From: Congregibacter litoralis KT71
GTDB lineage: Bacteria; Pseudomonadota; Gammaproteobacteria; Pseudomonadales; Halieaceae
Direction of reading: 5' to 3'
DNA length: 64,000 bases
Assembly (NCBI RefSeq): GCF_000153125.2
Contig: NZ_CM002299.1
Location: 2,864,928-2,928,927 of the forward strand
Positions 1-64,000 of this stretch are shown one piece after another. A program made the position numbers and the translations under genes. The notes below the pieces were generated by a model that saw only the letters and a program-made list of their open reading frames with translations, was not told the origin of the DNA and searched no databases. Position 1 is the first letter of the stretch; every line of letters begins with the position of its first letter.

Positions 1-15
1 AAGCTCGGTATTGCT

Positions 16-465
16 ATGCCGACAGCAGAAGAAGAATCAGCAAACCCTGACAAGGCGGATGATATCTATATTGGTGCAACCAGGCGGCTTCGTGAGCTGA
101 CGCGCTCTAATAAAAAGCTCTTGCTAAAAGAGAACATTGCCTATGGATTTCACCGCAATATGCTGGCGATGAAACCGGTTGGCATCGTATCGTGCCTTTT
201 GGGTATCGCCTACGGATTAGTGATTGCAAAAGTTCTGCAGGTAATACCGCCCCATTTTGTCCCGGCACATCTTGCAGAGCCGGGGCTTGCCGCAGGCTTG
301 ACGTTGCTTACTTCTATGGCGTTACTTGCTGGCTGGCTATTGTATTTCGATAAGAGCGCAGTTAGGCGAATGGGGTTCGTTTATGCAGAACGCCTGTTTG
401 AGTGCTTGCCGATTTTGCCTTCTTCAGCACCATTGGAATGGGTCTCAACACCAACTAGAGACTGA
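16..465 (+). CDS. Hypothetical two-helix membrane protein
   Basis: I do not recognise a family. The 149-residue product has a charged N-terminal part (about residues 1-50, rich in Glu, Lys and Arg) and two hydrophobic stretches (about residues 53-78 and 89-110) that look like membrane helices, with a short Phe-Asp-Lys-rich link after the second. No signal peptide is evident. The start at position 16 lies almost at the window edge, so a longer upstream form cannot be excluded. The gene stands just left of a putative integrative island whose genes point the other way, and its C-terminal tail could be altered by that insertion. Function unknown. Confidence 0.45.
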   Translation: MPTAEEESANPDKADDIYIGATRRLRELTRSNKKLLLKENIAYGFHRNMLAMKPVGIVSCLLGIAYGLVIAKVLQVIPPHFVPAHLAEPGLAAGLTLLTSMALLAGWLLYFDKSAVRRMGFVYAERLFECLPILPSSAPLEWVSTPTRD

Positions 466-510
466 GGTTCGAGTCAATCTCCAGACAAGCCATTTGGCTC
501 GACTCGAGCT

Positions 511-1827
511 TTAGCTTGCAGAATTATTTGGTTCGGTACGGGACGTTTCCTCGTAGCGGGCCGCAGCGTGATTATGTCTGAGATCCGAAACTACGGCGAT
601 CAATCTATTGACCGGCTCGGCCAATCGCTTCGGTAGTACACGGTGCTCGGAAAAGATTTTTTCATTGGCGATCCATCGCTTCGCAACCCAGACATCGTCT
701 TCGGGGTGATTATTGTCAACACCGTTGCAATACTTATAGCCAACAAGGGCATCGGTATGCGATAGCAGGATACGCGCCATGGTCATGTGGAAACGGTGCG
801 CCTGAAGATCTGCTGGCCCCTTGGGGCGAGGAAGGGTCAAGCGGAGACATTTCTGATCATTAAAGTCCTTCCAATCAGGACCGACGACCTGCCCGGCACG
901 CTCCAGCATCTTGCGGGCCTGGTCGTTCTTACCGTTGACTATCGCCACAGCAACCGTCCCTTTCGGATACTCCAGCTTTTCGGCCAGGAGATTCATCCAG
1001 CTCACCAGCTTGTTCAGCGTTTTATCGTCGGCAAACACGAGGAACTGATGGCGCTGATCGTCGTCGAGAAACGCCGGCAATTGCGCATAGAGTGGGTATA
1101 GCAAGTCATGGATATAGATGTAGGTCTGTCGTCGCCCTTGTTCATGGTTACGGGTGGTTGCCGTCAACACTTTCTGTGCCCATTTCGGAGTAAGTTCGGG
1201 CAGGGTCATTTCGGTGATATCGATGGAGATGAGTGGGAAGCCGAGAGACTTTCCGATCAGCGCCTTCCGACCGTCAAAGGCGTGGCCAAGTTCGATTTCA
1301 ACACCGCCAAGCACCATCGGTTCAGCCTGGACCGGCGGTCCAAGCACAGCCACATCGAGCCGGAACTTGCTGCCGAAAGGCGTCTCTAGAGGATGCTCAG
1401 TTGCCACTCGGTCGGCGCCAAGCAGCAAGTTCCCCTCCAGCGGATAATCCGATGAATCCAAATCGCTGAACGACCAGGGCATTGCAAGCCCAGCACGCAA
1501 GCGCCTTGAGAGCTCGTCCGCGACAAGTTCTTTCGCCCGCCGGTGTTCAGGGCTTTCCTGAATAGCACTCCATCGGTTAGCTTCTTCATCGTCGAAGTGA
1601 GCTTTAGGCTTAAAGGTGTGCTGAGTAGGCAGTACTCGAAAATGGGATCGTCGGCGCAATTTGCCATTTTCAAAGGAAGGACTGACCCACGTCACCATTT
1701 GCCGCGATCCATCGGAAGAGACCAATGGCCAAAGCTTGCGCGCATGTTCCCGGCTACGGACGTCACGTGCCGCAATCGTGGTCTGGAAAAGCCCTTTCCG
1801 GGAAAAAACAACAATCGCCTCGTCCAT
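511..1827 (-). CDS. CoiA-like / PD-(D/E)XK-type predicted nuclease
   Basis: A 438-residue protein of unknown role. Around residues 92-110 there is an H-x3-K motif (EHRRAKELVADEL), followed by RLDVAVL (Asp158) and GGVEIEL (Glu177, Glu179). This H/K - D - ExE spacing resembles CoiA-type proteins and PD-(D/E)XK nucleases, so a DNA-cutting activity is inferred, not shown. The ATG at 1827 was chosen because GGGGGAG precedes it at good spacing; a longer reading frame extends upstream into the neighbouring gene but has no such site. The start overlaps slightly upstream sequence of the Ymh-family gene, so the two are probably co-transcribed. A role in defence is suggested only by its company (toxin-antitoxin, Ymh family, integrase). 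Confidence 0.45.
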   Translation of the reverse strand: MDEAIVVFSRKGLFQTTIAARDVRSREHARKLWPLVSSDGSRQMVTWVSPSFENGKLRRRSHFRVLPTQHTFKPKAHFDDEEANRWSAIQESPEHRRAKELVADELSRRLRAGLAMPWSFSDLDSSDYPLEGNLLLGADRVATEHPLETPFGSKFRLDVAVLGPPVQAEPMVLGGVEIELGHAFDGRKALIGKSLGFPLISIDITEMTLPELTPKWAQKVLTATTRNHEQGRRQTYIYIHDLLYPLYAQLPAFLDDDQRHQFLVFADDKTLNKLVSWMNLLAEKLEYPKGTVAVAIVNGKNDQARKMLERAGQVVGPDWKDFNDQKCLRLTLPRPKGPADLQAHRFHMTMARILLSHTDALVGYKYCNGVDNNHPEDDVWVAKRWIANEKIFSEHRVLPKRLAEPVNRLIAVVSDLRHNHAAARYEETSRTEPNNSAS

Positions 1828-1838
1828 TGGCTCCCCCT

Positions 1839-2657
1839 TTACGCAGGCACAGCAGCAAGCCTCGTGACGCCATCCAGCTTGCGGTGAATCAGTGACACCA
1901 GCGTCAGGATGTCCAGGGCGTCTTGTTCGGACATCGGCCAATTCGTCTTCGCAGCATGGGCAAGCGGATTGCGTACCGCTCCAAACAGACCGACCAGCAG
2001 GTTTGCAAAACCTTTCTGTTCGCTCTTTTCGGACTCCGAGGTAAGTGTCTTTAAGGCAAGAACGGGTTGTTGGCCCGCAAAAGCCTTATTCACAAGGTCA
2101 GCACCATCGCCGCTCAGGCCTGAGAGCTGGCGAATCCGCTCGGCGACGCCCTTGGTTGCTTCAAAGACTGCGTGAAAATAGTTCTCTTCCATTAGCTCCG
2201 CACGACAGTAGTTCAGGACTTCTGCATGCACAGTCCGACTTTCCAGCGCCGCCTTGAGGCGCCCGGCTCGGGCTCGGGCCTCATCCAGCGTATTGGCCTT
2301 ATCGGCATATCCAACTTTGCCGTCTTCACGCACGTAGAAACCCGAAAAGGCCAAGACAACATTGAGTTCATCTCGGCGCCACGCGAATGCTCCAGGATTA
2401 CTGGCATAGCTCACCGGATTCATCGCGCGATTGATGAACATGATGAGATGGTTACCAACCTTATGCTGGTTCTGCGCGCCAGCCAACGCATTGAACAGCC
2501 GTTTCCACTTGGTCATGTCTGGGGATGAGTCGGCTACTTGGACCTCTTGTAACAACCGCCCGATCTGCGTGCCAGTCAGACCTTGTGCGGTGTCGGCAAG
2601 GACGCGGCAGGCAGCTTCCAGGTGCTGGGAGCTGAACGGGGCAATTTGTGAAGCCAC
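1839..2657 (-). CDS. Ymh / TIGR02391-family protein
   Basis: The C-terminal half carries the signature of the Ymh (TIGR02391) family: a helix with YFHAVFEATKGVAERIR, then DLVNKAF, a segment ending GFANLLVGLFGAVRNPLAHA, and DALDILTLVSLIHRKLD. Proteins of this family are common in accessory and defence regions; their biochemical role is not established. The GTG at 2657 is chosen because GGAGG stands seven bases before it; upstream codons in the same frame overlap the preceding HTH gene and look non-coding. The product is 272 residues, without membrane segments. It lies 25 bp behind the antitoxin gene and 11 bp ahead of the CoiA-like gene, consistent with one operon. Confidence 0.6.
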   Translation of the reverse strand: MASQIAPFSSQHLEAACRVLADTAQGLTGTQIGRLLQEVQVADSSPDMTKWKRLFNALAGAQNQHKVGNHLIMFINRAMNPVSYASNPGAFAWRRDELNVVLAFSGFYVREDGKVGYADKANTLDEARARAGRLKAALESRTVHAEVLNYCRAELMEENYFHAVFEATKGVAERIRQLSGLSGDGADLVNKAFAGQQPVLALKTLTSESEKSEQKGFANLLVGLFGAVRNPLAHAAKTNWPMSEQDALDILTLVSLIHRKLDGVTRLAAVPA

Positions 2658-2682
2658 TATCTGTACCTCCGTCGCACATTCA

Positions 2683-2988
2683 TCAGATAATGGCCTGCAA
2701 ACCCTTGTCGGCGATGACGTTAAGTAGCTTGAGCGCCGGGCCTGCTGGGTGCGTTTCACCCTGTTCCCACTTGCGTACCGTCGAAGCCGTAGTGTGCAGG
2801 TGATGGGCGAACACTGGCTGACTGAAATGCAACGCTTCACGCAGACGCTTGATGTCGTCCGCGCTGAACTCGCGCACCGGCGGTGGGCAGATCGCGTCGA
2901 ATTCACGCATCGTCACTTTGCTGATCGCGCCAGCGTCTTGCAATGCAGCCAGATCACCGCGCAAGGATTCAATGATTTTACTTGTCAC
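2683..2988 (-). CDS. XRE-family antitoxin, HigA-like
   Basis: A 101-residue protein with a C-terminal helix-turn-helix (about residues 42-85: LREALHFSQPVFAHHL, TASTVRKWEQGETHPAGPALKLL) typical of HigA / XRE antitoxins that bind their own promoter. The GTG start at 2988 is preferred because GGAGG lies seven bases upstream; it overlaps the end of the toxin gene by 11 bases, the usual coupled arrangement of higBA modules with the toxin first. Likely neutralises the toxin and represses the operon at the palindrome upstream of it. Confidence 0.8.
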   Translation of the reverse strand: MTSKIIESLRGDLAALQDAGAISKVTMREFDAICPPPVREFSADDIKRLREALHFSQPVFAHHLHTTASTVRKWEQGETHPAGPALKLLNVIADKGLQAII

Positions 2989-3352
2989 AACATACCTCCA
3001 ATAGAACACCAGCCTGCAATGCCTTCACCAATTCCTTAGCCGACAGCTCTAGAAATACCTTGCCGGCATATTGCAGCGCTTTTTTCTCTTCCCGCGTGAT
3101 GTTCGACTTGTCGCTTTTCGGGAACCCGTGCAGGAATACATAACGGCGGCCAACACGGGCCGATAACAAGGTGCGGTAGCCACCGCTCTTACCCGCACCA
3201 GGGCGAGCTACCCGCTTCTTATAAAGGTGGCCGCCCAAGTCGGCATCAATTAGCCCGTTCTCCATTTCCTGGACCGCCTTGCACAGGGCCGTATCGGACA
3301 GTTTCTCGCCCGCTTGCCACCGCGCAAAATCCTTTCGCTTCAAGACATTCAT
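2978..3352 (-). CDS. RelE/HigB-superfamily toxin
   Basis: A 124-residue basic protein with the pattern of the RelE/HigB-like toxins that carry GKSGGYRTLL in mid-protein followed by a hydrophobic strand (RRYVFLHGFPKSDKSNI) and a C-terminal helix with EEKKALQYAGKVFLELS. Such toxins usually cleave mRNA on the ribosome or interfere with translation; the residues needed are not assigned here. The ATG at 3352 is one of two neighbouring candidates (the other six bases upstream). It is the first gene of the operon and overlaps the antitoxin gene by 11 bases. Probably acts as a maintenance module for the small island. Confidence 0.75.
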   Translation of the reverse strand: MNVLKRKDFARWQAGEKLSDTALCKAVQEMENGLIDADLGGHLYKKRVARPGAGKSGGYRTLLSARVGRRYVFLHGFPKSDKSNITREEKKALQYAGKVFLELSAKELVKALQAGVLLEVCCDK

Positions 3353-3375
3353 ACACATCCACCCCAATAACTATA

Positions 3376-3386
3376 CCCGTAACGGG
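3376..3386. promoter_or_regulatory. Palindromic operator candidate upstream of the HigBA-like operon
   Basis: CCCGTAACGGG is a perfect palindrome (CCCGT A ACGGG) 24 bases ahead of the toxin start, where an XRE antitoxin would be expected to bind for autoregulation. Binding itself is inference. Confidence 0.5.
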
Positions 3387-3432
3387 CATGATTGTCTATC
3401 CCTCGCAGGAGCCCCCAATGGTCGCCCACGAT

Positions 3433-3461
3433 CAATAGTCGCACCGCTATTGCGACTATTG
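3433..3461. repeat. 10-bp perfect inverted repeat between integrase and toxin genes
   Basis: CAATAGTCGC and GCGACTATTG form a perfect 10-bp stem around a 9-base loop, between the divergently regulated toxin promoter and the integrase 3' end. No U-run follows, so it is not a canonical terminator. It may be a protein-binding or recombination site. Confidence 0.45.
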
Positions 3462-3488
3462 AGCGGCAAACCTGTACACCGACCCTGC

Positions 3489-4688
3489 TCATACTGAGGC
3501 TCCCTTGACACGCGGAGCCCCTATAATTGTCTTACGCCGGTTCGCTACGAGTTCGGCCGCCTCACGAACCGGATCATCCTCGGTATGGATGTAGCGCATA
3601 AACATGGTCACAGTCTTGTGCGCTGTCAGTACCATACCGACTTTGACTGGAATACCCGAGTTGGCGATGTCTGTGGCCGAGCGATGTCGGATGCCATGCG
3701 TGCCGACGTGAGTGACGCCAGCCGCCTTGAGTGTACGGGTCCAGCCGCCGTAATACTCCCCATAGGTCAAGTGGGTGAGCGGGTTACGCGGCGATGGCAG
3801 CACATAACGTCCGCCTTCCTGTCGAGGTGCCGTGGAAAGCAGTCGATAGGCTTCCTCGCTCATGGGTTTTGACATACCACCGGTCTTGCTGTCGGGCCAG
3901 ACCACCCGGCGGTTCTCCAGGTCAATCCATTCCCATTCAAGCAGCACTATTTCAGAACGCCGGGCAGCGAACTCGAATTGCAGACGAATTGCCAGCGGGA
4001 TGACATAAGGCACTAAGCGTTCAGCCTCAACTTGGTCGAGGTGCTTGAATAGCTTGGCCATCTCTCCGTCAGTAATGAGCCGGGTTGTCTTGCCACCGGT
4101 GTACAGCGGAATGTGTCGGCACGGGTTCGAGCCATCCGGGCGGTACCCCCAAATCTCAGCAAGGTTGAACATCTTACGCAGGACGGACAGAGCTTTATTG
4201 GCCTCGCCTGGCTTATAATCGAGCTTCTTCATCATTGTCGCCACGTCGGCACGTTTCACATCCTTTACCTTGAAACGACCCAGGATTGGGATGATGTTGC
4301 GGTCAATATTGCCTTGGTAGCCCCTCTGAGTACTGGGTTTGTTGCGGTGCCTGGAGTAGTCCTCCATGAACTTCACGCACAGTTCCTTGACGGTGGGCGC
4401 TTTGCGCGCTTCCGCCTTGGCAGCTCCTGGATCGCCACCCCGGCGAACATCAGCCAACCAACTCTGCGCCAATGAGCGAGCCTGATCGACCGTCAGTTCT
4501 CCATACAGACCCAATGCGGGCTTGCGCCGCTCACCGGCGTTTGTCCGGTACTGGAGCATGAAGACTTTGCGACCGGCAGGCGTGATCTTGCAGAGGAAGC
4601 CGGGGACGAGGGTATCACGCAGCTCAACGGGCTGCGTCTGAGGTTTTGCCGCATCGACTGCGGACTTGGTGAGCTTGATCTTAGCCAT
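3489..4688 (-). CDS. Tyrosine-recombinase integrase (DUF4102 type)
   Basis: A 399-residue site-specific integrase. The N-terminal part (about residues 1-90) is the arm-binding DUF4102-like domain seen in P4-type integrases (LTKSAVDAAK, DTLVPGFLCKI, LGLYGELTVDQAR). The catalytic domain has Arg in AARRSEIVLLEW, Lys in DSKTGGM, His and Arg in HGIRHRSATDI, a His in LTAHKTVTMFM and the nucleophile Tyr in MRYIH. The ATG at 4688 is preferred to an earlier in-frame ATG because AAGGAG lies at correct spacing. It probably integrated the island formed with the genes to its left. Its attachment site could not be identified. Confidence 0.9.
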   Translation of the reverse strand: MAKIKLTKSAVDAAKPQTQPVELRDTLVPGFLCKITPAGRKVFMLQYRTNAGERRKPALGLYGELTVDQARSLAQSWLADVRRGGDPGAAKAEARKAPTVKELCVKFMEDYSRHRNKPSTQRGYQGNIDRNIIPILGRFKVKDVKRADVATMMKKLDYKPGEANKALSVLRKMFNLAEIWGYRPDGSNPCRHIPLYTGGKTTRLITDGEMAKLFKHLDQVEAERLVPYVIPLAIRLQFEFAARRSEIVLLEWEWIDLENRRVVWPDSKTGGMSKPMSEEAYRLLSTAPRQEGGRYVLPSPRNPLTHLTYGEYYGGWTRTLKAAGVTHVGTHGIRHRSATDIANSGIPVKVGMVLTAHKTVTMFMRYIHTEDDPVREAAELVANRRKTIIGAPRVKGASV

Positions 4689-4865
4689 AGCTGACTCCTT
4701 GGAAAGACCCGTTTCCAGGAGCCTGTTAGGAGCCAAGCGGATGGAAGCCGGGTCAAGTTTCGGAAAGCACCGGCATATGATGAATTAGCCTAAGTTATTG
4801 ATAAACCTGCTGTAGCGAGCTTAGGCGTAGTCCAGCGAAGTACGGTGCTGGAGTCATGGTGAAAT

Positions 4866-4898
4866 AAAAAAAGGGCGATCCATTGATCGCCCTTTTTT
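4866..4898. terminator. Bidirectional intrinsic terminator
   Basis: An 8-bp stem GGGCGATC / GATCGCCC with a 4-base loop is flanked by seven A on the left and six T on the right, so it can stop transcription from both sides. It follows the TonB-receptor gene on the minus strand. Confidence 0.8.
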
Positions 4899-4913
4899 CT
4901 AAACTTACAAAAC

Positions 4914-4947
4914 AGCCCCGAAAGGCAGCCCCTGACGGGGCTTTTTT
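4914..4947 (+). terminator. Terminator-like hairpin, plus-strand orientation
   Basis: AGCCCC and GGGGCT pair around a 17-base loop, followed by TTTTTT. The orientation fits a plus-strand gene, yet none precedes it nearby now; it may be a relic from before the integrase island entered. Confidence 0.5.
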
Positions 4948-4958
4948 ACATCTAACGC

Positions 4959-7355
4959 TTATTCAAAGCTGTACTTGAGCGTTGCACCGTAGGTGCGCGG
5001 CTGGTTGGGATAGCCACTGATGCTGCCTGCCTGCGCCACGGATGGGAACGCGGAAAGCAGATACTCATCGCCATTCAGGTTACGACCCCAGAAATTCAGC
5101 TCCACGCCGTTGCTGAAGGTCATACCAAAGCTGGCGTTGAACATATTGATTTCCCGGGAAGCGACATCAGCGGAGATATTGTCCACCGCCTGCACTTCTT
5201 CCTCGTACACGTGCTCGATGCGCGCGTAGGACATGGCGTTGCCAATATTGAAGTTGTAGGTGGCTGAGGTATTGGTCGACAGCTCGGGAATACCCGAGGG
5301 CTGCTCTCCGGAGAGATCAATAGGACCGTCGGGACCCGTCGCGCCTTGGAAGTCATCGTAAAGAGGATCCAGCCACGTGGCCGCAAAGGAGAGACGCAGG
5401 CCATCAATGGGTGCCCAGTTCACATCGAGTTCTAAACCGTCGGTGGACTGCTCACCGGCATTCGCCAGTACAAAGCCCGTGCCCGTAAAGACGTTACCCT
5501 GGAAACCTTCGATGGTCTGGTCGAAGATCGCCATGTTCACGCTGACGGTATCGAATTCAGCTTTCAGGCCGATTTCGTAGACGGTGGACTCCTCGGGTCC
5601 GGCGTAACGGGTACCCGAAGTCAGGTTAGGTACTAACAACCCCGCCGCGCCCAGCGCCGCAATATCTTCCGGGAAAGGCCGGGAGTCGCGGGAAAGGTTC
5701 CAGGACGATGCCTTGAAACCGGTGCTCACACCCGCATAGACGTTGATGTTTTGCGTCAGGTCATAGGCAAGACGCACGGTGTAAGTGATGTCATCGTCGT
5801 CTGTCTCGCCATCTTCCACGGCGTTGGGGAAGCTCAGGAAAGGCGGCAGGAACTGCAGAGGCTGGAGAGCTTCAAGGCCGAAAGCACCCAGGGGCAGCGA
5901 AGAAAACACGTCCGTAGAGACGATGTTCACGGATGCTTCTTTCCGGGACTCGGTATAGTTTGCACCCAGAGTCAGGGTCATCGCATCGGTGATGTCGTAA
6001 TCAATCTGCGCAAAGAGCGAGAGCGTGTCGTCATCGAGGGTCGCTACTTCACTGGGGAAACCCGCTCCCTCTGCAAAGAAGGTCCCGGCGGGTATACCCA
6101 GGATGGGTCCCAGGGCTGCCTCTACCCCAGAAACACCACCACCGGTAAGTCCATCGGCGTAGGCACGGAACTGATCGCCATAACCGAAGGCACCGTCAGA
6201 CTCGAGCTCTTCCGTGAAATAGAAGGCGCCCACCATCCATTGCAGGGGACCGTCCGTCGCTGAGGTCAGACGCAATTCCTGGGTAAAGGTATCAATCTCC
6301 AGATCTCGCTGGTTTGCCGCATCCGGGGTGACCAGACGGGCACTGGTGTAATCCACATCCCCCAGATCAAATTGCTCGAGCTTTCGCATGGCGGTGATCG
6401 ATGTCAGGGTAAAGCTATCAAAGTCGTAATCGATCTGCATGGACACGCCCTGAGTATCAATACGGTTCTGCGGATCAAAGTCGTAGAAACCTTCGTAAGC
6501 AAAAGGCTCTTCAGGGACGAGGTTACCGCCCAGGGCCTGCACCAGAGCGCCCGTGGGGCCGTTCACCAGGTTTGCGACGCCGCAACACACCTCATCAAGG
6601 CTGTCGGCGTCGGCAATAAAGCGAACCTCCATGCGGTCTGTGGGATTCCACAGCAGCTGGCCGCGCATATTCCAGCGATTGATTTCGTTCTGCTTGGTGT
6701 CCAACTCGAGGTTGTCGTAATAACCGTCACGCTGGTTCATGCCACCCGAAACGCTGAAGGCCAGATTGTCGGAGATCGGACCGGTCAGATAACCCTTCAC
6801 AATTTTCTGGTTGTAGTTCCCGACGGTGACGCCGACTTCACCGCTGTGGCCAAGGAGGTCTGGCTTGGCGGTGACCACGTTGATAACCCCGGCAGATGCG
6901 TTCTTACCAAACAGGGTGCTCTGGGGGCCGCGAAGCACCTCGACTCGCTCCAGCTTGGGCAGGTCGTTCAGGGCGCTACCCACACGGGAGCGGTACACAC
7001 CATCGATGAACACACCGACGGAGGGCTCGATGCCCGGGTTGTTGGCGCCATTCCCAAAACCACGAATGATGAAGTTGGTCTGGGCACTCCCCTGGAGCTG
7101 GGTAACACGGAGGCTGGGCACCAGGGTTTGCAGGTCCTTCACATCCAGTACCTGGGACTGCTCAATGGCCTCTGCGGTCACAACGGATACGGCGATGGGA
7201 ATCTCTTGCAGTGTCTGCTGACGCTTGGCAGCGGTCACGATCACTTCCTCGAGCATTCCCGCACCCTGCCCCATGGCGGGCAAAGACACGGATGCGGCAA
7301 AGCCGGCGGCAGCAAGTGCGGCGGGAATTGCTTTGAGAGATTTTAGAGCGGGCAT
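4959..7355 (-). CDS. TonB-dependent outer-membrane receptor
   Basis: A 798-residue gated outer-membrane transporter. It opens with a signal peptide (about residues 1-30, ending near SLPAMGQG), then the TonB-box region EEVIVTAAKR, a plug domain (about residues 40-160; QEIPIAVSVV, FIIRGFG, GVFIDGVYRS, LERVEVLRGPQSTLFGKNASAGVINV) and a long beta-barrel ending in aromatic YSFE. The IPIAVS..A signature is that of receptors common in Halieaceae and sphingomonads; the substrate cannot be read from sequence. The ATG at 7355 has AAGGTGA upstream. It stands alone, with a bidirectional terminator behind it. The barrel has no obvious interruption. Confidence 0.9.
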   Translation of the reverse strand: MPALKSLKAIPAALAAAGFAASVSLPAMGQGAGMLEEVIVTAAKRQQTLQEIPIAVSVVTAEAIEQSQVLDVKDLQTLVPSLRVTQLQGSAQTNFIIRGFGNGANNPGIEPSVGVFIDGVYRSRVGSALNDLPKLERVEVLRGPQSTLFGKNASAGVINVVTAKPDLLGHSGEVGVTVGNYNQKIVKGYLTGPISDNLAFSVSGGMNQRDGYYDNLELDTKQNEINRWNMRGQLLWNPTDRMEVRFIADADSLDEVCCGVANLVNGPTGALVQALGGNLVPEEPFAYEGFYDFDPQNRIDTQGVSMQIDYDFDSFTLTSITAMRKLEQFDLGDVDYTSARLVTPDAANQRDLEIDTFTQELRLTSATDGPLQWMVGAFYFTEELESDGAFGYGDQFRAYADGLTGGGVSGVEAALGPILGIPAGTFFAEGAGFPSEVATLDDDTLSLFAQIDYDITDAMTLTLGANYTESRKEASVNIVSTDVFSSLPLGAFGLEALQPLQFLPPFLSFPNAVEDGETDDDDITYTVRLAYDLTQNINVYAGVSTGFKASSWNLSRDSRPFPEDIAALGAAGLLVPNLTSGTRYAGPEESTVYEIGLKAEFDTVSVNMAIFDQTIEGFQGNVFTGTGFVLANAGEQSTDGLELDVNWAPIDGLRLSFAATWLDPLYDDFQGATGPDGPIDLSGEQPSGIPELSTNTSATYNFNIGNAMSYARIEHVYEEEVQAVDNISADVASREINMFNASFGMTFSNGVELNFWGRNLNGDEYLLSAFPSVAQAGSISGYPNQPRTYGATLKYSFE

Positions 7356-7528
7356 GGGGGTCACCTTTTTTGAGTTATGTTGACAATGTCAATTCTCATA
7401 CGGCTGACACACAGGGTCAACGCCCTCAGCGTGGATCATTCACATTTATGGCTGTTGACAGGGAGCGGTGAAGCAAGGTCGGGTAAGATGGCTACCCTGG
7501 GGCCAACGAACAAAGGAAAAAACAGTCC

Positions 7529-10135
7529 ATGGCGAAGCGCGTTTATTTGTTTTCTGAGGGCAGTAAAGACGACCGGGACCTCCTCGGTGGCAAGGGTGCA
7601 AACCTCTGTGAGATGACGGCATTGAAATTGCCCGTGCCCTTTGGCTTTGTGATTACAACACCCACCTGCCGCGAGTACTTTGAAAACGGCAACAAGCTGC
7701 CGACGCTTCTCGAACAGGAGTATCGCGTCGCCCTGGATCTGGTAGAAAAGCAAATGGGCACGCGTTTCGGTGATCCGGAAAACCCTCTGCTGTTTTCCGT
7801 GCGTTCCGGAGCCCCCATCTCCATGCCCGGCATGATGAACACTATTCTCAACCTCGGTATCAACGACGAGATTGCCGAGGGCCTGTCGCGTAAGACTGAC
7901 AACCCCCGTTTCGCCTACGACTGTTATCGCCGCTTTATTCAGATGTTCGCCGACGTAGTGCTCGGGGCAGACACTCACGCCATGGAACAGGTCATCGAGG
8001 ACTATAAACAGGCCAAGGCCTACGAGACAGACGTCGCCATGGAGGCTGAGGATTGGCAGGCGGTGATCGCCACTTTTAAAACCATGGTCAAGTTTCCGGA
8101 GGATCCTTTCGAACAGCTGCGCCTGGCGGTGGAAGCGGTGTTCCAGTCCTGGCATACCCCCAGGGCCAATGTGTATCGGGAGATGAATAATATTCCTGAT
8201 TCCCTGGGCACCGCTGTCACCGTGCAATCCATGGTCTTTGGCAACTTCGGCGATGACTCGGGCTCCGGCGTTGCCTTCACGCGCAACCCCTCGACGGGGG
8301 AGCGTCATTTCTTTGGCGAAGTCCTGTTTAACGCCGCAGGCGAAGACGTTGTTGCAGGCATCCGCACCCCCCTCTCCGTGGATGCCATGGAAGAACGCAT
8401 GCCCGACGCCTACAAGGAATTGCTCGAATCCCAGGCCCTGCTCGAGTCCCACTATCGTGACATGCAGGACATCGAGTTCACGGTGCAGGAAGGACGCTTT
8501 TATCTCCTGCAGACCCGAAGCGGCAAACGCACGGGGCGGGCCTCCGTAAGAATCGCCGTGGACATGGTGCGCGAGGGCATGATCAACGAAAAGGAAGCCC
8601 TCCTGCGCGTTTCGCCGGAACACGTGCAGTCGTTCCTGCACCCCATGGTGGACCCCGATGCTGAGCGAACCGTGGTTGCAAGCGGCCTCCCAGCCAGCCC
8701 CGGCGGCGCGACGGGCGTGGCGGTATTCTCCGCGGACGAAGCTGTGAGCGTAGAAGCCGACGGCAAGAAGGTGATCCTCATACGACGGGAAACCACCCCC
8801 GAAGACATTCACGGTATGCGCGTCGCTGAGGGGATTCTCACGGAACTCGGCGGCATGACCTCTCACGCGGCGGTGGTGGCCCGGGGCATGGGTGTCTGTG
8901 CGATCACCGGCTGCGGTGAGCTGCGGGTCTCCGTGCAGGACGGAACAGCTACGGCATCCGACGGTACGGTTATCAAGCGCGGCGATACCGTGACCCTTGA
9001 TGGCGCCACGGGTGACGTCATGCTCGGCGACATCCCCAAAGTGGAGGCCAGCACCTCCGACGACTTTCAAACCCTGCTGTCCTGGGCAGATAAACATCGC
9101 CGCCTGAAGGTTCGGGCCAACGCTGAAACGCCCGAGGACGCAGCTAAAGCACGAGAGCTCGGGGCCGAGGGCATCGGCCTATGCCGCACGGAGCACATGT
9201 TCTTTGCCAGCGATCGCATCGATCACATGCGCGCCATGATTCTGTCGACGGACCGCAAGGAGCGAAAACGCCATCTCGCAACACTCCAGGAGTTTCAGCA
9301 CGCGGATATGCTCGAGCTTTACCGCGTGATGGATGGACTCCCGGTCACCATCCGCCTGCTGGATCCGCCCCTCCATGAGTTTCTGCCCCACGATGAAGCC
9401 GATGCGGAAGCCCTGGCGGAAAGGCTGAACAAGGATCCTGCGGAGATACACCAGGCCCGCAACGACCTCGCGGAGGTCAATCCCATGCTGGGCTTTCGCG
9501 GCTGCCGTCTCTCCGTGGTTTATCCGGAGATCACCCGCATGCAGGTCCGCGCCATCATCGGTGCTGCGCTGCAGGCCCGGGAAGAGGGGCTGAATCCCCT
9601 GCCTGAAATCATGATTCCTCTGGTGGTTAACGTGCGGGAGATCCGCCTGATCAGTGAGGTCATTGATCGGGGCATTGCCAAGGTCACCAAGGAGAAGTCT
9701 GTATCCCTGCGCTACAAGATCGGCACCATGATGGAAACCCCCAGAGCCTGCCTGGGCGCCGATCGCCTGGCTTCCGCGGTGGAATTTATGAGTTTTGGCA
9801 CCAACGATCTCACGCAAATGACCTACGGATTCTCCCGGGATGATGCGGGGCGCTTTATTCCTCAATACCTTGACGCCAAGATCATTGAGGATGACCCCTT
9901 TGTGTCCCTGGATCAGCGAGCCGTGGGCCGACTCATGCGCATGGCGGTGCAGGAATCACGGCAGGCGAAAAAAGGTATCAAGTACGGCATCTGCGGCGAA
10001 CACGGGGGCGACCCCCGCTCAATCCGCTTCTGCCATGATCTGGGCCTCGACTACGTCAGCTGCAGCCCCTACCGCGTGCCCGTAGCGCGTGTTGCTGCAG
10101 CACAGGCACGGGTTCTGGCAGACATCGATAACTGA
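7529..10135 (+). CDS. ppdK: Pyruvate, phosphate dikinase
   Basis: An 868-residue cytosolic enzyme that interconverts pyruvate, ATP and phosphate with phosphoenolpyruvate, AMP and pyrophosphate. The N-terminal ATP-grasp domain begins LLGGKGANLCEMT and includes SVRSGAPISMPGMMNT. The central swivelling domain holds the phosphohistidine motif GGMTSHAAVVARGMG. The C-terminal TIM-barrel has LGAEGIGLCRTEHMF, GFRGCRL and the acid/base Cys in GICGEHGGDP. Length matches bacterial PPDK (about 870-890). AAAGGA precedes the start. It is followed after 108 bp by a flavoprotein gene on the same strand; no regulatory kinase/phosphorylase gene is adjacent. Confidence 0.97.
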   Translation: MAKRVYLFSEGSKDDRDLLGGKGANLCEMTALKLPVPFGFVITTPTCREYFENGNKLPTLLEQEYRVALDLVEKQMGTRFGDPENPLLFSVRSGAPISMPGMMNTILNLGINDEIAEGLSRKTDNPRFAYDCYRRFIQMFADVVLGADTHAMEQVIEDYKQAKAYETDVAMEAEDWQAVIATFKTMVKFPEDPFEQLRLAVEAVFQSWHTPRANVYREMNNIPDSLGTAVTVQSMVFGNFGDDSGSGVAFTRNPSTGERHFFGEVLFNAAGEDVVAGIRTPLSVDAMEERMPDAYKELLESQALLESHYRDMQDIEFTVQEGRFYLLQTRSGKRTGRASVRIAVDMVREGMINEKEALLRVSPEHVQSFLHPMVDPDAERTVVASGLPASPGGATGVAVFSADEAVSVEADGKKVILIRRETTPEDIHGMRVAEGILTELGGMTSHAAVVARGMGVCAITGCGELRVSVQDGTATASDGTVIKRGDTVTLDGATGDVMLGDIPKVEASTSDDFQTLLSWADKHRRLKVRANAETPEDAAKARELGAEGIGLCRTEHMFFASDRIDHMRAMILSTDRKERKRHLATLQEFQHADMLELYRVMDGLPVTIRLLDPPLHEFLPHDEADAEALAERLNKDPAEIHQARNDLAEVNPMLGFRGCRLSVVYPEITRMQVRAIIGAALQAREEGLNPLPEIMIPLVVNVREIRLISEVIDRGIAKVTKEKSVSLRYKIGTMMETPRACLGADRLASAVEFMSFGTNDLTQMTYGFSRDDAGRFIPQYLDAKIIEDDPFVSLDQRAVGRLMRMAVQESRQAKKGIKYGICGEHGGDPRSIRFCHDLGLDYVSCSPYRVPVARVAAAQARVLADIDN

Positions 10136-10243
10136 TGGCTCCGCCGGGGTAGCCTGTGAACCCTGTCTGTAAGCTCAGGAACAATCATCATTACAAGACT
10201 GCCGATCTCAGATTTTTTAAGGATTGGCTAAGGAAACCACGCT

Positions 10244-11182
10244 ATGAAATTTGATAACCGCGTCACGCAAATGACCGGCGCCAAGCTCCCCATCGTCCAG
10301 GCGCCCATGGGCTGGATCGCCCGCTCACAACTGGCGTCGGCAGTGTGCAATGCCGGCGGACTGGGCATCATTGAAACTTCCTCGGGGGAGCTGGATGTCA
10401 TCCGCGAAGAAATTCTGCGCATGCGTGAACTTACGGACCAGCCCTTTGGAGTCAATATCGCCCAGGCCTTTGTCCGGGATCCGGATATCGCGCAATTCAT
10501 CATCGATCAGGGCGTGCGCTTTGTGACCACCTCCGCGGGCTCACCCGAGCGCTACACGGAGTTGCTGAAGTCTGCGGGGCTGACGGTCTTCCATGTCGTT
10601 CCCAACCTCAAAGCAGCGGTCAAGGCCGTGGAGTACGGCGTTGATGGTCTTATCGTAGAAGGTGGCGAGGGGGGTGGCTTCAAGAATCCCCAGGACGTCG
10701 CCAGCATGGTGCTCCTGCCCCTTGTCCGTTCCAGAGTCGATGTACCTATCATTGCCGCCGGGGGTTTTGTGGACGGCGGCTCCATGGCCGCAGCCTTCGC
10801 CCTGGGTGCCGAGGGCGTGCAGCTGGGCACACGCATGGTGTCGGCGCTGGAATCTCCCGTGCATGACAACTGGAAACAGGCGATCGTCAGCGCAAAAGAG
10901 ACCGACACCGTCTTTCTCAACCGTTTTCAATCACCGGGACTGCGCGCTCTGAGAACCGAACGCACCAGCGCCCTGGAAAAACAGCCCGATGTGAACGCCA
11001 TGGCGGAATTCGGCAATCCCCGGGACCTGTATTTTGGTGGCGACATGGAATCCGCGATCCCCCTCACGGGCCAGGTCTGTGGGCGTATTGATGAGGTCCG
11101 GCCCGTCGCCGACATTCTCGCTGAGATTTGCGCAGAGTTTGAGGAAACCCTGAACCGCCTGGACTCCACCTACCCTCGCTAA
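10244..11182 (+). CDS. Nitronate monooxygenase-like FMN oxidoreductase
   Basis: A 312-residue TIM-barrel flavoprotein of the 2-nitropropane dioxygenase / enoyl-ACP reductase (FabK-like) superfamily. Diagnostic parts are PIVQAPMGWIA near the N-terminus, NAGGLGIIE, the GVDGLIVEGGEGGGF phosphate-binding region and PIIAAGGFVDGGSMAAAFALGAEGVQLGTRMV. Members oxidise alkyl nitronates or act as NAD(P)H:quinone or other flavin-dependent reductases; the sequence does not decide between these. AAGGA lies upstream of the ATG. It follows ppdK on the same strand but with its own 108-bp leader. Confidence 0.85.
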   Translation: MKFDNRVTQMTGAKLPIVQAPMGWIARSQLASAVCNAGGLGIIETSSGELDVIREEILRMRELTDQPFGVNIAQAFVRDPDIAQFIIDQGVRFVTTSAGSPERYTELLKSAGLTVFHVVPNLKAAVKAVEYGVDGLIVEGGEGGGFKNPQDVASMVLLPLVRSRVDVPIIAAGGFVDGGSMAAAFALGAEGVQLGTRMVSALESPVHDNWKQAIVSAKETDTVFLNRFQSPGLRALRTERTSALEKQPDVNAMAEFGNPRDLYFGGDMESAIPLTGQVCGRIDEVRPVADILAEICAEFEETLNRLDSTYPR

Positions 11183-11275
11183 AAAAACCAACTAAATTAG
11201 TCGGATATAAGCCATCCGGCTGCCTGAGGCGACCGTATATCCCTACAAGTTGAACCTGCAAGACATGTGTTAAAC

Positions 11276-11518
11276 ATGATTAATCGGAATATAGGGACTG
11301 TAGAGAGAGTTATACGTTTCGCACTGGCAGTCATTGTCGTGGGCTGGATTTTGAGCTCGGAGCGCTTTGGCCTTGCTCAGGGAGGTGCGGTGCTTATCGC
11401 CTTTGCCCTGCTATGGAACAGTATTTTTGGCCGCTGTTATCTCTGGGGCTGGCTCGGGCTCTCCAGCTGCGGTCCCAACGATGACTGCTCCGCCGGTGGT
11501 GGCGATTCCACCGCCTGA
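11276..11518 (+). CDS. DUF2892 (YgaP-like) inner-membrane protein
   Basis: An 80-residue protein with the DUF2892 pattern: NRNIGTVERVIRF at the N-terminus, two hydrophobic helices (about residues 13-30 and 36-53), then the conserved end WNSIFGRCYLWGWLGLSSC with paired Cys. Such proteins sit in the inner membrane, sometimes fused to rhodanese domains as in YgaP. Two in-frame ATGs (11267 and 11276) are possible; the second fits the family start. Function unknown. Confidence 0.75.
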   Translation: MINRNIGTVERVIRFALAVIVVGWILSSERFGLAQGGAVLIAFALLWNSIFGRCYLWGWLGLSSCGPNDDCSAGGGDSTA

Positions 11519-11631
11519 GATAAGGCAATGGTGACGAACGCTTAGCAGGCGTCGATCGTCTCGTTTTTTGAATACTCATAACCCCATGGACCCCACAAGC
11601 TCTCAATGGCAATATTTTCCAGAGTAAGTAC

Positions 11632-12108
11632 ATGGACGTGAACCCCAGCAAAGATACGCTGTTTTACGACGGGCAGTGCCCCCTGTGTGCGGGCGAAATA
11701 GCCCAGCTGCGCAAAACCCGCGGCGATGCCCTGCAGATCGTGGATATCCACGACCTTGCCGACGGCGAAGGGCCTCTCCGGGGTTCCCGGGAAGCCTTAC
11801 AAGAAGACGATTCAGGAAAAGCTTATCAGGATCCACAACCCCCACACCCGTTGAGTCAAAACGCCGCGCCCGACAAGGATCAACTCTTGCGTGTGCTCCA
11901 TCTCCGTCGTGCCGACGGGGTATGGCTGCAAAGCGCCGACGCCAATGTCGCAGCCTGGGAAGGGACGCGCCACGGTCGGATCCTGAGCGTCCTGCGATGG
12001 CCGGTGATCCGACACGTCGTCGATGTGGTCTACACCCTGTGGGCCCGCTGGCGCTATCGACGACTCTATGGCAAGCAATTTGACGAGAGCAAGCATGCAC
12101 CTCAATAG
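11632..12108 (+). CDS. DCC-family thiol-disulfide oxidoreductase (DUF393)
   Basis: A 158-residue protein whose N-terminus holds the family motif YDGQCPLCAGEI (D-x-x-C-P-x-C, predicted redox thiols) followed by a basic helix. The middle and C-terminal parts contain VAAWEG and a WPVIRHVVDVVYTLWARWRYRRLYG segment typical of this family. The role in vivo is not established. Its end overlaps the start of the flavin-reductase gene by 14 bases, so the two are probably translated together. Confidence 0.8.
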   Translation: MDVNPSKDTLFYDGQCPLCAGEIAQLRKTRGDALQIVDIHDLADGEGPLRGSREALQEDDSGKAYQDPQPPHPLSQNAAPDKDQLLRVLHLRRADGVWLQSADANVAAWEGTRHGRILSVLRWPVIRHVVDVVYTLWARWRYRRLYGKQFDESKHAPQ

Positions 12109-12724
12109 CAGTGACATAAACGCCCTTGAACGCCGGCGCCGGGCGGCCCTAATCAACTCGATCACGGGATACAAGCCGGCGAACCTCGTGGGCACGGTGA
12201 ACGCTGAGGGCGTCAGTAACCTCGCGATCATGAGTTCTCTGGTGCACATCGGCTCGAATCCGCCGCTCCTGGCCCTGATTTTCCGGCCGGACAATACGGA
12301 ACGGCACACCTTGGACAATATTCGCGAAACGGGTCAGTACACGGTTAACCATGTCCACGGCGACATCATCGACGCTGCCCATCAGACTGCCGCACGTTAC
12401 CCCGGCGAAGTGTCGGAATTTGCCGCTACAGGGCTGAATGAACTCTGGCTGGAAGGCTTCTCGGCGCCCTTTTTGTCGCAGTCCGTCGTCCGTATGGGGA
12501 TGGAAATCCGGGAAGAAATTCCCCTGGCAATCAATGGCACCCATATGGTCATTGGCGAAATCCTGACGCTGGACGTCCCCGGCGACGCGATTAACGACGA
12601 CGGCGCCCTGGATCCATCCCTCGCAGACTCCGTTGCTATTGCGGGCCTGGACAGTTACTACCGCAGCACCCTGGTGCAACGCATGGCCTACGCCAAGCCT
12701 GAGGAGAAACCGCGGCGCCTCTAA
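12095..12724 (+). CDS. Flavin reductase-like FMN-binding protein
   Basis: A 209-residue protein of the flavin reductase / DIM6-NTAB family (split barrel binding FMN). Seen are LINSITGYKPANLVGTVN, NLAIMSSLVHIGSNPPLLALIFRP, DTLDNI-type RHTLDNIRETGQYTVNHV and a late GTHMVIGEILTLDV strand. Such proteins transfer electrons from NAD(P)H to flavins or are flavin-dependent oxidoreductases. The start at 12095 is chosen because the family begins there; earlier in-frame codons fall inside the upstream gene. It overlaps that gene by 14 bases. Confidence 0.8.
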   Translation: MHLNSSDINALERRRRAALINSITGYKPANLVGTVNAEGVSNLAIMSSLVHIGSNPPLLALIFRPDNTERHTLDNIRETGQYTVNHVHGDIIDAAHQTAARYPGEVSEFAATGLNELWLEGFSAPFLSQSVVRMGMEIREEIPLAINGTHMVIGEILTLDVPGDAINDDGALDPSLADSVAIAGLDSYYRSTLVQRMAYAKPEEKPRRL

Positions 12725-12897
12725 GGCGAGGACTTGCCAGCGCTGCATAGCCTCAACAGCTCTACCCGGCACAGGCTTTTGAACCATTGTGCGCTCCCGT
12801 TGCCCTAGTGATAGGGGTCACAGAAAAAGGCTCTCAGGGAACGCGAGCCACGCGGCAAAGACCCGGCACAAAAAGCGCCCCCCGTTGACGATAAGAG

Positions 12898-12989
12898 AAT
12901 TGCTGAGAGAGTGGTTGAGAGAGTGCGAGAGGGTGGTTGAGAAAGCGACTGAGAAAGCGGATAAGAAAGCGGATAAGAAAGTCGCTTAG
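12898..12989 (+). repeat. Low-complexity GAGAAAGCG/GATAAGAAAGCG repeat tract
   Basis: Degenerate short tandem units (gagagtggtt..., gagaaagcg, gataagaaagcggat) make a purine-rich tract in the 324-bp interval between the flavin-reductase gene and the DUF3014 gene. The plus-strand frame reads a Lys/Glu-rich helix (EKATEKADKKADKK), but no ribosome-binding site supports a gene. Nothing else was seen in this interval. Confidence 0.5.
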
Positions 12990-13048
12990 AATGTCGCCTA
13001 GAATGCCCGGAGCAAACAGCCAAGCCAATTTGATTCAAGGGAGCCCGT

Positions 13049-13969
13049 ATGCAAGCCGACCGTGATGACCGTATCAGCACCAACGAAGGATCAGGCCGCC
13101 ACAGCACCCAGACACTCGTCACCGCCATTGCAGTCATCATTCTCGCGGGGGGCGCTTATCTGCTTATGCCCGGCGACAGCGAAGAAGAGGCCGCGGAACC
13201 CGCAGCCACCCCGGCGATGAATGAGCAGCCGACCCTACGCCCGGTGACAGCTCCCCGGCCTACACCGGAGGAAAGCATCCTGGCTGCGCCCGATATTCCC
13301 CAGGCTGAAACTGAAGAAGTGGCGAGTGCGGAGCCGGAGGAAACGCCTCTTGCCCAGAACGCGGAAACGCCGCCTCCTCCACCGACACCGGAAGAGCTCG
13401 ATGCGCAGTTACGGGAAGACGTGCGCGCTGCAGGACTGTCCGCTCCCGCGCCTCTGGGCACCGCCTACGCTGCGCCCTACCTCCTGGATCGCGGTGTCAG
13501 CAGCTTGGATCAGCTCGCCCGGGGACTGGTCCCCACACGTACCAGCAACATGGCACGACCCTCGGGCGCTTTTAAAACAACCCAGGAAGGTGCCGACTAC
13601 GCTGTCGACACAGAGGGGTATCGCCGCTACGACAAACTGGTAGCTGCGATCACCGCGCTACCCGTCGACACGCTGGCGTCTCTTTTTCACGATCAGCGGG
13701 AGCTCATTCAGGATGCCTACGCGGCCCTTGGCTACCCGGCCGACGCGTTGGACAACACGCTCATTGCTGCGCTGGATAACATTATTGCAGCCCCCACCCG
13801 GGAGCAACCTCCGGCTCTGGTAAGCAAGGGCGCTCTTTGGGCCTACGCCGATCCTCAACTTGAAAATGCCAGCGATCTTCACAAGCAGCTTCTGCGAACG
13901 GGACCGGCCAACACCGAAGCCCTGCAACAGTGGGCGGCGCGTCTCCGGGACGCACTCCTCAACTACTGA
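13049..13969 (+). CDS. DUF3014 family protein, membrane anchored
   Basis: A 306-residue protein. A hydrophobic helix (about residues 23-42, TLVTAIAVIILAGGAYLLMP) follows a short charged N-terminus, then a Pro/Glu/Ala-rich linker (about 45-125), and a globular C-terminal DUF3014 domain (YLLDRGVSSLDQLARGLVPTR, YRRYDKLVAAITALP, LFHDQRELIQDAYAALGYP). The topology is a single inner-membrane anchor with a periplasmic domain. GGGAG precedes the ATG. Function is unknown. It lies 10 bp ahead of the mechanosensitive-channel gene, probably in one transcript. Confidence 0.8.
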   Translation: MQADRDDRISTNEGSGRHSTQTLVTAIAVIILAGGAYLLMPGDSEEEAAEPAATPAMNEQPTLRPVTAPRPTPEESILAAPDIPQAETEEVASAEPEETPLAQNAETPPPPPTPEELDAQLREDVRAAGLSAPAPLGTAYAAPYLLDRGVSSLDQLARGLVPTRTSNMARPSGAFKTTQEGADYAVDTEGYRRYDKLVAAITALPVDTLASLFHDQRELIQDAYAALGYPADALDNTLIAALDNIIAAPTREQPPALVSKGALWAYADPQLENASDLHKQLLRTGPANTEALQQWAARLRDALLNY

Positions 13970-13979
13970 CGGATACACG

Positions 13980-16900
13980 ATGATTCGGACACAGCTCCAG
14001 CGCGCCGCCCTGCCGGGCGGAGCGTCCCGGCACTTTTTCTGGCCATTAGCCTTGCTGATCCTCAGCGGACTCTTCGCCTCCCAGCTCCGCGCCCAGGATC
14101 TGGAGGCCGCAGACACTCTGGAAGGCCTTCAAACGGCACTCAGTGAGGACCTCGCCATCAATGACGAGCGCCGTGCGGCGTTGTCAGAAAAGCTGCAGGC
14201 TGCTGCCCAGGATCGCGCCAAACTCGAGCAATTTAAGGCTGCCCGCAGCGAGCTGGAAGACAAGCTGCAAAACAGCGACCGTCTGATTGCCGACTACAAG
14301 GAGCGCATGCGCGACATTCAGAATGCCCCTGCGAGCATTCAGCGACGCCTGGGGGAGAACCCCTCACTGGCAAACATAGAAACGGAAATCAGCATCGTCC
14401 AAAGCCAGAGGGATGCCTGGGCCCAGGAGCGCAGTGAAGCGCTGGATGCCCTTTCCAACGTCGCAAAGACCGAGACAGCAGCGCGAGATCGAGTGGCGGA
14501 GATCAGCCGCCGGCGCGCGGACGATCCACCCCGGATTGCCAGTGAGGCGGACGAATCAGACATTGCAGATCGTATCGATAATCTGGCTGCGTCTATTCAC
14601 CACCGGTCCCTGGACGCCGAGCAATCCCTTTTGGAGCTGCGTCTGCGCAGCGGGCCGACGCTTAACAGCATTCGCACGGCGCGCATCGCATGGCTGGATG
14701 CGGCGATTGCCGAAGCGGACACCCTCCTCGCTCAACTCCTGGAGGCCGCTACGAAAAAGCGCCAGGGCGCAGCGACCCAGCGTGCCACGGAAGCGCGCCG
14801 GTTCCTGTCGCAACTGAGCGGCGCACGGCCGGAACTCCAGGCCATGGCCAGAGAAAACCTCAACCTGGTGAGCAGCTTCGAGTCCCTCACAACGCAGATT
14901 GAGGAGACCCGTCAGCGCGTCGCGGCGACGCGGAAGGGCATTGAGGAGATTAAGCAGGACGGAAATCTCACGGAGCGGCGCCTTAACGTTGCGGGCCTGG
15001 AATCAAAACTCGGAGAAGTGATGCTGACGCGGCTGGCCAGCCTTCCCGATCCGCGGGTAATTCTCAGTCGGAACTCCGATCGTAACGAGCAAATTGCCTC
15101 CGTATCCATACAGGCCATCGACACAGAGCAGGCGTTGCGGGAACTGGGCGATCGCAGTGGTTTTCTCGTGGCGACTTTCGGCGACATGGCATCCTGGGGC
15201 GCTGCGGAGAAACGCAATGCGGAACGTCTTTATCTCCAGCGCCGGGAGCTGCTTCAGGAAAACATGCAGGCGGGAAACACGCTCCTCAGCCTTCTGGTTG
15301 ACGCCAACCAGACCAACGAAGAGCTGGCGACCCTCGTCGGCAATTACGAAACCCTGCTCACCGCCAATTTGCTCTGGGTGCGCAACTACGCCTATGCAGA
15401 CCCCAAACGAGTCCCCCAACAGCTTCACACCCTGGTGAGATCCCGCCCTCTGCTCCGCTTAAAGGAGCAGTGGCAGAAAATCGTCAGCGACCCCCTGTTC
15501 CTGGTTCTACTGGTGTTTTGTCTGAGCGCCCTGCAGCATCGCAGAATCACTAACAGCCTGGACAATACACTCGGTAAACCCATCAGGCCGCGAGACGAGA
15601 GCGCCTCTCTGATCTTCAAAACGCTGGCGCTGACCCTTTTGGCGGCCCTGGCCCTACCCAGTTTGCTGCTTCTTGCGGGCCGCGGGTTTTACATTGCGGC
15701 GTCGGGTGACCCCGTCATGATGGGCATGGGACGTGCCCTGGCTTCCGCGGGAATGATTCTTTTTGTCCTCGACAGTCTCCGGCGTATGGCCGATCGCCTG
15801 GGTCTGGGCCGCCGCCTGCTAAAATGGAACAACACCCGGGTCGATGCCGCTACCCGTGATCTTCCATGGTTTGTGGTGGCCGTCACCTCCTCCGTCGCCG
15901 TCACCATTCTGGGCAGAGCCGCCTCTCCTACAGACAGCGGCGGCTCCCTGGCAGCAGCTGGCAGCCTGGCAACGGCAAGCTTCATATTCATCGTGCTCCT
16001 GCGCATGCTGCGATCGGGAGAATTCCATTACGACCGTATTCTCCGCTACAGCCTGCAAATCGGCGCCCTGATAGCAGCATCGATTGTCTTTATGCACCTC
16101 AGCGGTCAACTCTTTGCCGCGCACCTTTATTTAAGAGCACTGTCGGGCTCTGTCGCAGCCGTCACCGGCACGCTGCTTGTGGCCAACATTCTCCAGCGCT
16201 TACTGATCATTTTCCGCACGGGACTGGAGCGCAAAGCCCGGGAAGAACTTCGTAATCGGGCGGAGAATGAGGACAGCGACGAGGGGGAAGAGCCCGAAAA
16301 CAGCGACATGGAGGCGGTGTCCTCCCTCTCCGAGGCCTACTCAAAACTGCTGGTGGTAACCCGCCTCCTCACCCTGGGGGCGCTTTTGTGGTGGATCTGG
16401 GCGCCGGCACTTCCCGCGCTCTCCATCTTTGACTCCATCACCCTTTGGACGACCACCGACGCCACCCTGCCCGACGGTGAGCTCCGGGCCATCACGCTGT
16501 CTGTGCTTCTATTGGCGCTGATCATTATTGCCGTGACATCGCTGATCACCCGTCATCTGCCGCCCCTGGTCAATGTCGTGCTGGCGGAGTGGACCAATGT
16601 GACCCCCGGCAGTCGCTACGCAGCGGGCATGCTCATGCAGTACCTGGTTTTGGGCGTGGGTCTCTCCACCGCCCTGGTTATGCTGGGTTTCCAGTGGGAA
16701 AAGGTTCAATGGCTGGTTGCCGCGCTTGGCGTCGGTATTGGCTTTGGTTTGCAGGAAATTGTCGCCAACTTCATCTCCGGTCTTATCGTGCTGTTCGAAC
16801 GTCCCATACGCGTGGGCGACATCATTCATGCGGGCGGTGCTGATGGCGTTGTCACGCGCATCAACGCCCGCGCGACGGTGATCGAAACCTTTGAAGGGAA

Positions 16901-17315
16901 AGAACTGATGATTCCCAACAAGGAGTTGATTACCAGCGTGGTCACCAACTGGTCCCTGAGTAATTCCAAGCTTCGGCTGGTAATCCCCATCGGCGTTGCC
17001 TATGGATCGGACGTTGACGCCGCGATGGCAAAACTCCGTGAAGTAGCTCTCGCTCACCCGGAAATCATTGATGAACCCGAGCCCTACGTCAGCTTTGAGG
17101 ACTTTGGCGACAACGCGCTGGTGCTCTGGCTCCGCTGCTACGCGCTGCGGGATTACCCACGGGTATCAACGGAGCTGCGACAAATCATTTATCGGGAGTT
17201 CAACGCGGCGGGCATCAGCATCTCCTTCCCTCAGCGCGACGTTCATCTGGATGCCTCGGAGCCCCTGCCTATTCGTATCCTGTCATCAGAGCAGGGACCG
17301 GCGACGGACGCCTAA
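13980..17315 (+). CDS. MscK/KefA-like mechanosensitive channel
   Basis: A 1111-residue multidomain channel. A signal sequence (about residues 20-42, ending LRAQDL) leads to a long periplasmic helical/coiled-coil region (about 45-470), then many membrane helices and, near the C-terminus, the MscS core: AALGVGIGFGLQEIVANFISGLIVLFERP (pore helix and hinge), VGDIIHAGGADGVVTRINARAT and the beta/alpha-beta cytosolic vestibule. The length and order match MscK/KefA-type channels that release solutes on osmotic downshift. An acidic stretch (ENEDSDEGEEPENSD) lies between membrane segments. ATG 13980 is preferred because the signal sequence follows directly. The 3' end overlaps the convergent recX by 4 bases. 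Confidence 0.9.
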   Translation: MIRTQLQRAALPGGASRHFFWPLALLILSGLFASQLRAQDLEAADTLEGLQTALSEDLAINDERRAALSEKLQAAAQDRAKLEQFKAARSELEDKLQNSDRLIADYKERMRDIQNAPASIQRRLGENPSLANIETEISIVQSQRDAWAQERSEALDALSNVAKTETAARDRVAEISRRRADDPPRIASEADESDIADRIDNLAASIHHRSLDAEQSLLELRLRSGPTLNSIRTARIAWLDAAIAEADTLLAQLLEAATKKRQGAATQRATEARRFLSQLSGARPELQAMARENLNLVSSFESLTTQIEETRQRVAATRKGIEEIKQDGNLTERRLNVAGLESKLGEVMLTRLASLPDPRVILSRNSDRNEQIASVSIQAIDTEQALRELGDRSGFLVATFGDMASWGAAEKRNAERLYLQRRELLQENMQAGNTLLSLLVDANQTNEELATLVGNYETLLTANLLWVRNYAYADPKRVPQQLHTLVRSRPLLRLKEQWQKIVSDPLFLVLLVFCLSALQHRRITNSLDNTLGKPIRPRDESASLIFKTLALTLLAALALPSLLLLAGRGFYIAASGDPVMMGMGRALASAGMILFVLDSLRRMADRLGLGRRLLKWNNTRVDAATRDLPWFVVAVTSSVAVTILGRAASPTDSGGSLAAAGSLATASFIFIVLLRMLRSGEFHYDRILRYSLQIGALIAASIVFMHLSGQLFAAHLYLRALSGSVAAVTGTLLVANILQRLLIIFRTGLERKAREELRNRAENEDSDEGEEPENSDMEAVSSLSEAYSKLLVVTRLLTLGALLWWIWAPALPALSIFDSITLWTTTDATLPDGELRAITLSVLLLALIIIAVTSLITRHLPPLVNVVLAEWTNVTPGSRYAAGMLMQYLVLGVGLSTALVMLGFQWEKVQWLVAALGVGIGFGLQEIVANFISGLIVLFERPIRVGDIIHAGGADGVVTRINARATVIETFEGKELMIPNKELITSVVTNWSLSNSKLRLVIPIGVAYGSDVDAAMAKLREVALAHPEIIDEPEPYVSFEDFGDNALVLWLRCYALRDYPRVSTELRQIIYREFNAAGISISFPQRDVHLDASEPLPIRILSSEQGPATDA

Positions 17316-17776
17316 GCAAGATCCGGTACCAGGCCCGCCGCTTCCTCGCCAAAACCGCGATAGCCGAGGAAACGCAAACGGCGGGCTTTCTCCGCCAGAT
17401 CCGCTGGTGGTTCGCAGCCAAATTTGCGCTCCAACACGTCTTTGGCAACACCACGCCAGGTGAGACCCTCTTCAGTGGGCACAAAGGCTATCGCGTGATC
17501 AATATACGATGAACGCACGCCCCGCTGACGGAGTTCCGATTCAATACGAAGGGGACCGACACCGCGGAGCATGCGTTCCCGGGTAAAACTCTGGGCAAAA
17601 CGCTCATCACTTTGCAGATTTTCATCAGCCAGCTTTTGCAGGGCGGCATCCAGCTCTTCCCTGTCGAATCGACGGGCGAGCTTTCGCTGTAATTCGCTGA
17701 GGGAATGCTCCCGGCGCGCCAGGAGATTCATCGCGGCGTTGCGGGGACTTTGGGGAGCTTGGGATGAGCGCGTCAT
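17312..17776 (-). CDS. recX: Regulatory protein RecX (host copy)
   Basis: A 154-residue inhibitor/modulator of RecA filaments. Family signs are MNLLARREHSLSELQRKLARRF, LADENLQSDERFAQSFTRERMLRGVGPLRIESELRQRGV and the end ARRLRFLGYRGF. In its normal setting it is co-transcribed with recA through a leaky terminator. Here only the 3' half of recA lies upstream, because a 35-kb element separates it from the recA promoter, so its expression must come from elsewhere or be lost. A second recX is carried by that element at 52015-52500. The 3' end overlaps the convergent channel gene by 4 bases. Confidence 0.95.
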   Translation of the reverse strand: MTRSSQAPQSPRNAAMNLLARREHSLSELQRKLARRFDREELDAALQKLADENLQSDERFAQSFTRERMLRGVGPLRIESELRQRGVRSSYIDHAIAFVPTEEGLTWRGVAKDVLERKFGCEPPADLAEKARRLRFLGYRGFGEEAAGLVPDLA

Positions 17777-17807
17777 AGCGGGGAAAGATTACTGGCTAGT
17801 GCGTCGC

Positions 17808-17857
17808 AAAAAAAGGGTGCTGGAGCAGTGGTAAGGGGAAGTGGTACCCCAGCACCC
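17808..17857 (-). terminator. Hairpin terminator/attenuator between recA and recX (host)
   Basis: On the minus strand GGGTGCTGG pairs with CCAGCACCC across a loop and is followed by seven T. It sits between the recA stop and the recX start. A partial terminator in this place is known in E. coli, where read-through gives low RecX. Confidence 0.75.
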
Positions 17858-18014
17858 GGAGAGTGAAGCCGGTATCGAGGACACCGGCGGAGATTACTGG
17901 CAGATCCGCTTCTCCGGCGCAGCCATTGGCCTTTGCCCGTGCGTACGTGTGCCTATGACTTTCAGATAGATCGCCTGGGAAGGCTTTCGCCCCCCCAAAC
18001 CAGACAAAATGCAA

Positions 18015-18587
18015 TCAGTCGGCGGCCTTGCTTTCAGCGGCCTCAGCGGCTGCTTCGTCCTTGGCCGCAGCATCCCCCTCTTTCTTTGCGTCGAGGTCGA
18101 GTAACTGTGACCGGATCAAGCCTTCAATCTCGCTGCCCAGAGCGGGGTTGTCTTCAAGGAACTTCGCCGCATTCGCCTTACCCTGACCGATCTTGTCGCC
18201 CTTGTAGGCGTACCAGGCACCGGACTTGTCGATAAGGTTCAGCTTCACACCCCAGTCGATGACCTCAGCGGTGCGGTAGATACCGCGGCCATACATGATC
18301 TGGAATTCCGCCTGTTTAAACGGTGGCGCCACCTTATTTTTAACGACCTTGACGCGGGTTTCATTACCCACCACCTCGTCACCTTCCTTGACCGCACCGA
18401 TACGACGGATGTCCAGGCGCACGGAAGAGTAAAACTTGAGCGCGTTACCGCCTGTGGTCGTTTCGGGCGAACCGAACATCACACCAATCTTCATGCGGAT
18501 CTGGTTAATAAAGATCACCAGGCAGTTCGTCTGCTTGATGGTCGCGGTGAGTTTGCGCATCGCCTGACTCAGGAGACGCGCCTGCAA
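18015..18587 (-). pseudogene. recA: Host recA, 3' half, cut by the integrative element
   Basis: This encodes the C-terminal part of RecA starting at [12 protein letters not shown] and running through loop-L2 region [23 protein letters not shown], the C-terminal domain and an acidic/Ala-rich tail ending AESKAAD. Only the Walker-A half is missing; that half lies at 53756-54246. Joining the two at the TGCAAT repeat gives an uninterrupted frame [14 protein letters not shown], the normal gammaproteobacterial sequence. A GTG at 18602 is in frame but has no ribosome-binding site and would yield only a fragment without ATP-binding motifs. Base composition matches the GC-rich host. Confidence 0.97.
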
Positions 18588-18602
18588 TTTCTTACTTGTC
18601 AC
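18583..18602. other. attL: left junction core and inner arm
   Basis: TGCAAT (18583-18588) is the last shared sequence with recA; the next bases TTCTTACTTGTCAC belong to the element. On the right end the mirror-image arm GCAAGAA stands before TGCAAT. The joined form GCAAGAA-TGCAAT-TTCTTAC is an inverted repeat around a 6-bp spacer, as expected for a tyrosine-recombinase core site. Confidence 0.85.
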
Positions 18603-18608
18603 AAAAAC

Positions 18609-18708
18609 TATCAGATAGAACGCAATAAATACTTTTCCTTTAAAATCAATATCATATAATAGATAAACCCTCTATAAACACCCAATTTATTATCAGAGAC
18701 TATCAGAT
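18609..18708. repeat. TATCAGA repeats in the left end of the element
   Basis: TATCAGA occurs three times in 100 bp (18609-18615, 18691-18697, 18701-18707); the outer two are within the longer direct repeat ACTATCAGAT (18607-18616 and 18699-18708). They lie just inside the attL core and could be recombinase arm or accessory sites. Confidence 0.45.
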
Positions 18709-18818
18709 GAATAAGGTTTCCAAATTCCAACGGCGTATAGATCGCAGTGTAATCCCCCCATAAATCCGGAACGGTTATTCGTAGAAAATTCTTCTAATAT
18801 GAAACGAAGGAGTTTTCT

Positions 18819-19085
18819 ATGCGCAAATCGAGATACAGCGATAGCCAGATAGTGGCGATCTTGAAGCAGAATGAGAACGGCGTAGCCGTTCCAGAGCTTT
18901 GCCGCGAGCACGGTATGAGTTCTGCGCAGTTTTACAAATGGCGTTCCAAATACGGTGGCATGGACGCGTCCATGATGAAGCGCCTCAAGGAGTTAGAGGA
19001 CGAGAATCGACGCCTTAAAAAGATGTATGCCGAAGAGCGGCTCAAGGCTGAGATTCGCCAGGAGGCACTCGAGGGAAAGCTGTAA
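18819..19085 (+). CDS. IS3-family transposase OrfA (copy A)
   Basis: An 88-residue helix-turn-helix protein: RKSRYSDSQIVAILKQNENG, LCREHGMSSAQFYKWRSKYGG and a C-terminal Leu-zipper-like segment ([24 protein letters not shown]). It binds the IS ends and is normally fused to OrfB by programmed frameshifting. Close relative of the OrfA in copy B at 38342-38608. Confidence 0.9.
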   Translation: MRKSRYSDSQIVAILKQNENGVAVPELCREHGMSSAQFYKWRSKYGGMDASMMKRLKELEDENRRLKKMYAEERLKAEIRQEALEGKL

Positions 19086-19105
19086 CGCCATCTCAGCGTC
19101 GTGAG

Positions 19106-19903
19106 ATGGCGATCGCCGCGAGAGATCGGTACGGCGTCAGTGTTCGGTTTGTCTGCCAATGCTTGGACATCAGCGTGGCGACCTATTACTACCGTCCCAA
19201 ACTGTCTATTGAAAATCAGCGCATCGCGGATTGGTTGTTAAGGCTGACAATGACAAATAAGCGATGGGGTTTTGGGTTGTGTTACCTGTACCTTCGCAAC
19301 GTGAAGGGGTTTGGCTGGAACCACAAAAGGGTCTATCGCATTTATCATGAGCTCGAATTGAACCTCAGGATAAAGCCAAAACGACGGATCAAGCGCGACA
19401 AGCCTGACGCATTATCTGTGCCGGTTGCGCCCAACCAAGTGTGGTCGATCGATTTTATGAGCGATGCGCTGAGTGACGGAAGGCTGCTTCGCACATTCAA
19501 CGTGTTGGATGACTACAACAGGGAGGGTTTGGGGATCGAGGTCGACCAATCGCTCCCCAGTAGTCGAGTCATTCGTAGTTTGAGCCAGATAATCGAATGG
19601 CGCGGGAAGCCGAGCGCGATTCGCCTAGACAATGGGCCGGAATACATCGCGCAAGCGTTGATTGATTGGGCGAACAAACGTCAGATTACCTTGATGTATA
19701 TTCAGCCTGGAAAGCCAACCCAGAATGCCTACATCGAGCGGTTCAACCGTACGGTCCGTCATGAATGGTTGGATATGCACCTGTTTGAATCGATTGAGCA
19801 AGCACAGGCGCTGGCTACTGAGTGGCTTTGGAGGTACAACAATGAGCGGCCCAACTCGGCGATAGGAGGCGTGCCTCCACGACAGCTGCTGCAAGCGGCT
19901 TAA
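19106..19903 (+). CDS. IS3-family transposase OrfB, DDE integrase core (copy A)
   Basis: A 265-residue catalytic subunit. After an HTH_21-like segment ([33 protein letters not shown]) the retroviral-integrase fold carries Asp in VWSIDFMSDA, Asp in IRLDNGPEY and Glu in [15 protein letters not shown]. It appears complete, so the IS may be active. The start used is the first good ATG; OrfAB fusion is expected for translation in this family. Confidence 0.9.
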   Translation: MAIAARDRYGVSVRFVCQCLDISVATYYYRPKLSIENQRIADWLLRLTMTNKRWGFGLCYLYLRNVKGFGWNHKRVYRIYHELELNLRIKPKRRIKRDKPDALSVPVAPNQVWSIDFMSDALSDGRLLRTFNVLDDYNREGLGIEVDQSLPSSRVIRSLSQIIEWRGKPSAIRLDNGPEYIAQALIDWANKRQITLMYIQPGKPTQNAYIERFNRTVRHEWLDMHLFESIEQAQALATEWLWRYNNERPNSAIGGVPPRQLLQAA

Positions 19904-19942
19904 ACTCTACGAACAACTGTTTCGGGGAATGGGGGGATTACA

Positions 19943-20671
19943 GACACGCACGGCGTGAATCACGTGAACTTTGCGTTGCTCGACCTCTTTGACTATACCT
20001 TCGCGCCGCGCTACGCCCAGGTCGGGCGGGTCATTGAGGGTATGTTCACGGTCAACGTCAGTGATGACGATAAGCCCTTGTTGTCTCTAAAAAAGTCGAT
20101 CCGCGAGGACGCCATTGTGCAGGAATGGGAGACGATCCAACGCATCGTCATCTCGCTTCAGCGGAAAACCACGTCACAAGCAGCACTGATCCGGAAACTA
20201 TCCACGTACAGCAATACACACCCGCTCGTGCAGGCTCTGACGGAGTATGACCGCTTGATCAAGGCCCGCTATCTACTGAACTACATCGACGATTCGGCCT
20301 TGCGCAACTATGTACAACGGGCGCTGAACCGGGGAGAAACCTATCATCAGCTGCGAAGAGCGGTCGCCTCGGTCAACGGGAATCGCTTCCGCGGCTCCTC
20401 GGACCAGGAAATCGACATCTGGAATGAGTGCGCCCGGCTGCTGACGAACGCGATTATCTACTTCAACTCACTCATACTGAGCAAATTATTAGTGTACTAC
20501 CGGAGCACCGGGGAGCAGGAAAGCTTGGAACTGGTGAAAAGAGTGTCTCCTGTGGCCTGGCTGAATGTAAATCTCAATGGCACTTACAGCTTCACGTTTG
20601 AGCAAAACGTGATCAATATGGCGGAGATTCTCAGCCCGCTGACCGGTAAAGTGAGGGAACTCGAAAAGTAG
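19943..20671 (+). pseudogene. tnpA: Tn3-family transposase, 3' fragment
   Basis: The frame opens exactly at the IS copy A boundary with DTHGVNHVNFALLDLF and continues FAPRYAQVGRVIEG, YLLNYIDDSALRNYVQRALNRGETYHQLRRAVASVNGN and DIWNECARLLTNAIIYFN, all hallmarks of the C-terminal quarter of Tn3-family transposases. About 240 of the usual roughly 1000 residues remain, so it is inactive. It shows that a Tn3-type transposon once lay here and lost its left part, probably with the arrival of the IS. Confidence 0.9.
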
Positions 20672-20999
20672 CCCCCCTTTGAAAGCCTTGCCAGGCGCGC
20701 GCTTCAGGGCGAAGTGAAAATTGCGGCGGGGATGTCTCTAGTACCCCATATAGTGGCAGACCATCGGCTAAAATCTGGGTCTATCGGCCTCGTATCCCGT
20801 AGATTCGGACATTGGCAGAGCCCAGAGCTGGCAACGTCACTTGGACACGCAGTCTCCCGGTCTCATTGGGCATTGTCGATGTATTGCGTGGGCGCATCAG
20901 CAATTTTTCTGCGATCTCTTCGCGAGAATAAAACTCTACACTGTCAATTGAGCTGAAGGCGCGCTACAAATCGGCGAAAAGGAAGAAAGTTTTGGCTGA
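20672..20999. other. Intergenic, no gene seen
   Basis: 328 bp between the transposase remnant and the convergent methyltransferase gene. Possible reading frames here are short and have no family features. The Tn3 terminal inverted repeat that should lie here was not recognised with certainty. Confidence 0.5.
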
Positions 21000-21806
21000 C
21001 TAGAAACTTAGAGCCATTATCAGAATTTTAAATGACTTAAGGCACCTGAACGGGAATCTGCACCGGCTCATGTACAGAAGCCTAAACGGTACAAACCGGC
21101 ACCCAATCTTGGCGCCACCTTTTCCGACTGATAGTGGATGCTTGTCAGCACGCGCCCCCTCATAAACGTGGAGTTGGTGCTTTGACGGGAAGTCGTCAGA
21201 AGAAAAAACTCTCACATCACTGAAGTAAGGTGCCATGCGTTCAATGTAGTCCAGACCTGGCTCGTGCATCAGCCGGGTGCTAGGGTCTCTTTGGGCTAAA
21301 TCTTTGGTTTGCTCGTGAATAATTGGTATGGGTAGGATAGCGATACCGTCCGGTCTCAATATGCGACGAATTTCTTTGATCGCCCGAACGTCGTCGTCTG
21401 GATATTCAAGAACATGCGACGCGAACACCAAATCGAAACTCTCGTCTTCAAACGGTATGTCCTGGATGTCGAATCGGTGATCAACATCCCTACGGTTTAA
21501 GTCGGCTGACACATAGTTTCCGAATGTCTGATCGAGCTGTTTTCGGAGGGCATTCTCAGGTGCAACGTGAAGAACCGATTGATGGTCGCAGACACGATTG
21601 CTGAGAAGGAGTTGAAGCACCAGCGCCTGCAGTCTGACCCGCTCCGCCTCGCCACACTTTGGACACTTTGCGTGCAACCGCTGATGCTTTTTTAGAAAGG
21701 GCCCGCTAAATCCGCACACTGGGCATTCAAAAAACTGTTGCTTTCGATGCCATATGCGATAGAGGGGGGCTCGAAGCCCTTTCAATCGATACTCCAACGT
21801 CTTCAA
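21000..21806 (-). CDS. Zinc-ribbon SAM-dependent methyltransferase
   Basis: A 268-residue protein. The N-terminus holds two Cys pairs (ECPVCGFSG and KCPKCGEAER) forming a likely zinc ribbon. A class I methyltransferase fold follows: VLHVAPENALRK, YVSADLNRR, DIQDIPFEDESFDLVFASHVLEYPDDD, EIRRILRPDGIAILPIP (Methyltransf_11 pattern). The extreme C-terminus (about residues 245-268) is hydrophobic and basic and may be an altered tail. It is the last gene of the minus-strand envelope cluster. A sugar or polysaccharide substrate is inferred from its neighbours. Confidence 0.75.
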   Translation of the reverse strand: MKTLEYRLKGLRAPLYRIWHRKQQFFECPVCGFSGPFLKKHQRLHAKCPKCGEAERVRLQALVLQLLLSNRVCDHQSVLHVAPENALRKQLDQTFGNYVSADLNRRDVDHRFDIQDIPFEDESFDLVFASHVLEYPDDDVRAIKEIRRILRPDGIAILPIPIIHEQTKDLAQRDPSTRLMHEPGLDYIERMAPYFSDVRVFSSDDFPSKHQLHVYEGARADKHPLSVGKGGAKIGCRFVPFRLLYMSRCRFPFRCLKSFKILIMALSF

Positions 21807-21892
21807 GGAAGCGCCTGCTCAATCTGGGGTAAAAGAGGCACCAGCGCTACGCCGTCCATCCATAACGGTGTGGACCAAACTGACCTAATCGT

Positions 21893-22765
21893 TCACTCAG
21901 CTTCTGCTGGTACTTGTTTCCAACGTCGATTAGACCAAAGATATGTATGCGGCTGCTCGCGGATACTACGTTCGGCATGTGCTACAAACTCTCTCACAAT
22001 CTGATCTTCTTCGTTGAGGGCACGCGTAACGCCCATTTCTATAAACTCGATCTGGTACTGGGTTGCACCAACTGTCGAGCATTGGGCAAAAACGACAGGA
22101 GTGTTTAATGCTCCCGATATCTTCTGCGCGCCTCGGTAGAAAGCTGCTGGTCGGTGCATAAATGTCGTCCAGTAGCCTTGTTGCGTGTTTCCGGCTTGGT
22201 CAGCGATTAGTCCTACTAAGCGCGGTTCCCTCCTTCTTTGGAGTAGGTTGCGACCAACGTCTTTCATAGCAATAGGGCTGGCGCCAAAGCGCGAGCGGGT
22301 TCGAAGCAGATACTTGTCCCAAAAGGCGCTGTGCAGAGGCTTGTATACCGGGTCAATCCTCACCGGCAGATGAATTGAGCTGGCAAGTGACACCCACTCC
22401 CAGTTTCCCTGATGAATAAGTAACACCACAGCTTGTTTACTAAAATCATCAGTAACTTTAGCGAGAAGCTCCGGATTCTTGATCAATACACGCTGTCGCA
22501 AGTAGCCGCTGGGCAGAAATCGAGCGACGGCCACCTGAACGGCAATGTTCGCTAAGAATCGATAAAACTTCTTCGATAACTCGCGCCGCTCAGCATCATT
22601 AAGGTTTGGGAACGCGTGGCTCAGATTTTCGGAAACGAGATGAGTTCGGTATCTGCACAGACCATAAACAATCAGAAACGTTGACCAACCCGCTGCTCGC
22701 AGCACGGTGTCAAGTACGCGCCACAAAGTCGGTTGAAGCGAAGCTTTTGGGGACGTCATCGCCAC
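21893..22765 (-). CDS. Lipid A acyltransferase, LpxL/HtrB family
   Basis: A 290-residue inner-membrane acyltransferase of the late lipid A acyltransferase family, which adds a secondary acyl chain to Kdo2-lipid A. The catalytic H-x4-E motif is HQGNWE (about residues 138-143). Other conserved parts are IDPVYKPLHSAFWDKYLLRTRSRFGA, LIADQAGN and the end YLWSNRRWK. An N-terminal hydrophobic helix is seen (about residues 18-38). With MsbA, a WaaL-like ligase and glycosyltransferases nearby, it probably alters the acylation of lipid A or of a related glycolipid. Host copies presumably exist elsewhere. Confidence 0.88.
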   Translation of the reverse strand: MAMTSPKASLQPTLWRVLDTVLRAAGWSTFLIVYGLCRYRTHLVSENLSHAFPNLNDAERRELSKKFYRFLANIAVQVAVARFLPSGYLRQRVLIKNPELLAKVTDDFSKQAVVLLIHQGNWEWVSLASSIHLPVRIDPVYKPLHSAFWDKYLLRTRSRFGASPIAMKDVGRNLLQRRREPRLVGLIADQAGNTQQGYWTTFMHRPAAFYRGAQKISGALNTPVVFAQCSTVGATQYQIEFIEMGVTRALNEEDQIVREFVAHAERSIREQPHTYLWSNRRWKQVPAEAE

Positions 22766-22913
22766 GCGTGTCTTTTGGAATAACGTAGATGTTTCTCGCC
22801 CCTCAGATAGCCAATCGACCTATACACCACACCTTGCTTCACCCCCTCAGCTTGTTCGGTGCCCCACCCAAAAGAGGCAGATTTTGCTCGATAAGAAAAG
22901 TGGAATCTAAACA

Positions 22914-23645
22914 TCACAATTGAACTAAAGCCCTGATGGTTGGCTTGGTGTTTAACGCACATTTGATTCGACTAAACCCGTGTTGATTCAGTATTTTTTT
23001 GAGGTTCTGCTTGTTGAAATAGAAAAGATGTTCAGGAGGCCTGATAGAGTCCCACTCTATGATGGGTGTACGTCGCATTGGCCAGCGTAGACTTGGATGA
23101 CCTAAATCTGGAGTCGTCAGTAGTAAAAGACTGTCTTTATGCATGAGCGACCTCACTTCTGTGAGGAAGCCTTCGAGTGACGGTAGGTGCTCTATTACTT
23201 CGCTGCAGTAGATGAAGTCGTAAGTTTCACCGCGCGCAAACTCTTCTACGCCGGCGCATTCAAAATTTGCATCAGGAAAGTTCTTTTGGGCCTCTGCAAT
23301 GGCCGCCGCATCGATATCTATTCCGGTGGCACTAAATCCTAGAGTGTGGGCGGCTGCTACCGCAAAGCCTGCGTTACACCCTACGTCGAGAAATGAACCA
23401 CCGATGCGACTACCCGCCATTCTTCGAATCCGTCGCCTTGCTCTACGAATCTTCGAGTTTAGCTTCGCCGTGTACTGATGGGTCTTATGATACCGGTAGT
23501 AGAATTTAGCCAGTTCATCCGTCGAGGGTGTTGGATGCACAAATACAAGTTCGCAGTCGCTGCACTTTTTGAGATCAAAGCCGTTTTTACGGCCAAAGTC
23601 TAACCACGTTTGTGAATCGCAAACTGCACAAGAACTTGTTTTCAC
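22914..23645 (-). CDS. Class I SAM methyltransferase with N-terminal Cys motif
   Basis: A 243-residue protein beginning CAVCDSQTWL and KKCSDCELVFVHPTPSTDELAKFYY, a zinc-binding start common in methyltransferases of polysaccharide clusters. The Rossmann fold has GGSFLDVGCNAGFAVAAA (motif I), GIDIDAAAIAEA, TYDFIYCSEVIEHLPSLEGFL and LLLLTTPDLGHPS. Methylation of a sugar during surface-glycan synthesis is inferred from context. It is separated from the GT25 gene by 18 bp, in the same direction. Confidence 0.8.
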   Translation of the reverse strand: MKTSSCAVCDSQTWLDFGRKNGFDLKKCSDCELVFVHPTPSTDELAKFYYRYHKTHQYTAKLNSKIRRARRRIRRMAGSRIGGSFLDVGCNAGFAVAAAHTLGFSATGIDIDAAAIAEAQKNFPDANFECAGVEEFARGETYDFIYCSEVIEHLPSLEGFLTEVRSLMHKDSLLLLTTPDLGHPSLRWPMRRTPIIEWDSIRPPEHLFYFNKQNLKKILNQHGFSRIKCALNTKPTIRALVQL

Positions 23646-23663
23646 CGAACAACGCTTCCTAAA

Positions 23664-24488
23664 TTAATCACGTGATCTATGAGTATCGTGGCCCCAAAAA
23701 GGCCGCCACCAGAGACGCTCCAATACCACTCGCCTAACGTTTTGTTGCAGTCTCTGCAATCGATACATCAATGTGCGCTGCTTACTAGTTCGACTCACTA
23801 TCCGCTCGGCTTCCATCGTAGAGCGGATAGAGGCGCCTTGCCAAACCACAAACGGGTCTACACCCGCCAATTCCAAGTTTGAGCGACCTCTGTACGCAAT
23901 CCAATCATCGGCCATCAAGGAAACGGGTGTATTCAATTCCGCTAACACCGCCGCCGCCGCCCTGTTTAAAGCATAACCAGCACCGTCCCAGGCGCGAGTG
24001 ACTTGTACCCTTTGAACTCTATTGGTTAATGGCACACCAGACTTTCTCAGGAAACCTCGCAGGGGAGTAAGCAGAAGCAAGCGAGGATGAGTATCGGTCA
24101 ACCATGGATCTGCGGCCGCAAGAACGGCAGCCGCATCGGTATCGAGCTTTGCATCATCCTCAAGGACTAGCGTCCAAGGATCGGAAGAGTCTAGCAAGTC
24201 GTGGTACGCGGCTCGATGACTCAATGAGCAACCAATCTCACCTCGGGTCATCCGCCGCCCGCTTCGATTTAGGATTTCTTGGACACTAGTGTTCCTTAGT
24301 AAATCGTCGTCGGGAAGTAGTTTTCCATCGACAGCCTCTACTAGTGAAACTCTAAAGCCCCCCGCCGCCTCAAGATCGCCCAAAATACGAGTGCGACGCG
24401 TGGCCTCGCTTCTCAAGTTTATGACCCGCGCTGGGACTCGTTCGCAGTGATGGGTCCTTTGAAGTTTGGCTGGCTCTACAATGCTCAC
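23664..24488 (-). CDS. Glycosyltransferase family 25 (LOS/LPS type)
   Basis: A 274-residue transferase. The family 25 pattern is clear: RVINLRSEATRRTRILGDLEA, VEAVDGKLL, LTRGEIGCSLSHRAAYHDLL and the metal-binding WTLVLEDDAKLD. Members add galactose or related sugars to lipooligosaccharide cores. The acceptor here is not known. The start overlaps the stop of the upstream ligase gene by 4 bases (24485-24488), so the two are translationally coupled. Confidence 0.88.
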   Translation of the reverse strand: MSIVEPAKLQRTHHCERVPARVINLRSEATRRTRILGDLEAAGGFRVSLVEAVDGKLLPDDDLLRNTSVQEILNRSGRRMTRGEIGCSLSHRAAYHDLLDSSDPWTLVLEDDAKLDTDAAAVLAAADPWLTDTHPRLLLLTPLRGFLRKSGVPLTNRVQRVQVTRAWDGAGYALNRAAAAVLAELNTPVSLMADDWIAYRGRSNLELAGVDPFVVWQGASIRSTMEAERIVSRTSKQRTLMYRLQRLQQNVRRVVLERLWWRPFWGHDTHRSRD

Positions 24489-25720
24489 AAATGGGCCGAG
24501 TCAACGCGAATATCGCGCGAAGCCATGCTTGTAGCGGTCGAGGCAAACAGAATACCTAGCGGCAACGCAAAGCTGCCCCAAACGCCGTAGCCCAGTCTCA
24601 TATCGACCAAACCTCTGATCGCTGTGAAGATAAGCGCCGCACCTGCGAAAGTACGCCAAAACTTCCAGGCTTGATTTTCGATGCTAGAAACAGGAGAGCA
24701 GGCTTTACGCGCGACCAATAAGCCAGCAGCGAGTAAGAATGCTGAACCGACGAAGCCGAATGAAAACAGCGATTCGAGATAAATCGAATGAGGCATCGTG
24801 TAGTGCGGCGCAGTGCCGAACTGAAGCACCAAATCCTTGTAGGTATTCAAACCAAAGCCCGTAAAAGGGGATTCCCACAACTGCAGAAGAAGTTCTGCGT
24901 AAATGCGGCGGCGCTCCAGCAGCGAAGGTGGAAGGGAAAAATGCGTAATTAAATCAAGGGCTGGAAAAAAGCTCAAAACTGTCAGGGACACTAAGACTAG
25001 CACCAGTGCGGCGTACCACACATTACGTAACGCACTCCGATGGCTTCCAGAGAAACACCAGCTGCCCGAAAGGAGCAAGGCCAGTAGAGTTCCTTTGGCT
25101 TGCAGTGCTATTAATGTCGCAAACAAGCAAACGCATACGAAACCAATCCAGTAACTAGCACTCGTAACGCCCACCAACACCAACACCAGCAGGCCAAGGC
25201 AAATCATGGCAATGAAATTCGCAAACAAATGAGTTTCATGGAAGAGCAACTCCAGCACTGGGTTTTCCAACAACCAGGGGGCTCCTTGGATCATGGCTGC
25301 TGCGACAGCCACTCCAATGCCCAGAAGTGCCGATATGCTGAAGAAACCGAGCAGCACTGACGTGACCTCATATCGTCTAAAGCAACGATAAAAGCATGCC
25401 CCAACAAAAAAAAGCAGCACGCCACGAATCAGATCGTATATACCTTTCGCGGATCGACTAACGTCCTCGGAAAATACTGTTCCAACGATCAAAGCTATCA
25501 TCAAGCAACTCAAGCCCCCCTTTAACGCTGCGACATCTTTAAAGAGTGAATTCGCGCCGAACGAGAAAACACTAAGAACAGCGAGCACTCCAAGAGAACT
25601 CGCTTGCAGCTCTGAGCTACTTAGTAGGGTGCACATCAAGTAAGCGACCATTATCGAAGCAATTGCCGCTTTGTTTTCCTTAGATCGAACAATGACACCA
25701 AGATTTAGAATCGAAGACAC
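24485..25720 (-). CDS. O-antigen ligase-like membrane protein (WaaL/Wzy_C family)
   Basis: A 411-residue integral membrane protein with about ten to twelve hydrophobic helices. The Wzy_C/WaaL region shows SLLERRRIYAELLLQLWESPFTGFGLNTYKDL, the periplasmic loop with MPHSIYLESLFSFGFVG (conserved His) and further helices. Members ligate undecaprenyl-linked O-polysaccharide to lipid A-core or polymerise repeat units; a single sequence rarely separates ligase from polymerase. It overlaps the GT25 gene by 4 bases. Confidence 0.8.
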   Translation of the reverse strand: MSSILNLGVIVRSKENKAAIASIMVAYLMCTLLSSSELQASSLGVLAVLSVFSFGANSLFKDVAALKGGLSCLMIALIVGTVFSEDVSRSAKGIYDLIRGVLLFFVGACFYRCFRRYEVTSVLLGFFSISALLGIGVAVAAAMIQGAPWLLENPVLELLFHETHLFANFIAMICLGLLVLVLVGVTSASYWIGFVCVCLFATLIALQAKGTLLALLLSGSWCFSGSHRSALRNVWYAALVLVLVSLTVLSFFPALDLITHFSLPPSLLERRRIYAELLLQLWESPFTGFGLNTYKDLVLQFGTAPHYTMPHSIYLESLFSFGFVGSAFLLAAGLLVARKACSPVSSIENQAWKFWRTFAGAALIFTAIRGLVDMRLGYGVWGSFALPLGILFASTATSMASRDIRVDSAHL

Positions 25721-25765
25721 TTTTCCCTCAGTGTGTGGCGACCAACAGGCTCAAAACAAATTTTC

Positions 25766-26782
25766 TCAACAGGCAAGCCGGTACTCCAATTGATCCAATG
25801 TTTGGTCAATTACTGTAGAAAGATCGAATGACATCGCTGGAATGGGCGGACAATAAGTCTCGTCGCTTAATTGAATCAGTCGACATAACCCAAGCCGCGC
25901 AAAGCGGTCCATTGCCGCGCGATAGCGTTCATTTGCGCGGTGGGTGGGTAGTGCTACTACCGTGGTGGGTCTGCTGCTTGCGATACTCTCAGTCATCATC
26001 GACATACTATCGGCAGTTGTGAAAACCTGAGTACCAGCTCCGATCAGTGCAAGCAATTCTTTCTTTGGCTCAGAGTCCCACCAAACTGCGTAGGCTATGT
26101 GCTCGGGCTTCAGATGTTCTTTCAGCACAGACTCTCCCTTTCCCCCGGTGCGCCGCGACGTTGTTAGCAGCCATCGAATCCCATACTTTTCCGCCATTGA
26201 ATTGGCCCACGTGGCCAGCAGGCGCCACTCTTGTTCGCCATAGTCAAATCCGGCGCCAGTACCTCCTATGATTAATGTCCACAACGTGCCATCGAGCTTA
26301 CGACGCTTGAGTAAGGAGCTGCCTGCATCAAGTACGGCCTTAGGATCTACTAGATTCGGGCTCATCGTCATCACAAGATTGTTTTTGTAGCCAGTAGGCT
26401 CTAAGGTCATGTGTACGTTTATTCGACGCGGGTTTAGTCGACGTAGTGAGCCCAGGTAAATATTCGGACACCCCAGCATAGAAGCCACTAGTATGTTGGC
26501 GAAAGAGGAGTTGCCGCCGGTAGATATTACGAGATCGGCTTCGTCGGGAAGCTCGGGCGTCTCATAAAACAACTTGAGTATTCGTCTAGCGGCCCGACTG
26601 TCCTCTGGTAATAGTTTTGGAAGCAGCAAGCGCGACAGCGCTTTTTCCCGAAGCTGCACGTTCGCCACGGATACATCCAGGTTCCAGCGACGCTCTAGCC
26701 ATTTACACAGTCCAATAGATTGGTTTTCATGACCAACGACCCCGTCGGTAACAACAACCACTTTGATAGGAGTTTCGGACAT
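25766..26782 (-). CDS. ELM1-like (DUF1022) family protein
   Basis: A 338-residue protein of the ELM1/DUF1022 family, related to GT-B glycosyltransferases. Seen are VVVTDGVVGHENQSIGLCKWLERR at the N-terminus (first 20 residues decisive), DLVISTGGNSSFANILVASML, WTLIIGGTGAGF, WLLTTSRRTGGKGE and VFTTADSMSMMTESIASSRP. In bacteria these genes often occur in lipid A/LPS core clusters. The activity is not established here; a sugar-nucleotide-dependent transfer is possible. The ATG directly follows the stop of the GT4 gene. Confidence 0.75.
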   Translation of the reverse strand: MSETPIKVVVVTDGVVGHENQSIGLCKWLERRWNLDVSVANVQLREKALSRLLLPKLLPEDSRAARRILKLFYETPELPDEADLVISTGGNSSFANILVASMLGCPNIYLGSLRRLNPRRINVHMTLEPTGYKNNLVMTMSPNLVDPKAVLDAGSSLLKRRKLDGTLWTLIIGGTGAGFDYGEQEWRLLATWANSMAEKYGIRWLLTTSRRTGGKGESVLKEHLKPEHIAYAVWWDSEPKKELLALIGAGTQVFTTADSMSMMTESIASSRPTTVVALPTHRANERYRAAMDRFARLGLCRLIQLSDETYCPPIPAMSFDLSTVIDQTLDQLEYRLAC

Positions 26783-27802
26783 TCAAGCCGCCGCCATAAT
26801 GTCTCTGTAAGCCGCACAAGTTTCAGCAGCCATATTTTCCACCGTAAGATGTTTACTCGCCCAAGTAAAAACTGGCTCATAGTCTGTGTTTAACCGTTCT
26901 AGGTCCGACAGGCAGCGCTCTATACCCTGTTGCAGCGAGCAATCTTTATGTTCTACGACAAAGGCACCTGGTAGAACTTCCTCGGCACCCGCGACACGGG
27001 TGGATAAAACCGGGAGTTTCGAAACCAGTGCCTCAGCCAGGGTGTAACTGAAGCCCTCACGCTCCGACGAACAAATGAGAAGATCGGCGCCCGACATCAG
27101 GCTACGCGCATTATCAATATAGCCAAGCAATCTCACCACGCGTTGAAGGTTTCGCTTCCGAATTTCAGACTCTAGATGACGCTTTTCAGGCCCATCACCC
27201 ACTATCAGCAAGTGACCGAAGTATGGCTTCCATGCGCGAATCAGACGGTCAAATCTCTTTACTGAGACAAGCCTGCCAACAGCTAGGGAAACAGGAAGAT
27301 CGTCATCAATCCCTAACTGCGCGCGAAGCGACGCCGGCTCGACCTGCTCAGCTTTCCCTCGAACTAGACCGTTGAACACCACGTACTTCTTGTCGTGATT
27401 GATTGCCCGCAGCACGCCTTGGCTTACCCCTATCAGCGCGTCCATGGACTCAAAAGCTCTGGTTTTCCTTTTCACACTATGCACAGTTGCGACTGTTTTC
27501 CCAGGAGCCCATGAACTCAAGCGGCTAACAATGGCTGCCGCTTTACTTGCATGCGCATGGACGATGTCAGCTTGGATGGCTTGCAAAGCCCGCGCTGCCT
27601 CAAAAAGTGCAAGCGGATTGTTCCTTGAGCGTGACAGATCGACGGGAACCACATTTACATCCGCAGAGAATCGCTTCTCGTACTTCGCATGAGCCGCGAC
27701 AGATACGTTAATTCCCAACTGCACAAGATGATTAGCTAACTGAACAACATGGTTCTCTAACCCTCCTTCTTCGTCGCCTGCAAGCACATGGACTACATGC
27801 AT
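26783..27802 (-). CDS. Glycosyltransferase family 4 (GT-B)
   Basis: A 339-residue GT-B transferase. N-terminal HVLAGDEEGGLENHVVQLANHL is the usual acceptor-domain start, DIVHAHASKAAAIVSRL follows, and the donor domain has VSLAVGRLVSVKRFDRLIRA, LLIVGDGPEKRHLES, LLGYIDNARSLMSGADLLICSSEREGFSYTLAEALVSKLPVLST with the E-x7-E motif. Likely adds a sugar to a lipid-linked or core oligosaccharide. It abuts the ELM1-like gene without a gap and lies 29 bp behind the FkbM gene, so the block 28671-21000 reads as one transcriptional direction. Confidence 0.88.
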   Translation of the reverse strand: MHVVHVLAGDEEGGLENHVVQLANHLVQLGINVSVAAHAKYEKRFSADVNVVPVDLSRSRNNPLALFEAARALQAIQADIVHAHASKAAAIVSRLSSWAPGKTVATVHSVKRKTRAFESMDALIGVSQGVLRAINHDKKYVVFNGLVRGKAEQVEPASLRAQLGIDDDLPVSLAVGRLVSVKRFDRLIRAWKPYFGHLLIVGDGPEKRHLESEIRKRNLQRVVRLLGYIDNARSLMSGADLLICSSEREGFSYTLAEALVSKLPVLSTRVAGAEEVLPGAFVVEHKDCSLQQGIERCLSDLERLNTDYEPVFTWASKHLTVENMAAETCAAYRDIMAAA

Positions 27803-27831
27803 TTGAGTATCGCGTGCTCTGCTACAGCAGA

Positions 27832-28671
27832 TTACGTAGCAGCCCTACGCTTGCGATTAGGCAGGAAGAGAAGGTTTCGCTTCACATCAATCTCTGCGCC
27901 ACAATTCCCGTGGTACTCAAGCACATCGTCATTTAGGACTAGTGGTTGGTAATCGCGCTCACACATAAAGTCGATGAGTTCTTCGGGGGTGTGTTCTCCA
28001 ATCCCGTGCGCTTCAGCGATTACCACGGGCCTATGTTCGTCCAATGTGGATTGAGCGCCCCTCAGTGTGCTCAGCTCAGCCCCCTCGACATCCAGTTTGA
28101 TGAACCCCAAGTTCTCGAATTTGAGTGAGTCAAGACAAATCATTTCCACCTCAAACGACCGTGACTCGGAGGCGGCTGGTGTATCGAACAATGATCCACG
28201 GGTGTGGTGTACTTTGCCGCCACTTTGCGGAACGAAGAAGACCTCAGATCCCAAACGGTCGGACAGTGCTAGCCGATATACCCTGACATTCGACGGGACC
28301 GCGTGGCTGAGGTAGTCAAACATGACTGGATTAGGCTCGAAAGCGTGCACCGAACTGCAATGCTGTGCTAAGCACCAGCTCCAGACACCCTTGTTCGCGC
28401 CGCCATCAATGGCCGTGGAACCTGCCGGTACAAGGTGTGGGATGACGTTAAGTTCAGGCTCTGTTCGCCTTGCATAGCGCGTAGCTTGATAACGCATATA
28501 TAGCTTTTTCGGCAAAAGACGTCTTTTAAACCGCTGGAGTGCTTCGTATTTTGGATGGGGAAGCCGATCGCCCTCTTCCCGACATTCGACAGACTCAAAA
28601 GCCTTTGGGGGCGCGAATAAGTTTGTATTCTGAGTCTGTGCAGATGTATGTGCAGGAAGCGGTTGAGCCAT
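27832..28671 (-). CDS. FkbM-family methyltransferase
   Basis: A 279-residue protein with the FkbM pattern: VIPHLVPAGSTAIDGGANKGVWSW (SAM-binding motif I), VHAFEPNPVMFDYL, LGFIKLDVEGAELSTLRGA and VVIAEAHG. Such enzymes O-methylate sugars in surface glycans and antibiotics. The ATG at 28671 is preferred; an in-frame start 29 codons upstream would place a basic tail over the divergent promoter. No strong ribosome-binding site precedes either. It is the first gene of the minus-strand envelope block and diverges from the sigma-factor gene. Confidence 0.8.
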   Translation of the reverse strand: MAQPLPAHTSAQTQNTNLFAPPKAFESVECREEGDRLPHPKYEALQRFKRRLLPKKLYMRYQATRYARRTEPELNVIPHLVPAGSTAIDGGANKGVWSWCLAQHCSSVHAFEPNPVMFDYLSHAVPSNVRVYRLALSDRLGSEVFFVPQSGGKVHHTRGSLFDTPAASESRSFEVEMICLDSLKFENLGFIKLDVEGAELSTLRGAQSTLDEHRPVVIAEAHGIGEHTPEELIDFMCERDYQPLVLNDDVLEYHGNCGAEIDVKRNLLFLPNRKRRAAT

Positions 28672-28803
28672 GATTGAGTGAGACTTTAGTTGACTAGACC
28701 TTTCTTTAGAGGGAGGCTGTGGAAAAAATCTGTCGCGCTTCGTCTGTTTTTTTTTCAATATCGCAACAGAAAATGGCCTCGCACTCCCTCTGACTTCTTA
28801 ACC

Positions 28804-29430
28804 ATGGACGAAAAACACGAAATCCCAGCCTCGCTGCAGTTAGGTCGAGATAGAAAACTCGTTAAGGACATCCTTGAGGGTGACGAAAAAGCACTCCGGG
28901 TGTTTTTCGACACCTATTTGCCTCGACTCTATCGATATGCGCGACATCGCTTAGCAAACCCCTCAGATATCGATGATGTTGTGCAGGCCGCGTTGTCACA
29001 GGCAGTTCGTCGACTTGAGACCTGGCGTGGCGAATCCACCCTCCTAACTTGGCTCATAACAATCTGCAGACATGAGATTTCTAAAGAACTCAAAGAAGTC
29101 GCATTAAGTCGAGATCTAATGCAGCCGTTTCTGAGTGACGAGCTCCTTCGGTCAACGGTGGAAATGATCGAACTCGAAGAGGACGAAGCTACAGAGCAAA
29201 TGGCCGCACGAGCCGAGGTTGCTCAGTTGATTCGATTCACGCTCGATCAACTGCCCGAAAATTACGCAGTCGCCCTGGAAATGAAATACATATTTGGGGG
29301 AAGCTCTATGGAGATTGCGCGCAAGTTATCTCTGAGTGACTCAGCAACCCAATCACTTTTAGCGCGCGCACGGCGTGCATTTAAAGAACTCTATAGCGAA
29401 TCGCTTCTTTCTGCGACGCAAGGCGGGTAA
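28804..29430 (+). CDS. ECF sigma factor, FecI-like
   Basis: A 208-residue sigma-70 family factor of the extracytoplasmic type. Region 2 is GDEKALRVFFDTYLPRLYRYARHRL, DIDDVVQAALSQAVRRLETW and STLLTWLITICRHEI. Region 4 is LDQLPENYAVALEMKYI, GGSSMEIARKLSLSDSATQSLLARARRAFKELY. The ATG at 28804 is chosen because region 2 follows at normal distance; earlier in-frame codons run into divergent regulatory DNA. It is followed directly by a FecR gene (start within the stop codon), so a surface-signalling module is likely, with the STN-domain receptor at 35072-37366 as the probable partner. Confidence 0.88.
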   Translation: MDEKHEIPASLQLGRDRKLVKDILEGDEKALRVFFDTYLPRLYRYARHRLANPSDIDDVVQAALSQAVRRLETWRGESTLLTWLITICRHEISKELKEVALSRDLMQPFLSDELLRSTVEMIELEEDEATEQMAARAEVAQLIRFTLDQLPENYAVALEMKYIFGGSSMEIARKLSLSDSATQSLLARARRAFKELYSESLLSATQGG

Positions 29431-30479
29431 TGGCAATGCCACAAACTGACCACAATGATGAAGACTTGAGCAAGTTGCTGCGCTTTGGAGGTGCCCGCGA
29501 AGAGTTACCGGAGCATCTGAAGCTTAAATGGGAGCAGCATACGCGCGAAGAGCTCGCCAAGGTTCAATTAGATCGGCGTCAACGAAAATCCCATTACTTC
29601 CGCAAACTGTCAGCTATAGCAGCCACGGTGGTGGCAGTTGCCATCGGGTCTACGTACCTGCTGCAAAGTACGGATACCACAGAAGTATATGCAGTCCTTC
29701 TCCACGCCGAAGGCGAGTGTGCCGTCGAGTACGCTAAAAGTGACACTAAAAACACTGTCGAACCTGTTTTAGCCAACAACTCTGATGCCGTTACCGGTGA
29801 AGACTCGTTCATTACATTTACATATAGGGATCATGAAGTTCGAATCAACGAAAATACTAACGTCAAGATCATGACAGATGAATTGGTACTGCTTGAAGGA
29901 GAGATCTACATTTCCGATGACCTGGACAGCTCTTTCCAGTCGAATTCGCAATCAATTTTTCTCCGCACGCCTCATGGAAGCATCCGAGACATAGGCACTC
30001 AGTTCCTAGTTCGGGCCTCTGCAGAGCGAACGGAAGCGACCGTCAGAAACGGAAAAATTCGCGTGGATGACGGCGAATCCGAAGTGGAAATCTCAGCGCG
30101 ATCGCGCGAAGCGCGACAGGCGACCCTAGGTGCATCTTCTACGATAGAGATCATTTCAGCCGATGCGCGTGGGTCCCAATGGGATTGGATTTATAACGCG
30201 AGAGAAGGATTCGCTATCGACGGACGAAGCGCACTGGAACTCCTGGAATGGGCGGCCAAAGAAATGGGTGCAAGTCTAGAGTTTCTATCCGCCGCCGCCG
30301 AACGCCGAGCTGAGTTCAGCATACTGCGCGGAAACGTCATAGTGACTAACCCTCAAAATACAATCGACGTGGTGCTGGAGAGCAGCGAGCTTCGAGCAAA
30401 GCTGAGCGAGAACGGAGTCCTGACCGTGTGGCGCGCTGAGCGCGACATCCAAAGTGGTCTGACTGTGACATCTAGCTAG
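29430..30479 (+). CDS. FecR-like anti-sigma / signal-transfer protein
   Basis: A 349-residue inner-membrane protein. An N-terminal cytosolic part (about 1-55), one membrane helix (about residues 57-75, LSAIAATVVAVAIGSTYLL), a periplasmic FecR domain (ITFTYRDHEVRINENTNVKIM, TPHGSIRDIGTQFLVRA, TVRNGKIRVDD) and a C-terminal STN-like segment (REGFAIDGRSALELLEWAAKEMG). It should hold the ECF factor inactive until the receptor signals. The start overlaps the sigma gene stop (TAATG). A second ATG two codons on is equally possible. Confidence 0.85.
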   Translation: MAMPQTDHNDEDLSKLLRFGGAREELPEHLKLKWEQHTREELAKVQLDRRQRKSHYFRKLSAIAATVVAVAIGSTYLLQSTDTTEVYAVLLHAEGECAVEYAKSDTKNTVEPVLANNSDAVTGEDSFITFTYRDHEVRINENTNVKIMTDELVLLEGEIYISDDLDSSFQSNSQSIFLRTPHGSIRDIGTQFLVRASAERTEATVRNGKIRVDDGESEVEISARSREARQATLGASSTIEIISADARGSQWDWIYNAREGFAIDGRSALELLEWAAKEMGASLEFLSAAAERRAEFSILRGNVIVTNPQNTIDVVLESSELRAKLSENGVLTVWRAERDIQSGLTVTSS

Positions 30480-30640
30480 CATCGGGAGCACAACAACCCC
30501 ACCGCTCAATCACCAGCAATTCGATGTGAGCAGCAAAGTGGTGTCCCAATCCCCAAACTAGTATGACAATCTTTCTCGTTAAAGCGTTACGCTGTGCGCT
30601 GCCGCTTTTTTACGAACCCTTAGACTGCCCTTCCCAAGAC

Positions 30641-32482
30641 TTACTCCATTTCCGCAGTAGCTCCAGTGTTGAACTGGCGATGATATAGCTGAGCGTAGTA
30701 CCCGTCAGCGGAAAGCAGCTCCCGATGCGTACCGGTTTCAATAATCTGCCCGTCGTCCATAACAACAACTCGATCAGCGTTTTCGATAGTCGATAAGCGG
30801 TGTGCGATTATGAGTGTGGTGCGGTAATCACTTAGCGTTTGAAGCGACGCCTGAACGAGCTGCTCGGACTGTGAGTCGAGTGCTGATGTCGCCTCATCTA
30901 GAATAAGGATAGGCGCTTCTTTCAAGAATGCGCGTGCAATGGCTAGTCTTTGTCTCTGGCCGCCCGACAAATCGGCACCATCCTCATCAAGAGAAGTATC
31001 CAAGCCATCAGGTAATCGGCGTATGAATTCAAGTGCATTTGCTTGCGCTGCTGCTTGCTCGACCGCCTCGCGACTAGAACTACGAAGTTCTCCGTAGGCT
31101 ATGTTGTTTTCGATAGAGGTTTCGAACAACACTGTTTGCTGATTCACCACGGCAACATGTCGTCGAAGCGAATCAAGCTGAATCTCTTCTTCTGGTACAC
31201 GATCGATGAACAAAGTTCCTACAGGCGCCGGAATAAAACCAGCAACCAAGTTAACAAGCGTAGATTTGCCGGCACCTGAGCGGCCCACGAGGGCTACAGT
31301 TTCACCAGCATTGATCTTAAGATTAATTTGCTTGAGAACGGGCTTACCGTCTTTTTGATAACTAAAGGATAAATTACGAAATTCTACGTCACCTCGTAAT
31401 CCAGATAATCGTTCGAGTCCGTTATTCGTTTCAAGATTCTCATCGAGGATTTCAAAGACACTCTCCGCAGCCGCTAAACCGCGCTGAATGCCGGCGTTAA
31501 CGCTGGTCAACTGACGCAGCGGCTTAGCTACCAAACTGGCCGCCGTTACATATGATAGGAACTGGCCTTCGTCCATGCCCGCACGTAAGGTGGGGTCCAG
31601 CCCAAGCCAAAACAGTACTGCCAACGACACAAACGTCAGGAGCTGAATAATGGGTAGGCTAATTTCATTCGCTCTTGCTAGCTTCAGATCCTGAGTCAAT
31701 GAGTATGAATTGTGGCGACTAAAGCGCTCCCGCTCGTAGTCCTCACCACCAAAGCTACGCATCACTAACAACCCACGCGTAACCTCAGATACCACTTGAG
31801 TCAGACCTCCAACGGAAGTTTGTATGCGCTGACTATATTTTTTAAACCGCTTCGAGGTAAAAGTGATAATTAGCCCAATCAGCGGCGCCACTGCTAAAAA
31901 TAGCAGAGACAGCTTCCAGTTAACATAAAACAAGTAGCCAAGCAGCGCCGCCACAGTTAAACCTTCCCGAATTAATGTTTTGATCGCGTTTGACGTCGCC
32001 GATGTCACCTGCTCTACGTTGAATGTGATAACAGCAATGATTTCACTCGAGTTGTGATTAGCGAAGAAGCTGACCGGCAGTCTCGTGAGGTGCATAAACA
32101 AATCTTGCCGAAGCTGGTAAACGACGTTTCGCGCAACAAAGGTAATGTAGTAGCCACCCAAATAAGAACCTATTTCTCTGAATGCGACAATAGTCACCAG
32201 CGCGATAGGTAGAAACAACCTAATTCCCTCGGCAGTATCTAACCCAAGACTCAACTCCCAATCGGATAGCTGGCGCTGGCTCGCCGGCATCGTATCGAAG
32301 GCGTTAGGCAAATATTGCATTAAGCTCGCAAACGCCGACTGCGTAAGCGCATACAAAACAAAGCCAACAATGCTGATTGCGAATGCGGGCCATAGCGTCC
32401 AAACGTAAGCCAACAGCCGCCTGTAGGTCGATGGCCGCGGTTGTGTACCCGGAACGCCATCAGTGTCGAACGGCTGAATCAA
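30641..32482 (-). CDS. MsbA-like lipid flippase ABC transporter
   Basis: A 613-residue half-transporter fusing six membrane helices (about residues 25-330) to an ATPase domain. Walker A is VGRSGAGKST, the signature LSGGQRQRLAIARAF and Walker B ILILDEATSALD, followed by the switch His in IIAHRLSTI. The N-terminal part (WTLWPAFAISIVGFVLYALTQ, LPNAFD) resembles MsbA, which flips lipid A-core across the inner membrane. With LpxL-, WaaL- and glycosyltransferase-like genes nearby it probably handles the glycolipid made by the cluster. A general lipid or drug exporter role is the alternative. Confidence 0.88.
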   Translation of the reverse strand: MIQPFDTDGVPGTQPRPSTYRRLLAYVWTLWPAFAISIVGFVLYALTQSAFASLMQYLPNAFDTMPASQRQLSDWELSLGLDTAEGIRLFLPIALVTIVAFREIGSYLGGYYITFVARNVVYQLRQDLFMHLTRLPVSFFANHNSSEIIAVITFNVEQVTSATSNAIKTLIREGLTVAALLGYLFYVNWKLSLLFLAVAPLIGLIITFTSKRFKKYSQRIQTSVGGLTQVVSEVTRGLLVMRSFGGEDYERERFSRHNSYSLTQDLKLARANEISLPIIQLLTFVSLAVLFWLGLDPTLRAGMDEGQFLSYVTAASLVAKPLRQLTSVNAGIQRGLAAAESVFEILDENLETNNGLERLSGLRGDVEFRNLSFSYQKDGKPVLKQINLKINAGETVALVGRSGAGKSTLVNLVAGFIPAPVGTLFIDRVPEEEIQLDSLRRHVAVVNQQTVLFETSIENNIAYGELRSSSREAVEQAAAQANALEFIRRLPDGLDTSLDEDGADLSGGQRQRLAIARAFLKEAPILILDEATSALDSQSEQLVQASLQTLSDYRTTLIIAHRLSTIENADRVVVMDDGQIIETGTHRELLSADGYYAQLYHRQFNTGATAEME

Positions 32483-32787
32483 TTGGAGGATTCCTTCTTT
32501 AGAAATAAGAAGTGATGTACTAGAGCGTCTGCCTTCTTTCCGAAAGTGTACGGAATTCGGTGATCAGGCTCTACATGGTAACTAGCGTTGACGCCCGGGT
32601 AAGCGAATTCCCGTAGTTCGAGCCATGTTGGACGTGGACTTCCCATCTGTCGTATCGACAAGGAAAGCCACACATGAAGCACCTCACAGAACAACAAATT
32701 GGCTTGATTCTAAAGCAGCATAACCTAAGTCAAACCATGGTCTATCTGGTTCGCAAGCAACACAAACCAATCAACTGGCGAGCACAC

Positions 32788-33482
32788 TCAAAACGCGTAG
32801 CGGATTCCCCGCTCAAGAATATGTGCGTCAATGTCGGCATCAAGTCCGCCGGCATTCAACCCCGCACGACGAAACCGATACTTCACGTCAAACGTCGTGC
32901 GTTCGTCGAAGAATATGTCCGCCCCGAAGCCCGCCTGAATAATCTCGCTGCTACCATCGATTTCTGCGCGCCCACGGTTGGGAAAATCGTACTTTGTATC
33001 CACCGAAGCCCGACCGTACCCAAGCAAAAAGTAAGGTGTCACGTTGGAAAACTGCCCGATGTCGTAAAGCGCATTTAGTACAAGGCCAGACATAGATGTT
33101 TCAACTTTTCCGACGGGATCTAGCTCCCCCTACCATCGAGTTCCCCCTTGTAATTATCGGTATCGGCCTGCTGGTAAAATAGCTCACCTTCCAGGCGCAG
33201 GCGCCCGTAGCGCTGCTTCCCGAAGTCATACCCGAGAGTAAGATTAACCGTTGGGCTCGCATCGAAGTCTCCTTTAGCTGTGCTTCCCGGTTTTGGACCG
33301 AGACGTTGACCATCGAGCGAAGAGCCTGTGCCAGTGAATACACCATCGGCACGTGTGTTGCCTGCAAAAACCACGCCGCCGCCCGCGCCGACATAAAAGC
33401 GCCCTCGGTCTTCCGCCTGAGCCATGACAGGGGCCATGAGCGGCGCAGTGACCAGAAGAGCCAAGTAAGTTCTGAAAGACAT
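32788..33482 (-). pseudogene. Outer-membrane beta-barrel protein, single frameshift
   Basis: Two frames form one gene. The 5' part (33482 to 33120) encodes a signal peptide (LLVTAPLMAPVMAQAE) and barrel strands FYVGAGGGVVFAG, NLTLGYDFGKQRYGRLRLEGEL. The 3' part (in-frame from about 33118 to 32788) continues with NALYDIGQF, PYFLLGYGRASVDTKY, FGADIFFDERTTFDVKYRFR and ends in AF, a barrel-terminal aromatic. One extra G in the G5 run (C5 on the plus strand at 33126-33130) would fuse them as ELDGRGELDPVGKVETS. Either a real mutation or a base-call error. Confidence 0.8.
33126..33130. repeat. C5/G5 homopolymer at the frameshift of the barrel gene
   Basis: Five identical bases at the point where the two halves of the outer-membrane gene lose frame. 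A +1 change restores a continuous frame. Too short for a typical phase-variable tract. Confidence 0.5.
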
Positions 33483-33887
33483 GCATATTCCTTGCTTTAA
33501 GCGTGAAGGTGAAAACGGGCGTCGCCGCGCCGTCTGTATTTATATTGCCGACTGTCGTCCTGGCAGTGAGGTTCCACGCGATGCTGCAAAGTGAACACAA
33601 CACCCGCTATGTGTTTAGAGGCTTCATAAGCCAAAAATCTGTCGCACGGCGTACACCAATCACCGCCATAGGCAAAAAGCGACCAAGTCAGATATCGTTT
33701 GTCAGGATAAAAACGGTGCGAAAATCGAATCAGTTGACGGGTGCACACTCACGGAGCAGCGCACCGACGTTTCATCCAGGTCTACGTCTGAAGTTGCGGG
33801 ACCGTGTTCGGCACCGTGCTGCGGAAGAATCAATCGGAGTTGTGGTCACGTGGGTAACCGCCCTCTCGAATCACTGTGGCGCTGTGG
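33483..33887. other. Intergenic, no gene seen
   Basis: 405 bp between the barrel-protein gene and mlaA, both on the minus strand. Frames found here show no family features. It presumably holds the promoter of the barrel gene and the 3' end signals of mlaA, but no clear motif was identified. Confidence 0.45.
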
Positions 33888-34679
33888 CTAGAATTCTTCC
33901 TCGAACTCCCAGAAGCTGCCTGGTGTTGTGAAGGTTGCTTCGCCCAATCGAGCCGCCCGGCGTTGTAGATACGCTTCCCGCGCGAATATGTAGCTATCGC
34001 CGGTGGGAAGATCATCCATATCAAGAAATCCTGACCGCGCTTGAACAATACCGGTGCCCCATATCGCCGCGCGCACGTCTGAGGAATCAATGTGCGACGG
34101 TACCGACAACACTGCAGCATCCACTGCGAACCCAGCACCGTCGCGCATCGTGCTAGGCCCGATGACGGGAAGGACAATAAAAGGCCCTGCCGGTAGTCCG
34201 GCGGTCGCCAAAGTCTCACCGAAGTCGGCAGGGGACGAAACAAACCCACGATGGGTTGCAACATCGAAGACCCCAACGAGGCCGATGGTCGTGTTTATCG
34301 CGAAGCGGGCGCCATTTGTTCCAGCATCACGGAACCGACCCTGCAAGGCTGCGTTGACCGCGTAGTTGACATCGCGCAGATTGCGCAGAGCATTCGCGAC
34401 GCCTCGTCGGACCACGCTTGGTAAAATGAAACTGTACGTCTTCGCCACGGGACGCAATACCCAGCGATCGGCAACCTCGTTAAACGCGAAGACGCCACGA
34501 TTCAAAGGTTCCAGAGGATCCGAATCAGGTGCGGCCGCCGCCCCCTGGCAGGGAATGAGCAGGATAGCGAATAGCAACGCGCATAGCCGATTTTGCGCGC
34601 CTCGACGGGAATGTGAAGCACCAGAGCGCGTACCACGACTGGCCACGGAGGTTTTCGCGGCGACCATAGGTAGATTCAT
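33888..34679 (-). CDS. mlaA: MlaA/VacJ-family phospholipid-asymmetry lipoprotein-like protein
   Basis: A 263-residue envelope protein. A hydrophobic signal (about residues 28-48, LCALLFAILLIPCQGAAAA) with a Cys in it precedes the MlaA core: DPLEPLNRGVFAFNEVADRWVLRPVA, VANALRNLRDVNYAVNAALQG, FAINTTIGLVGVFDVA, FGETLATAGLPAGPFIVLPVIGPS. MlaA removes misplaced phospholipids from the outer leaflet and passes them to the Mla system. Its place among LPS genes suits outer-membrane remodelling. No mlaBCDEF genes accompany it, so it would need host partners. Confidence 0.88.
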   Translation of the reverse strand: MNLPMVAAKTSVASRGTRSGASHSRRGAQNRLCALLFAILLIPCQGAAAAPDSDPLEPLNRGVFAFNEVADRWVLRPVAKTYSFILPSVVRRGVANALRNLRDVNYAVNAALQGRFRDAGTNGARFAINTTIGLVGVFDVATHRGFVSSPADFGETLATAGLPAGPFIVLPVIGPSTMRDGAGFAVDAAVLSVPSHIDSSDVRAAIWGTGIVQARSGFLDMDDLPTGDSYIFAREAYLQRRAARLGEATFTTPGSFWEFEEEF

Positions 34680-35071
34680 ACCGGTCCGCTATGCTGAGCA
34701 AGTACTACAGGTTGGGTTTCACGCTGGCAGCTGACGCGCTTTGCGCCCATTTTTATGGGAGCCGAATCAGCCATTTCTGCTAGCGCATAGGAACGATTTC
34801 CCTCCGACGCCATCACGTAACTGCCCTCCAAGGTGATCGAGATCTTGTTGCTTCTCAGTTAGAGGGACTTCTCTCGCAAAATCTGTCGCTCGGCAACGCA
34901 GTAATTCAGAGCCCGATTGGCTCAAGTCTAGTATGAACGACCACTGTGCGGCTCTCACTCCAAGTCAGAATGCATTCCACAAGGATATCAAGTGCACGGT
35001 TTGCTGCCTTTCCTACTCACTTGGCGACGGATAGTGATAGTTCGGCGCTTAAATCCAAAATCAAAGTAGAT
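34680..35071. other. Intergenic, no gene seen
   Basis: 392 bp between mlaA and the TonB receptor, both read leftwards. It must include the mlaA promoter and receptor 3' region. I saw no RNA gene, no clear terminator and no coding frame with support. Confidence 0.45.
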
Positions 35072-37366
35072 TTAGAAGGAAAGTGTGACGCCAAGCGAGG
35101 TAACCCGCCCCAGAACAAACTCGCGCTCGGGCTCCAAAGCGTAGCCGCCTTCCACCCGTCGCTCGTCAAAATCAATGCCTGCAATATTCTTGCGGTCTGT
35201 CAGGTTGCTCACATCAGCAAAAACCTCAATCCTCACTCTTGGAAAATCCCACACTTTGCGTGCTGAAACATCGAGTGATAAGAACTCAGGCAATTCGCTG
35301 TTATTCAGTATCGAAGACACTGGCACTACATCTCCATCCGCAATAAAACTTGGGAGCGCGGTACTGTTCCATCCGGAATGCCAGGTAAGAGCGCCGGCAA
35401 GACTAAAATCTCCCAATTCATAGCGCATGCCTAGATTCATGGTGTGACGCTGCGACCATCGACGCGGGATGCTTCGACCCTCGATTCGGTCTTTTGCATC
35501 CATATAGCTATAGCTTAGATCACCGGTAATAGACCGGCTGAAGGCACGCTCAACAGAGACATCAAAACCACTGGCGTAGACCTGATCTGGTTGAATTTCC
35601 ACGCGGTCTTCTTCGAGTTGGGGCAACAAGACGAAGGGGTTAAACAGATTCTCAAATCGCCCTTTGGGTCGTCTGTATTGCTTGTAGTACGCCTCCCCGC
35701 GCAGTAACAGGGAACCACCCCGCCACTCCAGCGCGACGGCAACTTGGTCTGCAATCTGTGGCTGGAAGAATCGATCCAAGCCATCCCGCACCTGTAGCTC
35801 CTGTACGGCTTCTGGCTGCTGAAAGCGTCCGAGATCCAATCGAACTGTCATTTCATCACTCACGGTGTAGGCAACACCTAGTCTAGGAGACAACTGTGTT
35901 TCAAATCCTCGGTCAATGTAGTAATCCTGAAAATCAATACGCATTCCCGGCTGGATGACCAACCTTTCACCCACGGGCACCTGCATTTGGACGTACCCGC
36001 CGCCAGACCAACCTTCTGGCTTCAGGTTGATATCTCTAGATTCGTTACGTGGAGTTCCGATTAAATCTGCAATTACACCGCGCTCAATCTCACTTTGATG
36101 CTGGTATCTGCCCCTATTGAACTCTGCTTGCCAACCGAGCTCGTAAGTAGTTCCCAGTCCATCGCGGATCCAGTCATTTCGAACCGCCACTCGAAGGACA
36201 TCTTGCTGATGTTGCAAGAAACCGCCCTCTTGATCCTGCTCAATCTCCTCATTGTCAAATTGCTCATTCCGCCTGGAAAGGTCTATTGCTGAACCCGTTA
36301 AACGCGTGCGCCACCTTCCAAGGCCATCAACTAGGTATTCTGCCCAAAGATGATCGGTTACCACTTTCGAAAGCGCTGTTTCTTGGCCGACCAGATCCCC
36401 GACAAACAAAATGTCGTCCTTTGCCTGAGTAAAACCAAAGGCGACACTGCTGTCAGGTGTAAGGTCTACGTGAAAACTTGCTGATAAGTCACTGTATTCT
36501 GGAACCCCTGACTCATGCTCAATGAACGAAGCGACGTCATCCAAATCTCCTCCGCGCCATGACAGCAAAAAGTTGCCTCCTTCGGCAAAATCAACATCCC
36601 CATACAAGGCGACCCTTGTTGCGAAGGTTGAAAACCCAATGTCTAGATTCCTCTGCTCCGATCGCTCGCGGGTTTGCAGGTCCATGACACCACTCATTCG
36701 GTTACCGTATCTCGCGGGGAAGCCGCCGGTGTAGATATCAAGAGAATCGAGGCTACTAATGTCAATCGCGCTGTAGGCACTGTGGAAATCGGCTAGATGA
36801 AAGGGTTCGAGCAACTCAATCCCATTTCGTATGATCAGAAGTTCATCACTCAATCCACCGCGAATGTGTGGCCTGGCAGAAACGCCTAGGGTCGATACTC
36901 CCGGCAATCGAGTCGTGACTCTTAACGGGTCGGAAGCAAACAACGGTTGAGCGCCAATTTCGCTCGAAGAATAAGACCGTGTTGGATTTGTAGTCTCGGG
37001 CCCGAAGAATCGGTGGCGACTGCCAGTAACAATCACCGTTTCCAATTGCGGTTCATCCTCTAAAGCGCTAGCTACAGATTCAGCCTCTGCGACGGGTACA
37101 TACTCAGGCCCTCGGACAATAGCGATAACGCCTTGCTGGTATCGGAGAGTTAGTCCGAGCTCTTTTAATGCCTCCTCAAGCACATCAAGTGTCGGCGAAT
37201 CTAGCGATACCGTTTTGCCTTCAGGAACAAGCTGGGTGCTATAGACAATGCGCGCCCCTTCCACTTCCAGCAAACCAATCAGCTCGCCAAGTGTCATCGT
37301 GGTCTCAGCAGCTTCGACTGCTGAGATTAAGAAGACTAAGCAAGCAACAGTGAGATTCGTTCTCAT
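35072..37366 (-). CDS. TonB-dependent transducer with N-terminal STN domain
   Basis: A 764-residue outer-membrane receptor. After a signal peptide (about 1-19) comes a secretin/TonB short N-terminal (STN) domain (about 22-85: TMTLGELIGLLEVEGARIVYS, LDVLEEALKELGLTLRYQQG), which contacts FecR-type proteins. The plug (about 105-225) has LETVIVTGSRHR, VTTRLPGVSTLG, RPHIRGGLSDELLIIRNGIEL and GGFPARYGNRMSGVMDL; the barrel ends VTSLGVTLSF. Substrate unknown. The STN domain and the FecI/FecR pair 4.6 kb away suggest one signalling system, although separated by msbA, the barrel gene and mlaA. Confidence 0.88.
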   Translation of the reverse strand: MRTNLTVACLVFLISAVEAAETTMTLGELIGLLEVEGARIVYSTQLVPEGKTVSLDSPTLDVLEEALKELGLTLRYQQGVIAIVRGPEYVPVAEAESVASALEDEPQLETVIVTGSRHRFFGPETTNPTRSYSSSEIGAQPLFASDPLRVTTRLPGVSTLGVSARPHIRGGLSDELLIIRNGIELLEPFHLADFHSAYSAIDISSLDSLDIYTGGFPARYGNRMSGVMDLQTRERSEQRNLDIGFSTFATRVALYGDVDFAEGGNFLLSWRGGDLDDVASFIEHESGVPEYSDLSASFHVDLTPDSSVAFGFTQAKDDILFVGDLVGQETALSKVVTDHLWAEYLVDGLGRWRTRLTGSAIDLSRRNEQFDNEEIEQDQEGGFLQHQQDVLRVAVRNDWIRDGLGTTYELGWQAEFNRGRYQHQSEIERGVIADLIGTPRNESRDINLKPEGWSGGGYVQMQVPVGERLVIQPGMRIDFQDYYIDRGFETQLSPRLGVAYTVSDEMTVRLDLGRFQQPEAVQELQVRDGLDRFFQPQIADQVAVALEWRGGSLLLRGEAYYKQYRRPKGRFENLFNPFVLLPQLEEDRVEIQPDQVYASGFDVSVERAFSRSITGDLSYSYMDAKDRIEGRSIPRRWSQRHTMNLGMRYELGDFSLAGALTWHSGWNSTALPSFIADGDVVPVSSILNNSELPEFLSLDVSARKVWDFPRVRIEVFADVSNLTDRKNIAGIDFDERRVEGGYALEPEREFVLGRVTSLGVTLSF

Positions 37367-37523
37367 TTCGACGCGAGAGGTCCGTTTATTCCAAATAAGC
37401 TAGAGATCACCTTCTTAACCATGCTCGGCGACAGACGGCTTTGCTAAATTTTAGGGCAAATGCTGCTCTGAATCGATACATAGTGTAATCCCCCCATTTA
37501 TAACCGCAGTTTTCGGTAGAGGG

Positions 37524-38321
37524 TTAAGCCGCCATCATTAACTGCCTGGGCGGCACGCCGCCAATGGCGGTATTCGGTCTTTCATTATTGTATTGCCAAA
37601 GCCATTGTGTAGCTAAAGCTTGAGCATGATCCAGCGAAATGAACGAATGAAGATCAAGCCATTCATGCCGTACTGTTCGATTGAAACGCTCGATGTAGGC
37701 ATTCTGTGTCGGCTTTCCGGGTTGTATATAGATCAGTGTAATCCGATGTTCGTTGGCCCACGCCACTAACGTTTGGGAGATATATTCCGGGCCATTGTCG
37801 CAGCGAATTGCCGCAGGTTTACCCCTCCACTCGATGATCTGATCTAATGCCCGTATCACGCGTGGTGCCGGCAACGAGAAGTCCACTTCAATTCCTAAGC
37901 CTTCTCGGTTGTAGTCGTCGATGACATTGAAGGTTCGAATCGTTCTGCCGTCTCTTAGCCCGTCAGACATAAAGTCCATAGACCACACCTGATTTGGCGC
38001 TCGTGGGACATCGAGTTCGCCGGGGTAATCGCGGCGAATGCGGCGGCGTGGTTTGATCCGTAAATTAAGCTCCAACTCCCGGTAAATTCGGTACACGCGC
38101 TTATGATTCCAGCGATAGCCCTTCACGTTACGCAGGTAAAAAAAGCACAACCCAAAACCCCAGCGCTTGTGAGTCTGAGTGAGGCGCAGCAGCCAATCAG
38201 CGACTAGCGCATTCTCACCGTCCAGCTTTGCACGGTAGCGGTAGCAGGTCTCACTAATGCCGTACACGACGCATGCCAGGCGAATACTAATCCCATGCTT
38301 GGCGACACCTCTGCGGGCCAT
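37524..38321 (-). CDS. IS3-family transposase OrfB (copy B)
   Basis: A 265-residue DDE transposase, the same size as copy A. Asp in [10 protein letters not shown], Asp in IRCDNGPEY and Glu in [15 protein letters not shown] are present, along with [27 protein letters not shown]. The reading frame is open for about 100 codons upstream, but that portion overlaps OrfA out of frame; the start at 38321 ([15 protein letters not shown]) matches copy A. Probably expressed as an OrfAB fusion by frameshift. Confidence 0.9.
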
Positions 38322-38341
38322 CTCGCGACGCGCGGATGGCC

Positions 38342-38608
38342 TTACAACTTTCCCTCTAGGGCTTCCTGACGCAACTCGGACTTGATGCGCTCCTCGGCAT
38401 ACATTTTCTTGAGCTGGGCGTTCTCCGCTTCCAGTTCCTTCAGGCGCTTCATCATCGAGGCATCCACGCCGCCAAACTTGGCGCGCCACTTGTAAAACGT
38501 CGCTGAGCTCATGCCGTATTCGCGGCACAAGTCTGTTACCGGAGCGCCAGCTTCCGCTTGCTTCAATATCGCCAGGATCTGGCTGTCGGTGAATCGAGAC
38601 TTTCTCAT
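38342..38608 (-). CDS. IS3-family transposase OrfA (copy B)
   Basis: An 88-residue helix-turn-helix protein, [41 protein letters not shown], and a Leu-rich C-terminal helix. It aligns along its full length with OrfA of copy A without gaps. Confidence 0.9.
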
Positions 38609-38817
38609 TCCGCTCTCCTTGTTTGAGCATCATAAAAGCCTCTACTTAAAACCTCGACTATTTCTTGGGGGGATTACAAAACCGTCCTTTCTTAAAGTAA
38701 GTGGAAACCTACGCTATTGCGGAATCGCGCCGATCGAAGCCTGGCCGCAGATGGTTAAGTTGCCGTTGACACCGGTGCTGTTCGACCCTGTCACAACCGC
38801 CACTTTCGCCCGTAAAG

Positions 38818-40170
38818 TCATCCGATGCGCGGTCCCTTTGAAGCCTTGCGATCAGTCGCAGCCCCCAAATCAGTACCAACCGATTTGACATGCTGCTCAT
38901 AGCTGGAGATTTGCAGAGGTGATAGCGAATCAACCCGCTTACACATGTATGTCGATATTTGCTTTTGAATAGTGTTCGGCAGGTCGTAATCCTTCGCAAG
39001 CTCTGCAAACTGAGCGGTTCCCTGTCTAACCTGATCTAGTAAGCTGAGAATGTCTGTCTTTCTTAACGATGCATGCCTACCAACCGCCAACAGGTCATCC
39101 AGAGTTACATCCTTTCCTTTGCCAGCGATCGTCATATTGTGTTCGCCGGCTATACCCTGATTAAAGGTGATGTCGTACGCAGGGGAGTTCACCCAGGCGC
39201 CCTCGGGTTTCATCATGAATGCGAAGTTTTTGGTATGGTCGTCTCTGTTACCTGACACGATGTTAAACAGCATTCTTTTGAATAACTCTCGCTGCTCGGC
39301 GACAGACTTCGTCAATTCTAAAGTCAGCTTCGTCAGTTTGACGTAGTCGTAATTTGGCTCCCTAAAGGTCGCGTTTAATAAGCCGGCAACGCTGTGCACA
39401 TGATTACGCCTGTTGTTGACGTCTCTATCGAATCGCTTCGTGGCGAAATAAGCATTGCCGTCGTCCGCAGGTATCAGCTGACATTCCGCCATGTTGATCT
39501 CGGACGCTTTCGCCATCTGCGCATAGATATACTCCATAGCGCCTTCAGCTTTTTTGTCGGGCGTTGCGCCTGTTGGGAATTTGACAATCCAGTGTTCGTA
39601 ACCCGGAGGCAAATCCTCCGAGCCAGCTATAGCATTACCCTGCTGACTGATCCCAACCAACAGTTTTGGTCTCGCGCCACCTGAGGGCGTCCCATGTATC
39701 GTGTGATAGTCGATGACCTCATCCAGGGAGCCTTCGTAGATGCGCGTCGCCTCACTCCCCGCTTTGGTGAGATCGAAATCACGCACAGTGGTTCCCGTCT
39801 TCGAGGCGCCTTCGTCGGGTTCGTATGAAATCGCCCCCATACCCCGAGAGCCGATGAGAGCGAGACGGTCAATAGGCGATAGCGTGCTCGTGTCTATACC
39901 TTGAGATTGCAAGGCTCTATCCATCAAGAGTAAGCCCCAACCGTCCGGCAGCGAATCGTGAAACAATCCGTGGAGCCCTTCCAGAAGGCCACGCTCAGCG
40001 TTAATAAGGCCTTTACGGAGGGGTAGCGTAAAGGGGGAGACCTCGATATTGCGCAAGAGAAATTCAGGCCGAAACTCAAAGGAAGCCATGCCACGCTGGT
40101 ACGCGATCCGACCCATGGGCGCTGGCTCATCTGAGTGAAACCCATGAAAGAATACGCTGAGTACCTTCAT
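38818..40170 (-). CDS. hipA: HipA-family serine/threonine kinase toxin
   Basis: A 450-residue HipA-like toxin. N-terminal subdomain: GLLEGLHGLFHDSLPDGWG and LALIGSRGMGAISYEP. The kinase core has IVKFPT, KRFDRD, the catalytic loop GNRDDHTKNFAF (Asp310, Asn315) and a metal-binding Asp in SPAYDITF (Asp333). HipA toxins phosphorylate translation factors such as glutamyl-tRNA synthetase and slow growth. All key residues are present, so it is likely active. It overlaps hipB by 4 bases with antitoxin first, the normal order. Confidence 0.88.
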   Translation of the reverse strand: MKVLSVFFHGFHSDEPAPMGRIAYQRGMASFEFRPEFLLRNIEVSPFTLPLRKGLINAERGLLEGLHGLFHDSLPDGWGLLLMDRALQSQGIDTSTLSPIDRLALIGSRGMGAISYEPDEGASKTGTTVRDFDLTKAGSEATRIYEGSLDEVIDYHTIHGTPSGGARPKLLVGISQQGNAIAGSEDLPPGYEHWIVKFPTGATPDKKAEGAMEYIYAQMAKASEINMAECQLIPADDGNAYFATKRFDRDVNNRRNHVHSVAGLLNATFREPNYDYVKLTKLTLELTKSVAEQRELFKRMLFNIVSGNRDDHTKNFAFMMKPEGAWVNSPAYDITFNQGIAGEHNMTIAGKGKDVTLDDLLAVGRHASLRKTDILSLLDQVRQGTAQFAELAKDYDLPNTIQKQISTYMCKRVDSLSPLQISSYEQHVKSVGTDLGAATDRKASKGPRIG

Positions 40171-40451
40171 CGTGGTCTGCCGGATTGTTCGATCAGTTCA
40201 TCCATCGTGGTAGCAGTAAATCCGGGAAGGGCCTGCGGGATCACGTCTAACGCGCCATAAACAGCGCATAGCATAAGGAACTGGCGGAGCGAGATCTCAC
40301 CCGTGTCTTCAAATCGTCGCAATGTAGGTGCTGGCACACCACTTCTGTGGGCGGCCTCACTGCGACTATGGCCCAGACGCTTCCGGACTGACTTTAGCTT
40401 GCAAGCCAAATCTAGCTGCACTTCGAATGGGCTTAAAGAAGATATAACCAT
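40167..40451 (-). CDS. hipB: HipB-like XRE antitoxin
   Basis: A 94-residue helix-turn-helix protein: LACKLKSVRKRLGHSRSEAA, HRSGVPAPTLRRFEDTGEISLRQFLMLCAVYGAL. It should bind the HipA-like toxin and repress the operon; a palindrome GATAATATATTATC lies 31 bases upstream. No clear ribosome-binding site precedes the ATG. The pair probably stabilises the integrated element. Confidence 0.8.
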   Translation of the reverse strand: MVISSLSPFEVQLDLACKLKSVRKRLGHSRSEAAHRSGVPAPTLRRFEDTGEISLRQFLMLCAVYGALDVIPQALPGFTATTMDELIEQSGRPR

Positions 40452-40481
40452 ATCAATTATCAGATTTTAATAGCTCTATTT

Positions 40482-40495
40482 GATAATATATTATC
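40482..40495. promoter_or_regulatory. Operator candidate of the hipBA operon
   Basis: GATAATATATTATC is a perfect 14-bp palindrome just upstream of hipB; a further pair TTATCA / TGATAA (around 40457-40486) partly overlaps it. Such dyads are the usual HipB targets. AT-rich sequence alone could also account for it. Confidence 0.5.
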
Positions 40496-40737
40496 ACATA
40501 TATATTGGCTTCGGATAGGCTCTCAGGCATCGCCAGAGACCGCTCCCGCAGATGCGAGCTGCCGTTTCTCGAGTTGCGTTGTTCAAATGTGGTGAGAAAA
40601 CTCCACATAGCGTGAGAGCCAACACTATCGGTGAGTTGTGGAGTAAACATTTGTGATGAAAGACCATATTCTCAGAGAATTGCCGATATTTTTTTGAAAC
40701 ACCCAGCGAGGAGCACAGTTAACTTGCGTGAAAGACA

Positions 40738-41385
40738 TCAATCCTTCGGTCTTTCACTGTTGAGACACTGCTGCAAACGACCTCGCAGCTCCGCCGCATC
40801 TTGCTCGGCTGCGCTTGCCCTGGATTCAGCCCAGCGAGTTTGGTCGCGCTCCTCCGCTAACTCTCTTTAGATGATCATTCCTGCTCGTCTCGAGGAGTGC
40901 CGAAAGAATCGTAACTTGCTCACTTGTGGCCTTGAAACTGCCGATTGCCTCTGCCTCGAGGTTTTCGGCAGCTGACTGCGCATCCTGGGCGAGCTGCCTT
41001 TTTCATGCTCACTACCTGCTAACGCTTGCTCCAACCTTTCGATTTCGCGACTTGCAGCATCGAGCTCTCCACGCATCTTCTGCTGCTTTTCTGTGGCCGA
41101 ACGGACGACTGCGTCCACTCGCTCTCTAGATTCTATATCGAGCGCGTTCGCCACTCTGACGATCGCATCGTGAATCACCCTAGACACCGCCTCCGGTAGC
41201 TCCGAAGTCACCGCGTTTGCGTGCTCCGCCGCCTCGATGTACTCCCTCAAGAGCTTGCTAATAGTAGAGTAGGATCCCCCGCAGATACGATCCCGGACAC
41301 TGTCGGCGGTAGGCATAGCTCCTGCCGCCAGAATCTCATCCGCAGCGCGCTGCACAGACTCTTTAGTAGCGATTGCTCGAGCCAT
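40738..41385 (-). pseudogene. KfrA-like DNA-binding coiled-coil protein, frameshifted twice
   Basis: The N-terminal domain matches the KfrA N-terminal type found on plasmids: SVQRAADEILAAGAMPTADSVRDRICGGSYSTISKLLREY. A coiled coil follows (VDAVVRSATEKQQKMRGELDAASREIERLEQAL). Near 41010 the coiled coil passes to another frame (QLAQDAQSAAENLEAEAIGSF) and near 40868 to a third (RELAEERDQTRWAESRAS) before a stop at 40738. So two indels break the gene, or the assembly has errors. KfrA proteins bind DNA and help plasmid stability, hinting at plasmid ancestry for this part. Confidence 0.7.
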
Positions 41386-41509
41386 GCGCTTTCCACTGTA
41401 CTGTATTACACGTGATGCATTACGGTATTCCGCATGTCAATACATGCTTGGCCGATCTATTGATCCAGATTAGACATGCACATCGTCAAACGCAGGTTCT
41501 GGCAAGTAT

Positions 41510-41728
41510 GTGACGAGCACCCGCATAGGTAGCCGCCGACCTAATTTGGCAGGAGCGGCGTTAACAGAACTGATTCCTATAAAACAGAATTTAGCAGTCT
41601 GGATTGACACAGAATTTCGACCAGTCCCCTCGCAGGAGGCGCTCGCATCACACTATGACCTAGATCGAACATGCTACGCGGTAATTGAAAGTGGCGAGCG
41701 TAACGTTGCCACCCTAAATCTATTCTAA
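41510..41728 (+). CDS. Small hypothetical protein
   Basis: A 72-residue frame diverging from the kfrA-like gene (124 bp between starts). I do not recognise it; it contains LAGAALTELIPIKQNLAVWI and REVPSQEALASHYDLDRTCYAV-like helical parts. It may be the 5' remnant of a longer gene broken near the following IS. Weak support. Confidence 0.25.
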   Translation: MTSTRIGSRRPNLAGAALTELIPIKQNLAVWIDTEFRPVPSQEALASHYDLDRTCYAVIESGERNVATLNLF

Positions 41729-41906
41729 ATCGCAAGAGGACTGCAGCTGGATATTTGGCCGCCTATTTGCTCCGCTCGCCGACATAGATGATTCGTGAGC
41801 AACAGCACACCTCAACCGTTTAAAACTTCCACACATTCCAACTTTAGTGCGTTTCACTGACCTTTCCCCCAAGTTAAAACCAATACGTGGATGAGATCTC
41901 CAGAAT

Positions 41907-42725
41907 TTATGCTGCTTGCCTCGCAAAGGCAACCGGCGGTAAATAGTTCAGCGAGCTATGCGGTCGAACGTTGTTGTATTGGTGTTGCCACAGCATGATT
42001 TCGGTCTCTGCGTCGTCGAGTGAGCGGAACCAGTGACGGTTTAGGCACTCATTCCTGAACTTGCCGTTGAGGCTTTCCACAAAGGCGTTTTGTGTTGGTT
42101 TGCCTGGCTGGATAAACCCAAACTTTACGCCGGACTCTTGGCTCCAGAAAAACATCGCTTTACTGGTAAATTCGGTGCCGTTGTCACAAGTGATTTTCTG
42201 CGGTTTTCCCCGGTCTTCAAATAGCTCACTTAAAAAGCGAGCGACCTGCGAGCCAGTGATAGAGACAGCGACGAGTTGTCCGACCATTTCACGCGAGAAG
42301 TCGTCAACGACATTCAGTACGCGGAATCGTCTGCCACTACTTAGCTGATCTGACACAAAATCCATCGACCACCGCTGATTAACGCGTGACGGCACCTCCA
42401 TTGGTTGCCTTGGTCGCTGGAGCTTTTTGCGCTTCTTAGTGCGCACCTGGAGCCCTTCCTCGGTGTACAGGCGATACGTGTGCTTCTTATTCACAACGAG
42501 ACCTTCGTTCTTCAGGATCCCGTGTAATAACAGGTAGCCGTACGCTGACTGCTCAACCGCTAGGGCCTTCTGTCGGGACCTCAAGGTATCGTCACGAGCC
42601 GGCTTCGACTGGTACCGATAACCTGTTCTGCTGACGCCCGCCAAACTGCATGCTGTGCGCTGGCTCAAATGACAGACCTCAATCATATGAGTAGCAACAT
42701 GCTTCCGCGCGGCAGGCGTTACCAC
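41907..42725 (-). CDS. IS3-family transposase OrfB (copy C)
   Basis: A 272-residue DDE transposase. HTH_21-like start CHLSQRTACSLAGVSRTGYRY, then Asp in RWSMDFVSDQL, Asp in ITCDNGTEF and Glu in NAFVESLNGKFRNECL, ending HSSLNYLPPVAFA. The frame is complete and overlaps OrfA by 7 bases, as expected for frameshift fusion. Confidence 0.9.
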   Translation of the reverse strand: MVTPAARKHVATHMIEVCHLSQRTACSLAGVSRTGYRYQSKPARDDTLRSRQKALAVEQSAYGYLLLHGILKNEGLVVNKKHTYRLYTEEGLQVRTKKRKKLQRPRQPMEVPSRVNQRWSMDFVSDQLSSGRRFRVLNVVDDFSREMVGQLVAVSITGSQVARFLSELFEDRGKPQKITCDNGTEFTSKAMFFWSQESGVKFGFIQPGKPTQNAFVESLNGKFRNECLNRHWFRSLDDAETEIMLWQHQYNNVRPHSSLNYLPPVAFARQAA

Positions 42726-42982
42726 TTTTTTTGCAGCACATCCTTCATGGCCTCGTTCTCGAGCAGCTTCTCCGCCAAAAGTTTCTTAAGCTTGCTGTTC
42801 TCTGACTCAAGCTCTCTCAGGCGCTTGGCCTCGTTTACCTCGAGCCCAGCGTACTTACTGCGCCAGTTGTAGAACGTGCCTGTCGATATGCCGAGCGAGC
42901 GGCAGATATCGTCGACTTTGGCGCCGGCTTCATGCTCTTTGATGGCGCCAATGATCTGTTCTTCGGTGTATCGCTTCTTCAT
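42719..42982 (-). CDS. IS3-family transposase OrfA (copy C)
   Basis: An 87-residue helix-turn-helix protein: KKRYTEEQIIGAIKEHEAG, ICRSLGISTGTFYNWRSKYAG and a Leu-rich helix LRELESENSKLKKLLAEKLLENE. Typical IS3-family OrfA. Confidence 0.9.
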   Translation of the reverse strand: MKKRYTEEQIIGAIKEHEAGAKVDDICRSLGISTGTFYNWRSKYAGLEVNEAKRLRELESENSKLKKLLAEKLLENEAMKDVLQKKW

Positions 42983-43023
42983 CGTGAAATCTCCATGGTG
43001 CTAGGTTAGCTGGAAATCTCATC

Positions 43024-43590
43024 GTGTTCATGGCGTTAATATCAGGGGATAGGTCATCACCAGACCTCGGGCCTGAGCTTAGGTATTGCTTGGCGAAATT
43101 GCAGGCAATTCGACACCCGCCTATCTGTGGCCCGAACAACTAGAGACCTCTTGAATTGCACGCTCGATTGACCCACTTTTTAAGATATTTACATTAGATG
43201 TTTGACCCAAGCTTGAGTCAATTTTTTAGAATAATCTCAACCTTTCGCTCGATGGTGGTGACTCAATATTCAGCACAACTGCTGGAGCCAAACTTAGAAA
43301 CAATTCAACAACTACAAATCAACCCCTCCGCCCCAGCCACTGAGGAGGCTGGCACGCCACACTCACGGCTTCTCAAACTTATTTTCACGTAGCCTTCTAA
43401 AAACCTTGACGTCAACGCAAATTTTACTATTAAATTCAGACAGTTAGGGGAGGTTAATAAGAGTGCGATATTTTTAAACTATCAATCCTTAACAACTATT
43501 AACGTGACGCTATCTCGGTGATTTTCACGCCACCTAAGCTACATAGGCACCAAGACGAAAACTTCGTTACTGAAACATAGATCGATATCA
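43024..43590. other. AT-rich leader of the recombinase operon, no gene seen
   Basis: 567 bp between IS copy C and the first recombinase-module gene. No supported coding frame. It contains a likely promoter at 43406-43433 and otherwise AT-rich DNA. Confidence 0.5.
43406..43433 (+). promoter_or_regulatory. Promoter candidate of the recombinase operon
   Basis: TTGACG (43406-43411), 16-base spacer, TATTAA (43428-43433), 158 bp ahead of the first gene. The -35 lies in a perfect palindrome TTGACGTCAA, which could be a regulator site. Confidence 0.4.
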
Positions 43591-45408
43591 ATGGACCAAA
43601 TAGAGTTACAAATAGTCAGTAAAGAAGTATTTGGTGAGCTTGCCGCTCACATTGAGCATGGAATAAACCGCGTTCTAGAGAAGTACCAAGATTCCACGCG
43701 AAGTCGCAAGCTGCGTATATTCAGGCGATTTCAGGAGCTCGCGGAAAGCGACTATGGCTTCGTGTCAGAAGAGAATGTTCAGCAAATTCTTGGGCATTTT
43801 AGAGATCGTGTTTACACTCACAGAGGAAACACAGTCACAATAACCGCCGACAGCGACTACCGCGCTTTCCGTCGCCTGATTGCAGATTTAGTACAAATTC
43901 AATGTTTCCCAAAATGTCGGGCACCGCAGCCGTTAAACTCTAGCAGCCCGCTACTCGATGAGACACGCATCCTGAACTGCCTGGGCACGATGGACCCTTG
44001 CAAATGGAGAAGCGACAACCAAAAGGCTAGTCGAACCACCTTATATGCCGTATCCGATCAAGACTATCTAAATCAATTCTTTGAACATCAGCATGCCGTT
44101 CGCGATGAATTCTTGAGATTAGCGAGACACTACATAGCAGAAGCCGCCAATCGGTTTGCACTTGGTCGTGAGTTCTTACGCGAAACCGATCAATCAATTT
44201 TCGATGACCCAATGTTACTCAGTCAAAATGGGATCCCGGGGCACCGAGGCCAGCGTTGTAGCCTTTTTTCGAAAGACCTCCCGGATAACGAGGGCCTCAG
44301 AAATCTCGTTGCTTTTTTACACTTCAAAAGAAACGGCTTGCTAACACGTGACTTTGCCGGCGCCAACAACCACCTCTACAAGTTTGGGGGACGAACGGAG
44401 CTGTCAGAGTACCTAGGGCTATCGTCCGACCTTGCAGCCGCCTGCGCAGTAATAGTAATCGACGAAACTGGCATTAACCCACAAAGCTTCTATCGCATGG
44501 AATACGACCCAGGGCACCGAACCATCACGCCTCATGACACGCTGGACGGTTACTATTTTAGCTACGTCAAGCTCAGGGCCGGTGGCCCCAAGAACCGACT
44601 CATACCCAGAAGTGACCACAAAATTAATGCCGAGTATTGCTTCAGCCTGATCGCAAGTATGACCGAAGCCCATCGGGAGATTGCGTCACCTGATACGGGC
44701 ACTCGACTGCTAATTCATGATGGATGTCATACCGAGGGCGAGATTCATGCCATATCAGACACCGCATTGAAAAATGGGGTAAGACGACTGGTAGCAAGAT
44801 CAAAATCGGAATCATTCATTGAGAGCGGTCCAAACTTAAAGAAACTTAGGGTATCTCGCGGACTTCTTGAGTGGTACAACTCGGGCGGAAACCCAAGAGC
44901 CGCAGCAAGGTACCTGGGGAATTCCGTAAATGTAACGATCACGAACTACATTCCAAAGGAGTTGCAAGAGTTCATTTATCGCAAGCAAATTCGTCAGTTT
45001 CAACATCTTTTAATAGCAGTCTCAACCGATGAACAGCCTTATCAAATGCGAGCATTAAATATTAGCTCGAGCAGAGAACTAGCGAATTATCTCGAGTCTC
45101 AAGTCGAGGAAAGCGCCCTCTATAGCAGACTTAAGGCCTCAAAAGTTGACCAGATTAAAGGACGGCCCTCATCCGAGGTCGCCATTACATTCGTTCTTTC
45201 TGCGCAAAATATCGCCTTTTTGGATGCTGCCAAAAAGAATTATATGGACGGCACCGCTTCAATGGAGACTAAGTGCCTGCAAAAATGGGCCCAGTTTTGC
45301 GGAATGGTATTTTCTTACATCCAGTCTCACGGAACACGGTCGCAAAAGATAATTATGGCCGAGGGCATCTCTCTGAGCTCGTCATCGCCTCTGCAATTGC
45401 AAGCCTAA
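43591..45408 (+). CDS. Tyrosine-recombinase-like protein with degenerate active site
   Basis: A 605-residue protein, first gene of a four-gene recombinase operon. The C-terminal half has the shape of a tyrosine-recombinase catalytic domain: a box-I-like TGINPQSFYRM (about 293-303, lacking the usual Arg), LRVSRGLLEWYNSGGNPRAAARYLGN (about 419-444) and TITNYIP with Tyr453. The His of the usual HxxR is absent and the usual LGH reads LGN, so it may be a structural partner rather than an active enzyme. No other family recognised. Four bases separate it from the next gene. Start supported by its position only. Confidence 0.6.
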   Translation: MDQIELQIVSKEVFGELAAHIEHGINRVLEKYQDSTRSRKLRIFRRFQELAESDYGFVSEENVQQILGHFRDRVYTHRGNTVTITADSDYRAFRRLIADLVQIQCFPKCRAPQPLNSSSPLLDETRILNCLGTMDPCKWRSDNQKASRTTLYAVSDQDYLNQFFEHQHAVRDEFLRLARHYIAEAANRFALGREFLRETDQSIFDDPMLLSQNGIPGHRGQRCSLFSKDLPDNEGLRNLVAFLHFKRNGLLTRDFAGANNHLYKFGGRTELSEYLGLSSDLAAACAVIVIDETGINPQSFYRMEYDPGHRTITPHDTLDGYYFSYVKLRAGGPKNRLIPRSDHKINAEYCFSLIASMTEAHREIASPDTGTRLLIHDGCHTEGEIHAISDTALKNGVRRLVARSKSESFIESGPNLKKLRVSRGLLEWYNSGGNPRAAARYLGNSVNVTITNYIPKELQEFIYRKQIRQFQHLLIAVSTDEQPYQMRALNISSSRELANYLESQVEESALYSRLKASKVDQIKGRPSSEVAITFVLSAQNIAFLDAAKKNYMDGTASMETKCLQKWAQFCGMVFSYIQSHGTRSQKIIMAEGISLSSSSPLQLQA

Positions 45409-45412
45409 CTCA

Positions 45413-47416
45413 ATGAAGTCGGCCAACCAGAACGCCTTTGACGATATTGCCTCCCAGTTTGGCCCGCTCCCAATTACGCGCGGAAAAACATCCGATCTGA
45501 AGGCCGACTGGCTGCTCTCTGACTTTCAAAGCAACACTTGGACTGTGGCTCGTGGGGCAGATAAAAGCAAAACAAAATCTTTCTATTGGGATGTACCGTT
45601 ATACAACGGAGAAAGGCTCGGCGAAAAAAAGTATGCAGATCTTCTAACTCTAACAAAAAAAATTGTGTTTTCTTGCAGGTCAGGCGCGCTTGGAACTCAC
45701 AGCGGCTCTACCGAAACGACGCGCACCAAACACCAATATTCCATATATTCGAGTTTACTCGTGCTGATTCGGCGACTTGTAATGCAGGGCTGCGAACCAG
45801 ATCGAACCGGCTTCAAAACAATTGACCCTGAATTTCTTCGAGAACTTGCAAAGAGCGCCTTAAGAGGGAGGCCTTTTTCCGACGGTACCTATGAAGCGAT
45901 TAAAGAACTTTTGGAATGCGCTAAGGCAAACAATTGTTTGCACTCGTTTATACATCAGGGGACAGGAGAGCTCGATTTTGGATCGATATTCAGAGAGCTA
46001 GGAGAGCCGTCATCTAACGGTTCATTTTCTGTAAGACTGCGAGCAGCGCTGAACGATTATGAAAGCTGCTCGATGCCAAAGCATATTGACCAGAAGTACT
46101 CTGCTGGCAGGGAGTACCCCTCAACGCGGTCTACAAGGACCGAAGAGCTACTCGAAACTCCGGTTAGCGTCAGTACATTAATGGGGATTTTCTCAAGCCT
46201 GAGAACGCTCGGCATACTGGCCGAAAATTGGCAAGAGCTCAACGGCCTAGAGTGGTGCAGGTCATTCAATGTTACAGAGCTAGCATATGATCTTGGATTC
46301 ACACCCAAAAACCGCACGCCCACGATTCCGGTAGACATTGCTCTCCACTACCTAGACAGTGCAATTTTTTGGGTAGTAGAAATTGGCCCAGAGCTACTCG
46401 AGCTTAAGAAAAAGTACGACAAGAGGCTACGTCACGTGATGAGTAAAGTGACCAAAAAAAAGGATGAAGCTGCAAGGACAATACAGATCGATTTACCCAT
46501 TGAGCTTAAGGAAAAGTTGGCAACAAGAAACATCGATATAGTCCGGTACAATAGATATTCCTCCGGCACTACTCACCGCAAGATTCGTGAAGACATGACT
46601 TTGGAAGATGCGGTTTCTTGCCTTATAGCGGCGGCATTTATTTTAGTATCAACTTTCAGTTGCAAACGAATTTCGGAGGTTTTAGCGCTTAGTGAGGAAG
46701 CCATACGCCCATCGCTCGATGGAGGCTGGGAGCTTGTATTTGGCTTAAAGAAGTCCAGCCCTTCCGAGAACCTACGAAAGGTTGGCAGGCCGGTCCCTGA
46801 CATCGTAGAGAAAGCCTGCGGGCTACTCGTTGACCTTTATCCGGCGTGCATTGACTTACCCGAAAGCACTTCAAGTAAACCAATTTTTTTAAACGACTAT
46901 GCCGAAAGTCTAAAGAGCCGAGCCCCGAGATTCGCAAGTGAACACACAATGTATCACCATCTTGAATTATATGCGGATGTAGAACAAATCCCTTTAAACG
47001 ACCGCGGAGAAAGATGGTATCTACGCAGCCACGAACTACGGCGTTTTTTTGCCATCACTTATTTTTGGCATGATCGATTCGCCGGCCTTTCCGCGCTTTC
47101 GTGGCTTATGGGGCATTCCAGTACCGAAGAAACAATGAGGTATGTCGTGGAAGAAATCGCAGGGGCCGAACTTCCTGAAGAGGAAGCACGGCTTACAGCT
47201 TCCGCCCTGACAGACACAACAAATTCATTCCCAATTGATGGTCTCGAAGTTTTGGCCGAAGACGCTAAAGAATATTTCAAAGTAGATGACCTCCGAGTAA
47301 TTAACATCGACATTCTTGAGAGCTACCTTGAAAACAGATATCAAGAGGGCTATCGGATCGTAAAGCATGGATATAAGCATGCCAAAGTCGTTTATCTGGA
47401 AGAACACAATGACTAA
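45413..47416 (+). CDS. Large tyrosine recombinase (second gene of module)
   Basis: A 667-residue site-specific recombinase. The first 400 residues are family-specific. The catalytic domain has Arg419 in SCKRISEVLAL, Lys446/447 in GLKKSS, His540 and Arg543 in SHELRRFFAI, His568 in LMGHSSTEETM and the nucleophile Tyr577 in MRYVVEE, so all catalytic positions are present. Size and setting recall TnpB of Tn554-type transposons, where two tyrosine recombinases and a small helper work together. It overlaps the next gene by 8 bases. Confidence 0.85.
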   Translation: MKSANQNAFDDIASQFGPLPITRGKTSDLKADWLLSDFQSNTWTVARGADKSKTKSFYWDVPLYNGERLGEKKYADLLTLTKKIVFSCRSGALGTHSGSTETTRTKHQYSIYSSLLVLIRRLVMQGCEPDRTGFKTIDPEFLRELAKSALRGRPFSDGTYEAIKELLECAKANNCLHSFIHQGTGELDFGSIFRELGEPSSNGSFSVRLRAALNDYESCSMPKHIDQKYSAGREYPSTRSTRTEELLETPVSVSTLMGIFSSLRTLGILAENWQELNGLEWCRSFNVTELAYDLGFTPKNRTPTIPVDIALHYLDSAIFWVVEIGPELLELKKKYDKRLRHVMSKVTKKKDEAARTIQIDLPIELKEKLATRNIDIVRYNRYSSGTTHRKIREDMTLEDAVSCLIAAAFILVSTFSCKRISEVLALSEEAIRPSLDGGWELVFGLKKSSPSENLRKVGRPVPDIVEKACGLLVDLYPACIDLPESTSSKPIFLNDYAESLKSRAPRFASEHTMYHHLELYADVEQIPLNDRGERWYLRSHELRRFFAITYFWHDRFAGLSALSWLMGHSSTEETMRYVVEEIAGAELPEEEARLTASALTDTTNSFPIDGLEVLAEDAKEYFKVDDLRVINIDILESYLENRYQEGYRIVKHGYKHAKVVYLEEHND

Positions 47417-47933
47417 ATCTATAGGTGCGCAGCGATGGCATTTGGCTGAGAAAAGTTTAAGGGCGCGGATCACATATCTTCAGGGGGCTATCGATTCTGG
47501 GCAACTTCCGGCTGCATTCGAGCTACATAAGTCCAATAAAACCTTAATGGATTGGCACGATGCAGATCTCGGAATATATAAGATAGGCGTCAACACTGCG
47601 AGAGACTCGCATCCTGATGCGTGGAGTACCCTGCAGGACTTAAGACTGCAAATAAAAGCAATTGTGACAAACGAAGCAAACAGCACCACTGACAGCCAGC
47701 TGAAAGGAAAGAGCAAAAAAAGCGAGTCAAAAACAGCCAGAGCGAATTCCGCCTGCCCAAACTGTCAGACCTTAACGGATGAACTCGTCGCACTTCGCTT
47801 GGCGTACCTAGAGCTCCGAGACCACTTAAGTGCAAAGCAGAAAAAAGGCCAACAACTGCAGAACGCGATACGCAGACACGCAAAAGATCACGGACTAAAA
47901 GCCATCATTGGCACTGGGAAAGTCTCTAAGTGA
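47409..47933 (+). CDS. Small helper-like protein of the recombinase module
   Basis: A 174-residue basic protein without catalytic motifs. The N-terminal half (TKSIGAQRWHLAEKSLRARI, LMDWHDADLGIYKIGVNTARD) may bind DNA; the C-terminal part holds CPNCQTLTDELVALRLAYLELRDHL and a probable coiled coil. By place and size it resembles TnpC of Tn554-type modules; homology cannot be claimed by eye. The ATG at 47409 overlaps the previous stop, and its stop overlaps the next start (GTGA), so the operon is translationally coupled throughout. Confidence 0.6.
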   Translation: MTKSIGAQRWHLAEKSLRARITYLQGAIDSGQLPAAFELHKSNKTLMDWHDADLGIYKIGVNTARDSHPDAWSTLQDLRLQIKAIVTNEANSTTDSQLKGKSKKSESKTARANSACPNCQTLTDELVALRLAYLELRDHLSAKQKKGQQLQNAIRRHAKDHGLKAIIGTGKVSK

Positions 47934-49001
47934 ACACGAGCCAAAAAGTCCGCAAATCGAGCGTTGATTGCAGCCTGAGCTTTAGATATCCACACGAACC
48001 AAGTAAAGCGAGAGACTACTCAGGACTTCCCCTCATCATGCACAGCGACGGCACAGTGTGTTGGGAAGCTACCGACTACTTACTGTTCTATCATTTCGAA
48101 AACCCAAGCGGAACGAAGAGCACTCTAGAAAAATACGCCAGACAACTATCTCGAATAGTAGCGTTCCTCGAATATTCGTCGCGTTGGTTCGACGACATAA
48201 CGGATGATGACCTATTCGATCTCCCTAGTTTTCTCCAAGATTCGAAAAATTCGGGTTCTGGACAGGCATCAGATAATAACCAGGTCAACGAAATTTTAAC
48301 CAGGCTTTTGAAAGTGCTGGTGGATCTATCTGCACGAGGCTATATCGATGCGGATAAAATTAGCTTTAACCCAATGGTGAGAGCTGACGTCAATATTGAG
48401 ATGCGAGCCTTCGTACCTAAAGGAAGCAAAGTCAAACGCGAGTATTACTACCACCCTGCGAGATTGAGCACCAAGAATGCGCAAAAACGCCGGCCAATTT
48501 CAGACGCAGCACTTAACACCCTTCACTCTAAAATATACGAATTTACTGAGAATCGTTTTACCCGGGTTAGATGGGCCAACTTACTGCAAGCACTTGAGTT
48601 AACTGGGGCACGGGTAAGCGAAGTAGCAAAAATTCACGTGGTAGACGTTAAGCGTTGTCTAAATGAAATTGAGTATGAAAAGCAACCAAGGTTGAAGTTA
48701 ACAACGACCAAAGGTAAGAACGCGGGAAAGTCGCGATTAGTGCCTGTCCCAATAGAGTTCGTTAAAGAGCTTGGCGACTACTTAAAATATTATCGCAATC
48801 CAATCCTTAAAAAAAACGGCATAGATCATGATTATCTATTTGTCACTACGCGAGGAAACCGGTTACGAGCAAAAAGAATCAGCGACCATTTTAGAGAGGT
48901 AAGATGTTTTGCTGGACTAAGAAAGTCAGACGCCTCCCCCCACCTCTGCCGCAACAGATTTATTACCCTGCACGTCAAGGAGAGGCTTGCGTCACTTAAG
49001 G
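47930..49001 (+). pseudogene. Tyrosine recombinase (fourth gene), 5' part, cut by IS66-family element
   Basis: Residues 1-357 of an originally 459-residue integrase. Present are box I Arg228 in LTGARVSEVA, the beta-strand Lys in TTTKGKNAGKSRLVPVP and His338-x-x-Arg341 in PHLCRNRFI. The frame then runs into the IS (GNRPVITP, stop at 49027), so GH and Tyr are missing. They lie in the 3' part at 51528-51835. GTG start overlaps the helper gene by 4 bases. The protein most likely catalysed integration or excision of the element together with its operon partners. Confidence 0.85.
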
Positions 49002-49016
49002 GTAACCGTCCGGTAA

Positions 49017-50639
49017 TCACACCTTGATCGACGAACTCCAGTTGTGCGGTAGCAAAGTATCGATGTCGGAGTACATGAGGGTCGGCAACCGCTCAAGCAC
49101 ATCGTGCAGGTAGGCCTGCGGATCGATACCGTTGATCTTCGCCGACTGGATCAGCGACATGACGTTGGCGGCGCGCTGACCACTGCGCAGTGAACCTGCG
49201 AACAACCAGTTCTTTCTTCCCAGCGCCCAGGGCCGAACCTGATTCTCAATCCAGTTGTTGTCGATCGGCACCGCGCCATCATCGAGATAGCGCGTGAGCG
49301 CCTCCCAGCGTTTCAGGCTGTAGTCCATGGCCTTCGTCGTCCGTGTTCCGTCGGTAAGCCCGCTGCGCTGATGAACCAGCCACTTGCGTAAGTGTTCGAT
49401 GATCGGCCGTGATAGCGATTCTCGAACGCGCTGTCGCTCATCCGGTGGTTTTTCCTGGATATCTCGCTCGACCTCGTAGAGCTTGCCGATGATAACAAGC
49501 GCTTGGTCGGCAATGGGGCTGTTCCCACGCTCGGCAAGCTCAAAGAACTTCCGCCGCGCATGCGCCCAGCAACCCACCTCCGTAAGCCCCTTGGCGAAGC
49601 CGGCCTTGTAGCCACTGTAGTCGTCGCAGACCAGCTGGCCCTGCCAGTCTTCCAGGAAGTCGCGGCAGGCTTTGCCGGACCGCGTGGGCTGGAAGTCGTA
49701 GACCACCGCCTGTCGCTCATCGGTACGTGGGGTTGCGTAGGCCCAGATATACGCCCGGTGTGTCTTCTTATTGCCCGGCGAGAGCATGGGTACTGGCGTT
49801 TCATCAGCGTGGAGAACGGCATGGCCTAACAGACAGCTGCGCAGCCGGTCCACGAGCGGCGTGAGCTCTACCCCGCAGCGCCCCACCCAGTCCGCCAGCG
49901 TGGATCGCGGCAGCTCCACGCCCGCCCGGGCATAGATCTGCTCCTGGCGGTATAACGGTAAGTGATCCGCATACTTGCTGATCAGGACCTGAGCTAGCAG
50001 GTTGGTCGTGGGGATGCCCTTCTCGATGATGTGCGGCGCTACGGGCGCCTGCACGACCGTCTCACACGCCTTGCACGCCCACTTGCTGCGGATGTGCCGC
50101 TCTACCGAGAAGGAGCCGGGTTCGTAATCGAGCTTCTCGCTCACGTCTTCACCGATGCGCGTGAGCTTGCAACCGCAGCCACAGGTCGTGGAGTCGGGGT
50201 CGTGGTGGATCTCTGTGCGGGGTAGCTGCGGCGGCAGCGGCTGGCGCCGTGGCTTTGAGCGCTGACGCTCTTTCGCGACGGGTGGTTCAAGCATCTCAAG
50301 CTCGTTCTCAATGGCGGCGAGGTCCTCGTCCACCAGGTCGCTCAGTAAACTCTGCTGTGGGCTCTTGCCTTGCTCGCTTCGCTTGCCAAAGCGATGCCGT
50401 CGGAGAATGGCGATCTCATGCGTGAGGCGCTCCTTCTCAATGGTCAGTCGCTGGATGGCAGCGTCGCGCTCCTGCAGCTGAGTGTCTCGCTCGACCTCTA
50501 GCTGCTGTATCGCGGTGTCGCGCTCGTGCAGCTGAGCGTCCCGCTCAGTCTGTAGTTGCTGGATGGTTGACTGCATCTGCGCCGCGAGCTGGCGCACTTC
50601 GGACTCGCTGAGCTTAGTAATATCGACCGCGGAAGGCAT
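49017..50639 (-). CDS. tnpC: IS66-family transposase TnpC
   Basis: A 540-residue transposase. An N-terminal coiled coil with short repeats (LQTERDAQLHERDTAIQQ) leads to the zinc-finger-like CGCGCKLTRIGEDVSEKLDYEPG, WACKACETVVQAP and the DDE core: HADETPVPML, LVCDDYSGYKAG, VGCWAHARRKF and NNWIENQVRPWALGRKNWLFAGS. The ATG at 50639 (MPSAVDITKLSES) follows family practice. Appears intact. Confidence 0.93.
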   Translation of the reverse strand: MPSAVDITKLSESEVRQLAAQMQSTIQQLQTERDAQLHERDTAIQQLEVERDTQLQERDAAIQRLTIEKERLTHEIAILRRHRFGKRSEQGKSPQQSLLSDLVDEDLAAIENELEMLEPPVAKERQRSKPRRQPLPPQLPRTEIHHDPDSTTCGCGCKLTRIGEDVSEKLDYEPGSFSVERHIRSKWACKACETVVQAPVAPHIIEKGIPTTNLLAQVLISKYADHLPLYRQEQIYARAGVELPRSTLADWVGRCGVELTPLVDRLRSCLLGHAVLHADETPVPMLSPGNKKTHRAYIWAYATPRTDERQAVVYDFQPTRSGKACRDFLEDWQGQLVCDDYSGYKAGFAKGLTEVGCWAHARRKFFELAERGNSPIADQALVIIGKLYEVERDIQEKPPDERQRVRESLSRPIIEHLRKWLVHQRSGLTDGTRTTKAMDYSLKRWEALTRYLDDGAVPIDNNWIENQVRPWALGRKNWLFAGSLRSGQRAANVMSLIQSAKINGIDPQAYLHDVLERLPTLMYSDIDTLLPHNWSSSIKV

Positions 50640-50718
50640 GGGGACACTCTGCCATCGGCTTTCGCCGATGGCCAGAAGCACTAATTCCGTAGATCGAAAC
50701 GCCCGTGTGTGGTGTTAT

Positions 50719-51081
50719 CTACTGCCGGTCGATAACAAAGTCAGCACCGGCATATTGCCAGGGCAATCCCGAGGCCAGCGCCTGCAGTTGCAGCTCATCC
50801 AAGGCCACCGGTTCGCCGCTGCGCAGAGCACTCCAGACAAAGCGACCGCGGTGCAACCGACGCGCTAGCAGCCAGACTCCGAAGCCATCACAGATCAGTA
50901 TCTTCATGCGGTTAGCGCGCTTGTTCGCGAAGACATAGGCGCAGTGCGGCTTCGCCGCACCGAAAGCCTCAACCACCCGGGCCAGGGTAGTCTCGGGACC
51001 GCAGCGCATGTCGAGGGGCTCTCGAGAGAGCCAGATCTCGTCGATGCGCAAGAACGGGCCTGTGCTGGCGTGGTGGTTCAT
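50719..51081 (-). CDS. tnpB: IS66 accessory protein TnpB
   Basis: A 120-residue protein of the IS66 Orf2 family: RIDEIWLSREPLDMRCGPETTLARVVEAFGA, CAYVFANKRANRMKILICDGFGVWLLARRL. Needed for IS66 transposition, role unclear. The start ATG overlaps the tnpA stop (ATGA). Confidence 0.92.
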   Translation of the reverse strand: MNHHASTGPFLRIDEIWLSREPLDMRCGPETTLARVVEAFGAAKPHCAYVFANKRANRMKILICDGFGVWLLARRLHRGRFVWSALRSGEPVALDELQLQALASGLPWQYAGADFVIDRQ

Positions 51082-51437
51082 CGTGTGAGGGCACGCAGCC
51101 ATGTGACCGACTGCGGCATCTCCGATAACGGCCAGTGTACGACGAGCGTGCCTTTGGGCGTGGGGACGTCTATCCTGACGATCGTGGGCGATGTCTCAAC
51201 TACTGGACCCGGTGCCGGCAGTTGCACGAAACCGCTGGGTGCCAATATGTTGTGTGTCCTGCGCCAATTGTGCACCAGGTTAGGGTTGAGGCCGTGGCTG
51301 ACGGCGACGCCCGCGACTGAGGCTCCGGGTTGCTCACACTCGCGAAGCACCTGTTCCTTGAACTCAGGCGGGTAGCGCCGGCGGCGCTGCTTGATGGGTG
51401 CGGAAGTGAGATCAGAGGAAGGTGCTTGCTCGTCCAT
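51078..51437 (-). CDS. tnpA: IS66 accessory protein TnpA
   Basis: A 119-residue helix-turn-helix protein: RRRYPPEFKEQVLRECEQPGASVAGVAVSHGLNPNLVHNWRR. Typical first gene of IS66-family elements. Confidence 0.9.
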   Translation of the reverse strand: MDEQAPSSDLTSAPIKQRRRRYPPEFKEQVLRECEQPGASVAGVAVSHGLNPNLVHNWRRTHNILAPSGFVQLPAPGPVVETSPTIVRIDVPTPKGTLVVHWPLSEMPQSVTWLRALTR

Positions 51438-51527
51438 GCTAAGTGTCCACTAAGAATAGGTGGACACCTAAACTAGTGACTCCCGCGCAGCAGGCAAGAT
51501 GGGATTACCGGACGTTTACACTTAAGG

Positions 51528-51835
51528 AGAGTCAAGGCCATTACGGGATGAATTTAGAAGAGTTCATTGTGAAGAAGGTGAAAATTTTGACCGGGCACGT
51601 GTCTGACTCAGCACTTTGGGTATACGTAGATGACGCTATACATGAGCTCGACGTATTCAAAAATTCCGAAACTAAGCTACAACAAAACTCCAATCTCAGA
51701 ACCCGAGAACGCAAACTTCATTCATTAATTGCTCAAGCTAACTTCGCTGTATCGGATCGATCCAAGGCAGAGATACTCGACCAAATCATAGAACTTTCTA
51801 GGGGTGTTGATTTGCACCTAAAAGTTACCCAATAG
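51528..51835 (+). pseudogene. Tyrosine recombinase (fourth gene), 3' part
   Basis: Removing the IS66-family element and one ACTTAAGG joins ...ERLASLK to ESQGHYGMNLEEFIVKKV in frame. This part provides KILTGHVSDSALWVYVDD with His381 and Tyr390, nine residues apart as in tyrosine recombinases, and a C-terminal tail of about 70 residues ending LKVTQ. Without its 5' part it cannot be active. The frame can be followed upstream into the IS, but that start is spurious. Confidence 0.85.
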
Positions 51836-52014
51836 GTCCACGGATTTGCATCGAATATTCACTCGGCTCCGGCCTTCTAAGTCATTGAAACAGCGTCAAG
51901 TCGCCGCGCTCTGCCCAGGGCAGCTGCTAGATGCAAAGACGGGTCAGAGTTGCACGAAATTCAACATCCATTCGATCAAACGGCGCACACCCCGCAGAAC
52001 GAAATCCGAAAGCG

Positions 52015-52500
52015 CTAGAATTTGTCAATGAAGTGTTCTATGCAGAACCCTCGATATTGCATGAAACGACTACGTCTAGCCTTTTCCTTGGCATCACCTG
52101 CCGGAGTGTTGCCGTACTTTTTTTTGAGCACAATCGACGCACTTGAACTCCAGTCGTAACCAGCTGACTCCATCGCCATTTGAACATCTTCGTCTGGAAC
52201 CCCCCTCTGCCTCATTTCCTGACGAACTCGCAAGGGACCATGACCTCGGTTATAGCGTTGCCGGACAAAGCTTTCCGCATAACGAGCATCAGACTGCAAA
52301 CCTTCCTCAGTCAGTCGGTCTAATTGCTCGCTAACGACACCGTGATCATCAAAACGCTTCTTAAGTTTTTGTTCTAGCTCTTTTCTCGAATGTTCGCGTC
52401 TGGCCAGTAGGTTTACGGCGGCCAGACGAATATCGTGTGGTTTAGTGTTCGCTAGCTCAGAAGAGTCGCTAACGTTATCGTAGAGCAGAAATTCAGACAT
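52015..52500 (-). CDS. recX: RecX, element-borne copy
   Basis: A 161-residue RecX: RLAAVNLLARREHSRKELEQKLKKRF, LTEEGLQSDARYAESFVRQRYNRGHGPLRVRQEMRQRGV and RRSRFMQYRGF. It differs clearly from the host RecX at 17312-17776 and has lower GC. It follows the element recA with a hairpin between, repeating the host recA-recX layout. Probably modulates the element RecA. Confidence 0.93.
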   Translation of the reverse strand: MSEFLLYDNVSDSSELANTKPHDIRLAAVNLLARREHSRKELEQKLKKRFDDHGVVSEQLDRLTEEGLQSDARYAESFVRQRYNRGHGPLRVRQEMRQRGVPDEDVQMAMESAGYDWSSSASIVLKKKYGNTPAGDAKEKARRSRFMQYRGFCIEHFIDKF

Positions 52501-52512
52501 AGGTGAAAAGAG

Positions 52513-52555
52513 AGGCGCCGGGGCAAAGAATGGGATAAGGGGAGCCCCGGCGCCT
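52513..52555 (-). terminator. Hairpin between element recA and recX
   Basis: AGGCGCCGGGGC and GCCCCGGCGCCT make a perfect 12-bp GC-rich stem with a 19-base loop; on the minus strand it is followed by TCTCTTTT. Likely a partial terminator that limits RecX, in the same place as the hairpin of the host pair but unrelated in sequence. Confidence 0.7.
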
Positions 52556-52594
52556 CATGAGAAGTGCTATGTAACCCTTATATATAGATCACTA

Positions 52595-53638
52595 TCACGC
52601 TTGCTTAGCATCGGTTTCTTCGGCATCCATCTCTGGCGCTTCAGGCTTGGCAATATTTAGGGTTTCAGCACGGATGGCACTTTCGATTTCACTGGTCACA
52701 TCAGGATTGGCTTCCAGAAACTTAGCTGCATTAGCCTTACCCTGGCCAATTTTATCGCCGTTATAGGCGTACCATGCGCCTGACTTTTCAACCAAGTTTA
52801 GCTTCACGCCCCAGTCAATAATCTCTGCCATACGGTAAATACCTGCACCATACATGATTTGAAATTCCGCTTGCTTGAACGGGGGGGCAACTTTGTTCTT
52901 GACCACCTTGACACGTGTTTCGTTACCAATCACCTCGTCGCCTTCTTTAACTGCACCGATACGGCGGATATCCAAACGAACAGATGAATAAAACTTTAGA
53001 GCGTTACCACCAGTCGTGGTTTCGGGCGAGCCAAACATCACACCGATTTTCATACGGATCTGATTGATGAATATGACAAGCACGTTGTTATTCTTGATAT
53101 TGCCAGTCAACTTTCGCATTGCTTGACTCATCATCCGGGCAGCAAGACCAACGTGGGAATCTCCGATGTCACCTTCAATTTCCGCTTTGGGTACTAGAGC
53201 AGCTACCGAATCGATAATCACGACGTCAACGGCGCCAGAGCGGGTGAGCATGTCACAGATTTCTAACGCCTGTTCACCAGTGTCAGGCTGAGAGACGATC
53301 AGTTCATCAATATTCACTCCCAGCTTTTCGGCATACTTCGGATCAAGTGCGTGCTCAGCGTCAATAAACGCACAGGTTTTTCCGTCCCGCTGCGCCTGAG
53401 CGATTACGCTAAGTGTAAGTGTCGTCTTTCCTGAAGATTCAGGACCGTAGATTTCACAGATGCGGCCATAAGGTAATCCGCCGATTCCAAGCGCAACGTC
53501 CAAACCAAGCGATCCTGTAGAAACATTCTCGATATCCATGGCGGCCCGATCACCCATCTTCATGATGGAACCTTTGCCGAACTGGCGTTCAATCTGGCTT
53601 AGCGCCGCTTCTAGTGCCTTTCCTTTATTAGCATCCAT
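52595..53638 (-). CDS. recA: Full-length RecA, element-borne replacement copy
   Basis: A complete 347-residue recombinase: Walker [26 protein letters not shown], Walker [30 protein letters not shown], loop L2 region [21 protein letters not shown] and the C-terminal domain with acidic tail. By hand alignment about 78% of the first 164 residues match the broken host RecA. At the spot where the host copy was cut this gene reads GLAARMM with different codons, so the TGCAAT target is absent. It starts 84 bases behind the stop of the truncated host frame and has no evident LexA box of its own. It is presumably the cell's only working recA unless another exists outside the window. Confidence 0.97.
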
Positions 53639-53695
53639 GATTTGAGTCTCTTCAATAAGTCAGTTTTGGGTCGGGAGGGGTTTAAGAGTCAAACA

Positions 53696-53722
53696 AGACT
53701 GCGGGATTCTATCCGACAGTCT
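53696..53722. repeat. 12-bp imperfect inverted repeat inside the right end
   Basis: AGACTGCGGGAT - TCT - ATCCGACAGTCT, arms matching at 10 of 12 positions with a 3-base centre. It lies 28 bp inside the attR core and 58 bp upstream of the element recA. Could bind a recombinase or directionality factor, or act as an operator for recA. Confidence 0.55.
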
Positions 53723-53740
53723 CAAGCAGCCAAGGGCAAC

Positions 53741-53755
53741 ACGCAAGAATGCAAT
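53741..53755. other. attR: right junction core and inner arm
   Basis: Element arm GCAAGAA is followed by TGCAAT (53750-53755), after which host recA sequence (CCCACGTGCG) begins. Together with attL it gives attP core GCAAGAA-TGCAAT-TTCTTAC and attB CGCC-TGCAAT-CCCACG within recA. Confidence 0.85.
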
Positions 53756-54246
53756 CCCACGTGCGAGTCGCCCATATCCCCTTCGATTTCTGCCCGGGGC
53801 GTCAGTGCGGCCACGGAGTCCACAACCAGCACATCCACCGCACCGGACCGGACCAGCATTTCTGCCACTTCCAGCGCCTGCTCGCCGGTGTCCGGCTGCG
53901 ACACGATCAAATCGTCAATCTGCACACCGAGCTTCTCGGCATAAATAGGATCCAGAGCGTGCTCTGCATCAATAAAGGCCGCGGTGCCGCCGGCTTTCTG
54001 CGCCTCGGCAATCACCTGCAGCGTCAGCGTTGTCTTACCGGAGGACTCGGGACCAAAGATCTCGCAGATACGCCCCTTGGGAAGGCCGCCAATACCCAAC
54101 GCGACATCCAGACCCAGGGAGCCCGTAGAAATCGACGGGATCGCTACACGGTCACTGTCGCCCATGCGCATGACGGTGCCTTTGCCGAACTGACGATCGA
54201 TTTGGCCCAGGGCCGCTTCGAGTGCCTTTTCCTTGTTTGCATTCAT
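53756..54246 (-). pseudogene. recA: Host recA, 5' half, cut by the integrative element
   Basis: Encodes host RecA residues 1 to about 164 (through GDSHVGL): the N-terminal oligomerisation helix, Walker [10 protein letters not shown] and Walker [11 protein letters not shown]. Beyond the junction the frame continues with nine foreign residues (HSCVLPLAA) and stops at 53722. The rest of the gene lies at 18015-18587. AGGAGA precedes the ATG, and the native SOS promoter is intact upstream, so a truncated RecA could still be made. The stop is 84 bases before the element recA start on the same strand. Confidence 0.97.
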
Positions 54247-54324
54247 GTGCTGCTCTCCTAATGTCCTAACGCTCTAACGTTCTAGTGTTTGTGTGGGTCT
54301 GGTCTGTTGTCTGGCTGAAAACTA

Positions 54325-54361
54325 CTGTACATATAATCAGTGGTTAGGCCAGAGAATGCAA
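54325..54361 (-). promoter_or_regulatory. Host recA promoter with LexA box
   Basis: CTGATTATATGTACAG on the minus strand (54325-54340) fits the gammaproteobacterial LexA consensus CTG-N10-CAG. A -35 candidate TTGCAT (54356-54361) with a 17-base spacer to GATTAT (54333-54338) places the box over the -10. It would drive the 5' recA fragment and, by read-through, the element recA-recX. Confidence 0.8.
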
Positions 54362-54474
54362 CCATCATATGCGCTGAAAAGTGATGAAAAACACCCTCGG
54401 TTTCACGACCTGTCGCCATTGGCGACGGGTGACAAGTGCTTATCCAGGCGATCTTTGCAGCGATTTTTTTGCTG

Positions 54475-55533
54475 CTATTGGATATTCCGCAAGGGCTGAC
54501 CCGGCGTGGGATCCGCGTCATCCGTTGCCACCGCGTAAAAAAGGCAATCACTCTCCGCGATAGCGGCATTCGTCGTAATCATGAAGAGCTTGAGACTCTG
54601 GGACGGATACAGCGCCCCGTCCTCGCACCGTACCAGGGACGCGACCGCGCAGCGGCCCTGGGCATCCGTCGCCCGGAATAGCGACTGCGGCTCATCTTTC
54701 ACCCAGCCCAGGGGAGTGTCTGCGGGCACTTCGCCGAAGTTCAGGTGCTCTATATCGCTGCGCAGGGTAATGTCGAAGCCGGGGCGCAGTGCCTCAGCGT
54801 AGGCCAGGGTTACGCCCTCGCGCAGTTCCAGACGAATAGGGTCGCGAAAAATCTCGATCCCCCAATCCGTCTCCTCGTCCTGGGCAAGCACCCGTTTTGC
54901 GAAGGCATAGCGCTGCAAGCCCTCATAGGCCAGCGCGTGGGCCTCATCATCCAGGCGACCGCCGACTTCTACCGTCACCGTCGGGCAGCTCGCGTCACTA
55001 ATATCCATGAGGGCACCGAGATTCAGATTGGACACCACCAGACGCCGGGTAAACAGCGACACCAGGGCATCGTGCTGACGGTCAAGGTGTGTGCACACAC
55101 CGAAGGAGGGTCCCGAACCGGAGGTGTTGTGCATATCCACCACAGCCTCGGGACGATGAACACGCAGAAGTTCGAGAATCTCCTGCGCCAGGCGTCCCTG
55201 CTCATCGTCGTAGGGTGGGCGAAAACAGCGGTTCAAATCCCTGGCCCGGGGCAGCATGCGATGACTGAAGCGAGGCTCCGCCAGAGCTGCATGCACCGAC
55301 GCCACAATAAACAAAAGATTCACCCGGGGCTGCTGCGCCGCGTGAAGCCAGCGATGGAGCGCAAAAAGGCCCGATGGCTCATTCCCGTGAAGCAGCGTTA
55401 CCAGGGCGCGGGTGCGGCCTGGTTCCTGCCCCGTGAAGAGAATGCAGGCTGGACCGCCCAGATTCTCCAGGAGCGCATTGGGGTCGCTGCCCGCCAGGCT
55501 TTTATCGGGATCTTTAAGAAAGCGAAAGCGCAT
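54475..55533 (-). CDS. Succinylglutamate desuccinylase / aspartoacylase-family zinc hydrolase
   Basis: A 352-residue M14-like deacylase. The zinc site is recognisable in TLLHGNEPSGLFALHRWL (His and Glu of H-x-x-E) and in EAVVDMHNTSGSGPSFGV (His in DMHNTSG), with LPRARDLNRCF between. The family removes acyl groups from amino acids (AstE, aspartoacylase) or related substrates; the exact one is unknown. It lies between recA and the glutamate-cysteine ligase-like gene on the same strand, 28 bp behind the latter, so the two are probably co-transcribed. Confidence 0.8.
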   Translation of the reverse strand: MRFRFLKDPDKSLAGSDPNALLENLGGPACILFTGQEPGRTRALVTLLHGNEPSGLFALHRWLHAAQQPRVNLLFIVASVHAALAEPRFSHRMLPRARDLNRCFRPPYDDEQGRLAQEILELLRVHRPEAVVDMHNTSGSGPSFGVCTHLDRQHDALVSLFTRRLVVSNLNLGALMDISDASCPTVTVEVGGRLDDEAHALAYEGLQRYAFAKRVLAQDEETDWGIEIFRDPIRLELREGVTLAYAEALRPGFDITLRSDIEHLNFGEVPADTPLGWVKDEPQSLFRATDAQGRCAVASLVRCEDGALYPSQSLKLFMITTNAAIAESDCLFYAVATDDADPTPGQPLRNIQ

Positions 55534-55561
55534 TAAACGATGTCCCGGACCGACAGTCTCT

Positions 55562-57040
55562 TCACGGCAGGGGCCATTGGGCTACGGGCATGTTGTCGGC
55601 GCTGTATTCCCGATAAAGAGAGAGCATGTCGCCCAGGGCCTCGGGTTTGCTCCGTCCGCGGGCTAAAAAGGCCCGCGTCGCCTCCCGCTGCCAGCGGGCC
55701 CCGTTGCGCCGGGCTCCGAGACGCGCGTCGATCACACCAAGATAACGATCCCGGGACGCGCGGGGAACACCCAGGGCTGCAAGGCCGTCCTCGGCCACGG
55801 GCAGCATTTCGGCAATGATATCCACCACCGCGGCGTCCTGCAGCCTGTGCTGCTGGGCGCTGGGCCACACCATCCTGGCCTCCAGACCGTTCTGGGCCGC
55901 ACGGTAGAAATTGTATTCCGCCAGGGGAAAGGGCAATGCTGCCATCAGGCGATCCATATCATCTCTCAAACCTCGAGCCAGTCCCAGCATGAAAGCTGCG
56001 CTCGCCGCCATGTCAACAGGCGAAGGCCCCGCAGGGAGAGAACGCATTTCCACCCGCAAATGTCCCTGACCTGCATCGTCATAGACCGCTCTGTTCCACA
56101 GCCAGACCGTACTCTGGTGCAAGCGTAGTTCAGCCAGGGCAGGTGGCCCGTCGCCCTCCTCCGAGGCTTGCTCATCACAGGCAGGCAGCAGTGGCGGATA
56201 CAGGCGCACCGTTTGTTCAAACAGCTCAAAAGCCCCTTTTCGCGCCCAGCCGTGACCGAAGCACACCCGCGGCGGCTCACTCCAGCGATAGCGGTCCATA
56301 ACCCGGGTGTCGATGGACTGCTTGAACAGGGGAATACGTGTTTCATCCCATAACTGATGGCCGAACAGGCTCGGACTGTTCGCGCCGATGGCTATCGCCA
56401 GGGGCGTAACCAGCTGAATCGCATTGAAGGTGGCCGCAAAGTGTTCCGGCGTAACACGCTGGTGTACCTGAAAGGAAGTGTTTGCCCCCTCCAGAGTGAT
56501 GTCCTCCATGGTCATCTGCAGGGGGTCTTCGCCGTCAATACTGATGTGAAAGTCGCTACCCCGCCAGGCAATAAGCTGGGCCACCAGCGCCCGATAGCGC
56601 TCCCGGTCCGTCACGCAGTGATCACCAAGATCCTCTTTTCTAAGCGTGGGCAGGATACCGATGGGCACGACGGCCGCATCTCGCTCCGCCGCCAGGACCT
56701 GAAGCTCCCCAAGCTTGGTGATGATTTCCTGCTCCGTCGCCCGGAGCCCATCATCACCGAGCACCCGGGGACTGAGGTTGTATTCCAGATTGTATTTGTT
56801 GAGCTCTACCGTGAGCTGAGGGTCTGCGGCAGCGTCGTGGAGGGCATCATTGAGGTACAGAGGCCTGCCCCTGGCATCAACGATGTAGAGTTCAAGCTCG
56901 GCACCGATACTCTCCACCGGCTCGCCGAATCCCGGCTTGTCCAGAATGGCAGCCAGTTGCTGGAGCTGTACTTCCAGGCGCCGGGAAAACTCCCGCCGGT
57001 CCCTGGCGTCAAAGCGGGTTTTATCGATTTCTATGCCCAT
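55562..57040 (-). CDS. GCS2-family glutamate-cysteine ligase-like protein
   Basis: A 492-residue ATP-dependent carboxylate-amine ligase of the GCS2 type. Seen are SIGAELELYIVDARGRPLYL, VELNKYNLEYNLSP, the substrate/metal region EGANTSFQVHQRV, AIAIGANSPSLFGHQLWDETRIPLFKQ and HLRVEMRSLPAGPSPVDMAASAAF. GCS2 enzymes make gamma-glutamylcysteine or related amides. The long size and C-terminal extension differ from short YbdK forms. Its exact product is not certain. It pairs with the adjacent deacylase gene. Confidence 0.75.
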   Translation of the reverse strand: MGIEIDKTRFDARDRREFSRRLEVQLQQLAAILDKPGFGEPVESIGAELELYIVDARGRPLYLNDALHDAAADPQLTVELNKYNLEYNLSPRVLGDDGLRATEQEIITKLGELQVLAAERDAAVVPIGILPTLRKEDLGDHCVTDRERYRALVAQLIAWRGSDFHISIDGEDPLQMTMEDITLEGANTSFQVHQRVTPEHFAATFNAIQLVTPLAIAIGANSPSLFGHQLWDETRIPLFKQSIDTRVMDRYRWSEPPRVCFGHGWARKGAFELFEQTVRLYPPLLPACDEQASEEGDGPPALAELRLHQSTVWLWNRAVYDDAGQGHLRVEMRSLPAGPSPVDMAASAAFMLGLARGLRDDMDRLMAALPFPLAEYNFYRAAQNGLEARMVWPSAQQHRLQDAAVVDIIAEMLPVAEDGLAALGVPRASRDRYLGVIDARLGARRNGARWQREATRAFLARGRSKPEALGDMLSLYREYSADNMPVAQWPLP

Positions 57041-57199
57041 GAGCGGGACACCTGCTCCTCAGAAGTAACCACCCATTCTAGACGTCCCGCGGGATAGGGA
57101 ACAGAGCGAGCAATGTTGAAAAACCCTTCCGGGGGCGCATTCATCAAGCCAGCTCTCTGGCCGCCGGGCCATTCCCTGTTCTGGCCGCAGGCCCTCTCC

Positions 57200-59821
57200 A
57201 TGTCTTACACTGCGCGTCTTGTCTCCGCAGCCTCAGAATCCGTTTTGCCAAGCGATCAAAGCCAACACACCCCGATGATGCAACAGTTCCTCCGCATCAA
57301 ACGAGATCACCCCAAGGAGCTGCTGTTTTACCGCATGGGGGACTTTTACGAGCTGTTCTACGAGGACGCCCAGCGGGCGGCGGAACTGCTGGACATTACC
57401 CTCACGGCGCGCGGCAAGTCCGCGGGTGAAGACATCCCCATGGCCGGCGTGCCCTATCACGCCGCCGAGGCCTATCTCGCAAGACTGGTAAAAGCGGGCG
57501 TTTCCGTCGCTATTGCCGAGCAGATCGGTGACCCCGCGACCAGCAAAGGCCCCGTAGAACGCAAGGTCGTCCGCGTTGTCACGCCCGGTACCCTGAGTGA
57601 CGAGGCGCTCCTTGAGGAGAAACGCGAGCAGCTCATCGTCGCGCTCATTGCCCAGCAGAACCACTACGGCCTGGCCTATCTTGATCTGGGTAGCGGACGT
57701 TTTCGCCTGATGGAGCTTGAGGGTGAAGAGGCGCTCCTCGGGGAGATTGAGCGACTGGACCCCGCCGAGCTGCTCTATCACGAGGAGCTGCAGCAGGGCG
57801 CGGTAACAAACCGACCGGGAGCTCGCTCCCAGCCCGCCTGGGAATTCGATCTGGAATCTGCGGAGCGCAATTTACGGGAGCAGTTTCAGACCCATGACCT
57901 TCGCGGTTTTGGCTGTGAACACCTGCATCTGGGGCTCGCTGCCGCGGGCTGCCTCATCAGCTACGTGCGGGACACCCAGCGCAGCCAGCTACCGCACATC
58001 ACGGCCATCGCTGCGGAAATGCGCGAAAACAGTGTTGTCCTCGACGCGGCCACCCGCCGCAATCTGGAAATCGACCGGAACCTCGCCGGCGGGGACAGCC
58101 ATACCCTCATGTCGGTGATGGATCGCTGTCGCACCGCCATGGGAAGCCGCTGCCTGCGGCGCTGGCTCCATCGTCCCCTGACGGATGTGGCGACGCTTAC
58201 GGCCCGCCAGGACGCCGTGGCCGCCCTGCGCGACAACTATCGCTTCGAGAGTCTCAGGGATGTGCTCCGCCCCATTGGCGACGTAGAGCGCATTACGACC
58301 CGCGTTGCCCTGGGAAGCGCCCGACCCCGGGATCTCACGCGCTTGCTTTTTGCCCTGCAAAGCGTGCCCGCGCTGCGTAATGCCACCCCCACGGAAGATG
58401 CCGTCCTGCTCCGGGAGACGGCTGTTGCCCTCGGCGGTTTTCCGGGCCTGGTTGATCTCCTGGAGCGGGCGATCATCGACAACCCACCTGTGGTGCTTCG
58501 CGATGGTGGCGTCATTGCCACGGGATTTGACGCGGAGCTGGATGAGCTGCGCTCCATCAGTGAAAACGCCGCGGGCTTTCTGGTGGACATTGAAACCCGG
58601 GAGCGGGAACGCACGGGACTGGCATCTCTGAAGGTGGGCTACAACCGCGTCCACGGCTATTACATTGAGTTAAGTCGCTCCCAGTCCGATGAGGTACCTG
58701 CGGAGTACCAGCGACGCCAGACCCTCAAAAATGTCGAGCGTTTTATCACGCCCGAGCTCAAGGAATTTGAAGACAAGGCCCTATCCAGCAAGAGTCGCGC
58801 CCTTGCGCGGGAGAAACAGCTCTACGCCGATGTGATCGTCACTTTGCAGGAGTCCCTGGAGGCCTTGCGTCAGAGCGCTGCGGCCATGGCCGAGCTGGAC
58901 GTCTATGCCACCTTAGCCGAGCGCAGTCAGAGTCTGGATTTGTGCCGCCCCGAGTTCAGCGATACGCCAAAGCTGGATATCGATCAGGGGAGACACCTGG
59001 TGGTGGAACAGGTGCTCGAAGAGCCTTTTATCGCCAACGACACCCTGCTCAATGAAAGCCGGAAGATGCTGCTGATCACGGGCCCGAACATGGGTGGTAA
59101 ATCCACCTATATGCGTCAGAATGCCGTCATCGCGCTCCTCGCTCACGTGGGATCCTTCGTTCCCGCCAAGGCCGTCACATTATCGACGGTAGACCGCATT
59201 TTCACGCGCATCGGTGCCGCTGATGACCTTGCCAGCGGTCGCTCCACCTTCATGGTGGAAATGACCGAAACAGCTAACATCCTTCACAACGCCAGTGAAC
59301 GCAGTCTGGTGCTCATGGACGAGGTGGGCCGGGGTACCAGCACCTTCGATGGACTGTCCCTGGCCTGGGCGGCGGCGCTCCACCTTGCGGAAAAGACGCG
59401 CGCCTTCACCCTATTTGCCACTCACTATTTTGAGCTTACCGCCCTGGCAGAACAGCTGCCTACCGTTGCCAATGTCCATCTCGACGCCGTGGAGCATCGG
59501 GAACATGTGGTGTTCATGCACCGTATTCAGGAAGGTCCGGCAAACCGCAGTTTCGGCCTCCAGGTAGCAAAGCTTGCCGGTGTTCCCGGAAGTGTGCTCC
59601 ATGCCGCCGCCGGCAAGCTCCAGGAGTTGGAGAGCAAGGCCCTGGAGCACAGCGCCCCCGATGAGGCGTCCGAGAGTCCCGCCTACGTTCCCCAGGGAGA
59701 CCTGTTTGCAGAAAGCGCCAGCCACCCGGCTCTGCGTTTGCTGCGGGAGACGGACCCCGACGCCCTGTCACCGCGGGAAGCCCTGGCAATCCTCTATAGT
59801 CTCAGAGAGCTAGCGGATTGA
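57200..59821 (+). CDS. mutS: DNA mismatch repair protein MutS
   Basis: An 873-residue mismatch sensor. The mismatch-binding Phe-x-Glu is in [12 protein letters not shown] near the N-terminus. The clamp and lever domains follow, then the ATPase: Walker [32 protein letters not shown], Walker [17 protein letters not shown] and ATHYFELT. The C-terminus has the helix-turn-helix dimerisation part and a short tail. Start chosen at 57200 (MSYTARL) because the length then suits the family; an upstream in-frame ATG at 57113 is possible. The mutS-fdxA-rpoS order is typical of gammaproteobacteria. Confidence 0.97.
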
Positions 59822-59989
59822 CGCCCCGTCGTCGTTAAGGTGCTGCATTGCTTTTCAGGGTTTCTCAAACGCGGGGGTGCTTCTCATCGGCGGAGCGAGT
59901 CGCTACACTTCCGCCTCAGCGCTGTGTCGCCCCCCCGGCCGCGACAGAGCAGTGATCAGAACTGATTTAAAAGCTAAGGAAATACAAGC

Positions 59990-60313
59990 ATGACCTTCGT
60001 CGTTGGTGAAGACTGCATTAAGTGTAAACACACGGACTGCGTAGAAGTGTGTCCCGTGGACTGCTTTTACGAGGGCCCCAACTTTTTGGTCATTCATCCC
60101 GATGAGTGCATCGATTGCGCCCTGTGTGAGCCCGAGTGTCCCGTGGACGCGATTTTCTCCGAGGACGAGCTACCCGCGGACCAGCAGGTATTTCTCGAGC
60201 TGAATGCGGAACTCGCTGAGGTTTGGCCCTGCATTACGGAAATGAAGCCCGCGCCGGAAGACGCCGAAGAGTGGGCCGGTAAACCTGGAAAACTGGCGCT
60301 TCTCGAGCGCTAG
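59990..60313 (+). CDS. fdxA: Seven-iron ferredoxin FdxA
   Basis: A 107-residue ferredoxin of the 7Fe-8S type: [21 protein letters not shown] supplies ligands for the 3Fe-4S and 4Fe-4S clusters (motif positions about 9-29), and [17 protein letters not shown] the second group. A C-terminal extension of about 50 residues is normal for this family. It transfers single electrons in the cytosol. The gene stands between mutS and the convergent rpoS. Confidence 0.95.
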
Positions 60314-60346
60314 GCCAGAGCCGGGCGCAGCCAGCGCCTATCGCGC

Positions 60347-61342
60347 CTATCGCTGAAGGAGCGCGTCGGCAGACAGGCCCTGGCGCTCCAAAATCCGTCG
60401 CAGACGTTTCAGGGCTTCCACCTGAATCTGCCTCACCCGCTCCCGGGTAAGACCGATCTCCTGACCTACCTCTTCCAGGGTGCTGCTTTCATGTCCCAGA
60501 AGACCAAAGCGGCGCATCACCACCTCTCGCTGCTTGTCCGTCAGCTCGTTCAGCCAATCCGCAACACTGTCGTGCACATCATCATTCTGTAGCTGCTCTG
60601 AGGGATCACACAGGTGATCGTCAGCGATGGTTTCTACGACGGAAGAATCAGAGTCGGGCCCCAGGGGCGCATCCACGGAACTCACGCGTTCATTGAGTCC
60701 CATGAGACGGGACACCTCTTTTGCGGACTTGTGAGTCCGAGAGGCAATCTCCTGGGTGGTGGGCTCGTGATCCAGCTGCTGGGTCAGTTCCCGCGCCGCC
60801 CGGAGGCAGCCGTTAAGATCCTTGACCACGTGAATGGGCAGACGGATGGTGCGCGCCTGATTCATGATCCCGCGCTCGATGGTCTGACGAATCCACCAGG
60901 TGGCATAGGTGGAAAAGCGGAAGCCCCGCTCGGGATCAAATTTTTCCACGGCGCGCATAAGACCCAGATTGCCCTCTTCGATCAGATCCAGAAGACTCAT
61001 GCCGCGATGGAGATAGCGCCGGGCTATCTTTACCACCAGGCGTAAATTGCTTTCGATCATGCGCTTACGCGCCGCCTCATCACCCTTTTGCGTCAGACGG
61101 GCGTAATGCTTTTCCTCATCTGCCGTCAGGAGCGGCACGAAGCCGATTTCGTTGAGATACAACTGGGTGGGATCGAGGGTAATCTGCTGCGTAGGGGCCT
61201 CGACCTCATCAGCGGAGGCCTCGAGCGCAGCCAAAGCGTCCCCCGCCAGCCCGGGAACCTCAGACTGGTGTCGCTTGTCTTTCCCTTCGCGAGCGCTGCC
61301 GTTCTTTGCGTCGCTTCCGGAAGTACCCTTGGTTCTACCCAT
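60347..61342 (-). CDS. rpoS: Stationary-phase sigma factor RpoS
   Basis: A 331-residue sigma-70 family factor. Region 1.2 [21 protein letters not shown], region 2 [45 protein letters not shown] and [21 protein letters not shown], region 3 [15 protein letters not shown], and region 4 [19 protein letters not shown] with the helix-turn-helix [19 protein letters not shown]. The length matches E. coli RpoS. The start at 61342 has AGGA upstream. It directs general stress and stationary-phase transcription. It follows nlpD, as in E. coli. Confidence 0.96.
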
Positions 61343-61450
61343 GGGTGAGCGTCCTGTTGTTTGACTCGGTGCCCCATCGTAAGAATTCGATAGAAACACA
61401 CAGGGTCGATCAGCTTAGCTCAGTGAGCAGCCACAAAACAAGCACCCAGG

Positions 61451-62299
61451 CTAGGGTGACGGAAGCAGCGTGAGGGGGTCCACGGGGCGTCCCTGGCGTC
61501 GAATCTCGAAATGCAGTTTTACCGAATCCGTGCCGGAGCTGCCGCGCTCGGCGATTTTCTGTCCCGCGCGCACCACATCACCCTCCGCCACGAGAAGGGC
61601 ATCATTATGGCCATAGGCGCTGAGGTATTCATCGTTATGCCGCACGATAAGCATGAGACCGTACCCGGCAATACCACTGCCTGCGTAGACCACGCGGCCT
61701 CCCGCCGTTGCCAGCACGGGGTCACCGCGATTGCCACTGATATCCACCCCCTTATGCAGGTTTTTTTCAAAGCGCCGCACCACCCTGCCCCGCACGGGCC
61801 ATCGCCAGCTGCCCACCTTGGCATCGGTATTCACCTCGCTTTGGGCGCTGGCCCGGGGCTCAGTCTTCGCCGGCGCCCGCGCCGGCGTTGGCGCTGTACT
61901 TCTTCCAGCATTACCAGGGCTGCGGGCAGCCACACTCGGGCCGGTGGCTTTTGCTACGGTTTTAGCCGGCTCGGTTTCTGGCACCGGTGTTGGCGTTTGT
62001 TTTGGTGCAGGTTTTGGCGCAGGTTTTGGTGGGTCAGCCTCCGCGAGTTGTAAGCGCTGACCGGGATAAATCGTATAGGGCGCCACAATGGCGTTCGCCG
62101 CGGCCAGACGGCGAAAGTCCAATCCGTAGCGAAAAGCGATGGAAAACAGCGTATCTCCCCGCAGCACCGTGTAGCGTTCCTCCACCCTTGCGGTGCCTCC
62201 GGAGCTTCGGTCCTCAATAGGCGCCAGGGGTTTATCAGCGCAGGCGACCAACAGCGCAGCCACACAAACGGGTAAAAGCGCTGCCGCAATTCGCGTCAC
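61451..62299 (-). CDS. nlpD: NlpD: LysM and M23-domain lipoprotein
   Basis: A 282-residue outer-membrane lipoprotein. A signal with lipobox LLVAC (Cys at about residue 20) is followed by a LysM domain (YTVLRGDTLFSIAFRYGLDFRRL), a Pro/Lys/Ala-rich linker (PKPAPKPAPKQTPTPVPE) and a C-terminal LytM/M23 domain (HKGVDISGNRGDPVLATAGG, YAGSGIAGYGLMLIVRHNDEYLSAYGHND, LHFEIR). NlpD activates an amidase at the division septum. The promoter of rpoS in related bacteria often lies inside nlpD. The order is as in E. coli. Confidence 0.95.
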   Translation of the reverse strand: MTRIAAALLPVCVAALLVACADKPLAPIEDRSSGGTARVEERYTVLRGDTLFSIAFRYGLDFRRLAAANAIVAPYTIYPGQRLQLAEADPPKPAPKPAPKQTPTPVPETEPAKTVAKATGPSVAARSPGNAGRSTAPTPARAPAKTEPRASAQSEVNTDAKVGSWRWPVRGRVVRRFEKNLHKGVDISGNRGDPVLATAGGRVVYAGSGIAGYGLMLIVRHNDEYLSAYGHNDALLVAEGDVVRAGQKIAERGSSGTDSVKLHFEIRRQGRPVDPLTLLPSP

Positions 62300-62302
62300 G
62301 AG

Positions 62303-63229
62303 CTATTGCTCCAGGCCACCCCAGCGGTTCTCGAGCAACCACACTGCCAGAAAACCCAGGAGCATCAACGCAAGACAGAAAACAATCTGACTATCACCAA
62401 CCTGAACACCGTATTGCCAGGGCAGCAGGGGCAAGGTACCGCCACTATCCGATGGCGCGGTTTTCCAGGGCCATACCACCAGCAGGGAACCACCGAGAAA
62501 TCCCGTGAGCGTGGCAAGGGTAGGGCCGTGGTGTGCCCTGAGGAGGTAACTCAATATTCTAGAGAAGGACAGCAGCCCTGATCCCGCACCCGCGGCAAAA
62601 AGCGTGAGGGACAGGAGCTCCAGGGACTCAATAGCCTCAAGCACGAGGGGGTACATTCCCATGAGCACCAGAATAAAACTCCCGGATATACCGGGGAGAA
62701 TCATGGCGCAGATAGCAAAAAATCCCGCCACAAAAAAACTCCAGGGCGCGCCTGGCAATGCGAAAACCGGCGACAGACCAATGCCGGCGGCAATGACCAC
62801 GCCCCCCACAAAACCGCCAAAGGCGCCGGGAGACCACCTCCCTACATGGCGCAGGAGCACCAGAGCAGACGCCGCGATCAAGCCAAAAAAGAAGGACCAC
62901 AGGAGCAGCGGCTGCGTTTCCAACAGCGAAGAGATGAGGCTTGCGAGGGAAAACACACTGATGGCGATACCCAACACGAGAGTTGCCAGAAAGGCCGCAT
63001 CGGTGCGCTGCAGGGCATCGGCCCAACGACGGGCCACAAGGAGCTCGATAAGGCCGAGATCAAAGGCAGTAATGGCATTGATGAGGCGCTGATAGATGCC
63101 GGTGATAAAGGCCATGGTGCCGCCGGACACCCCCGGCACAATATCCGCCGCACCCATAAGAACCCCTCGGAGCAACACGCCGGGAAACAGAGAAACCGCT
63201 GGCGCCTCCCTATCGGGATGATCAGCCAT
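62303..63229 (-). CDS. DUF368 membrane protein (putative undecaprenyl phosphate translocase)
   Basis: A 308-residue polytopic membrane protein of the DUF368 family: [29 protein letters not shown] near the N-terminus, [13 protein letters not shown], and a second motif [30 protein letters not shown]. The paired PG(V/I)SG motifs are hallmarks. Members were linked to recycling of undecaprenyl phosphate across the membrane. ATG 63229 overlaps the pcm stop (TAATGGCTGA) and is preferred to upstream codons inside pcm. It stands between pcm and nlpD. Confidence 0.85.
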
Positions 63230-63890
63230 TACCCAGGCCCGGCAGCAGCGGCACAAAACGCACGGGCTCGATATCGTAGCGTTCGAATCCGGAATCTGTG
63301 CGCTCGACCACCACCAGCGTCTGTTCCCGCCCGCCAACCGGCATCACGAGGCGTCCACCGACCGCCAGCTGCGCCAGCAGTGACTGAGGCACCTGCTCCG
63401 GCGCAGCGGCGGCGAGAATGCCATCGAAAGGCGCCTGAGACTCCCAGCCTTCATAGCCGTCGCCGTGGCGCATCTGGACGTTCCTGAGCTTTAACTGACG
63501 CATGCGTTTTCGCGCCGCCATGAGCAGCGGTTTGATTCGCTCCAGGGCAAAGACTTCCCCGACGATTCCCGCGAGCACGGCGCTCTGGTAACCGGAGCCA
63601 CTGCCGATTTCCAGGACTTTACCGAGGTCACGACCGGTAATGAGCAGTTCCGTCATTCGCGCAACGATGTAGGGCTGGGATAGCGTCTGCTGATAACCGA
63701 TGGGCAGCGCGGTATCTTCGTAGGCGCGATGGGCCATGGCCTCGTCCAGAAACAGATGCCGGGGGACGTTGCGCATGGCATCCAGCACGGCGATGTTGCT
63801 GACACCCTGCTCCTGCAGACGCTGCACCAGACGCTCCCGGGTGCGCTGGGAGGTCATGCCGATACCGGATACGTCCGCGGAACGGTTCAT
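63222..63890 (-). CDS. pcm: Protein-L-isoaspartate O-methyltransferase
   Basis: A 222-residue repair methyltransferase that acts on damaged (isoaspartyl) residues. Motifs: [80 protein letters not shown] (SAM binding), [17 protein letters not shown] and [20 protein letters not shown]. The start overlaps the ispF stop (ATGA). The gene order ispF-pcm lacks the truD and surE genes found between them in E. coli. Confidence 0.95.
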
Positions 63891-64000
63891 GAGGCCGCCA
63901 GCAACACAACGGCGTGGGCAGCAATGCCCTCTTCTCGACCCACGTAACCCAGCCGTTCGGTGGTCGTCGCCTTCACGGATACCTGATCTTTTGCGGCCCC
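63887..64000 (-). CDS. ispF: IspF, 3' end (partial)
   Basis: The last 37 codons of 2-C-methyl-D-erythritol 2,4-cyclodiphosphate synthase: [28 protein letters not shown], which matches the conserved C-terminus (VKATTTE-LGF-GR-EGIA). The rest lies beyond the window. The stop overlaps the pcm start by 4 bases, so the two are coupled. Confidence 0.9.

Follow-up and report, generated by a model that had tools for sequence, protein, structure and literature searches.

A probable recA mobile element carrying a recA–recX pair in the split recA of Congregibacter litoralis KT71

The host recA gene of Congregibacter litoralis KT71 lies in two separated halves within the window, the 64,000-bp stretch of DNA analyzed here. 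The features at the two break points are as follows.

17312..17776, minus strand: host recX, still adjoining the recA 3′ half
18015..18588, minus strand: host recA, 3′ half, beginning with the core and ending at the stop codon
18583..18588, minus strand: 6-bp core ATTGCA at the recA 3′-half junction
53722..54246, minus strand: host recA, 5′ half, 165 codons followed by 9 foreign codons and a stop
53750..53755, minus strand: 6-bp core ATTGCA at the recA 5′-half junction

The 5′ half ends in GDSHVGL and runs on into the foreign residues HSCVLPLAA before its stop, while the 3′ half resumes at QARLLSQ. The ATTGCA common to both junctions represents bases 492–497 of the host recA ORF, and the arms of the element beside the two cores form an imperfect inverted repeat (TTCTTGCGTG / TTCTTACTTG, 8/10, by eye). 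The halves are separated by ~35,167 bp of DNA, most of it lower in GC: GC is ~0.46–0.56 across most of the element and 0.61 over an IS66-family insertion, against ~0.54–0.63 outside. A PF00154 profile search of the whole genome, which is one 4,351,117-bp contig, gave four matches. One full RecA (profile 1–261), the 5′ part (1–164), and the 3′ part (158–261) are all in the window, and the fourth is a weak match elsewhere, below the cut-off. These parts and the shared core bear out the sequence-only reading of a host recA split by some 35 kb of foreign DNA. Same-genus genomes show the empty site: in 3/3 of those fetched (L007, L008, and L009) a single unbroken recA matches both host halves, and the outer flanks of the island are collinear with L041, a 15-kb stretch spanning the L007 site. 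The two halves were thus once adjacent, and the data do not support a misjoin of two chromosomal recA loci.

Inside the 5′-half junction, the element carries a recA and a recX of its own.

52595..53638, minus strand: element recA, complete (RecA of 347 aa), on the same strand as the truncated host recA, whose stop lies 83 bp before it
52015..52500, minus strand: element recX, 47% identity to host RecX over 140 aa

The element recX lies downstream of the element recA, and both ORFs are open and full length, with the RecA aligning along its whole length with solved RecA structures. In the tree, the element RecA is not part of the clade formed by the RecAs of the host's family; it groups with six metagenome or database RecAs with support of 100/100. 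GC3 is 0.48 in the element recA and 0.70–0.72 in the host recA halves. A full-length, diverged recA with its own recX is therefore present at the right end, as first read. Site-specific insertion into recA with the pair as the likely compensation also stood up, with the element recA–recX as a predicted functional replacement. The element recA has GGTCTTGCTGCC where the target reads GGATTGCAGGCG, and with the target sequence absent it would not itself be a target. A separate protein of 500 aa, P0012, has the appearance of a host–element RecA fusion; its internal repeat reads like misassembly, and it was set aside.

The signals around the two recA genes bear on how the incoming pair would be expressed.

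54325..54340, minus strand: LexA-box-like sequence with one mismatch to CTGT-N8-ACAG, ~80 bp upstream of the host recA start

This is the only LexA-box-like site with at most one mismatch near recA, with none of that quality found between 43823 and 54325; in the window, matches of this sort occur no more often than chance predicts. No terminator-like site was found between the truncated recA and the element recA. A weak promoter-like match sits just upstream of the element recA (53733–53706), and upstream of the junction, within the 5′ half of host recA, there is a terminator-like match (53966–53953). Each is of a kind no commoner than in shuffles, and either one, if real, would weaken the case for promoter capture.

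The rest of the element consists of a recombinase module and a long cargo region.

18589..43590, no strand: cargo side
43591..45408, plus strand: m1, recombinase-module protein, 605 aa, a homolog of the first module gene in the relatives
45413..47416, plus strand: m2, large tyrosine-recombinase-like protein, 667 aa
47367..47933, plus strand: m3, small module protein, 188 aa, assigned from its size and position
47930..49001, plus strand: m4, tyrosine recombinase (PF00589), 5′ part up to the IS66-family insertion that interrupts it
49002..51519, minus strand: IS66-family element inside m4
51528..51835, plus strand: m4, 3′ part containing the GH...Y region, on the far side of the IS66-family element and inside ORF 51443–51835

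The module order is large protein, large recombinase, small protein, ordinary recombinase. No Pfam or NCBIfam match was found for m1, whose predicted structure has a mean pLDDT of 45 and was set aside, and m3 had no match in the comparison with the relatives' modules. NCBIfam includes Gmt models; the modules tested gave no match above cut-off and none to a Gmt model, and a search for GmtY/GmtZ literature found nothing relevant. The IS66-family element is flanked by the 8-bp repeat ACTTAAGG (48994–49001 and 51520–51527, by eye). Because it breaks the fourth recombinase gene, the island is probably stranded, and self-movement is not expected.

Genes m1–m4 (43591–51835) adjoin the element recX–recA, with 25 kb of cargo on the other side, an arrangement suggesting that the island may be composite. 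The cargo includes IS3-type transposase ORFs, a Tn3-transposase fragment, an ABC transporter, a HipA-like pair, and a KfrA-like gene, as well as genes named by reading as glycosyltransferase-, acyltransferase-, and O-antigen-ligase-like, sigma/anti-sigma, and TonB-receptor-like; Pfam supports only the Tn3, KfrA, HipA, and ABC transporter names.

The kind of element is not new. Elements inserted at the same position in recA have been published as recA mobile elements (RMEs) from Vibrio cholerae and Vibrio parahaemolyticus (PMC4405046, PMC4334540), so a recA-targeting element with a recA of its own is already described, and it is the recA–recX pair that does look new. The 32,787-bp RME of V. cholerae S24 is inserted 494 bp into recA, with a complete diverged recA at one end, its own LexA box at that recA, an integrase at the far end, tyrosine recombinases, short terminal inverted repeats, and cargo including umuDC and a MutL-domain gene; it is reported to excise as a circle and enter a recA target on a vector, and its recA is reported to be functional (PMC4405046). 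In VpRME of V. parahaemolyticus 090-96, recA is broken at nt 491, the overlap being 6 bp and the core TCTCCA; a truncated recA ORF of 525 bp is followed 176 bp later by a complete recA on the same strand, and four module genes antisense to recA adjoin the recA 3′ half (PMC4334540). Their sizes, computed from the Table 3 coordinates, are 650-674-243-435 aa (PMC4334540). The pair looks new because recX is absent from the VpRME gene list in Table 3 (PMC4334540) and, in the part of the V. cholerae account available, is named only as a host gene (PMC4405046).

In both Vibrio RMEs, as in the KT71 element, the insertion is at the same position in recA, and the truncated 5′ half is accompanied by a complete diverged recA. 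The short inverted arms and 6-bp overlap in KT71 are RME features too, and VpRME has the same four-gene order, similar gene sizes, the same length of overlap, and a promoter-proximal recA. The differences are that the KT71 module lies next to recA, while in both published Vibrio RMEs it is at the opposite end, and that the LexA box before the element recA of the V. cholerae RME is missing in KT71; the first is a matter of layout and the second is seen in one RME, and neither is taken as defining. The KT71 element also carries recX, which the available Vibrio descriptions do not list in an element, and it belongs to another gammaproteobacterial lineage. Since no Vibrio RME sequence was among the matches in any collection searched, the module link to these elements (KJ123688 for V. 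cholerae, JFFP01000036 for V. parahaemolyticus) consists of gene order and sizes.

Other tyrosine-recombinase elements are organized differently. SE-6283/Tn6283 and other strand-biased circularizing integrative elements have four core genes (two tyrosine recombinases, a related protein, and a small protein) in the order intA-tfp-intB-srap and a 6-bp footprint; Tn6283 disrupts bcp, carries a bcp-like peroxidase, and is compared with RME by its authors (PMC10214605, PMC5991714, PMC9345347). The four genes and the footprint are common to the KT71 element, while the gene order differs, and the one SE-like operon compared, from L057, shows clear similarity with m4 only. GInts resemble the KT71 element in combining three integrase-type proteins and one small protein (ginABCD) with a cargo island and proposed 6-nt staggered cuts, and the available text of the GInt paper makes no mention of recA (PMC5385486). 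Their operon is at the 5′ end, in an order other than that of the KT71 module. Tn554, whose target is radC, has the order tnpA-tnpB-tnpC, whereas the KT71 module has four genes in another order. For Tn554, three genes and a 6-bp footprint are described, with no replacement target gene in the available account (PMC10214605).

Distant relatives of the module are located at umuD, radC, rarA, comM, topB, and ligA. Among these distant relatives, the module does not always go with a recA–recX pair: they occupy other DNA-metabolism genes. At ligA, the host gene is split and a complete diverged copy accompanies the module in the layout found at recA, with the extent of the island putative; at topB, there is likewise a split host gene with a complete diverged copy and the module, in a partly resolved layout. 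Both appear to use the same trick. A second member is represented by an element-like RecA (P0014, 94%) and an m2 relative (P0002, 70%): both are listed with an NCBI contig 5,088 bp long, probably a single one. The close m2 alignment A1 had no match in genome_contigs or viral_contigs. A scan of the host's family found 1/140 genomes, the window's own; the G365 family gave 2/15, both already known, and the G142 family 0/2. An order-wide search for split recA drew on 390 genomes, setting aside at least 11 weak-match genomes and 11 without a match. Ten with partial or doubled RecA matches, picked by eye, were examined, and no second recA–recX replacement island was found in them among the matches listed (G202 undecided); the partial or doubled matches were read as contig ends, adjacent frameshift-like breaks, and doubled genes. 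A literature search for islands replacing an essential target gene, ligA, or topB found nothing relevant by title, in results that were partly crowded by irrelevant terms such as "ligand" and carry correspondingly little weight, with bioRxiv preprints outside the scope.

It is highly probable that the 35-kb island is an RME-type island that captured the host recA promoter and was later immobilized by the IS66-family insertion. A circular form would have recombined an ATTGCA-centered site with the same core in the host recA. The host recA promoter would have driven the incoming recA–recX from then on, so that recombination and SOS control would have been exchanged at once for a foreign pair. 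The later insertion in m4 would then have left the island immobile by itself.

The main competing account concerns the extent of this island. Two tandem islands, a small RME (~43.4–53.75 kb) and an unrelated one of 25 kb separating m1 from the recA 3′ half, would be in keeping with the relatives at radC, topB, and ligA, where m1 starts within ~140 bp of the target-gene fragment rather than 25 kb away, and a second island beside the first is reported in V. parahaemolyticus TJ125 (PMC7820670). No second core with arms was found upstream of m1; GAAATTGCAGG, an 11-bp match spanning the core near 43.1 kb, is on the opposite strand and without an arm (BLAST E 0.87). This arrangement is possible but unlikely. 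Convergence is less probable still: an unrelated recombinase system of another lineage would have hit the same recA site and captured recA–recX independently, giving an RME-like island. No Vibrio is among the named m2 relatives (most database matches are nameless), alignment A1 found nothing in the two contig collections, and the module position is unlike that of the Vibrio RMEs, all of which would fit; against it are the same recA position, four-gene order, similar sizes, 6-bp overlap, and promoter-proximal recA.

Decay of the element recA, leaving a recombination-deficient strain, seems very improbable. The island does have IS elements and a broken recombinase, and the function of its recA is a prediction, but the open, full-length recA and recX and the alignment of the RecA with solved proteins speak against loss. 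For an assembly artefact or a plain recA duplication no point was found in favor, and both were rejected as next to impossible given a single-contig genome in which one full recA is accompanied by two complementary halves, the collinear empty sites in sister genomes, and the precise core at both junctions.

Reading the island as an RME with promoter capture extends the recA mobile element beyond Vibrio, with recA–recX exchanged as a unit. We read the recA, ligA, and topB cases as a class of gene-replacement islands. The balance tips modestly toward a lineage of four-gene tyrosine-recombinase islands that targets the interior of replication, repair, and recombination genes, some members carrying a complete foreign copy (recA–recX, ligA, topB), at recA and ligA just behind the host promoter. 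If so, each replacement insertion would be a one-step exchange of a core informational gene for a foreign one, and mobile elements would offer a route by which genes considered difficult to transfer could move horizontally. Together with the ligA and topB cases, this suggests a general way to swap core DNA-metabolism genes, including essential ones. It would bear on recA-based trees, sequence typing, and informational-gene transfer, and on how an element becomes hard to lose, with loss being safe only through precise excision.

Matches to the RecA family PF00154 in the single 4,351,117-bp contig of Congregibacter litoralis KT71 comprise a complete RecA, two partial ones (5' and 3'), and a single weak match at a distance. 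The two parts are the halves of a host recA split by about 35 kb of foreign DNA, as the sequence-only reading had proposed. The 5' half ends in GDSHVGL followed by nine foreign codons and a stop, and host coding restarts at QARLLSQ in the 3' half. The core ATTGCA, bases 492–497 of the host recA ORF, is present at both junctions, and the insert with one core copy measures 35,167 bp. The element-side arms TTCTTGCGTG / TTCTTACTTG, compared by eye, repeat each other in inverted orientation around the core at 8 of 10 positions. The features are as follows.

18583–18588, core ATTGCA at the 3'-half junction
m1, plus strand, 605 aa
m2, plus strand, 667 aa
m3, plus strand, 188 aa
m4, plus strand, tyrosine recombinase with a PF00589 match, split by an IS66-family element
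49002–51519, the IS66-family element inside m4, with the 8-bp repeat ACTTAAGG on each side
52015–52500, minus strand, element recX, after element recA
52595–53638, minus strand, element recA, its start 83 bp past the stop codon of truncated host recA and on the same strand
53722–54246, minus strand, ORF of the host recA 5' half
53750–53755, core ATTGCA at the 5'-half junction

Both host halves match an uninterrupted, single recA in all three same-genus genomes fetched (L007, L008, and L009), and the flanks outside the halves are collinear in the 15 kb around the L007 site (L041). The halves were therefore contiguous before insertion, and the empty site sought among relatives exists.

The complete, diverged recA with its own recX that was claimed for the insert is also borne out. 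Element RecA can be aligned over almost its whole length with RecA proteins of solved structure and is 94%, 90%, and 89% identical to the database proteins P0014, P0015, and P0016. In a 55-row tree, these three, element RecA, P0034, P0052, and P0058 form one clade (100/100) that falls outside that of the host's family; the rows are an unbalanced sample of the RecA loci at hand, and same-genus genomes stand in for the host's own halves. The host 5' and 3' halves are 96% and 91% identical to L007. GC3 is 0.48 in element recA versus 0.70 and 0.72 in the host halves, and the element and host RecX proteins share 47% identity over 140 aa. Element recA reads GGTCTTGCTGCC at the target position versus GGATTGCAGGCG in the host core region, so it should not itself serve as a target.

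The stretch 54325–54340, upstream of host recA, resembles a LexA box, and no such site with up to one mismatch lies in front of element recA; such matches occur at chance level across the window (16 versus 19.7 expected). Between the truncated host recA and element recA there is one weak promoter-like site and no terminator-like site was found; one terminator-like site falls within the host 5' half, upstream of the junction. Because no terminator-like site separates the genes and none of the promoter- or terminator-like sites near recA rises above shuffles, element recA is likely transcribed from the host promoter.

The ORF at 51443–51835, downstream of the IS66-family element, contains the GH...Y region missing from m4 and matches the C-terminal part of two of five m4 relatives (phmmer; best 6e-8, L037). 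The island has probably lost its self-mobility. At least ten other m2 relatives (E <= 1e-3) occur among the 7,995 best candidates scored in the protein database, and a search of 139 further genomes from the host's family found none; the relative in Agaribacterium sp. ZY112 is 41% identical. P0002 (m2, 70%) and P0014 (RecA) are each listed on an NCBI contig 5,088 bp long. Should the two be one and the same contig, it would represent a sister island with recA adjoining the module and no space for the IS66-family element.

The cargo at 21893–32482 is rich in glycosyltransferase-, acyltransferase-, O-antigen-ligase-, and ABC-transporter-like genes, with a sigma/anti-sigma pair, and is perhaps a surface-polysaccharide set. 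At 38818–40451, a HipA-like protein and a small helix-turn-helix-like partner, assigned by reading, are a possible toxin–antitoxin pair that could stabilize the island.

A recA-targeting element with its own recA is not new, since Vibrio islands carrying a complete recA are in print. The 32,787-bp island of V. cholerae S24, published in 2014, breaks recA at 494 of 1,065 bp, excises as a circle, enters recA on a vector, and is reported to protect UV-exposed E. coli (PMC4405046). The recA mobile element (RME) of V. parahaemolyticus 090-96 lies at recA nt 491, with an overlap of 6 bp. Table 3 of that paper runs from truncated RecA through complete RecA and the cargo to the four module genes, which are in the same order as here, followed by truncated RecA and host RecX (PMC4334540). 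A later strain has a 19.5-kb recA island with a second island adjoining (PMC7820670). In the literature searched, no recX inside a recA island and no RME outside Vibrio was found. Tn6283, a strand-biased circularizing integrative element (SE), disrupts bcp and encodes a bcp-like peroxidase (PMC5991714, PMC9345347). Module gene order differs from that of SEs, ginABCD islands (GInts), and Tn554, and only m4 matched one SE-like operon; the module is therefore kept out of these families.

Module relatives occur in eight of 390 genomes of the order (seven besides this one), at 12 loci in the genome_contigs set (one repeating an order match), and in two of 19 plasmid records, giving 20 distinct distant loci. 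Reading of neighbors assigned targets in 13.

umuD, seven loci (L034, L051–L055, and L057)
radC, one locus (L037)
topB, one locus (L038)
ligA, one locus (L039, the same as L061)
rarA, one locus (L058)
comM, one locus (L059)
remnant recognized by recA–recX duplication, one locus (L040)

NCBIfam models for RadC, UmuD (tested for L051 and L034), TopB, and the YifB/ComM family score over cut-off; the 104-aa rarA piece, named by reading, matches AAA-ATPase models below cut-off. All 13 targets, judged by eye and seven of them umuD, are DNA repair, recombination, replication, or competence genes, and targets at the seven loci left unassigned (L035, L036, L044, L045, L056, L060, and L062; full module not confirmed in L044 and L045) could fall outside these classes. 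Several of the umuD loci represent a single element in near-identical copies. All seven share the opening bases of umuD, which are therefore probably supplied by the element.

Complete copies also accompany ligA and topB. In G403, whose proteins match MAAL01000054 of Gammaproteobacteria bacterium 42_54_T18, smc (by reading) and zipA (NCBIfam) precede a 143-aa ligA 5' fragment, followed after 135 bp on the same strand by a diverged, complete 659-aa NAD-dependent DNA ligase. About 57 kb separate this ligase from the module, which runs in reverse and is followed by a 542-aa ligA 3' fragment, the same layout as in KT71 and V. parahaemolyticus. The fragments are complementary, covering residues 8–141 and 140–669 of the solved 671-residue DNA ligase 2owo. 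Adenylation, OB, HHH, and BRCT domains of the complete ligase exceed cut-offs and the zinc finger falls below; NCBIfam LigA models are its best matches, yet below cut-off (322 and 319 bits). The island's extent is only putative, because a group of flagellar genes, identified by reading, occupies part of the stretch between. In G237, the module is bordered at m1 by a topB 5' fragment and, after m4, by a complete topB; the 3' part of the host gene sits close to the beginning of a different contig. The host parts are 64% and 51–56% identical to the complete copy. Here m2 is broken, and the far end of the putative island is off the module's contig. No ligA or topB counterpart was found in literature searches that were not sharp for these two genes.

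Other arrangements were seen among the relatives. In G263 (L040 6648–12301 and L049 15133–16206), a complete recA–recX is followed by an in-frame fusion of a glyA 5' end with a truncated m2-like gene, then by m3- and m4-like genes and a second, short recX; a recA 3' part plus recX, 91.7% identical to the first copy, lies about 24 kb beyond. The arrangement resembles the remnant of an island that regenerated the 3' end of recA. In Serratia marcescens MSU97 (L057 14342–20582), umuD adjoins one module, and umuC, whose model matches residues 1–103, contains another operon (429-585-679-160 aa, in SE/GInt-like order); umuDC thus appears to be targeted by two kinds of element in nested fashion. G454 (91% complete, 5% contaminated) has two full-length RecA genes on different contigs (L093 and L103); given the contamination level, the doubling is possibly a contaminant's.

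At umuD, m2 is identical over its full length across Providencia, Colwellia, Neiella, Acinetobacter, and Thalassolituus (L034 and L051–L054), which reads as recent cross-genus spread. A class A beta-lactamase gene is annotated upstream of the module in L034, and apparently the same gene, by eye, is present in L051, L052, and L054; the L053 contig ends short of its position.

For the KT71 island, the structure, empty site, core, foreign recA–recX, and broken recombinase are observed, and its working can be proposed from them and the published V. cholerae case. By that analogy, the island would insert at the same recA site, with a circular form as intermediate, and element recA would be functional. 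The host recA promoter would take over element recA–recX, the altered core in element recA would make the island immune to itself, and the IS66-family element in m4 has probably stranded it.
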